A stretch of DNA of 64,000 nt from Tubulanus polymorphus (taxonomy: Eukaryota; Nemertea; Palaeonemertea; Tubulaniformes; Tubulanidae), in the NCBI RefSeq assembly GCF_964204645.1, contig NC_134025.1, positions 1,617,001 through 1,681,000 of the forward strand, in the 5' to 3' direction. The translations under genes and the position numbers were made by a program. How positions within the stretch are numbered: the stretch's first letter is position 1; every line of letters starts with the position of its first letter. Below are positions 1 through 64,000 of this stretch, in pieces. The notes beneath the pieces were generated by a model. The model was not told where the DNA came from. It did no database searches and was given only the letters and a program-made list of their open reading frames with translations.

Positions 1-75
1 CCTATCATCCTCTCTCTGTCTGTCTCTCACCCCATCTTCCCGTTCTACGCCCCTCTCCATCTAGTCTAACTTCAT
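1..75. repeat. C/T-rich low-complexity tract
   Basis: The window opens in a pyrimidine-rich stretch of CTCT and CTGT runs. A similar tract recurs at 2755-2940. No gene is seen in it. Confidence 0.6.
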
Positions 76-422
76 TTCACCAAGAACCTGGGTACTCTAC
101 GAGCTCGTAGAGTGGAAACAACCACTGCGGGTGAAATCTTCATCTCTGTGCTCCTCTACCCTTTCTTTGAAACATTTATGATCGTGTTTTTTCAGAAACA
201 ATACAAATTGATACATGATGTAATCGCTGCTGCTATTGAAGGCGGATGGGTGACGAACAAATACCTTAAACCAGACAATAACAATCGTAAGTATTAAAAT
301 ATCTAAAATTTTGGTAAAGAGTCGAATGAACATTAAACTCACAGCAAAATCATAATCACATTCAATGGGTGTGACAGCAAAGCATTTAGAATATATCGAG
401 GGTTTATGAGGCACCCTAGCGA

Positions 423-636
423 ATAAATGTGAGTTTTGTTTAGGTTGGCATGATTTAATGTGTATGGCCTCCTTGATTGAACATTCTAAATCACTATTTC
501 CACGGTCCAAAATAGAAAATAATGATGGGTTGTAGTAATTAATGTGGGACTTTTTACATGCTGATAAATGGTCATGAATTGTTGAAGATGTAGTGTTAAA
601 ATGTCTAATCAGCTCAATAATCAAATGAGTTTTCAT
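423..636 (-). pseudogene. Remnant of a retroelement protein C-terminus (GIY-YIG/Penelope-like)
   Basis: An open minus-strand stretch of about 70 residues contains SILDRGNSDLECSIKEAIHI followed by KSCQPKQNSHL. From memory, the pattern 'SILD...KEAIHIK...P.LN' is typical of the segment after the GIY-YIG nuclease in Penelope-like and related retroelement proteins of invertebrates. No upstream nuclease or reverse transcriptase is visible in this frame, so this is a short fragment. The open frame runs on to about position 97 without further similarity. The assignment is from a recalled motif, not a search. A decayed fragment of another retroelement class is the main alternative. Confidence 0.45.
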
Positions 637-1476
637 TCATGGAAGAATTATATTTCTCTTATTTCAGGAAAATCAAGAAACATTGCCAATGAAACAGAGT
701 TAACAGCGGTGTGATTGATAAACGAAACATCGAATAACATTCCACGTGAAGAATATTTATTGCTTCAATTGAGTCCACGCTTCAGTAAACTGATATTATT
801 GTTCTACATTGTAGAACTGAATGAGAACAACCTACATTCCAAACTGGCACAAACAGTTTCATAATCTATAAACGTATTTTTCCTGAAATGCATGTGATAT
901 CGATTGAGTAAAATGAGAGATAGCTCGAGCTGGAGCTGGTTCTGGACCGCAGAAGCCAGTTTCAGATTGAAGTGAATTAATTTTATTCTCTCTACGCTAG
1001 CCAAACTCAACTGGTAACTGTGGAATTGGCTCAAGTTACGCAGTTGTTGGATAGGATTTCATTCTTCGAATTTAAACATTTGAAATGAATTTATTTTGAT
1101 TCTGTTCAGATCAAAAGCCATGTTTGGTAATGCATTTCTGGTGTGTAGATATTTGGTCCACGTATTAACAGCAATTATATATTATTTATATTGATCTGTC
1201 TCTTCATTCAATCAATGCATTACTCGACACATAGCCTCATATTTATTTATATATATTTTGATAAATATTATTGATATAAGCCAGAAAATGGACAAAAAAC
1301 TGCTGTTACTAATGTAATGAACAGATTGGGATATTGACATGCATTTTTTTAGTGAAATATCGAATGGTGCTTCATTCTTCTATGTAAAAGTTTGATGATA
1401 TTTTATTTGATAATCAAAATTTCTGTTGAGAGTAAAGTCAGCGACTATAGAAAAACCGTCTAATGGTCATGCTTGT

Positions 1477-1560
1477 GACTTTAGTCTACAGACCGCATTG
1501 TGATTGACGTCATATTTCGTCTAGCCGTTAGTTGGAGACCCAACCATACATAACTATAGT
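1477..1560. repeat. Diverged dispersed repeat containing TGACGTCA (copy 1)
   Basis: The order 'agacc...TGACGTCATA...GTTGG...CCATACATAAC' is shared with 6347-6425, with many substitutions. It is probably an old short transposon or SINE fragment. Its ends are not defined. Confidence 0.4.
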
Positions 1561-2754
1561 AGATAAATGGAGGATTTGTAAATTTCTCGACGCCCAATAC
1601 CACGAATAGCCTCCACTTGAATTACCTCCATTTCATGCATAATTTCTGTAAATGGGAATTCCCTCATTTTCGGTAGGAATTCCCCACCTTTGTTTGTAAT
1701 AGTTATGAATTATGAGATTCGATAAAGTTCGTGTTCATTTTGTTTTTGTAAAATAAACAAGTTTTATATATTTTGTTCCATACAAATTCTTTTTGATAAT
1801 TAGATTTAAGTTCGTTTTTGTAATGAGAACATTTGAATAAGTTGTGATATTCTAGTGCAATTGGTGTCAAGTCTTTGTAGAATAATGCCAATTATTTCGC
1901 TCAATGTAAGTTATTTTGATAGTAACGTTCTTTTTCTATTACTTTGTGTGGTATGACGTGATTGGAGCAAAGCGATGTAATTACATTGTAAAATTTGTTG
2001 TTAACAGTTTTCACATTGCCCTGTACTTACTACATACAGTTTGTACGTTATCCATTGTTCAGTTGCTATATATTTTGCTACGAATCATTATTGAGTAAAA
2101 TAAAAATACATTTTATATGAAAATAATTATTGTTTTTCTCTCACGCTGTTGTTGTTGGAAAGGTTTATGTCGCGTCGACCGAAACTCTTTTGTGTTGTCG
2201 ACATCGTGTTACTAAATACAGAATGTGATTGAAAGGGAGGCTGCGCGTGAGTCTGGGAAACTTCTGAACTCCTTAACACTGCGTATAGACGTATCTAGTA
2301 AAAAAGAATCATCTGATCGAAAATCGGTACTTTCTACTTTAATCATATATTTTTCTAATACTGATGTCGTTGTCAAAGAAGTTTTGTGGCACGCCTACCG
2401 GCACGAAACAGTTCAAATTGCATTCGGTTAATTTAAGGCGTTTCCACAACTTTTTGGGCGTTTCCTGTTGCTTCCGGCTGAAGAGTTTACGCGTCCAGAG
2501 TTTTCTCCTTGAAAAATGTCTTAAGCCACAGGCGAAACATTTTACACATTACGGCATCGTCATTTTTGAGAATACATAAAAGGTGGCATTGATTTTGAAA
2601 TGACCGGCATGAAAATACACAAACTTCACAGACACTTGTAAATCACGATGCAAGTTGTGAATCATAAAATGATATCAGTTTATCAAACTCTTATGGAACT
2701 CCGCAATAATGGGAAACGCTTGTTGCAAGGTGTTGTAAGAGAAATTCATACTAT

Positions 2755-2940
2755 TCCTTCTCCGCTTCCACTCCCTATCTCTCCCTCTTCTCGTCCTCGC
2801 CGCTGTCATTCCCCTTTCCTTATTTCCATCTTGCTCGTTAGTTGGTCATATCTCTACCCTCTTCACATCTCTCTTGCTCTAACTCCCCCATATCTCCCTG
2901 TGCTCTCTCCCATCTCACTCCCCACTCCTTCATCTCACTC
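2755..2940. repeat. C/T-rich low-complexity tract
   Basis: An almost pure pyrimidine stretch on the plus strand (TCTCCCTCTTC-type repeats). The overlapping ORFs here are compositional artefacts. Confidence 0.6.
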
Positions 2941-3052
2941 TCTTATCAAGTAAATCATGATCATGGAATTTCTGCGACTCCGATCCAATATTTCCGTCCG
3001 TCCTCTAACGAAATTATCAGCGTCAAATAAAGTAACAAGTACAAATAAATGA

Positions 3053-3058
3053 TTTATT
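3053..3058 (-). terminator. Candidate distal poly(A) signal for NR4A
   Basis: On the minus strand AATAAA is followed within 30 bases by a T/GT-rich stretch (ATTTATTTGTACTTGTTACT), the usual layout of a metazoan cleavage site. It would give the receptor a 3' UTR of about 2.97 kb. No competing gene lies between here and the stop codon. This is inferred from layout only. Confidence 0.35.
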
Positions 3059-5422
3059 GATAGTGTCATGTATTTTATACAAATTATTTTCAATCACATA
3101 AGACACAAACATCTAACTCGGTTTAAGCTTGGCTTAAACATATATAATATCTATTTTATATCTAAGTGTACAAAACCGGCCGGGTGCAAAATGACCAAAT
3201 TGGAAACAACATTATCAAAACACATGTTAATATGTACAACAACATCGGCAAGACTTGGATAAACAAATCGTAATATTTGCCCATTTAAAGCATAATCTAT
3301 CCAAGGCTTTTTACAACAACTAACCAATCGACTGGAACAATGTACTTTAATCAGTTCAACAATTTTTATATCTAATTGGAAAATTTGCTTCCGCGACTAA
3401 ATTCTACTTATCAGTATCAAATATGAGCCCGTTGACGTTCATACGTCTCGAGGAAGTTCATTTTCCGAGAACAATAAAACATCTGGATCGGAGTGAAATT
3501 ATATAACAACAATTCTAATCATCCCGATGTAGGGCGAGAACTTTAAAAGTTCCCCCACAACGTATGTTTTAATCATAGAAAAGTATAGTGCACATCCCTG
3601 GTCCAATCATTAAACTGACGGGATAGAAACATTGCTCTGCTAAATGACTCCATTTATCATCAACTCAACCCAGTTTTTTGCCCTCAGTTTAACGACCGTA
3701 TTGATCATTGTTTCGCAATAGTAAATAGTTAATTCTTTCGTCATTCGCTTAATCCAACTTTCAATCGTTCCTGACCATAACACGCTTCAGTGAACAACAG
3801 CACCGAAGATACTGCTGTCAAAATACATGCTAATCTCGATAATCTTCATGATATAAAACGCATCATTTCTGTCACCACGATCCGCCTTTTCGGGTGGCGA
3901 CACACCGGGTTCGAAATCTCACACAGATTTTCAAGAGTAACGAATATAATGTTTGTTACTGTGAACTGAAGATCAACGTAGGTCATTCAATCTGGAACGT
4001 TGGACACTTCATTCGTTTGTGTATTACATAATATTGAATTCAGCAAGTATAAACATATTATAACTGTTCATTCTAAAAGTATACGACATCTAAATCTCAT
4101 GTATTTACACAATATCCCATATTCGTACATATACACGTACAGTGAACCATCAATATCTAAACGATTTTCATAAAATATCCAACGACTTGATCAACAATTC
4201 ACCACAATCATCACAATCTCCTTCAAACAAATACGGCACAACGTATTGATCTAAAATCAAGTCTTTTTCTCCAAGACGAAATAAAATGTTCAGTATGCAA
4301 ACAGCAAGAGACGTCGTGCGTCGTATAAATGAAATGATGAAATAACTATAGTATATGCAATTATAATCAAAATTTCTAATTTCACGAACATTCGATTGAA
4401 TCTCCATCATCAAGACATTGAAATCTAACAAAAAAGCGCCGCACTGATAATGCATGACTGTCACGGTTACATATTTCTACATTTGGAAAAGCGGGATATA
4501 TCATACAAACCGTTTCATCTTAAACACTAAACGAACGGCTTGGATAAACAATATTTTGGCAGTGGATATAGCACTGTAGTTTTTCAATATTCATCACTAC
4601 ATAATAGAGACTTTCCAATACAAATCTACGATATAGAAATCAATTACTGAAACACCTTTAAACAACAGGAATATCGGACTAAATTCTCAACGGGTTTTCA
4701 CCCACTGCGTATTTAAAAACATCGGTACCTTCGAAATAAATCTAAATTCAGTTATAGGTTTTCAATGGTTTACTGATCCGTCAGAAACAGCAAGATAAAT
4801 AATCGATCGTCACAGGCTCATATCTAGAGAACAAACTTTACAAATTACGAATGAATCTATCAAATAATCTATGATAAAAGTATTGCCTTGTATTACGATA
4901 GGTTACATTCGCGTGATTTACAATCAACTGATTTCACATAATCAAAACTCATCTTTTAATTCGTGAACTGTTTTAAATGCTACATGTTTGAATTGATTTC
5001 TAATTGTGCGCATGTTAGTTTGAAAACGACAATTATCAGTATCATTATTGTATTGAACCTCGTTATCTACATTCTATCATTCATAATGAATCTTACATTG
5101 ACCGAAAACAATCGCGAACTTTCTTACGCAATATTCACAATCAGAGGTCAATATTTCGGAAAAATATCCGATTGATTCTATCGCTTCTGTTCATTAAATT
5201 TCACCGACTAGGTCTAGTAGACTTTTCATATTCCGTAATACCAAATCTATTTTTTAGAAAAAATCCTGAAGTGTTTATGAAAAATCCTTAATTTGTGTTA
5301 GAAATCGGGTTCGGGACTGATGTTAAAATATTTCAGCAGTTACACATTCATAGAACGTTCCGTCATTGATTCTGGAAGTTTGAATTCAAATCATAAGTAT
5401 TTACAGCAGTATTATTTACACA

Positions 5423-5447
5423 CACACAAAATATATATATATATATG
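5423..5447. repeat. CA/TA microsatellite
   Basis: A short (CA)n run passes into (TA)n in the presumed 3' UTR region of NR4A. Confidence 0.7.
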
Positions 5448-5458
5448 TATAAATAAAT
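5448..5458 (-). promoter_or_regulatory. AU-rich element in presumed NR4A 3' UTR
   Basis: The minus strand reads ATTTATTTATA, two overlapping AUUUA pentamers in the UUAUUUA(U/A) context of destabilising AU-rich elements, 570 bases after the stop codon. NR4A mRNAs in other animals are short-lived immediate-early transcripts, which fits. It would count only if the distal poly(A) site is used. Confidence 0.35.
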
Positions 5459-5943
5459 GTTAATTTACAAACATTATTATTATTATCGATAACAATATAT
5501 AATCGTTAATTTCACGTTGATAACATCAGTTATGACCATAATCAATATAGCGATAATATAACAACATCATGAACGATACGTACAGTGAGCAATATTCTAA
5601 CAGTGACCGGGAAATTGAAGAAAAAACAATAGCGACGAATTATCTTTGAAATAAACATCGATTTAGATTGGATTCCGATCCCTGGCACGCGAGTAAATAA
5701 CATCATAGTTCACGACCCACGTAGTCGTGTGAACGTTTCGGAGTTATCCATTCAGATATTCGGTTTACGATACGTATATATAATATGGCGGTGTTGATTT
5801 GACTATAATGTTTAGATATATCGGAGGGAACGACGCGCAGTGCTATCATTATGATTCTCGTTATACGCAAAAAACACATTTCTATTCATAAATAACATCT
5901 TTTCTTTAAACGAACAACGTCCAAATCAATGAGTCATGAGCGT

Positions 5944-5949
5944 TTTATT
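5944..5949 (-). terminator. Candidate proximal poly(A) signal for NR4A
   Basis: A minus-strand AATAAA lies 78 bases after the receptor stop codon. Using it would give a very short 3' UTR that excludes the AU-rich element at 5458-5448. Confidence 0.4.
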
Positions 5950-6026
5950 TTATACGAAATAAAATGGATGAGAATTGTTCTTAATGTTGATGACTGTAAT
6001 GGCTGTTATACGCGCGTATTATTATC

Positions 6027-22426
<16,400 letters not shown>

Positions 22427-22504
22427 TGATAAAACTCCATCGCATCATAAAATGATGCGAGAATTCTCCATTTAACGTAAAACACCAGTGAGAGGGATAC
22501 CCCG

Positions 22505-22531
22505 TGACGTCACCATGACGTAGATCATTGG
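22505..22531 (-). promoter_or_regulatory. CRE/CCAAT promoter of NR4A exon 1b
   Basis: A perfect CRE TGACGTCA (22505-22512), a second CRE-like ATGACGTA (22515-22522) and an inverted CCAAT (ATTGG 22527-22531) lie within 27 bases, 80-105 bases upstream of the exon 1b ATG. No clear TATA box is visible. Confidence 0.5.
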
Positions 22532-23219
22532 CGTATTCCGGGACGACGCAGTACTACACGCGCGATGTGTTCTGTAGAGCCAGTGTCTGCTGTCTATTAC
22601 TGTCTCCGCCCTCATGATGACACAAAACCGGATAAATATAGCATCATGTACGTTATTTCTTTTCCCGCAAATCGATGAATTGACGATAGACTCGTGAAAC
22701 GCTTCGCTTGGTCTCTCTCTCACTCTAATTGAGTAGGCTTCATTCATAAAATCAAAAAGTAAATCCCTAAAAATAAACTGATTTTAGGTAACGAGGAACT
22801 TTCAAATTTCTCTTGGAAACTGCTTGCGTGCGCACCTCACACGTCACTCGGAAAACTTCGCAAATACCCGAATTATAACATTATCCGACGCAACTAATTG
22901 TTGTTGAATATTTTTTTGACATCGTAAAAACCGTTACAAAGATACGTTCACTGCTGTCTACCATGCGGGGTACGCACTGTGAGAGTCGATTTGCACAAAC
23001 GATAACAATTACAGTTGCGAAAATTGGCGTTTGTTTTGTATATAATTGAATAGACTCATATCTCCTATTAAATGAATAATCAAGTCTTGAGTTTTAATGG
23101 TAAATAATGCGTCAGTGGTGGTACAGCAAACGGCTTTGAGATGTCCTTTTCTCCAAATGTATTTATTTATGTGTGTGTATATCTATGTATGTGTTATTAG
23201 TGACAGTATTCATATCTAT

Positions 23220-23490
23220 TCAGTGAAAGTTTTTGAAGATGCTTCGACCCTATATACATATTCAGCCCAAAAACAGGCTCAGTCAAGATGGCCGACTGGT
23301 CATTGTTATTCGCAGAAATCAGCAGATTTCACAGTTTTTTGAAGATTACATGTGAAATTTTGAAGAATCTTCGATCAATTATCTGAATATATCTTTATAT
23401 ATAACCATATCCATCAGCAAAAAAAATTGGGTCGATCGGATTCAAGATGGCCGTCCTGTGACCTTGTTTCTGCTCAAAAAAACAGACAAT
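23220..23490. repeat. Two diverged direct repeats with AAGATGGCCG core
   Basis: TTTTTGAAGATGCTTCGA and TTTTGAAGAATCTTCGAT begin the copies. CAAGATGGCCGACTGG and CAAGATGGCCGTCCTG follow about 50-95 bases later, and both then read into a GCAGAAATCAGCAG / TGCTCAAAAAAACAG stretch. AAGATGGCCG is the YY1 consensus, common at LINE 5' ends. Confidence 0.4.
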
Positions 23491-24304
23491 TTTGGTCTAG
23501 ATTCCGAGACCAGGTTCGCCATATTTCATTGAAATTTGTGATGGGTATTCGTTGGAAAGGGATCTTTAGGAGCGATACGTGTAGCAGGCCTGGTCACACT
23601 TTATACTGTTGCTACTTGAACGAACAAAAGCGATCATTGTCAATCTCAATGCCAGCATCTTACATTATACAGACAGAATTCATCGCACGCCATGTATATA
23701 TAATTCTTAAAACATTTAAATTGGTCGCACATGCAGGATTACTGATTTATTTCTCAATTCACTTTCGACGGAAATGCAGAGGCCTTCGCATTAAAAATAG
23801 CTTGAGAAGTGTTAAATTGATTTTAAGTACTGTACGTCAAAGGCCGAATATACTGACGTCAAAGAAATTAGTGATAATATCATTGATATCCTTGATTGAC
23901 ATTCGTTGACACTACGTAATTATTGCGCTAAGGAAAATCCAAGTATCGCCATAACATATCATACAAGTGTATAGACATAACAGTGTCACAAAGATGGAAG
24001 GCATTTAAAATCGCCTAACATTATTTTTTAGAGTAGTTACGCTATGATATTTTTGGTTCTTGTTGAGGTTTACGGCTTCATTTATACACGTAAATTATAT
24101 ATAAACAATTATCATTTTTAAATTCATTTTCGAAGAATCGTATGAACCAAATTTATCAAATAGTCACGCGCGGTGAGAAACACGCGCTCTGAAGATTTAG
24201 AGCAAGATATATTGCATAAGATAGTTCTGTGGTCCAAAGATGATATTCCTTAAAGGTATGTAACAGTCATCTGCTGTTTCTAAGTGACTACGCCATGAGG
24301 TTAA

Positions 24305-24317
24305 GGGGGGGGGGGGG
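24305..24317 (+). repeat. G13 homopolymer
   Basis: Thirteen G in a row flanked by TTAA and TATTAAGGG. Confidence 0.8.
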
Positions 24318-27300
24318 TATTAAGGGAGTGCGCTCTAGGTGATCAGAGAACAATAAAATAAAATAAAATGATATATCGCGCGGGTATTTTTAATGATGAT
24401 TTGTCGCAGTTCGCGATAATTACAGCGGGATTCATTACTGTAACTGACCAAGGTGGCTGCGAAATGACTGCGAATAATAGGTGACGGTAGTTTGTGAAAT
24501 CACATCCGTTTCATTATGAAAAAATCTAGTTTTACGAGAATCATTTAGCCCGGTGTAATGTTTTCATTGTAAACAATCAACTAGTTCTTCGGGACCTCCG
24601 GTCTTTTTTCGCTAATTGCGCTAATTTTTTTCAAAATTTCTTAGAGGAGGGAACCCTAAACCCTGCACTTGTTAAAAGGTTTCGGCTCTCACTCCTACAA
24701 GTCTCCCTTACTAACGGACAAACGGGTAATGATATCACGAGCAACACCACTCTAGGATAACATTGATGTTAAACATATATAAAAACCATTACATTTTTTT
24801 GTATGAAATTGATCCAAAAACGAATTCCACATTTCATACGCTATAATTACGTTACATTTGAAGTAAATAAATATGAAAAGAAGCACGGCACACTCTTATT
24901 CATCATCAGATCTTTTCCACAAACAGCGTTGTAAGCGCATTCGGCCCAAGGCAGCTGGAACTGGTTGACAGTGTTAGCTGGCTGGTATATAAAAAGTTGC
25001 ATCCCCCGCGGTACACCGACGCACGAAGACGGCTAGTTTTTCCTAGAATGAGGATTAATCCGGAAGATTATTGCTGAGGTCTCTATCATCTGCTAAATTA
25101 GCGTGAACAAAAATCTTTTACAATTATCTGATGGCTTGCTTACACGCATTGGGGTTTCGTTATAAAGATGTATTGTTTTGAGATAAGCATAGTTTCCGCA
25201 GGATCTCGGATGCTGTGTGAAAGGAAGGGACCTATTGAAAGCGTCAATCACACCCAAAGACAGACACATTTTACGTTCAATTGATTTACACTGAAAGACT
25301 ATATAATGGTGTACGTCATTCAGTACAAAGTCAAACCGTTATTTATATATATATATATAGACCACGACAGTCGCTTTTGCTTGATTGGCAAGTTGATGAA
25401 TGTCCTAGGAAAAATTCGCTACTACATTTATAGTGAATTGAAGGTTGTGATTGGCGTAATTTTTTTCAAACAGATCCGGCACACGCGTAAAAAGCCAACG
25501 TGACTTTCGTTATAAGGAAGCCTTGCTTTGAACCAAGTCGGCGAAATATATCCGACATCTCAATGGTTTCATTTGTCACTAACAGATGGTTGTGCGAAAA
25601 ATCAACACACACTTAGGAAGTATCTCTTCCCGTCTCGAATTCGATGTTTGAGGCTCCTCGGAATCTTCAAAATTACGAATGAAATATATAGTATTAAGGC
25701 GGCTTAGAAAACATACCAGAATATACGCGTTACCACGTTGTCAAGTGAAATGTTTCTGTCACGAAAAGACGTTAATAAAGGTGCAGAAATTATAGGTTTT
25801 GATAGCGGTATCATTCGTTCATCCAATCAGAATCTACTGACGTAAATCGTGGGTGGATGTTTTCTTCAATTATTCGCAGAAAACTTTAAATATGAATCTG
25901 GCTAATTTTCATAGCAACGCTTCCCGGTCCTGTGCGTTCAGCAATTCACCAGTGATTTAAACTAATCCTAATATCTGATTTATTCCATATTAATCTGTGT
26001 TCGTTGCGTATTGAATCCCATCTAAAGCGTTTCCTTGAGAGCTTTCATCCATTTGTCATCTTCAGGAAAACTCGAGTTATCACAAAATTCTAAGGTACCA
26101 GAACAAATGCGAGGTGAAAAAACTCTTTTTTATTCGTAGTGTGGGATTTTATATCATCTTTCAACTCGAACTCAGAATGTTTCATCAATGGTTATTCATT
26201 TCTCATGAATTATACTTTTTCTATGTAGGAGAATCGTACATATGCTTGCCGAGTTTCTATATATTCGTAACAAATCGTTACAAATTGTCCGATATAAACA
26301 TTATACCAGTTTCAAGTGAGTAACTACTGACCTTTCAATTGGGCCTATATTCGTTATTAGTATGCGATACCTTTAACCTTTAAATTAACTAGATAACTCT
26401 CATATTCCCGAGCCGGATCTCTCATCCGCGGGTCTCTCATCCGTATCTTCAACGTTTACTGTTTTCAAAATTTTCACGCGCAAAACTTGATTAGAAACAG
26501 AAAAATATTACCGGTAACTTTAACATGACATTATCTTTACTAAATATTTGCAATGATATTTCATAGAAAATTCCCTCTTGTGCTTCTTACTTCCAAAGCT
26601 TCTTAGAAAGCAACCGATCCACAACTTCTTCGAGTAGATGCTTTGAATTCATTCATCGAAGCGAAAAATTAAAGAAAAAAAATTGACAAATACAATTCAC
26701 ATCATAAATTGTAACGTTCAAGTAAGTGATAAAGTTTCACTAGAATTTTAGGATCTATTTCCACAGCGACCAGTTAAAAAATGAGAAATACCATTAACTT
26801 ACTAAACAAATACCTAAAATGATTAAACATGAAATAAAACGTATCACGTAAATATCTTTTACCTAGAAATTTAAGTAAGAATTCACTGCAATTTTCTCCA
26901 ACGCTTCAAATCTCATCGATAGAAGAGAAACTTCTATCGAAAGGTGTGATTTTGATATTCACAACTGGTTTTGGATATATTCATGGCTGTGAAACATTTC
27001 TGTTTCAACAAAATTCACTCACTTTTCTATCGCTAGAATAAACTAAAATAAACTAATATTAATTATGATCAAGTGGCAAACAAAAATCCTGAATGATTTT
27101 CTTACCGTTCATCAATTGATATCTGGAAAAATAGCATTGAGTCATTGCATTGACGGCACAGGAAGGCCGGCCGTAAAAACAGCGGTTTCTACTGAACTGC
27201 ATTATATTCCTAATTTAATGATAGCAGCGAAACTCTGATCCTGAATCACGCGATTACCTGTAGATTGTAACACACAACTCGAGGTGTTGTTATTGGTCCG

Positions 27301-28895
27301 ATTTACTCATCTTTCCAACACCTCTCTTACATACAATTAACTTAACTAATAACTCGTCGAATTCAGCGTTACATCTCCACTCGATTCTCGCGCGATTTCG
27401 ATGCTTTTTTCAAAACTTTCAACATTCTTTAAAACGTTTATCTAAACAAAGGTGAAAACAACTATCAAATGAGGATAATGTTGCTGAATGTTAAGATATA
27501 TCAGAGTGGGAGTGTCCTTAAATGAAGTAATGATAATAGAATAAGAACCCGGAATATAACGGTATTTCAGTAATTCGCGCCATCAATCATGTATGGAATA
27601 CTGGTCACAGCTTTTAAACTTTGACGAAGTTCACCGACATCAGAAACATATTGTCTCCACATTCGTCATAACGACTGTTAACTGTGACCTTTTACTTCGT
27701 TGAAACCACTAACGGCCACTATGACGTGCTGTGACGTCACATGAAGACCTTTGAATCAGGTGATCTATACGACACTAGCCCTTATTCAAATATGATGAAT
27801 TTTCTTCTCATAATTCTCTTCCTCCTTAATGCATATTACATGATTACTTGTTCAGATCTGTATACAGACACACGTAGCTTATAATGAGATACTCGTCTTT
27901 CATTTCATTGAAATTAATAATATAAGTAGCATCGTTCAATATTACTGATGTTTTCTGAGGCTATTTACACGCGAAGTATTCAGTAAAGTGTCAAATCCAC
28001 ATCAGAATGGTTACGGAATTCACAATGGTGTCGACGATGAATCATTATCATTATCTTTCTTATTGTAATTATTTTAGCGATGTAAGAATGCGCCTTATAC
28101 CCCAATATTTTTTGACTGATCCAAATCCTTTCAAATTCAGAGCTTTGATGCAACAGAAAAATGAATATGTATTGAAAGATTTGTATAGGTTTGTTATGAT
28201 AACATTCGCTAAAAGTTTCGGCTATCTGTAATCATACATGTTCCATTTTCCTATTTTTCCTTTCAATTGTAAAACGTTCTTATTGTCATATGTAAATGAC
28301 CTAAGTTTATCGGAAAAAAAGTAAAGTAAGTTAAAGTCACGCGCTTAAATTTGTATCAAACATGACGTTTTGTAAATAGTTACAATATCTAAGGCGACTG
28401 TATGTTACTGTGTTCCATGTCTTACCACAATATTATTGTAGATTTGTTTTGTAGGTTTACGGTTGTAAACGCGTGAATACAGTTGACAAGTCAACGTTAT
28501 TAGAATAAGTCCAGTGCGTTCAGTTAATTACCTATTACAGTAATCATGACAATGCGTCATAACCGTTTGGGGTCGTATTGTCGGTATATTCCATTTTTAG
28601 GTGATTTACGTCAACCGCGGGACTAAGTGGTCACATACATGCAGTAGTTGTAATCTTAACTCCCTACTAATAAACTCTGTAAATATGAAGAAGATCAGCG
28701 ATCATTTTCAAGAAGGATTGTAACGCCGGAACCCGAGATCAAATCATTTTCAGACCCGTAGCGTGATATATGCGTTTTTGATTTAGTTCGAAGTAAACGG
28801 GATCTGGAAAATATTTGCATGATATTGTTGATCAGATAGAAAGACCTCGCAGCGATTTCCATTGTTATCACGAAGGTCTAAACAAATGAACTCGT

Positions 28896-29187
28896 AACCC
28901 TTTCAGTGCATCTACACCGCAGTGCGGTGTATAAATCAGTGATGGATTTTGCTAGTACACCGCACTGCGGTGTATTGATGTAATTAGTAATTTGTAATTA
29001 TCTCTATTGAAAAATGGCAGCAAGTGTCAAACATAGTGAAATACTAGTAACTAATGATACGCCGCACCGCGGTGTAGACGCACTATAGTGGTATTCCCGT
29101 TATTCAAAACACTAGGGTGGAATTTTTTAGAATTTTCAAATTTTCTCCAGCACTATAGGGTATTAATTAGTCAGCACTGAAAGGGTT
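28896..29187. mobile_element. piggyBac-like MITE with internal palindromes
   Basis: Perfect 14-bp inverted ends AACCCTTTCAGTGC (28896-28909) and GCACTGAAAGGGTT (29174-29187) bound a 292-bp non-coding element. Ends reading CCCTTT next to TTAA-like flanks (GTAA left, TTTTAA right) fit piggyBac-type MITEs. Inside are three 19-bp near-palindromes: 28913-28931, 28956-28974 and 29058-29076. No transposase is present. Confidence 0.65.
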
Positions 29188-31168
29188 TTAACATGTATCA
29201 TACGTTATAATGACGTTTCTGCTTTTCAGTTCTATCTTTGATAAAAACGAATGGAACTAATTTTTTTGCGCTACTCGGACCAGATTATAACGATAGCAAG
29301 TCTGATCACTGAATTCGCACCCAGTTTTTCGATTACATTATTTTTCAGATATGTTCTTATTTTCCGGCCGATCCTGCTTAAAATTATTTCCAAAGTGGTA
29401 ATCATTTATTCTCATAGAAACAGATCGAGTTTATTCAGATAATTTAAACTGTCTGCGTCTAGTGCACATTCAAATAACACGTTATTTTCTTTGATTTTCG
29501 CGAGCAGATTTTTATTACTTTGTATCACGTCATAAATACCTAGAACTGTGAACATTAGGATGAAAAATCGTATCTATTCCTGTGAATACTGAATTATAGA
29601 AACAGCGCGTATTAGACTTACTCGAATATAACATAAATATTAAAAAAAACAGAATGTAAAAAGTAGAATAATCTTCGCGCATGATCGAATTAAAAGCACG
29701 TAGGTACGTTGATATTATGATCCGTTGTCGTGGATATTAGATTTCCCAGTCAAATGTTGATAGAAACACTGCCAATTTTCTAAATAAAGTGTAAAATATC
29801 GTCTGAACGTTTATCTATTATGATTCTAAGTATATACGACGATCACACGAAGGTGTTATTCATCCACGATGCAGCATCATTTCAGTTTTATTTTATATAG
29901 TTGTGTTGCGTCAAAAGCGAATTTTGAAAACTCCCTAAATACAGATTTAAGACACGAAGTAGCGATGTTTCATTAGAGACCATCGTCAGTGAGATTCCGA
30001 AATGTCTTTAAGATTGTTGAATTCCGTTTTATAATGTTGAATTTGTACATATTGGAGTTTCAATTATATCGTCTATTCATCGCGTTTCAATTGTTGCTAT
30101 TCTACAAGACTTATAGATCATTTGAAATAACTTTCAAACGAGATGTTCACGCCCCTGTAAATATATCCGCAAGTGTGATATGGTTTCTTGTGCTTATTGC
30201 TTCAATTTTGGTTTAAACTCTGACATTTTCAGTATAGTCCTAATTTTCGTCACTATGATAACACAAGCAAGGAACTGGAGCCGTTTAGCGAGCGAATGGT
30301 CAGACTGATAGATGAACATATGTAATTCATTTTGAAATAAGCACCGTAATATTATCTAATATATCAAAAAGTGATGGGCAACTAATGATGTAAAAATTAA
30401 TGGTTCACATCGAATTCGATGATGAACATTACGATCTAAATGATTATGGGACCAAACTTCTTACAGATTACGGATTTAGTGTAAGTTGTAATAAATTAGA
30501 AATCATAGTTTGTATTTTACCCCCGTCGAATTAGAAAAAATAGTCACATCCTCCATGTTTCACCGGGGACCCAGTTCCACAGTTCAGCGTTCAATCGTAA
30601 GTTTTTTAATTGGGGAAAACTGAAAATGAATTGATTTCAATGAAACTTAACAGTCGATATGAAACTATGGTCCAGATACCCATTGTCTTAATGTGTGATT
30701 TTAAGTATTTCTGCTTTGTAAAATAGATTCCCTAAATTGTAGATGAGTGAAATCATTTTATCATTGAGCAGCATATCAAAAATGCATTCAAAGAATTTTT
30801 GGAATTTTACGAGGAATTTGTAGTAATTTTTCTCCACGAAAACTCTATTATTTCCATAGAATAAAAGACGAATGATGAAAGTTCATTCCAAAAAGACGTG
30901 GGCGCAACATCAGTCAATATAAACCAGTTAACTTCTTTCAAATTACATTGAAAATGAACGCATAATGTGAAATCTGAACTCCCACATTCGATAGCATTTA
31001 ATCAACGCATCATTTGAACAATATTTTTTTATATACCATAAGAAAAATATTCAGATATGAACTGTTCGCACACGGAAGTAGAGACAAATAAAACTTGATA
31101 AAAGATTATGTTCTCATCAAATAATATTATTCATAATTTGTGGTGCCTTCGATAACGTAAATATTTAC
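29188..31168. other. Non-coding DNA
   Basis: 2 kb of AT-rich sequence. It contains only a left-end fragment of fold-back family A at 30567-30650. No gene is supported. Confidence 0.6.
30567..30650. repeat. Left-end fragment of fold-back family A
   Basis: Begins GGACCCAGTTCCACAGTTCA and continues to GAAAATGAATTGATTTCAAT, matching one terminus and the internal block of the 41071-41180 element. The right terminus is not found. Confidence 0.5.
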
Positions 31169-31330
31169 CTGGTTTTTCGTCCATGGTCATCAACCCCAAT
31201 AATCGTGTAATATCCAATTTCATTCGCTCGTACGTTCAGTATTTCACACTTCTGATTAGTTCTCATTGTCATTATTATTTCGGATTTGGTCGCAACCAGT
31301 TTCGATTTCAGTTTAAGAGTTTCCATGATT
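31169..31330 (-). CDS. Possible orphan exon with weak Ig-like (I-set) signature
   Basis: A 162-base open segment lies between acceptor TTCATCTGTGTGTAG and donor ACCAG|GTAAAT, both good, and would be a symmetrical phase 2-2 exon. It encodes ILNVRANEIGYYTIIGVDDH then GRKT. This resembles the I-set ending L.I.NV...D.G.Y.C...N..G, but Ile stands where the conserved Cys should be and Glu where Asp is usual. No partner exons were found. It may be a pseudo-exon or chance. Confidence 0.25.
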
Positions 31331-33479
31331 CTACACACAGATGAAACCATTGAAATGACTACGCGAGGTGGTACAATTTCTTAGAAATTAGGACGCGCGC
31401 CTGCTAAGCCTAAGAGTTTTTGGAATAACTGCGAGGAACGTGTGGGTAAATTTGTGAAATTGATAGTATATACCAGGCTGTTTGACCTTTTCACGCGGGG
31501 GCCTTTATCAAATGCCTTGTTATTTACTTCTAGATGGAAAATGTTATGACCTATCGAGAATGGGTTGAGAACATAGGGGTTGACTGCAGTTACTAACATT
31601 CACAAATATCACCGTAGCTTTGAACTTTAGTTTGAACTTTTCATCGTCCTTTCATTAATACTTCGTACTTCAAGAAAAAGTTCCCTGCCTTCAGAGTTCT
31701 GTGTGGAGGGTAGGAGTCACTTGACGCCGAGTCGCAATAGGAGAGATATACAAAATAAAACTTCGAAGACGGCGGAACTATTTTGGCTTCTGTTCAAACG
31801 GTGACTTCGGACAAAAAAGTGTCAAGTCGATCTGTTTTTCGCAGAGCTTTATTTTGGCTTCGTTGCTTTTAATTTTAGAATAAATCAAAAGTTATCGATC
31901 ATTTATAAATATACGTCATAGCGCGCGATAAAGTATCGTAATTGGTAAATGATAGGCTAAAATTGAACTCGTATTTTTAAGAACTTTATTTGAATTCTGA
32001 ACGGTTATGTCGTCATGATAGATCAGTGACGTCAGAAGTAAAGGAACACCTATTGTCTTTGATATTAGTTGAAAGTGAATGTAGGGATATTGAATATACT
32101 TATATCTACAGGAAAGATAGAATTGATTTGTGCTGGTAGCAATAATATTATAATTTCTGAAGCGAGATACTGCCGGCCCTGGATGGTGATTTATCCGATG
32201 AACGAAAATAAAGTCAATATTGCGAAAAATTTCGAATAGAAATACTTCAAATGATCATTAATACAAATATATGAATGACATTTTTTTTTCTTCGTCGCAA
32301 ATTCCGGGGAAAGCGGGTGGCGCTCGTTTGAGTTCAAACTCGAGTATTCGTGTTAACACGCCTGGTATAGGTAATCCATTGTCCGATACGAAAACCTTTA
32401 GAATTATACAAATTCTTTCTAACGTAACAGAATACGGTGTTTGCAGCAAATCCAAAAACTGAATAGATTAACATAATAAATTAACATTACTCTAGAAGAG
32501 CAGATAGTTCATGATGCTTTCAATCAATCAGTGGGGATGCCACACAGGACCGTGTTTAAGTCCCCACCCATCTTTCAAAATGATGAAACAGCGATTCAAC
32601 CACACGATATATTTCATAAGAACGTTTTGTTATAAAAGTTATACATAGAATAACAGTTTGATAACACTGAAGTATTTTTCAAATTGTTCTCTCTGTCCGA
32701 GTTTTATTAATGAAAATATATGTTAGTTAGTAATGTAAACAGATTCGTATGTCCCTCTTGATACCGCTTTTTACTTTGACGAGATAAATGATCAGACTTA
32801 AGAAAAGCTAATAATTTCCGAAATCGTAAGATCGTCTGTTAGACTGTGACTTGATAGTTACTAACTACGCAAAATCTGTGTCCACGTATCGGTAACCCTA
32901 TATTACAGCGTGTGAGCCGATAGGCGGTGAGATGTTAACTTAAAAACTATCTGCTCATCCTTTTTCATGTGTCCTTGATGAGTAATTGTTTATCGCGTTA
33001 GTCACCTTAGGTTAGGTTACATAGGTTACATTGTTTTCTCACTGCACGGCAGGTGCTTTTAGAGTCGATTTTGGCAGATGATATTCGAAAAGCGTGTTTG
33101 TTTTTTTTTTAGAGGTCTTATTCTTAAAGTAAGTTGTTTATTGATTACGCTAGTTTTCGTTTATTTATAATGGTTGGTTTGGTGTTTGTTGTGTATCCAT
33201 TGCGAGTAACCTTGCCAAAAATGAGCATCCACTTCAATTCCAACAGGTTGGTTAATTCAGTTTTTTTTCTATATCCTCCGATAAAGTTTTATCCCATTGC
33301 TAGATAAATGCGATAGTTGAAAACCTATGAGATTGAAGGTTTATTGAGACCAAAACGTTAAGGTTGTCTCCTAAGAGCAATCATCTTGGGGAATGAAAAG
33401 AAAAAGGTTAGTTTTGTGTATTTGATAATCTTAAATGAAATGTGTATAAAAAAGTCACAATAATACAAGTATAACATTG

Positions 33480-33560
33480 TCGCCGATTCACAAAATCCAA
33501 GATAGATTGTTTAGTTAAAGTCCCGGAGTAAAATGAATAACACAAGTAATAATACTGATT
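33480..33560. repeat. Dispersed repeat, copy 1
   Basis: Shares ATCCAAGATAGATTGTTTAG, AGTCCCGGAG and GTAATAATACTGATT in the same order with 36945-37055. Confidence 0.5.
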
Positions 33561-34286
33561 ATTGGCGGATTATAAGGCAATTTAGGGATGGTGATGATAT
33601 ATTCCCAGTCTCAATAAACCTTTTAATTGCATATACACCTTTTTCTTCTAGTCTATTTTATTCACATGTTTTCCTGATTAAAAGTTTCAATAACGCGTCG
33701 GACTGCGTTTACAAAAGGATTATGAAGATAGTGAACGTATTTCAAAGTCGTATTTCCTTCCAAATCTAAAACCCTAAATCACTTTGAAATCAACCTTAAG
33801 ACCAGCTATATGATCGTTTATGAACTAGACTTGGTTCTAGATTGAATCAGGCCGATCACGATGATATGGGGCCTATACATCAACATCGTAACACAACCTT
33901 CAGAGAATAACATAAATTCATTGCAAACACAGCACAGAAATCAGTTATCACTGATAGTTTAAGGATGAAATCTTCGAGTAACAGTCAGAATATATGGACC
34001 GGAAGTCTTTGAATATCGATATCCGTATGTAGGTCAACAGTATGTTTAGATACAGTGTGAAGACCGGGCGCGCACTCGACGACATTTAGTGCAGTCAAAA
34101 TCAATGCAATAATTACCACATAGAACTGTGAGAAATAATACCAAATAGTTACCTACCATCAACCGGGTCGGTCCTGCTGATTGGTACCGATTTCGTCTTC
34201 CTCATTGACCTATGACCACGTGTGCTAACGAATGATTCAAGTGGTTTCTCCAGGCACGCCACCTCCATCTTGAATTTCAGTTCGAA

Positions 34287-34317
34287 ATCCAAATCTCGTC
34301 GGCGACGAGATTTGGAT
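34287..34317. repeat. Perfect 14-bp inverted repeat with 3-base loop
   Basis: Arms ATCCAAATCTCGTC and GACGAGATTTGGAT are exactly complementary around GGC. It would form a stable hairpin. There is no surrounding gene. Confidence 0.85.
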
Positions 34318-36944
34318 GGTCGGCACAGTCACGGCGTCGATGGATACGGGCATGTATTTCATACATATGCGATATTAACAATTCCAAAATATAGGATTAT
34401 TTCGAGGAAATCTATTCGTTTAAAACGTCGTTGGGTGCCGGGGGTCCAATTGTAACTAGCAGACCCCAGAGAACACGAATCAATCAAAACCGTTTTGTTT
34501 ATAAAGATACCGAATTTTAATTATCGTTAACCTAAGAAATCCACGGATTCCAAAAGCGTTTCTAAACGGTAGTTCTTGTTGTTTATCCGACGAGTCAACG
34601 TTCAGAAATTGCCAAAGAAAGGTCGACCATGTCTATCTATCTATTGAACATTTTGTTTATATGGAATTCCAATTCTGGGTATTATTTTTCTAAGATTAAT
34701 TCAAAATGTCACTCGGTGTAATTTCTAGCCACCTAGCGGTCGTCAGGAAATTCATCAATGAATATTGGATTTTAGACCACGTGACCGTTTTTCTAGGAAA
34801 CTACGTATTTGAAAAAGAAGTTTATCTAAAAGCGCCAATATGACGGTGAAATGTCACCATAAACCAAAAAACTGATTTTTGAGTACTTACATGAATGTAA
34901 CATTGATCATTATGTTAATCCACCAATAAACAAGAATAATCCATATCGCGATGAAGAAACAGCGAATTGTTAGAAAATGTGAAATAATCTATAATAAACT
35001 AATTAAGATTATCGCAGATTAGCATAAATCCATATTTAGATAAATTGCGTCCACTGTTTCGGGCGACGCGAAACATTGGACGCAACGATTGGAAAATGAA
35101 AACTTCCGAACGCGGGAATTTAAAATCCGTCCGAGTTCCTTTCGCTTTTTGGATCAATTTAAACAGTGACGATCCGGAGTAAATGAAAGCGCTGCCGCTC
35201 AGATTGGCCTGCATATCCAGAATAACTATTTTACAGAGTACCCGAGGAATTGAGACACGTATCACGTGGTCAGAGGGAATATTATTTCATTTAACAGCGT
35301 TCAATAGAGACTCTGACAAAACTTCGTCACAGCGCGCGTATGTGACGTCAATGCTACTATTAATAGCCATCAGTAGAGCTAAATGTGCAAAAGTAGCGCT
35401 ATGTACAGAGCATCACTGACTACGCCAGCAGCAGTGTGGCCCTTTAGCATCTGCAGCATTGATGGAAATGAAGTCTTTTTACCTAAAAATATTTTCCATA
35501 ATCATTACCGGGAACTAGCACAATACGCATTCAGTTGGGAAGGTAATTTTCTAGGGATCCGACCGGCCTGAATGAATTGATGTTACTTTCCGTCTGAAAG
35601 TTCAAATGGTCCGGGATACCTTCACTACTATACTAGGCTTTTTACAAGAGAGCGAAAATAATCGATTGTACTCAAATCGAGCGGTCAATATAATGTATTC
35701 TATATATAGTAACTATATTCAATAGAATGTCGAGAGAAATCTATCACAGAACGTAAGATTATCTGCGATAGCGGTTGTGAAACATCGAACGAAAATCTTT
35801 CATTTTTCTAAATTGCTTTTTAGAACTTATATTCACTAAGATTTTTAGCTAAAGACACGTTACTAGGTTTATCTAAAGAAAGTGAAAGCATATTCAACCA
35901 TAATTCACAAACACCTTGTTTGAACTCAGACCTTCAAAATTCTAGGAAATCGTACGAGATCTTTTGGTATTCAAAATTTCACCGAATACTTAAAACATTT
36001 CCTGAAAATGATAATTTATTTTCATAATTTTTATTGAAATACGCAAATGTAGATATATGAAATGAAAAAAAATCAATAAGTGATTTATTTATAGTCGATT
36101 CAACGCATGATACGAACATGATTAGAGGTGGTTTTCAACTAGAGATTTAACACGTATCGAACCGTTCCGGTTTAGTGTAACCATGCTGTTTTTAGTAACG
36201 CGTCATTCTCAAGCGATTTCGTTCATTGATTTTGCAGTAAAACCGCGCCGCAAAACTTTTATCATCAGCATAAAATCCAACGACGTCACGATGGAAATTT
36301 ATACCATACTAGTGACGTCGATTTGTTTTTATCATTACTTATATATATGTATGTATTTGTAGGAGTAATAAAATCTTCTTTTGTTTTGTTATGTTTTTAA
36401 ATTCATTGTCGTTTTGGGTTTGGATTTGTTGCGATGCTTCTGCGTAGAGAGCGTGCGGTACTAGCCGTGTCATGTCAGATGTACGTATGTTCAATGTTTA
36501 AACAATCCGTTCTCGTATAGTTTGACAAATGTGTCTGCTATCTATTGCGTCACTGCCGACAAACTAAAAGTATCTTTCGACGTGCGTGACGTCACATCGG
36601 TATCAGGTTGGATCGAAAGTAACAATCCATGCCAGTGACGTCACATTTCGGGAGACGTTGATGTAATGAAAAGTGCCACATCAGATTGTCTTAATCTTGC
36701 GTTCGTTTGTAAAATATTCATGAATGAATTAAACGTTAAAAAGGCGTTTTTCCTACGTAAATTGTCAATCAGCATCGCTTACTGGCAGTTTACTGACGAA
36801 ATTCACGTCATTGATTACCTGCTGACTACATACAGGTCATAAGTATGTTTTCTATGTGCTGATTCCTGGGCAGATTAATACCGTTCGTTCGACAATCTGA
36901 AATCAAATGACGCTATATCGACGAGTCGCAATGATACCAGCTTA

Positions 36945-37055
36945 AGATTGTCGGGGATTCAAATCCAAAATAGATTGTCTAGTTGAAGTCCCGAAGAAAA
37001 AAGTTGACGTTCCGAAGAAAAAAGAAAAACTTGGTAATAATACTGATTCCATAAA
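36945..37055. repeat. Dispersed repeat, copy 2
   Basis: Same order of blocks as 33480-33560, with an extra duplicated CGAAGAAAAAAG segment (GTCCCGAAGAAAAAAG and GTTCCGAAGAAAAAAG). Confidence 0.5.
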
Positions 37056-39071
37056 TGTCTAATGTGTTCAAAATCAATTATTGATAATTGAACTAGAATT
37101 AATGATATCAAGTGTAATAGAATTCTGAGTGTCTTATTTGAGAAATATGAACTAGATTTTTAAGTTGTTTATTCTGAACTGTTCGTTGGTCTAACGTATA
37201 GGGATCTGAGACGATGTTTCAGTGTGATTTAAACCCTCGAGGTGGCAAAGAAAAATAATTACAACGGTTCGCGAATTAATCAGTTGTAACAACCTTGGGT
37301 AGAGCTACATGCGTCTGCCGGGTATGAGGGCCGCAATTCCTCCACAGCCATCCATCCATTATGAACGGACGAAAAAACTGGAAATTAGAAAAGAAAAAAG
37401 TCGAAAAATTAAATTCATTAAAAATGAATTTCTCGGATAGTAGTACGATAACCACACTCAAACGTGGTGAACAGATGATAAGATAAAATTACTATTAATT
37501 TTTCGGATAGTTTTTGAGCGCTGTTTGCATCCGAGGTCAACTCTATATCTAAAATAGTTAGAAATGAATCAATTTCAACTGAAAGTGAAATTCAGTCAAG
37601 AACCGTGGGATCCATCCCATTATTCATTTCTCCTGTTAGTCATACAGTGTCTTGTCATATCAACCAAATTGACAATTAAATATGATAACTAATGAGGTGT
37701 TAATTAATTTTCTTTAATCTATCACTATCCATCAGAATCGTCGCATGTCTAAGATAGTTCAACGTACGTAGGGATGGTTTTAATCTGTGTAGACAGACCC
37801 GTCTTATGAGCTGTCTTTCGAGGATCTGAATTCTTGATAATCTTCCTTCTCTGCAATTTGGCCGTCTGTCTTGCGCTTATAATAAAATCCCAGGACAGCA
37901 TTAACTGAACTGTTGCGTATGTTGCCTAGATCGGTGAACTTGTTTTCAACGCCATCTGGTGGAAACGTTACGAACCGTCATAGATCTACTTTCAAATTGC
38001 CTCCCACCAGATATGATGTTGCTAAATAAAGCGCCTGCGCTGGATCGATACCATTGCGTGTAACCCCGGAGATAATTCCATCAGGACATCCCCATTTCGT
38101 ATCGGAAATGACGCAGGGAATCTCCATTTTCGGTCTCTTACGTCATAACTGGTTATTTATAGTATATTGCGGCTGGGTGTAGCGCAAAGCTGATCATTGA
38201 AAATAACAAGGCTTGATGCGTTAGCTAATAGAATTTATCGATTTCCCGGGGCATTCTACCTCGGCAACAACGCACGTAGCAGCAACAGCTAACGCAAACT
38301 CGCTGCTGAATATAGAAGAAGGTTTAAATCAATTGCGACAGCAGGTTATTCTTACTGACGCCATGAGTTTTACACGAGTACCAATAACTACCAATTATCA
38401 ACGGTACTAAAATTATATTCGCAAATGACCAACAACTTGCAAATGACGACAAACGTCACGCACTAATGACGTAGCGATAGAAATGTCATTTAGGTAACCC
38501 CCATCGTGACGTAATAGCTTCGCGTGTTATACTTTTTATCTAATTACTTAATCCAAATGAGCCGGGTTTCCACGGGTAACCTTTTCAATGAACAAACACG
38601 GTCGAATGATATTCAACACTTTTGAAATGAATTCAAGGCAAATCGTGCGTCAATTTCTGGGTAAATGTAAATTTCAAGGAAACAGCTCAGCTTACTGTAC
38701 GGACGTGATGGTTGTCGTTTATAAATCACAAACCACATCATAATCCGATATCGAATCCAAGAAATACAGGTGTCCAACCTAGAATAAGGAACATTGTGAT
38801 TCAGCTGAAAACTTTGAACTGAAGAAAATGGAAAACTACCGAAACAATTCTATGAAAATATCCTCGAATTAGACATCAATCTTCTTCGATTCAAAATGTC
38901 AATACACCCGAGAAATAAGCGCAGAAATTCATGTTCATTTCTGATCACTTGTTATCGGAAATTCGACCAACCATATGATTCTAGGGAAATCAACACGTCA
39001 GAGGCTGCAGTTGCTCAAACGGTTAACGGTTAACCTTTGCGATGAATTTGGGATTAGCTTTTATTTCACCT

Positions 39072-39370
39072 GGACCCCATTCCGCAGTTCTGGACAAAGT
39101 TCTGGAAACAGTTCCGCAGTTCTGGAGACATTTCCACAGTTCTAGAGACAGTTCCGCAGTTCTAGAAACAGTTCCGCAGTTGTGGAGACATTTCCACAGT
39201 TCTGGAGACATTTCCACAGTTCTAGAAACAGTTCCGCAGTTCTGGAGACATTTCCACAGTTCTGGACACAGTTCTACACTCGGTTCCAAAGTTATGAGTT
39301 CAGATTTGACTCATGCATCGAAAATGAACCAATATCAACTCAGAGTTAACTCACAATGTGGAACCGGTCC
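39072..39370. mobile_element. Fold-back family A element expanded by a 20-bp VNTR
   Basis: Starts GGACCCCATTCCGCAGTTCT and ends CACAATGTGGAACCGGTCC, the inverted ends of family A. The right half (GATTTGACTCATGCATCGAA... ACTCAGAGTTAACTCAC) matches the intact 41071-41180 copy. The left arm is amplified into 20-bp units. Confidence 0.6.
39080..39271. repeat. 20-bp VNTR inside the fold-back element
   Basis: Nine full units plus one 12-base partial. They alternate TTCCGCAGTTCTGGAGACAT, TTCCACAGTTCTAGAGACAG and close variants. The unit is the element's own terminal sequence. ORFs on both strands here are by-products. Confidence 0.85.
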
Positions 39371-41070
39371 TGCCTATGGTTTTTTATGATTTTGATATTT
39401 TCTACTATTTTTCAACATAATTTACAGAATTATTTGAACAAATTGGTATATATATGTAAATTTTGTAACACCATCAACGTATCATTTGTCAATCATGGCC
39501 AGATGTCTTAAACTATTGACAAATTACACCACCAATCACCGTTCCAATGGTCATCTATCATTACTGGTGCTAGATTTTAGATTTACAGTATTGTTATGGT
39601 ATCTCGGTTGGATTTATGTTTGTAGAAATATTGCAGTATCCTCTGTAATATTTTTGTTATATCACTGTTGAATATTGTATTTAGCTTAAACTCGCTCATC
39701 CTAAAGCCGATCACTGCGCGTGACGTATACAAATAGGTCACATGGAAACTGACCGGTAGTGATACTCTATGTAATTGTAGAAAATGGTTTTAAACCAGTT
39801 TATGCTGATTGTTTATCTTCTTCTTACGTCGATTCAGTCTACAACAACCTGTGTTCGATAAAACATTGTATTTTTTCATCAAACTGCGATGAAATGTTGT
39901 AAAATTCTAAATATTGTGTGATTAATTTTGTGAAATTGGCTCAAGCAGAAATGTTTAGATTGACCATTCATGGCGCGTGTACTCAAAGCCGAAGCTGTAA
40001 AAGTTCGCCACATTTTCTCTGCAGCACAAAACTGGCAATATTTGTGTATAAATCCTGTGTCATACAAATACCCATCAATATACACAAAAAGTCTATATTC
40101 ATTAAAAAGCATCACAAACTTTTATTTGTAGCAAGAAATATACAATACCAGCGTCAAAAAATGCATTAAAAGCAACAGCGTTGGTTTTAGTTAACTGGAA
40201 ATCCACCAGATGTCGTTCGAAGATGAGAAGATACTCCTGATCGATTTATAAGAAACGATAGAAATAAGTTCATCTATGCTATAAACATTCATTGACTGAC
40301 AGAAATATCATCATAAACTGCATAATTCTTTTGTAAGCGAACTGATAACAACGAAGCCAATTTTTGAAACTTTAGAAACCCGACGTCATTCAGGGATCTG
40401 GATGTTAAATACACTTTTATCAATTAGAACACATTGCGTCGTTTTTTGTTTGTCCAGAAATTTCATCGGAAAATTTCTAAAAAATTAGATCATTGTATAT
40501 ATCAGAAAACGTTTTTAATAGTAAATGTCACTATGATTATATTTAGAACTTGAAAACCTGTTTGGCTCAGACAGTCTTTACTATTAGCTACGCTTACGTA
40601 CATTCCATCTAGGTTTGGTTTACATTGACGTAAACTTTTACGGATTTCACCTGGGTTTTTTCTAGCATGAAACAAAAAGATTCCAGGGTTAATAGTAAGT
40701 GCCAGAACTACTGAAATACGTAGACAGAATACAAAAATCACTCAGACAGGTGTCTATTACGTTTAGAGACCCACCTCCAGGAATCCCCGTCGGGAACTAC
40801 TTTCAAGATGGCGTCTGGCCGGAAATAACGTGCGTATGTAAGACTTAAGATTAATGATGATTGGCGGTAGTGACGTCATTGCTACCAGGGTATCCCGGCC
40901 GTTCCGTGCGTTAGTTAAACGCGGTGAAAACATTCAGTATATATAGATTACTAAAAATACCCCTTTTTCTTATTTCGTCATCGCACGTTCTTCCGATCAT
41001 CGAACCTTATCCGAATTCTTGTACCGAATGTTAAGTGAATTAATGAAAATCTCCTGCTTCGTTATCATCA
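39371..41070. other. Non-coding DNA
   Basis: 1.7 kb without a supported gene. Contains a CRE octamer at 40871-40878. ORFs of 60-83 codons overlap on both strands without recognisable features. Confidence 0.6.
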
Positions 41071-41180
41071 GGGTCCAGTTCCACAGTTCTGAGTTAAGAT
41101 TTGACCCTGGGTTAAAACATCGAAAATGAACTAACTTTAACTCAGAGTTAACACTAACTCACAACTGTGGAACTGGGTCC
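41071..41180. mobile_element. Intact short fold-back element, family A
   Basis: 110 bp between GGGTCCAGTTCCACAGTTCT and ACAACTGTGGAACTGGGTCC. The whole element is nearly a palindrome, with the internal pair GTTAAAAC / TTAACTCAGAGTTAA. It is non-coding. It is the type copy for fragments at 7805, 20641, 30567 and 39072. Confidence 0.65.
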
Positions 41181-41642
41181 AGGTTTTTTAATGTACGTTT
41201 ATTCAATACATTTTAGCCAATCTAGTACCTTAGCAATGGGGCATATCACATAATTTAATGAGCATCAAAAGAAAAACATCGGAATCTCAATTTTGAAGAT
41301 ACACAGAACGAACTTATGAATTTAAACTTGTTTTATTATTTGACATCAGTTCAATATTTCTTATCTAACCGTTAGAATTTCAGAGCGATTTGACATTTTA
41401 AGGGGGTGGGCATCACCTTCACCTCCTCCCAATGGATCCACCCCTGCACCTGACGGTGGTCTCTAGAGAGAGTCCAAAACATCTTTTTATTTTGATCTTA
41501 CGTTTTGATGAATAATTGTCGTTTTTAATCATTTCAATTCGTATATAGCGGGTTGGTTTACAATTTGGTTGCATTTGACGCAGATGATGATTATATCACA
41601 GATTTACTATTGGTGAAACAAATATTACCTGTTGCATCTACG

Positions 41643-42145
41643 GTAGCGGCAGTGGCATTGGCAGGGGCAGTGGCAGTGGCAGGAGCAGGAGCAGCGGCAG
41701 GAGCTGTGGCAGGAGCAGCAGCAGCGGCAGGAGCAGGAGCTTTGGTAGTGGCAGCGGCAGGAGCAGGAGCAGTGGCAGGAGCAGGAGCAGCGGCAGGAGC
41801 TGTGGCAGGAGCAGCAGCAGCGGCAGGAGCAGGAGCTTTGGTAGGAGCAGCGGCAGGAGCAGAAGCAGTGGTAGGAGCAGCGGCAGGAGCAGGAGCTTTG
41901 GTAGTGGCAGTGGCAGGATCCGGAGTAGTGGCAGGAGCAGAGGCAGGAGCAGTGGCAGGAGCAGTGGCAGTGGCAGTGGCAGTAGCAGGAGCGGCAGTGG
42001 CAGGAGCGACAGTAGCAAGAGCAGCGGCAGGAGCTGTGGCAGCGGCAGGAGCTGTGGTAGGAGCAGGAGCAGGAGCAGTGGCAGGAGCAGGAGCAGGAGC
42101 AGTGGCAGGAGCTGTGGCAGGAGGAGCAGGAGGAGCAGGAACAGT
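41643..42145. repeat. GC-rich hexanucleotide minisatellite (GCAGGA/GCAGTG)
   Basis: Five hundred bases of GCAGGA, GCAGTG and GCAGCG units in shuffled order, including a longer internal duplication (about 41683-41745 and 41776-41838). The lack of stop-forming triplets leaves long ORFs on both strands (203 and 202 codons), coding only Ala/Gly/Val or Leu/Pro. I read it as a repeat, not a gene; an Ala/Gly-rich fibrous protein is a remote alternative. Confidence 0.8.
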
Positions 42146-42372
42146 TTCCTGTTTGCGACGATAAACAATTTTAACGAGAGTTGCGTGTCCAGAATGACAT
42201 GACGTAATGACACCGATTCTGCTTTTAATGAATAATGAAAACTCAACTCAAGTAATTGTCAACAAATTGTTTTGTCTTGTTCAAATCTATGACGCAGAAA
42301 TATAAAATGTATTTATAGACCTAATATAAACGACTCGTAATATTGAGGATTGAAATTGTCTTGATTTGCTAA

Positions 42373-42403
42373 ACCATGGACTCTTCGTTTTAGAGTCCAT
42401 GGT
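42373..42403. repeat. Perfect 12-bp hairpin
   Basis: Arms ACCATGGACTCT and AGAGTCCATGGT are exactly complementary around a 7-base loop TCGTTTT. Confidence 0.85.
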
Positions 42404-42626
42404 CGAAATCATCAATGCTGACCTTTCATTTCAAGTAATGCAAATGACGTCACAGCGTCACAGGCCAATATGACAACGTGTGGCGTTCCATGCATTACAG
42501 CTATACACAACAGAATAAACAGTTGATTCAAATTATTTTACATATTTTACATATATGGATTTAGTAATATTAAAATTTCTTCAATCATTTTCTGAATAAG
42601 AACGTGCAATTCTTTAGCTGTTTAAA

Positions 42627-42697
42627 TGACCAGAGCGGGATTCGAACCCACGACCTCCGTACTATCGCACGGTGCTCTACCGCAGAGCTTTCAAGTC
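42627..42697 (-). repeat. tRNA pseudogene or SINE head
   Basis: A 71-base minus-strand cloverleaf can be drawn. Acceptor GACTTGA/TCTGGTC has 6 of 7 pairs; the D arm GCTC-TGCGGTA-GAGC is perfect. The anticodon stem CCGTG/TACGG encloses only six loop bases, and T arm GTGGG-TTCGAAT-CCCGC pairs. The 6-base anticodon loop and acceptor mismatch argue against a working tRNA. No anticodon can be assigned. Confidence 0.5.
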
Positions 42698-43130
42698 TGA
42701 TACGTCAGCGAAAGAATGCGCAAATCTCTTCAGATTCAAGAAATTATATACCCAACCACCCGACGGTGTTTTAGATTCCCAATTATACATCTATTATCAT
42801 TAATGATGTCATTTCAAAACTTTACATTTTAACTGGAGAAATCTGAATATATATTTAGTATTGCATATCAAAATATGGGTCTTATCGATCAAGATTTCAA
42901 TACGAGCTTCTGATCGGGATTTAGCTCTTCATGATTAACACATATCAACAGGAAATTTATGAATTTAACTTATTCATTTCTCCATTCATAGAAAATCAAA
43001 TTAACCCAGATGTCAGTTGAGTTTTTCCGACTTCTCTTGAGCGCCCATGAATAAATTTTTTGTAAGGGGAAAGTGTCGTACACATCGTGTAGAAGACCCT
43101 CCGCTAAAAACAAGTCGGAAACCCTTTTAT

Positions 43131-43389
43131 TTCCCTGATTCTAAACTCGGTGTAATATCTACAGCAGTCTAAACGCTACCGAGTTCCCTGATTCTCAACT
43201 CGGTGAAATATTTACAGCAGTCTCAACTCTACCGAGTTCCCTGATTCTCAACTCGGTGAAATATTTACAGCAGTCTAAACGCTACCGAGTTCCCTGATTC
43301 TCAACTCGATGAAATATTTACAGCAGTCTCAACGCTACCGAGTTCCCTGATTCTCAACTCGGTGAAATATTTACAGCAGTCTCAACGCC
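43131..43389. repeat. 53-bp tandem repeat, 4.9 copies
   Basis: Units start at 43131, 43184, 43237, 43290 and 43343 with TTCCCTGATTCTCAACTCGG and end GCTACCGAG. CTCGGT and ACCGAG make an inverted pair within and between units. Units differ by one to a few bases. Confidence 0.9.
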
Positions 43390-43825
43390 ACTGTAGTTAT
43401 AGTTCACTGTATATATGTATACGTAAAAATAAGATATGTATGAAGAGAAAAGTATATATTATGAAAAAGTCATTAGTTCAATAATTGGTTTCTATTCGGT
43501 ATCGGATTTATATATAGTCACATGCATGCGATTACTCTCACCTTGGAGTATAGACTCCAAGTTATCCAATTAGCGCGCCGAGTATCCCGAACTGGAAAAA
43601 CAAATAATCCGTCCACACGCATAATACAAACTATATCCGATACTGATAATCCGGTAATCCTCTTAAATCTCGGCACAGATTATGAAATAAATCCGACGCA
43701 TCATTCTGTAATAAACTTATCCAAGTGTCGCAATTTTCACCGATTTTTTCTTATACGAAAATTAATTCAACAACTGCGAAACGTTTTTGTTTAAATCTCA
43801 TGTGCTCTTTATTTCGTTTCATTTA

Positions 43826-43859
43826 GTTGTGGTTGTTGTTGTTGTTGGTTGTTGTTGTT
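43826..43859. repeat. GTT microsatellite
   Basis: GTTGTGGTTGTTGTTGTTGT-type run. Confidence 0.8.
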
Positions 43860-46084
43860 AGGACGAGTTTGTTAATATTCGGTAGAATGCATACGGAGTA
43901 TATCCTTCATAACGTCTTCCTTCAGGAGCGTATAACTAAGAAATAATCAGATTGTAGCATTTCACCGACTGAAATATCCACGAGTTTTACGTCAGCCAGG
44001 CAAGCGGTTTCTAATTTTGACATCGGTCCAGAAAACTGGTTTGATGGTATACAATGAGTGGCAAATACCAGCCTTGAACGACCTTTCAGTATCGAATAGG
44101 TTAAAAACGTGTGCAGGGTACCTGTGAATACAACAAACGCAAATAAGTTAAGTTATGCCAGCCCTGTTGAAACCGCTGACGTAGGTGGAATGCGCATAAA
44201 ACGTGAAAGTATCGCAAGCTTCCGCGCCAAGCTTTAGAACACGCTGAATATACGTCAGTGCTACGTCAATAGCTCTATGGAAACGTAGCGTAAGAACGCT
44301 GGAATGACGCAAACGGCCGCAGCTCAACGCCAAGATCAATTCAGCCCCTGTGATTTAAGCGTTAGGGTGGTATTAAAACCGCAATTTGATCGGAAATTAC
44401 GTAGGTTGTTCTGAGATCCAGGGGTTACTCGTTTTATCAGGGGTCGCCATTTGTTGCGACAAGACAAAATGCGGGTCCCAATCAAACTTTCGTCCAAGTC
44501 ATATTAATTTTTGAATGTAGATTTGTATGTTTTTGTACAACACGAACAAAGTATAGAAATTCAGATGAACTCTACGGACGGTCACTGAGGCAATATTTTG
44601 AGAAATCATTTTAATAATGAATGTAGGTAAATATTATAATATAGATCTAAATCAAGAGAAATTGATCGCTTCGTTTAAAAAACAAACCTAGTTTTCCATC
44701 GTCCACGAGTGGAATACAATTTGCGTAACTTACCGATATTATCTTTCCGACCGTGTAGAAATTTCCAGGGTAAGATATCCATTTGAAAATCGGTTTTTCT
44801 CAATTACGATTATCGAATTATATCACAATCGGTGAACGGAAGCACAGATAACGGAAGGTTTAGGCGATAGATAGTAATCTGTTTCATCACGCAACAGAAT
44901 GATTATAATTCCTGCTACTTTGCCCCAACATTCTTTAATTCTCGCATGAAAATGAAAATATTCTTGCAGTGATATTTTTAGATGATAGAAAAGAACATGA
45001 AATAAATGAAACATTTCGAGCTGAAATTTACCTGGTTTCTGTTGTATAGTCCTGTAACGAGTTTGGTCCATTAGAGAGAAGTGCTACTGGGAGAGAAGTG
45101 TTTTCAGTCTATATGTTGTACGGCGTTGTAATCTGTACATTTGACCTTTACATGAGAACGGTTTCAGTGACGACATACCGAGGTAATATCGCGCCCCGTC
45201 ATTTTATTGAAACATTCAGATGATTTTATACACAGGGACGGCGTTGATAATTCTAGCCGCCATTTCGTGTGCATTATATATCATAATCACAAGAAGCGAT
45301 ACAAACTACAATCGTTATTTCAAACACCTAACGTTAATTTTTAAAGAGAAATTTTTTCCAATTCAAACGCTAGAGAAGCCTTTCTTAGCTTGCAAATAGC
45401 AAACCAGCACCATATGAATAACTTGTCATTGTTAATCTACGATTATGTTAGCAATTTGCCCGAACATTTCTAAATGACAATCAATTAGATATCCATCGCG
45501 AAGCCATTGATCACAAGTAAAAAATGATTTTGAAATCGATCACAGATTTTAGTTCTCCATCTATTCAAAATGTCAAACTGTATACGTCAGATTGTGCACC
45601 ACCGTGCCGAGATGTCATAAATCAACAATCGCAATGAAGAGGCCACACGAAGATTCATATTACTGTACATTCTGCGTATAATGACTATTAGAATAATAGT
45701 GGGAACGTCGAATTAACTATGAACATTTCAGACTCTGTGTATATGTACTGTGTATTTCTTGTATGGGATTTTATATTATGCTTAGAACACGGACTCACGG
45801 CTCTTCATCAGAGGTTAACATTTATATTCAGCGTATCGCGAATATGCATCACAGCAATGTTTGTTCATTGCCTCCGTTATTTCGGCGATAATGCCAGAGG
45901 TCACGTTTTTACGTTTATTGATAGCTATTTCAGTATGATTCGAATCGATTCGTGTTCGAAAATAGAAAACACGTTAAATTACCTTCGTAGTGATCGATAT
46001 TATTGAGCAAATATTTAGCTTTAATTCTGTGCTCATGAAACTAGAATTTGAAAAGATAACAAAAATACGAAGAATCTAAATGGG

Positions 46085-46800
46085 TATTATAATCCTGGAG
46101 TCAGTTGCACCAGTCACACGCCGTTAAATCAAAGCCTAATGTCTAAATCAGGTCGCACCAAAATCCGATCCGATCGTCTGCTATTCGGTCTTAAGAACAC
46201 ACTTATCTCACGTCGCGAGGTCGAGTCGCCGAATCGGCCTTGAATCGTTTGTCGGATCTTAGCTATACTCAGGTCACCTGGTCCATGATCGTTTCGAACC
46301 AAATGCTTATGGCACGTGATGTATACATCGCTATTAGACAAGAAGATGGCTAGTAGTTGTTAGCCGAAACGTCGCTCTTCAAATATAATCATTCTGATAT
46401 AGAATTTTTCAATCTTGGCTTCGTTATTTCGGGATTTCTCTCGGCATCGCTATTCATTGGCTACGACCTTACAATCGGTCGTAAGTTCACTCCGGACACA
46501 TTCCATACGACTGAGTCCGATCTTAAGCTTAGACCAGTCTACGACCATTCTACTTCTTTGGCCGATTTTAGAGACAAGTCTTAAGATTGGATGACACTTT
46601 TAATTTTGCTTAGACTTAAGATCAGTCTAAAACCTTCTTAGTTTCACAGCCAAACTAACAGCTAAGGACCGGTTTTTAGATTTAAGATCGATTTGGGACA
46701 CCCTGGACTTAAGTCCGTGGTCTTGAATCTTAAGACTGAGATTGGTCTTTAGTTGTTAGATTGGCTATAGACCAGGATGGTCTTGGACTGGTCTTATGTT
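46085..46800. repeat. Diverged fold-back repeat rich in CTTAAG
   Basis: Starts near CAGTTGCACCAGTCACACG and runs to GGTCTTGGACTGGTCTTATG. It contains many CTTAAG palindromes and repeated AGACCAGTCT / AGACTGAGATTGGTCT blocks in both orientations. TTGTTAGATTGGCTAT near the right end occurs reverse-complemented at 6465-6480. Probably an old MITE-like element with nested copies. Confidence 0.45.
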
Positions 46801-47550
46801 TATTTCCTTTGGCCTCTGGTTTATTTCTCGGCGGTTGGGTAGTTATCTGACCTCCCTCACATATGAGTAAGAGACATTTCGAATGGCATTCAGTGGGTTG
46901 AAGGATTTAAAAAGATGAATTACGTTCAAAAACATTTCTAGTACGTTGATGCATTCAAAGACGTCATGAATGAAAACTATGTTTCTACTATTACCGTGAT
47001 ATTCATATGTCATCCGTGACGTCACCACATCTCATATTGATTATAAACTGTCTAGATTTAGGTTTGTTTCTTCTTTTCTCAAAATCAGTTTGACTAATTG
47101 ACGAGCGAACCTGCAGTTTTAAATGTCAATATCTGTTTGAAGACAAATAAGAAAAGATAAATGTTTTGTTAGATTGTTTACGCATTAAGGCAAAGTTGTT
47201 GTTGTCATGTATATTAGTATTTATATTGATATTTGTATTCATCTACACCTCAAGGAAACTCAAACCTTTTCACAATGACATGTGTATGACGTCACAGTTA
47301 TATTCCTTATATAGATAGATACGTCACGAGGTTTCATTTCTGATCAATGTATGAAACCTTTTTTCATGTCATTGTTTGGTTTTTGCTTAGAATGTCGTGA
47401 AGAGTAAATGTATGATACCTCGAGGTGAACTGAACAGCCCTCTCGACACAACTAACGCAATTCATACGCGTAGGTTTTATCTCCATCTAACGTTTAAACT
47501 ATGAAACGTATGTAAAACCATCACAGATTCGATAATCCGTGTCGAACTAC
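46801..47550. other. Non-coding DNA before the tandem duplication
   Basis: No supported gene. Two CRE octamers at 47017-47024 and 47287-47294 are the last in the window. Confidence 0.6.
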
Positions 47551-47636
47551 TTCAATGAGCGCCATATATCAAAAATATCAAACGTTTGAATGTCATTGAA
47601 TTCTCAGCTTAAACCCACAATTCAGATTGATCACCA

Positions 47637-47749
47637 GGACCCGGTTTCATAGACTGGTATTAACTTTAACCCGGGGGCCAACTCAATTCATTATCAATTG
47701 TGTTATCCCCCCGGGTTAAAGGTAAATACCAGTCTGTGAAACCGTACCC
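47637..47749. mobile_element. Short fold-back element, family B (copy 1)
   Basis: Arms of about 41 bases: GGACCCGGTTTCATAGACTG... ACTTTAACCCGGGGG, against the reverse complement of the right side AGGGTACGGTTTCACAGACT... CTTTAACCCGGGGGG. Non-coding. Family B differs from family A and has a second copy at 63305-63374. Confidence 0.65.
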
Positions 47750-48335
47750 TGATTATTGTTGAATCTTCACTAAGAGATATATTGCACCTGATGATGATTA
47801 TATTAAAGTGAAGTTTCAGATGGGAACTCGGTGTAGTTTTTCAGTATCGTTTCCAGAATTAGATCGAGGAAACTGAAAACAATATTCAAAATGACCGTTT
47901 TTTTAATTTACTTACTAATATTCCGAACTAATCTCCAATTATTATTAGAAAATCATAATACTTTTGAAAATTTCTGTTGAAATATGATACACATATACCA
48001 TTTTGATTGATTTTGCAGCAGGTTTTTCATATTTTACGATTATTAACGCGAGAATTGTCACAAATTTGACGATTTCAGGCGCGTAATGTTTATTAGTGTA
48101 TTTGTAAAGAAATGGATTTTCTAGTTATTCGACGTAATGCGAATAAATCAAGCGTTTTAATCGCTCAAATCATTTATATTGTGTGAATTTGATCGATTTA
48201 GTACCATGATTATGTATGATTATTTACGCTTGAATTTCTGCCGCGATATAACGATCGAATTCTTCTCGCAGAGGTCAGAAAAAAACTGAGAAAAAATTAT
48301 CATCTTCGCAGACGATCAGTATATCTCGGTTCAGC

Positions 48336-49310
48336 ATGCAGTTTGTAAACGGATCCACGAATAGTCGTATTACTAATACGTATCTTTACGCATTCGTGGT
48401 TCTGTTTCCAGTAAATCCTCCTCATTGGATTCTGAAGACTGTATATCTGTACGGGTTTTCAGTGGTATTTGTAGCTGGTATGACCGGTAACGTTATATCC
48501 ATATTGGTAATGCGTTCTCGCAGGTTTCGACACCGTTCCTACTCTTATTACATGGTGGCATTAGCTGTTTGCGACTCTGGGATTCTGGTCATGCATCTGT
48601 TAGCCTGGATTAACTGTCTGACATCGGAACTACTCGCTGGAAAAATATACATCTTATTCGCCAGTCAATTTGAATGTAGTTTTATGGAATATCTATACGA
48701 TGCAGCTATAACCGTAGAACCGGCGTTTATTTGTACTCTGACATTCGAACGATTGGTTGTAATCTATTCTCCGATTAAAGGCAAAACGATAACAACAGCG
48801 AGAACGGCGAAAATAATGATCGTTTTTATTGTGATATTCTCATTTTTGTTGTCGTCATTTTTACCGTACTATCTCACTTACAGCCACGAACTCGGATGTC
48901 ATCATATCGATGAATTCAGTAGAATCGTCGATTATTTAAGAGGCGTCATCGTGTTCATGTATATTCCTATATTACTGGTATTCGTGTTTAACCTACTGAT
49001 CATCGTATCTCTGAAAAGAGCCGGGAAATCCGTAGCTACAAATACTAAATCGACCGCAAATTCGGCGAAAATAACGCAGACTATTCTGGCGATTTCGTTC
49101 ACTTTCGCGATTTGTCTACTTCCGATGGCGTCGATGATAGCTATAACTAGTGTTAGACCGGATTGGCAGGAAACCCTGGCAATTCCTCTAGAACTCTCTA
49201 AAATGATCTACACTATCAATAACGCTATCAATTTTTACATTTACGCCTGTACTGGTAAAGAAATCAGGGAAGCGGTTGTTGTTTTGTTTACTAAAACCAA
49301 AGATGTTTAA
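48336..49310 (+). CDS. Rhodopsin-family GPCR, putative neuropeptide receptor (copy A)
   Basis: A single-exon gene for a 324-residue plasma-membrane receptor. Seven hydrophobic segments are visible. TM1 (about 36-58) has the GN pair in AGMTGNVISILVM, and TM2 spans about 70-91. The TM3 end carries FERLVVIYSP (137-146) in place of DRY. Cys114 and Cys188 fit the extracellular disulfide. TM6 holds CLLP (260-263) and TM7 reads INNAINFYIYAC instead of NPxxY. An N-glycosylation site is at Asn5 and the C-tail is very short (GKEIREAVVVLFTKTKDV). The TM7-tail style suits FMRFamide-type and related peptide receptors that are expanded in lophotrochozoans; the ligand is unknown. The ATG follows TTCAGC with A at -3. 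A near-identical copy lies at 51938-52912. Confidence 0.85.
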   Translation: MQFVNGSTNSRITNTYLYAFVVLFPVNPPHWILKTVYLYGFSVVFVAGMTGNVISILVMRSRRFRHRSYSYYMVALAVCDSGILVMHLLAWINCLTSELLAGKIYILFASQFECSFMEYLYDAAITVEPAFICTLTFERLVVIYSPIKGKTITTARTAKIMIVFIVIFSFLLSSFLPYYLTYSHELGCHHIDEFSRIVDYLRGVIVFMYIPILLVFVFNLLIIVSLKRAGKSVATNTKSTANSAKITQTILAISFTFAICLLPMASMIAITSVRPDWQETLAIPLELSKMIYTINNAINFYIYACTGKEIREAVVVLFTKTKDV

Positions 49311-49402
49311 ATCGGCATCTGACGTGATTTGTTTGACACGCGTTTCTTTCGGCTAAACCATTCCAAACCTACCAAACCATTTTATTGTAAACGCCATCGA
49401 CT

Positions 49403-50988
49403 CATGTCCTTCGGTCTCAAAATACGTTTCCAACAGAGAGAAAGTTTTAGATATTGTTGGGTATGTGTTTATACTTGTTGTGTGGCACTGAAAACTGAAA
49501 ACACTTTCACCAATAATAGTTTCAAATAAATGCTTATGAATTTGAAATAACTTGTTTAACAGACGTTTCTCTTGGCTGTTTTCTATTCCAAATACGTCAA
49601 AATTACACCCGTCATGATATACCGACAATTGACTGAACTCAGACATTCACAGGATTCAAGATTGCAGAAAACCATTCTTTGCTTAGTCTGGAGGTATTAA
49701 CGATGTGGTTTGTAAATGAGATAAGAAATTGGTCCAGATTATGACGTGCGTACGATTTTATATTCCGATAAGATAATGTTTTTTCTTTCATGTTTCTATT
49801 TAAATCAATGACGTGAAACACTATAAAATACATTAAACTCACTACAAATACAATTACTGGATCAAAGACAAATATTCGTTTAATTGTAAGGACGTGTATT
49901 CTATAATAATGGCAGCGATACGACCAGGATCATGTGATGATCAGTATCATCATAAACTGAGATATCATATGAAATTAGATTTTTACGCCGACGTCGAATC
50001 ATTTCAACCTGGAAATATGACCAAATACGTTTCTACCGAAGAAAGTAAGAAGTCGTTCGTTGTATGTTCATATCGGGGAAGATCTCAATTCATGGTACTG
50101 GCGAGGTTACCCGGTAGCGCTCGATTGGTGAATGTTAAAAACGGATATTCGAGTAAAGTGATTTGGTTCAATGAAACCGGATGTATGGCGTCTTGCGATG
50201 ATGTACCTCTGGGGGCATTAGCGTGCGGTTTAGACGGCAGTCTTTACGTATTTTCGGTGTCCAGTCTACATCGCTTCGAGGAACCTGGCGAAGTTCATCG
50301 AACAACCGTCGATTTACGGCACATCATCGGAAGCCATGAAAGTCCATCAGCGGGTACCAATTATAGATTGACCTACCCGTACTGTCAGTCAGTCGACATA
50401 GTGGGTAAAACCATCTACATGCAGTACGGAGACTGGGTTTACACGATGAGTCTTACTGATGACGACAGAATTGTCGCGAAAGAAACTAAAACAGAGTTTC
50501 AACTACCGGAATTATCTAAATGTCAGATTAAAGTGAATTCGAAACACGTCATATTTTTCTACGCGAGGCTTTCCAGTGAATTGTGTATGATATCGAGAAC
50601 GGGTGAAATCATCGATACAGTTGATATGAAAGATATTCTTCGATCGTACGGTATTCGTTCGCACGGTTTCACGGACAGAATCGTCGCCTTTATCGATATC
50701 GTCGATGAAGCGAATATCTTAGTGTCGTTTCATTCGTCGGCGATGAGAAAAGGTCTGATCGTACACGTGCAATGTAATTCTAAACGATTCGTCGGTAGTC
50801 CGATCACCGTGTTACACTCCGCTCATAAACAAATACATGACGTGTGCGCTTTGAACGATTATGTTGTGGCGATAAGTTACAATTGGAAAGAATCGTCACT
50901 AGAATGGTTCGAGATTTCGAAAAAGCCGATCACCAAGAAAGCTGCAGTAGCGGAACGCGAAGCCGTGAAATAGTAACATGGAGTTCCT
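49403..50988. other. Segment present in copy A only
   Basis: Flanks ACGCCATCGACT (to 49402) and GGAACTAACCACGG (from 50989) are joined directly in copy B at 53005/53006, with a shared CT at the junction. The segment carries the whole 354-aa gene. A microhomology-mediated deletion in copy B explains it more simply than a precise insertion in copy A. Confidence 0.85.
49909..50973 (+). CDS. Unrecognised intronless gene, 354 residues
   Basis: I do not recognise this protein. The in-frame upstream GTG at 49894 is not needed: ATG at 49909 (ATAATAATGG, A at -3, G at +4) is the likely start. There is no signal peptide or membrane segment. The body alternates short beta-like hydrophobic stretches with polar turns, for example KSFVVCSYRG, GALACGLDGSLYVFSV, KTIYMQYGDWVYTMSL, KHVIFFYARLSSELCMISRT, NILVSFHSSA and YVVAISYNW, spaced about 40-60 residues apart. 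That spacing suggests a beta-propeller, as in NHL or kelch-like folds, but no repeat signature is firm. The C-terminus is Lys/Ala/Glu-rich. It lies between two GPCR copies, same strand. Confidence 0.75.
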   Translation: MAAIRPGSCDDQYHHKLRYHMKLDFYADVESFQPGNMTKYVSTEESKKSFVVCSYRGRSQFMVLARLPGSARLVNVKNGYSSKVIWFNETGCMASCDDVPLGALACGLDGSLYVFSVSSLHRFEEPGEVHRTTVDLRHIIGSHESPSAGTNYRLTYPYCQSVDIVGKTIYMQYGDWVYTMSLTDDDRIVAKETKTEFQLPELSKCQIKVNSKHVIFFYARLSSELCMISRTGEIIDTVDMKDILRSYGIRSHGFTDRIVAFIDIVDEANILVSFHSSAMRKGLIVHVQCNSKRFVGSPITVLHSAHKQIHDVCALNDYVVAISYNWKESSLEWFEISKKPITKKAAVAEREAVK

Positions 50989-51683
50989 GGAACTAACCAC
51001 GGGGAGGCGCTGATGGTCCCATTTGTAAATGTATTTACATAAATACATACAACCAATAACAACAGAACATGCTTATCATTACATGCATATCATATTTTGG
51101 AATCTATATTGGAATCTAGATATTTATACGTTATATAAGAATATAAACTGTATTAAAAGTTGTATCGTGTTGACGGATTGTAGTGGATTATGAAAACGTC
51201 TCTTCATTTCCACTTGTTTTCGCAGTTCTAATTCAAAGATATCAAATAAAACCTGTTTACATATTTACATATAAACGTTTTGGAAACATTGAAAATTCGA
51301 TGGAAATATCATATCTTCATCTTACCTTTAAATTTGTCTTTTTCAAAATATATTACACAATCTCTTGCGACCATTCCATTCACCCTCGTTTAGACAATAT
51401 ATTTTCAATTTGAATAAGTTGAAGAAAAAACAATGATTGTGTTTAGAAATAAAACTTGTTTTGATGTAAGACGAGACAAATTCCCTGAATATATAATACA
51501 AAAAAACCCTCAATATCTATTCACTCGAATATTCAATTTTCAATGAGTCTTTTTATTATGAAATAATGATTTATATTTCGCTGACATCTTGATTTAACAA
51601 CAAAAGATCAACTTAATCAATGAGCGCCAAAAAATATCAAACGTTAGAATGTCATTTAATTCTCAGCTTAAACCCACAATTAT

Positions 51684-51684
<1 letters not shown>

Positions 51685-51751
<67 letters not shown>

Positions 51752-51765
51752 ATATATATATATAC
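51685..51765. repeat. (TA)n microsatellite
   Basis: About 80 bases of TA dinucleotides, upstream of the second GPCR copy. It stands in place of a 535-bp stretch of copy A that includes the family B fold-back element. Confidence 0.9.
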
Positions 51766-51937
51766 ATCGCTCAAATCATTTATTGTGTATGTGGTCGATT
51801 TAGTATCAATGTATGATTATTCACGCTAGAATTTCCGCCGCGATATAACGTAACGATCGAATTCTTCTCGCAGAGGTCAGAAAAAACTGAGAAAAAAATA
51901 ATCATGCTCGCAGACGATCAGTACATCTCGGTTCAGT

Positions 51938-52912
51938 ATGCAATTTGTAAATGGATCCACGAATAGTCGTATTACTAATACGTATCTTTACGCATTCGTG
52001 GTTCTGTTTCCAGTAGATCCTCCTCATTGGATCGTGAAGACTGTATATCTGTACGGGTTTTCAGTAGTATTTGTAGCTGGTATGACCGGTAACGTTATGT
52101 CTATACTGGTAATGCGTTCTCGCAGGTTTCGACACCGTTCCTACTCTTATTACATGGTGGCATTAGCTGTTTGCGACTCTGGGATTCTGGTCATGCATCT
52201 ATTAGCCTGGATTAACTGTCTGACATCGGAACTACTCGCTGGAAAAATATACATCTTATTCGCCAGTCAATTTGAATGTAGTTTTATGGAATATCTATAC
52301 GATGCAGCTATAACCGTAGAACCGGCGTTTATTTGTACTCTGACATTCGAACGATTGGTTGTAATCTATTCTCCGATTAAAGGCAAAACGATAACAACAG
52401 CGAGAACGGCGAAAATAATGGTCGTTTTTATTGTGATATTCTCATTTTTGTTGTCGTCATTTTTACCGTACTATCTCACTTACAGCCACGAACTCGGATG
52501 TCATCATATCGATGAATTCAGTAGAATCGTCGATTATTTAAGAGGCGTCATCGTGTTCATGTATATTCCTATATTACTGGTATTCGTGTTTAACCTACTA
52601 ATCATCATATCTCTGAAAAGAGCCGGGAAATCCGTAGCTACAAATTCTAAATCGACCGCAAATTCGGCGAAAATAACTCAGACTATTCTCGCGATTTCGT
52701 TCACTTTCGCGATTTGTCTACTTCCGACGGCGTCGATGATAGCTATAACTAGTGTTAGACCGGATTGGCAGGAAACCCTGGCAATTCCTCTAGAACTCTC
52801 CAAAATGATCTACACTATCAATAACGCTATCAATTTTTACATTTACGCCTGTACTGGTAAAGAAATCAGGGAAGCGGTTATTGTTTTGTTTACTAAAACC
52901 AAAGATGTTTAA
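51938..52912 (+). CDS. Rhodopsin-family GPCR, putative neuropeptide receptor (copy B)
   Basis: An intact 324-residue intronless gene, 97.5% identical to the product of 48336-49310. The eight differences are N27D, L33V, I54M, I162V, V224I, T237S, M264T and V315I. All are conservative or lie in loops/lipid-facing segments, and most nucleotide changes are silent or near neutral, which points to recent duplication with both copies still under selection or very young. Core motifs (GN in TM1, FERLVV, CLLP, INFYIY, Cys114/Cys188) are unchanged. The proximal upstream region (CGCGATATAACG... GATCAGTA) is shared with copy A. The more distal 5' sequence differs because of the TA tract, so expression may differ. 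Confidence 0.85.
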   Translation: MQFVNGSTNSRITNTYLYAFVVLFPVDPPHWIVKTVYLYGFSVVFVAGMTGNVMSILVMRSRRFRHRSYSYYMVALAVCDSGILVMHLLAWINCLTSELLAGKIYILFASQFECSFMEYLYDAAITVEPAFICTLTFERLVVIYSPIKGKTITTARTAKIMVVFIVIFSFLLSSFLPYYLTYSHELGCHHIDEFSRIVDYLRGVIVFMYIPILLVFVFNLLIIISLKRAGKSVATNSKSTANSAKITQTILAISFTFAICLLPTASMIAITSVRPDWQETLAIPLELSKMIYTINNAINFYIYACTGKEIREAVIVLFTKTKDV

Positions 52913-53900
52913 ATCGGCATCTGACGTGATTTGTTTGACACGCGTTTCTTTCGGCTAAACCATTCCAAACCTACCAAACCATTTTATTGAAATACGCCAT
53001 CGACTGGAACTAACCACGGGGAGGCGCTGATGGTGCCATTTGTAAATGTATTTACATAAATACATACAACCAATAACAACAGAACATGCTTATCATTACA
53101 TGCATATCATATTTTGGAATCTATATTGGAATCTAGATATTTATACGTTACATAAGAATATAAGCTGTATTAAAAGTTGTATCGTGTTGACGGATTGTAG
53201 TGGATTATTAAAACGTCTCTTCATTTCCACTAGTTTTCGCAGTTCTAATTCAAAGATATCAAATAAAACCTGTTCACATATTTACATATAAACGTTTTGG
53301 AAACATTGAAAATTCGATCGAAATATCATATCTTCATCTTACCTTTAAATTTGTCTTTTTCAAAATATATTACACAATCTCTTGCGACCATTCCTTTCAC
53401 ACCGACATAGAGAATATTTTGAAATTGAATAAGTTGAAGAAAACAATGATTGTGTCTAGAAATAAAACTTGTTTTGATGTAAGACGAGACAAATTCCCTG
53501 AACATAAAATACAAAAAACCCTCAATATCTATTCACTCGAATATTCAATTTTCAATGAGTCTTTTTATTCTGAAATAATGATTTATATTTTACTGACATT
53601 TTGATTTAACAACAAAAGACTTGTAGAATGTATGGTGATAGAGGAATGTATGCATTTTAAAAGGGTTTCAAAGCAGAGGTACGTACATTTATAAGACGTA
53701 GTGTAACCATTTTCTTACGGACACAAACTTTATTCGATACAACAAATGTACATGGATATATTTTACTAAATCTATCTGAGTCCAAATATATCGAAAATAT
53801 TTTTTTTTATTTCATGAAGCTTTCAAAAACACATATATAAAACTGAGGACGCATTCAGGATATTCAAAACTGACAGTCAGTTTTTTAGTTGTTTAGAGTT

Positions 53901-54992
53901 TTATATATTGTTAACGGAGGTCATAGGTATCGCTGTTACTGTTGTCGAACGGGTTTGATTAGTAGCTGTAAATCCAGCTCGCGGAGTTGGATCTTTACAG
54001 CATAAAATCATTTTCAAACGATCTCGGAACTTTTTGCTTCTCAAACAATACAAATATCCGTTCAATCCGTGACTCAATTTCAGTAAGAAATCGGCTATAA
54101 CGGCAACAGTTTTAGCCACTTCTAGTTTTGTAGTACACGTATCTTTATCTTCGTCGATCGTAAACATGAACACTATATTCATAATTGCAGACGGCAGATT
54201 CAATACCAGAAATACAACGGAGACGATAACTAATGTTTGCGTGATCTCTTTTTCATTTGACTTTGATTTTGAATGTTTAGGCGCATTAGTCGCAGTATCC
54301 ATACTGGATTTGAATTGTTTCGCTCGGTAAATAGCGACGATTATTAACGAATTGTTAATGATGAGAACAGGAATCGGAATATAGGTCTCCATAACTTTGA
54401 TAACTGTCGACCAAATAGAGCTGATAGTTCCGCCCATGACTCCGCACTCTGATCGATTACAATAATCAAACGTGCCCGCTAATCCCAGAGCCGGGCAGGC
54501 CAGATATACCGACGATACGAAGATGATTTCTGTGAATGAAGCCGATATTTTCACCGACAGATATCTGGTCGCTTTCAGAGGGAACATGACGACGAATAAT
54601 CGTTCAGTGGTCATCGCTACAATCAACCAAACCGAGAGAGTATTCGCTAAATACAGTAGAAACTGAGCTATTTTACAAGGCGTCATGTTTGACACGGATA
54701 CAACCGGGGATGAAGAAACCGCTCTTACACATAGATAGAAACTATCGGTTATAACTATAGAGAATATATACCAGGACGATGAATTCTTACGTATCTCGGA
54801 GACGGTGACGACAATGGTTAGAATATTACCGAGAAATGCAAACGGTAATATCGCATAGATGCCGTACTGTTCGAAATTCCTGACGAAACTGATGACACCA
54901 GGGGAACACATGAAATAATTAGCAGACAACGTGCAGAATTCTTCACTATAATAGTAATAATCTGTCGGAGCCGTTGCGTTCATTTCATCCAT
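53901..54992 (-). CDS. Rhodopsin-family GPCR, putative neuropeptide receptor (divergent)
   Basis: A single-exon gene for 363 residues, convergent with the duplicated receptors. The N-terminus carries a glycosylation site (NAT at 5-7) and a DYYYY run (11-15). TM1 has GN at 55-56. Cys106 with Cys178 or Cys183 can form the TM3-ECL2 disulfide. TM3 ends TTERLFVVMFPLKA, again ERL in place of DRY. ICL3 is Ser/Lys-rich (KSKSNEKEITQTL). TM6 contains VLNLPSA and TM7 ends LNGYLYCLRSKKFRDRLKMI, a form common in FMRFamide/thyrotropin-type peptide receptors. CC at 331-332 may be palmitoylated. It is clearly a separate paralogue from the duplicated pair. The ligand cannot be told from sequence. Confidence 0.85.
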   Translation of the reverse strand: MDEMNATAPTDYYYYSEEFCTLSANYFMCSPGVISFVRNFEQYGIYAILPFAFLGNILTIVVTVSEIRKNSSSWYIFSIVITDSFYLCVRAVSSSPVVSVSNMTPCKIAQFLLYLANTLSVWLIVAMTTERLFVVMFPLKATRYLSVKISASFTEIIFVSSVYLACPALGLAGTFDYCNRSECGVMGGTISSIWSTVIKVMETYIPIPVLIINNSLIIVAIYRAKQFKSSMDTATNAPKHSKSKSNEKEITQTLVIVSVVFLVLNLPSAIMNIVFMFTIDEDKDTCTTKLEVAKTVAVIADFLLKLSHGLNGYLYCLRSKKFRDRLKMILCCKDPTPRAGFTATNQTRSTTVTAIPMTSVNNI

Positions 54993-57900
54993 GTTTAATA
55001 TTTGTCTTTAATTCTCAGGTGTTTTCGCTCTAGATTCAGTTGAGAATTCGATTATGTTTTTCTATTCAGCGCATTGAATGTGACTATGAATACAGAACGT
55101 CCTACGACATTCTCATATTCACCGTTAAACGGAAACCATTCAATCACGGTTTATTTTCGCCCGATATCGAATCTCAAGCTGTTGATCGATTTTTCGCTTA
55201 TATTTCCTGTATTTTAGTAAGAATAGCGCTACGATTCTCCGGTACTCCTGAGATGAGAGATTACAGATCTGAAAGGAAAACACATATCAGATTTATTCAC
55301 GCACAGTAATTTGATATCTCCTATGGAACACACACTTCTGTGAAGGATTTTTGAAGCGCGTTAGGCTCTGGCCCCGGGATTATATTTCCTCTGACACTGG
55401 ATCAGAAAATTAATTGCTCCGGCTTTTATTTATCGGAAGCGTTTTTCATCACAGAATGATCTACAAATGGTTTCTTCAGTACTTATCATAGTTGTTATTT
55501 ACAAAGAACAGATTTGTAGCAATGCATCGAGTGAATCTGCGGTCAACTGTAAACACGTGATCTAGACGATGAAGCGGAACATCTATTCGATCCAATGTCG
55601 TCAACAACAATGAAAAACCTCAGTCGAGTACATCTCAAATCGCCTCAGAGGACGGAGGTTCTTAGATCGAATCCTTGTAGGTCTGACCGTCGGGGTCACC
55701 CTCAGCGCGCGCGTACAACAAACACAATCAAACTCTCAAAGTTGCTGTTTTCATAATGTTCTATTTAAATCAATTTCAGGGAAATAGGTCAATTGCGTTG
55801 TCAATACAATTTCATCCGAGCAGGAAGTGAACAAATATTTTGTTTCAAATTTCGTTCATAACAAGTTGAATAATGAATGCGTGGTGTGTTTTATGAGACG
55901 TGGTATTTTACTGATTTTACCGATGTAAATTGAGTCGGTATTTCTTTCTAGTGGCAGATTTTGTTTGTTTTAGTAATCTTGTTTCAAGGGTCGTCCGTGC
56001 AGACGGTTGTTTGTCGTTAGAGATATGGGTGACGTGATTGAGGAAATTGAAAATCACTCGTGATTGATGATCAATTGTATTTTTATCAGAAAAATCCCAA
56101 ATAACTCACGTTCACAACCTGTAGGCTCAGTTACACAGCTATTTCAGTTCATTTTGATTGAGTCTAACTACCAATAAACCTCATCTAACTCAGAAGTTGC
56201 CAACTCGACTCGGACAAAAATTAAATCATTTTCCGACTCCCGTATTTTCCTATGCTTAACTGTGTATTCAGCTTAACTCGGACAAATGTTACGAGGTTCA
56301 GTGTGTTTAATGCAATCTCGTGAACAGCAATATTGAAATGAAACTTACTCATTCAAGAAATGACGATTTTTCAAAATTCTATACAAAACATTTTAATTGC
56401 ATTTTCTTTTAAGATATAAATTACATATTGTATAGATAACAGTATTAAGAACAAATCACTTCGAATATTTTGTAGTGTTTATTGAATTAGCAATAGATTC
56501 TACAAAGTTGTGTAGACTAAAATTTTATATTCAAAATAAGATCAAAATCAGAACTTACCCGAAGTTTATCAGATTTGTGGAGATCCTATAGTTATAACCT
56601 GCGGATAGATCTATGCTCCGATGAACTGCGCTAAAAACCAGGCGAAGTTTTTTCTGATCTTTCTGTAAAACCGACGACAAAGAGCGATGATTGGACGCGA
56701 TGATGAAATACGTCACGGCTGCTGAGAGCTGTAATACCCGGCGTCCGAGAATACAAGCGACGTCGTTCGCAAATATTTGGTGACGCTGTCCGTCGAGCCG
56801 TAACGTAATAAAGATACTTTTACGTATAAAAACGTTTATTCGACGACCGAAAATTGATGGATGTTGTCGACCTGTATGTGCGGCCTATCCGACGAATGTA
56901 TGTTTGTAATTGCGACGAATAATCGTCGATCATTCGGGGCGCGATGCCAACCGAGGCAAACGAAAAAAAAGTCACTTGATCACTGCGATCCTAATATGAA
57001 TGTTTGTGACGGAAGACATTTGTCCTTCGTAAATTAAAAACAAATACGGCGACCCGTGATATATTGACATTAGCTTGTCAGAAGGAAATCGGCCTCAGAC
57101 AACTTAGCTTTTGTCTAATCGGTAAACACGAACGTTCTATATGTGTTTATTCATGAATTTGATTTAAGTGAAATGTGCTAAAATCAGCAGGATCCAGTTA
57201 CATTAGAATCAATTATAAGACTAGTCGCTGTGCATGAAAGATGCATAATATGAAGATCTCTAACGACGAAAATTTGTTACATCGATGTTTCTGGTAAAAT
57301 TCTTCTATCCAATTTTTAGAGATCTACTTAGGAAAAAATAATTTTTTTTCTAGTCAGGTATCTGAAGATGGATTGAAGTTTTAATCATATCATCATCATG
57401 ATTTCGTTTCGAAAAGCCCAACGTTTTGCTTCATAACTAAAAGAAAATACGTTTCTTAGAAAACGTTTTAGATAATATGTAAAGCCAGGTGATTGAAAAT
57501 CAGTTACTAGGTAACTAATCATAATTTTCTTTTGAGAAACTGGAAAACGATGAATTGTTGATATTTCTTTATTATAGATTCGTTAGAATTGGAAGATACA
57601 CAATTATCGGTTTATCAGATTTCCAATGTTTTCGTCGGTGGAAGTTGTTTTGCAATTTCGCTCTTAATGAATTATTTACGCGACCGATAACTAATTAAGT
57701 TAGCCTATAATAACGTGTTTTTGTAATAACACTCGTAAATCTGTCGTGTTGTCGCGTGGCAGTTTGTTGATTCTAATCTCAACGAAAACAAATTTATCGG
57801 TTACACGACACACGTCATAAAATACATCGCCAGTTCAGTAGATCCTCGTAATAAATTGAAATTGTTATTTGTAATTTTGTTGGCTACGCCCGATTCGGGT

Positions 57901-58080
57901 CATTTAGTAGACGCAAACAAAGCTATCATTTGAGCAGAATATGTTTCGTGGTCATTGTCTGTGATTAGCCAGACACAACGAGCTAGTTTCACAAGAATAC
58001 ACGTATCAACTTGATACGTCGAATAGACCGAGTCTTTCCCTTATTGAAGTGAGTTTTAGAATGTTTGAGAAATTGAGTAG
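54993..58080. other. Non-coding DNA between GPCR and LINE
   Basis: 3.1 kb without a supported gene. It contains a tRNA-like relic (55628-55688) and a CG-rich GCGCGCGCG run near 55704. Confidence 0.6.
55628..55688 (+). repeat. tRNA-like relic
   Basis: An A-box-like CTCAGTCGAGTACATC and a B-box-like AGATCGAATCC at tRNA spacing, with CAGAGGACGGAGGTTC between. The stems are incomplete. A SINE head or tRNA pseudogene. Confidence 0.3.
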
Positions 58081-58429
58081 TTGATAATCAAAGTGTACAC
58101 AGAAATAGTTTGATTTGAACACTTTATTTTTCAAATATAATTTACAGCATAGTGTACAAAGCATAATACAAAATACAGTAAATTAGACCTGGAGGGGCCT
58201 GTAGAAACTAAGGAATAGTTTGTATAAAACAGGTCCCTCAAAAGAGAAAAGAAAAAAAGAGAAATGCAATAAAGAAAATAATATGCTCACAGTCAACCCT
58301 TAACACACAAAATGCAATCAAAGTAAACTATGATAACAGCTTGATTAAGATATAATCATTTAATAAGCCAGTTATTTTCTGAAATATTCCAAAAACAATA
58401 ATTTTAGTTCGAATAACTGTATGATAAAA

Positions 58430-58559
58430 TCAAGCACAAAGTTGCTTTCTATAATTTCTTAGGAACAGTTTAGAATTTTCCATGTTTTTTAGATTTTCAC
58501 TGATGTTATTCCAAAGTAAAGGGCCGGATACTTTTACTGAAAATTTTCTTCTTAGACTA
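58430..58559 (-). pseudogene. Frameshifted C-terminal tail of LINE ORF2
   Basis: The long ORF2 frame stops at TAG 58559-58557 after SRFTNTFFQ. Shifted by one base, the sequence continues SLRRKFSVKVSGPLLWNN, then a short Lys/Asn-rich tail to TGA at 58432-58430. RRKFSVKVSGPLLWN is the usual ending of CR1-type ORF2 proteins. A one-base gain or two-base loss near 58558 therefore truncates this copy by about 42 residues. Confidence 0.75.
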
Positions 58560-61368
58560 TTGAAAGAAAGTGTTTGTAAATCTTGACGTCGCCGAGTATT
58601 GTGACTGTGGATTTGAAAATTTTGGTTCCAATAATTTTCGAATGATTTCGGTAATTAATTCGGAGTGGACAGATCTGTAGATAAAAGTACCTAGCTGAAG
58701 TTTATTGATATCTTTGAGCTTGAGGATATTATAAGCTTTGAATATAGGGTCAGTGTGCGCCAAATAATAGGAATTAGAAATTAGCCTGATAGCTCTTTTT
58801 TGCAATACAATTAATGGCTGAAGTTTATTTTCAAAATTTCGTCCCCAAACTAAGTTACAATACTGGAGGTAAGGATCAATAAGCGACAAATAAAGGGTAC
58901 GAAGAGAACTCACTGGCAGCTTATGTCTTACTCTATTTATTATACCAATGCTTCGAGAAACTTTTTTTTCAACTGATTTTATTTGATCGTCCCAGGTTAA
59001 ATTTCTGTCAATAAAAACTCCAAGAAAATTTGTGACATTGACTTGTTTGATCTCTATATTGTTAATTGATATTCTCAAGTTATGTTTCAATAGTTTACCG
59101 AACACCATAAATGACGTCTTCTTTACATTTAATGACAGCTTGTTTGTTTGAAACCAGGTATACAATTTTGATAATTCAATGTTTACTGTACGTACTAATC
59201 TGTCTAAATTAATGTCACTATAAAAGGCATTTGTGTCATCGGCAAACAATATAAGTTTTAACACATTAGAAAATTTAATACAGTCGTTTACATATAATAA
59301 AAAAAGCAAGGGACCTAAAATTGAGCCTTGGGGTACTCCAGTTTTAACGGTACATAACGAGGATTTATAATTTTGAATTTGAACAAATTGTTTTCTATTC
59401 TTCAAATAGTTTTCAAACCAGTTGTTAGAGATGCCTCTTATTCCATAAAAACATAATTTTCTTAATAAGATTTCGTGATCAACGGTGTCAAAGGCTTTTG
59501 ATAAATCTAAGAATACCCCAATAGTTGATTTGTTTTCTTCTAAATTTTGTGAAATTTCATCAGTTATCAATGTTAAGGCCATGGCAGTTGAATGGTTCTT
59601 TCGAAAGCCGAACTGGTTTGGTTGAATGATATGAAACTTGTTACAATATTCGGTTAATCGATTATACACTATCTTTTCGAGAATTTTAGAAAAGCAAGGC
59701 AGTACGGATATCGGTCTGTAATTATCAAAAGAGTCATTATTGCCAGCTTTATAGAGTGGACGTATTCGCGCTACCTTCAGTTCAGCCGGCACTATACCGG
59801 AATTTAAGCTACAGTTAAACATATGAGTTAGCGGGTATTTTACAGAATCAATTATTTTCTTAACTACTTTTACAGAGAAACCATCAGCACCAGCGCCTTT
59901 GCTGGGTGAGAAATCATTTACAATCTGACTGATTTCATCAGGGTGGGTTGGGAAAAAGAAAAAGTTTTCATTTACTGGATCTGTCAGATATTCACTGAAG
60001 TGGACACCTGTATCTGGTATTTGATTGGCTAGGTTGCTACCAATATTTACAAAGAAAGAATTAAATTCATTAGCGATATTTTCATAGCCGTTTACAATGA
60101 TACCGTTCCTTTTGAAAGAGCAAGGTAATCTACACCGATCATTGGAAGATTTTCCAATTAGACTGTTTAAGATATTCCATGATTTTTTCATGTCGGATTT
60201 GGCTGCAAGTAATTTAGTCTCATAATACTTTTTCTCGGCATATTTGAGTGTACGAGACAAGGTACGTTTGTAATTCAAATAATTTTTCAAATGTGATCTA
60301 TTACGCAAAGATTTTCTGTACAAGCGATTTTTGTGTTTAATACATTTCAATAATCCAGATGATAACCACGGTTTATGTAATTTATTTTCGTTTATTTTAC
60401 GGGGAGTTGAAAAAGGAAAACATTCATTATATAATTCCATGAATTTAGTGTTAAATGCGCTGTATGAGAGTTGCGGGTCTGCATTACTATAGATATCCGA
60501 CCAATCAGTGGCCAGAAGAGCTCTATTGAATTTTGAAATGTTACGTTCACAATAGTTTCTGTTCGAAGTCACCTCTTGGTCAATTTTGGGCTCAACGTGA
60601 TTACAGACAGTGAAAATAGGAAAATGATCCGAAATATCGGTACAAATAATACCCGTACTAAACACATGGCGAATATCGTTACAAAAAATATTATCTATAA
60701 GCGTCGAGGATGTGGGAGTGATTCTTGTGGGTTTATCAACTAATGGAATGAACCCAAATGAAGTCATATTTTCTAAATAGTTATCAGTTGGTCTGTGGGC
60801 GTTAACTTGTAGTAAATCGATATTGAAATCGCCCATAAGATAGCATACTTTGTCTTCTCTATTAAGTTTCACTAAAAGTGGAATTAATTCATTATTAAAG
60901 CCATTTATGCTTTGTCCGGGTGGTCGATAGATCAGACCAATTAATTTATTTTTTTCTTTTTCAAGAATCAATTCAATAAATAGACATTCAAAAGTATTTC
61001 TATCCTCGGATAGATCTGGTCTAAGTTTCACATTAAAACTTTCTTTGAAAAATAGGGCCAAACCTCCTCCCTGACAATTTTTTCTACACTTAAAAACACT
61101 TTTCATACCTGGGAGATTATACAGCCTGCCATTATCATGAAGTTCGCTAGTCCAGGTTTCGGTTAACCCGAAAATAGAAAAGTCAGTTTTTAAATTGCTC
61201 AAAAAATATGAAAATGTATCAAAATTTCTGTTACAACTACGAATGTTTAAAGCACAGATTGAAAAATGTTGCTTTTCAAACTCTACAGTAGAGTTTACAT
61301 CAAAGTATTGACATTTGTTATTATTAAAGATGTCGATGATGAATAAGTATAGGGTAGATAATACTCGT
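58557..61368 (-). CDS. LINE ORF2: AP-endonuclease and reverse transcriptase
   Basis: Open from after TAA (61371-61369) to TAG 58557. Endonuclease motifs in order: SICALNIRSCN, GLTETW, LIGLIYRPPG, CYLMGDFNIDLL, TLIDNIF and SDHFPIF. Reverse-transcriptase motifs: IRPLYKAGNNDSFDNYRPIS, NQFGFRKNHST, GVFLDLSKAFDTVDHEIL, GVPQGSILGPLLFLLYVND and LILFADDTNAFY with the catalytic FADD. The frame has no ATG before the endonuclease domain (the first Met in frame is GMKSV), so the start is lost or shifted. The enzyme would nick target DNA and copy the LINE RNA in place. Confidence 0.9.
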
Positions 61369-61386
61369 TAATAGGTAGCATTATTA
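61295..61386 (-). other. ORF1/ORF2 junction with overlapping stop and start
   Basis: The minus strand reads TAATAATG: two ORF1 stops overlap an ATG (61381-61379). That ATG opens only 28 codons (MLPINEYYLPYTY...) before TAA, one frame away from ORF2. In related elements such a stop-start overlap lets ribosomes restart on ORF2. A one-base slip, perhaps in the TAATAATAA stretch near 61323-61315, would explain why the frames no longer meet. Confidence 0.55.
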
Positions 61387-62853
61387 GACTGATGTTATCG
61401 GTAAATCATCCGGGACTGAAATTCTGTCCTTTTTGGCCATGTGAACAGTTGGGCTAATATCGGATGATGATGTCTGACTTCTGGTTCGTTTTTTATTCTG
61501 ATCCGGTGTTAATGCACGAAGAAAGACTTGTGTAAGTTCTTTGGCACCATCGATTCCAATATGGATTCCTGACCTATCAGTTGAATCAAATAACGACTGG
61601 TTAACTGAAAAATTTGGTTGGAATACCAAATCATTGTCTATATAGTTCAAATGATTTTCACTGTCACATAGCTTTCGAAGATAGTTATTGATCTTTGAAG
61701 AAGTGTCATTGTAGGTTAGCGCGGTCTTACTTTTTCCTTTACGCGGTAGTATACTAGATACATTAATTTGAGCGCTGGGAAATGTATTTCGAAGGATATT
61801 TATCATTTTTGACATATCCAGGATTGTTTGGTCATGATCGTCTTTGTTTCGAGTCATGTCGTTGGTCCCTAGATGGCAGATTATCGATTTTATTTTCGCA
61901 TTTTCAATAGACGGGTCCACTTTCTGGAGAAGTTTATTTACATCATGGGCCGTTGCACCCGAAACGCTGCACACGTGAACGCTTTCCGGAATATCTGTAA
62001 ACATCAGGCGAGAGCAGTTCGAGTCACCCATAATAATATGTTTCGGGGGCACAATTGTCGAGCTAGCGGTGCGGCTCTCTGCAGGTGACATGTCAGTGAC
62101 GGTAGACTGAGTATGAGTAGGAGTTTTAACTGTGGAATGTGATTTGTCCTCACATGATTGATGATCAGTTATGTCGTCGTCAAAATTTAGTCTTTTTTCC
62201 AACCCCTGTAATATCGGACATTCTGATTTTTTATGCCCTTCCTTACGGCAGTAGAAACATAAAACGCCAGATGGACAATTGGCTGCTAGATGGTCTGGAG
62301 ATTTACATTTAAAACAGAGTTTGCGAGTACGCAAGAGACAACGATAATACTGGTGATCCGTTTCACCGCAATACACACACTGCGTTTTATTATTATCGCA
62401 GTAAAGTCGGACTTCAAATCTTCCAAATTTTGAATTAACTGGAATTATACTTTTCACTTTAAGCAATTTAGCATAAATAGAGCCATTCAAAATATCGGTG
62501 TCTTTTATTTTCCCTCTTCTGATACTCCCATTTATTACCTCACCGTATGTCGATAATTGGGAGGCAATGAACGCATCTGATAATTCAACTGGTGCATCTT
62601 TAATTGTAACGTTCGTAACATCTTGTACATCGTCAGCTTTATCAACTTTTAACGTGCGGTCTCTTATGTTCGGTGGATTTTTTATGAAATCCTCAACTGC
62701 ACTCGTGTCCTTGAACGTAATTCTACACTCACCAGTTTTTGTGATTTGAATCGCACGCACTCGAACTGATTTAGATCCCAGGGCTGATAGGATATCACTT
62801 TCCGTAATCCTTCCACCATAACAAACGACCGTGAGAGGTCTTTTTAGATCCAT
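61384..62853 (-). CDS. LINE ORF1: CCHC zinc-knuckle and SGNH esterase protein
   Basis: 489 residues from ATG 62853; an upstream in-frame TTG at 62895 is not needed. Residues 5-150 form an alpha/beta region that may be RRM-like. Three CCHC knuckles follow: CVYCGETDHQYYRC (159-172), CFKCKSPDHLAANC (180-193) and CFYCRKEGHKKSEC (199-212). The SGNH/GDSL esterase covers about 272-445, with GDSN (Ser278), GTND (Asn331) and His431 in SGIHIG. The acidic residue usually three before that His is Ser here. ORF1 proteins of this type bind LINE RNA. Intact, with no stop or frameshift. Confidence 0.9.
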   Translation of the reverse strand: MDLKRPLTVVCYGGRITESDILSALGSKSVRVRAIQITKTGECRITFKDTSAVEDFIKNPPNIRDRTLKVDKADDVQDVTNVTIKDAPVELSDAFIASQLSTYGEVINGSIRRGKIKDTDILNGSIYAKLLKVKSIIPVNSKFGRFEVRLYCDNNKTQCVYCGETDHQYYRCLLRTRKLCFKCKSPDHLAANCPSGVLCFYCRKEGHKKSECPILQGLEKRLNFDDDITDHQSCEDKSHSTVKTPTHTQSTVTDMSPAESRTASSTIVPPKHIIMGDSNCSRLMFTDIPESVHVCSVSGATAHDVNKLLQKVDPSIENAKIKSIICHLGTNDMTRNKDDHDQTILDMSKMINILRNTFPSAQINVSSILPRKGKSKTALTYNDTSSKINNYLRKLCDSENHLNYIDNDLVFQPNFSVNQSLFDSTDRSGIHIGIDGAKELTQVFLRALTPDQNKKRTRSQTSSSDISPTVHMAKKDRISVPDDLPITSV

Positions 62854-62904
62854 GTTTAAACTTGCGGCTAACTGAGAATTGAGGTAAAAATCCAAAAAAC
62901 CATA

Positions 62905-62940
62905 TCAGTGACGGAGAAGCGACTCCAACACCGCCGCCAT
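62905..62940 (-). promoter_or_regulatory. LINE 5' end: YY1-like motif and 11-codon upstream ORF
   Basis: CAAAATGGCGGCGG resembles the YY1 site that fixes the start of other LINEs. Its ATG (62940-62938) opens MAAVLESLLRH then TGA, upstream of the ORF1 ATG at 62853. Confidence 0.45.
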
Positions 62941-62950
62941 TTTGAATCCT

Positions 62951-64000
62951 CGGTTGAAAAATGAAAATCATTCAGAACTCGATATTAAAGAGCAACATTC
63001 ATAACAGAAAAAATAGACAGTTTTTTCATCCGTTTATAAGGATATAGTGAATCATACACGATGTTATCCTACTTCTAATCAAACAGACGTGCTCGTTAGA
63101 AAACTGTCATTTGGGAATTATTTATTCCCAAAACAATTCGTATTACATGAGTATAATAACATATCAGATAGTTAAATACATTGTGTCTGGTAACAGCGAA
63201 TCCAGTCCTAGTTGTTGTATACACTGAATGGGTGGCTACTGACTAGACGCTGAATGTAAGTACAAATTAGGCACAAAACGTTTAGTCTAAATGGATAAAA
63301 TGTAGGGCCCAATTTATAGACTGGTATCTACTACCCGCGGGTAAAGATGATGAATACCAGTCTATAAAATCAGCCTTAAATGTTAAACGATCTTAGTTAA
63401 GTAGTTTTATTTTCATAGGATTGAATGAAAATTCTCTCTCGCCGACGTTGTATATACCTGTGATAAAAAGATCGGAAGCATATAACAAAAATATGCGATA
63501 ATTTCTAAAGCAGTTCGACTCGTAATAATCGATGATTTTTAAGCAGCTTTTTTTAATAGTTAAAGTACGAACAGATGCATTTAGTTATGAATTGAAAATA
63601 TTTTTCGAGTGTCGCGGTTTATAGATCGATCTGGGATGAGATATGAACGAATGTACATAACATACATTCATGCGTATTGTACAAATATCGAATATATATT
63701 TGTTTTAAAACATAACGAATGGAGAGAGTCATTCGTTTAGAGCCGTCGGATATTTTTTCATAGGGGAATTTTATATGAAATCATGACTATAAGGTCAGTA
63801 TTCATATTCATACATATCTCTAAAAAACGATTATTTTCATAAAAGCGATATAATGTGACGATCATATTTATCTGAAGTTTCGCTAAAAAAGGTCGTTTAT
63901 GGCTCTTTTTGAAATGTCTTATTAATGTTTTTCAGCGGAATGCTATGAATAATAATGAAGCTGTTTGAATCAACTCGATTCAAAGGCGAGGTAAAAATAA
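62951..64000. other. Non-coding DNA to window end
   Basis: AT-rich sequence with one fold-back element (63305-63374). No gene is supported. Confidence 0.6.
63305..63374. mobile_element. Short fold-back element, family B (copy 2)
   Basis: GGGCCCAATTTATAGACTGG at the left matches the reverse complement of the right side GGCTGATTTTATAGACTGG. The centre is ACCCGCGGGTA. Same family as 47637-47749 (shared ATAGACTGGTAT and CCCGSGGGT centre). Confidence 0.6.

What the first reader, a model, noticed from the sequence alone, without database searches (positions are those of the whole stretch)
1505..47294. Perfect CRE octamer TGACGTCA about 30-fold over-represented
I counted 20 perfect TGACGTCA sites, starting at 1505, 6372, 7269, 10209, 10998, 11033, 11973, 13950, 18196, 22505, 23854, 27732, 32027, 35343, 36587, 36636, 40871, 42445, 47017 and 47287. 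At about 35% GC fewer than one is expected in 64 kb. Many are part of GTGACGTCAC. Flanking sequences differ, so one repeat family does not explain most of them. None occurs in the last 16.7 kb (GPCRs, LINE). Either a transposon family spreads the site, or the region is rich in CREB/ATF elements, or the octamer is frequent genome-wide for another reason.
Basis: partly seen in the sequence, partly recalled or inferred. Interest (0 to 1): 0.62.

Follow-up and report, generated by a model that had tools for sequence, protein, structure and literature searches.

The report
CREB-site array beside an NR4A gene
The 20 exact cAMP-response elements are real and lie mostly in about 38 kb of DNA without recognisable genes, upstream of the animal's only NR4A gene, a classic CREB-switched gene; this looks like an unusually large CREB-responsive control region, but its function is untested.

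Summary
All 20 TGACGTCA sites exist at the stated positions (0.97 expected from dinucleotide shuffles). The genome (268 Mb) is itself moderately rich in the octamer: 13,221 copies, 2.7 times a dinucleotide-identical control palindrome. The window still holds 6.3 times the genome average. Exons at 6.0-9.7 kb on the minus strand encode the genome's single NR4A (Nurr1/HR38) nuclear receptor. Seventeen of the sites lie in the next ~38 kb upstream, which has no Pfam domain in any frame. That stretch has 9 times the genome density of full sites and 3.7 times the density of other TGACGT half-sites, and CRE words are its top-enriched words at lengths 5 to 8. Sites carry RTGACGTCAY flanks, and no site lay in a repeat found by the genome comparisons. 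Fos-like and Jun loci are not enriched. NR4A genes are established CREB targets in mammals, with CrebB binding reported in flies, so the best reading is a dispersed homotypic CREB/ATF site array controlling NR4A. Function, conservation and promoter position are untested. In an overdispersed genome 0.2-3 such windows could arise by chance clustering. New member of a known kind.

The parts
6030..9707 (-). NR4A (NR4A2/HR38-type) orphan nuclear receptor gene, coding exons known so far: 9707-9571 (putative start ATG 9591), from 9161 (AF1), 8316-7990 (zinc-finger DBD), 7659-7447 (hinge), 7308-7078 (LBD), 6278-6033 (LBD end); exon edges approximate except 9571 and 9161
   Evidence: zf-C4 5e-31 and Hormone_recep matches (read-through check); best solved relatives NR4A2 2e-41, NR4A1, HR38; only NR4A in the genome; splice signals read
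9708..48250 (.). About 38.5 kb between the NR4A coding exons and the first GPCR gene, without any Pfam domain; holds 17 full CREs and 48 other TGACGT/ACGTCA half-sites
   Evidence: Six-frame Pfam scan empty, same method finds the neighbouring NR4A exons; counts; word enrichment
10209..10216 (+). CRE TGACGTCA, 618 bp upstream of the putative NR4A ATG; TATAAAT word at 10252 (minus strand) a little further upstream
10998..11040 (+). Pair of CREs 35 bp apart (10998, 11033)
11973..11980 (+). CRE TGACGTCA
13950..13957 (+). CRE TGACGTCA
18196..18203 (+). CRE TGACGTCA
22505..22512 (+). CRE, GTGACGTCAC form
23854..23861 (+). CRE TGACGTCA
27732..27739 (+). CRE, GTGACGTCAC form
32027..32034 (+). CRE TGACGTCA
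35343..35350 (+). CRE TGACGTCA
36587..36643 (+). Pair of GTGACGTCAC sites 49 bp apart (36587, 36636) in a short diverged local duplication (74% over 31 bp)
40871..40878 (+). CRE TGACGTCA
42445..42452 (+). CRE TGACGTCA
47017..47024 (+). CRE, GTGACGTCAC form; about 1.3 kb from the GPCR gene as well
47287..47294 (+). CRE TGACGTCA, last of the array
6372..6379 (+). CRE within the NR4A gene, between LBD exon segments (probable intron); about 100 bp of flank 63% alike to that of 1505
7269..7276 (+). CRE octamer inside an NR4A LBD coding exon (7078-7308), codes for NR4A residues
1505..1512 (+). CRE downstream of NR4A; flank is a diverged copy of that at 6372

Best explanation
The cluster is a dispersed homotypic array of CREB/ATF binding sites that forms the regulatory domain of the NR4A gene. 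CREB sits on the full and half sites in the promoter and in ~38 kb of upstream (partly perhaps intronic) DNA; when cAMP or Ca2+ rises, phospho-CREB with its coactivators switches NR4A on as an immediate-early gene. Shown: the sites, their excess over genome and matched controls, the identity and uniqueness of NR4A, absence of other recognisable genes, a CREB-type bZIP gene in the genome. Inferred: binding, which gene is controlled, induction, the role of the distal sites.
For: NR4A identity and uniqueness. 17 full CREs in 38.3 kb = 9.0x genome density (Poisson 1.5e-11 over 37 kb), and 48 half-sites not part of full sites = 3.7x (5e-14). At word lengths 5, 6, 7 and 8 the top-enriched word against other loci is CRE or its part (ACGTCA 4.6x, p~1e-27), whereas the control TGTCGACA is absent and other motifs (AP-1, SRF, E-box, ETS) are not raised. 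RTGACGTCAY flanks on 13/20 (genome 66%; reversed control 27.6%). The listed RTGACGTCAY positions show a focal cluster: 13 in 41 kb here, 5 in the preceding 190 kb. Sites not in the repeats found. A CREB-type bZIP exon is present. Literature: mouse Nr4a1 and Nr4a2 each have six CREs within 3 kb and are CREB/CRTC1-induced (PMC5740062; PMC12471074); fly Hr38 is activity-induced, with CrebB ChIP peaks over its accessible TSS (PMC12572301).
Against: No expression, chromatin or cross-species data are available here. The Fos-like (30 kb) and Jun (20 kb) loci carry 0 and 1 full CREs, so CRE arrays are not a rule for immediate-early genes in this animal. Sites cluster elsewhere in the genome, partly in tandem repeats, and overdispersion alone could give 0.2-3 such windows. 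One of the 20 sites is inside coding sequence and one lies downstream of the gene. The transcription start is not located. Recognition of NR4A as a CREB target came after the cluster was found.
Confidence: 0.6

Rival explanations
1. Chance clustering on a genome-wide CRE excess: the octamer is common in this animal's regulatory DNA, and a long stretch with few genes happened to accumulate many, without a special tie to NR4A.
For: Genome-wide 2.7x over a dinucleotide-matched palindrome and RTGACGTCAY bias; overdispersed counts, other clusters on C1 such as 13 in 64 kb; 0.24-3.4 windows of >=20 expected genome-wide.
Against: Density is far above neighbours (5 full sites in 50 kb of flanks) and above loci fetched by gene family (0.026 per kb); half-sites and words of every length agree; the cluster lies beside NR4A.
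Confidence: 0.22
2. The array, or its right end, serves the divergent GPCR genes starting near 48.3 kb rather than NR4A.
For: The two genes are divergent and share the interval; sites 47017 and 47287 are about 1 kb from the GPCR; the array stops at 47.3 kb.
Against: The nearest and densest promoter-side sites are at NR4A (five in 10.2-14 kb); the duplicate GPCR copy (96% over 1,245 bp) has no CRE upstream.
Confidence: 0.08
3. A transposon or repeat family spread the site.
For: Sites 1505 and 6372 have related flanks (63% over 100 bp); elsewhere in the genome CREs do occur in tandem arrays.
Against: Flank self-comparison finds no family. Genome comparisons of 9.7-18.7 kb and 29.25-38.95 kb find repeats only away from the sites (16.1 kb, 37.4 kb); the 295-bp high-copy repeat at 28.9-29.2 kb holds no CRE. 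Searches rank only the best candidates, so old, diverged repeats are not excluded.
Confidence: 0.05
4. A local mutational bias or CpG retention produces TGACGTCA-like words without selection.
For: CpG observed/expected is 1.25 in the region, while the left flank is 0.62-0.83.
Against: Dinucleotide-identical words are not raised (TGTCGACA 0; TGTCGA/TCGACA 0.31 per kb, as elsewhere); the GPCR part has higher CpG (1.39) and no sites.
Confidence: 0.05

Closest known systems
CRE-containing promoters of mammalian NR4A1/NR4A2 (CREB/CRTC1 targets; PMC5740062, PMC12471074)
   Same: NR4A gene; several full and half CREs upstream; a CREB-type factor exists in the genome; a TATA-like word lies near one CRE
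   Different: Mouse Nr4a1 and Nr4a2 have six CREs each within 3 kb, mostly half-sites; here 17 full sites plus 48 half-sites spread over 38 kb; regulation not shown
Drosophila Hr38 locus (PMC12572301)
   Same: Single invertebrate NR4A gene; there, activity-induced, with CrebB ChIP peaks at the accessible TSS
   Different: In flies the evidence is ChIP/ATAC at the TSS; no CRE array was described in the passages read; here only sequence evidence
Homotypic clusters of transcription-factor binding sites
   Same: Many copies of one motif, focal, not repeat-borne as far as tested
   Different: Such clusters are usually described within enhancers of about a kilobase (own knowledge); this one is sparse (one per ~2 kb) over tens of kilobases

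Membership tests
NR4A nuclear receptor gene | C4 zinc-finger DBD closest to NR4A | tested here: met
   NR4A2 2e-41, NGFI-B 7e-40, next (RXR) 3e-29
NR4A nuclear receptor gene | LBD closest to NR4A/HR38 | tested here: met
   NR4A2 2e-20, HR38 3e-19, next (ERR) 3e-6
CREB-target NR4A regulatory region | Full and half CREs near the gene above background | tested here: met
   9.0x full, 3.7x half
CREB-target NR4A regulatory region | CREs close to the transcription start | tested here: inconclusive
   CRE 618 bp before the putative ATG, but an upstream exon is likely and the start site is unknown
CREB-target NR4A regulatory region | CREB present in the genome | tested here: met
   CREB-type bZIP exon at C10:13633840
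CREB-target NR4A regulatory region | CREB binding and cAMP/Ca2+-induced transcription | not testable with these tools
   needs ChIP, ATAC, RNA
Homotypic binding-site cluster | Focal excess of one motif over matched controls | tested here: met
Homotypic binding-site cluster | Evolutionary retention of sites | not testable with these tools
   no related animal genome is held
Transposon-borne site | Sites lie in copies of one repeat family | tested here: not met
   one pair (1505, 6372) weakly related

The most novel reading that the evidence does not exclude
This animal's single NR4A gene is run by a very long homotypic CREB domain of ~17 full and ~48 half CREs over 38 kb: a graded cAMP/Ca2+ integrator built from one motif, possibly with autoregulation through NBRE sites (5 AAAGGTCA in the region, 0.4 expected from other loci), replacing the compact CRE/TATA promoter known in mammals.
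Probability: 0.3. Interest if true: 0.65.

Novelty: new member of a known kind. Interest (0 to 1): 0.45.

Why it matters
NR4A is among the few immediate-early genes shared by insects and mammals. A long CRE array beside the only NR4A gene of another animal would suggest that the CREB-NR4A link is built into the DNA and can scale in size. It gives a concrete locus for testing how many dispersed CREs set the strength or dynamic range of an activity-regulated gene, and a sequence-only way to look for CREB-target genes in unstudied animals.

Tried and rejected
Transposon spread: flank self-BLAST and three genome comparisons gave no family at the sites. Hidden genes in 9.7-48 kb: six-frame Pfam scan empty, positive control works; codon-score ORF ranking gave nothing convincing there. 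General immediate-early-gene rule: Fos-like and Jun loci not enriched. Helical phasing: pairs 35 and 49 bp apart show no shared phase. Papers on homotypic CREB clusters and on CRE arrays at invertebrate NR4A genes: none found in the held library by the searches made. The organism was not identified.
Full report
Observation. The 20 TGACGTCA sites are at the stated positions, and 100 dinucleotide shuffles of the window give a mean of 0.97 and a maximum of 3. The '30-fold' figure holds against a mononucleotide expectation; against dinucleotides it is about 20-fold, and higher-order models fitted to the window itself, which already contain the excess, predict 1.2 to 5.2.

Genome context. The window lies at C1:1617001-1681000 of a 267.8-Mb, 77-contig animal genome. 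TGACGTCA occurs 13,221 times, i.e. 3.16 per 64 kb. TGTCGACA, a palindrome made of exactly the same dinucleotides, occurs 4,870 times. So the octamer is 2.7-fold in excess genome-wide. Of the genomic sites 66% are RTGACGTCAY, against 27.6% for the reversed control; purine-TGACGTCA-pyrimidine is the flank preference I would expect of CREB/ATF factors (own knowledge). Some genomic copies sit in tandem arrays and some beside ETS-type CCGGAAGT words, a composite known from mammalian promoters (PMC3464117, title and abstract).

Local excess. The window has 6.3 times the genome mean (Poisson 2e-10). The genome is overdispersed: in 22 windows at the start of C1 the mean is 4.3 and the variance 9.9, the densest 64 kb holding 13. 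A negative binomial fitted to that gives 0.24 to 3.4 windows of 20 or more in the whole genome. The window is therefore extreme but not provably unique. The extent is focal: 30 kb to the left hold 2 sites and 20 kb to the right hold 3, and the listed RTGACGTCAY positions show 13 in 41 kb inside the window against 5 in the 190 kb before it.

The gene. Minus-strand exons between 6.0 and 9.7 kb encode a nuclear receptor (zf-C4 5e-31, hormone-receptor LBD) whose closest solved relatives are NR4A2/Nurr1, NR4A1/NGFI-B and fly HR38, well ahead of RXR or ERR. The next best full-length DNA-binding domains in the genome are at most 60% identical, so this is its only NR4A gene as far as the search reaches. 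Reading the strand, an exon 9707-9571 with a putative ATG at 9591 (MLVLQSP) ends in GTAAGA and joins an exon that starts at 9161 after TTTTTGCAG (PGFDSDP...). The reading frame stays open to that exon's acceptor, so at least one exon lies further upstream and the transcription start is unknown.

The array. From 9.7 to 48.2 kb no Pfam domain is found in any of six frames, while the same read-through method recovers the NR4A domains next door; genes without a Pfam domain are not excluded. This interval holds 17 full sites (9.0 times genome density) and 48 further TGACGT/ACGTCA half-sites (3.7 times; Poisson 5e-14). Comparing its words with 163 kb of other loci, the most enriched word is CRE or part of it at k = 5 (CGTCA), 6 (ACGTCA, 81 against 77 in 4.4 times more sequence), 7 (GACGTCA) and 8 (GACGTCAC). 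TGTCGACA is absent, the matched half-word TGTCGA is at background, and AP-1, SRF, ETS and E-box words are not raised; NBRE (AAAGGTCA, the NR4A site) 5 against 0.4 and MEF2 5 against 1.1 are weak leads only, from small counts and many motifs tried.

Not a transposon. Flanks of the 20 sites do not match each other, apart from 1505 and 6372, 63% alike over about 100 bp. Genome comparisons of 9.7-18.7 kb and 29.25-38.95 kb return the locus itself and short repeats that lie away from the sites; the 295-bp high-copy repeat at 28.9-29.2 kb contains none. Those searches score only the best candidates, and 39-48 kb was not searched, so old diverged repeats are not excluded.

Mechanism. NR4A genes are textbook CREB targets: mouse Nr4a1 and Nr4a2 have six CREs each, mostly half-sites, and are induced through CREB and CRTC1 (PMC5740062; PMC12471074). 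Fly Hr38 is activity-induced, with CrebB ChIP peaks over its accessible start site (PMC12572301). This genome has a CREB-type bZIP exon. The most economical reading is that the array is the CREB-responsive regulatory domain of NR4A. What speaks against a general rule is that the Fos-like and Jun loci hold 0 sites in 30 kb and 1 in 20 kb. What remains inferred is binding, induction, the role of the distal sites, and which of the two divergent genes (NR4A or the GPCR at 48.3 kb) is served. Two of the 20 octamers do not fit the upstream array well: 7269 lies in an LBD coding exon, and 1505 lies downstream of the gene.

Verdict. CREB control of NR4A is known; the size of the array is the unusual part and remains to be tested by a full-genome ranking, by sister species and by chromatin data.

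Noticed in passing
window 48160-49397 and 51766-53000: Tandem duplication of a rhodopsin-type GPCR gene (96% identical over 1,245 bp) with a 378-aa ORF without a Pfam match, beta-propeller-like by eye, between the copies (49837-50973); another GPCR at 53901-55007 on the minus strand.
   Followed up: partly
window 58557-62904, minus strand: LINE-type retrotransposon with two long open frames: a zinc-knuckle ORF (506 aa) and an endonuclease/reverse-transcriptase ORF (936 aa), both without stops, so possibly young (named by eye from the sequence).
   Followed up: no
window 28895-29191: High-copy repeat of about 295 bp with at least 38 copies at about 97% identity on many contigs: a recently active, non-CRE element.
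   Followed up: no
window 41552-42222: 12/18-bp minisatellite coding for Gly/Ala/Ser/Arg repeats in several frames; further tandem arrays at 39058-39297 (20 bp) and 43131-43395 (53 bp).
   Followed up: no
window 42627-42697, minus strand: tRNA gene by Rfam (42.6 bits), the only RNA family match in the window, inside the CRE array.
   Followed up: no
G000:C2:30563583-30563800; L013, L016: Tandem arrays built from CREs elsewhere in the genome: a 30-bp unit carrying TGACGTCA on C2, and a 12-bp unit TGACGTCATCCA beside reverse-transcriptase-like ORFs.
   Followed up: no
L012 (C1:14508296) and C2:11969671: CREs fused to ETS-type words (TGACGTCATACCGGAAGTGACGTCA), like the mammalian ETS/CRE promoter composite.
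   Followed up: no
window 9708-48250: Five NBRE words AAAGGTCA against 0.4 expected from other loci, a hint of NR4A autoregulation; small numbers.
   Followed up: partly
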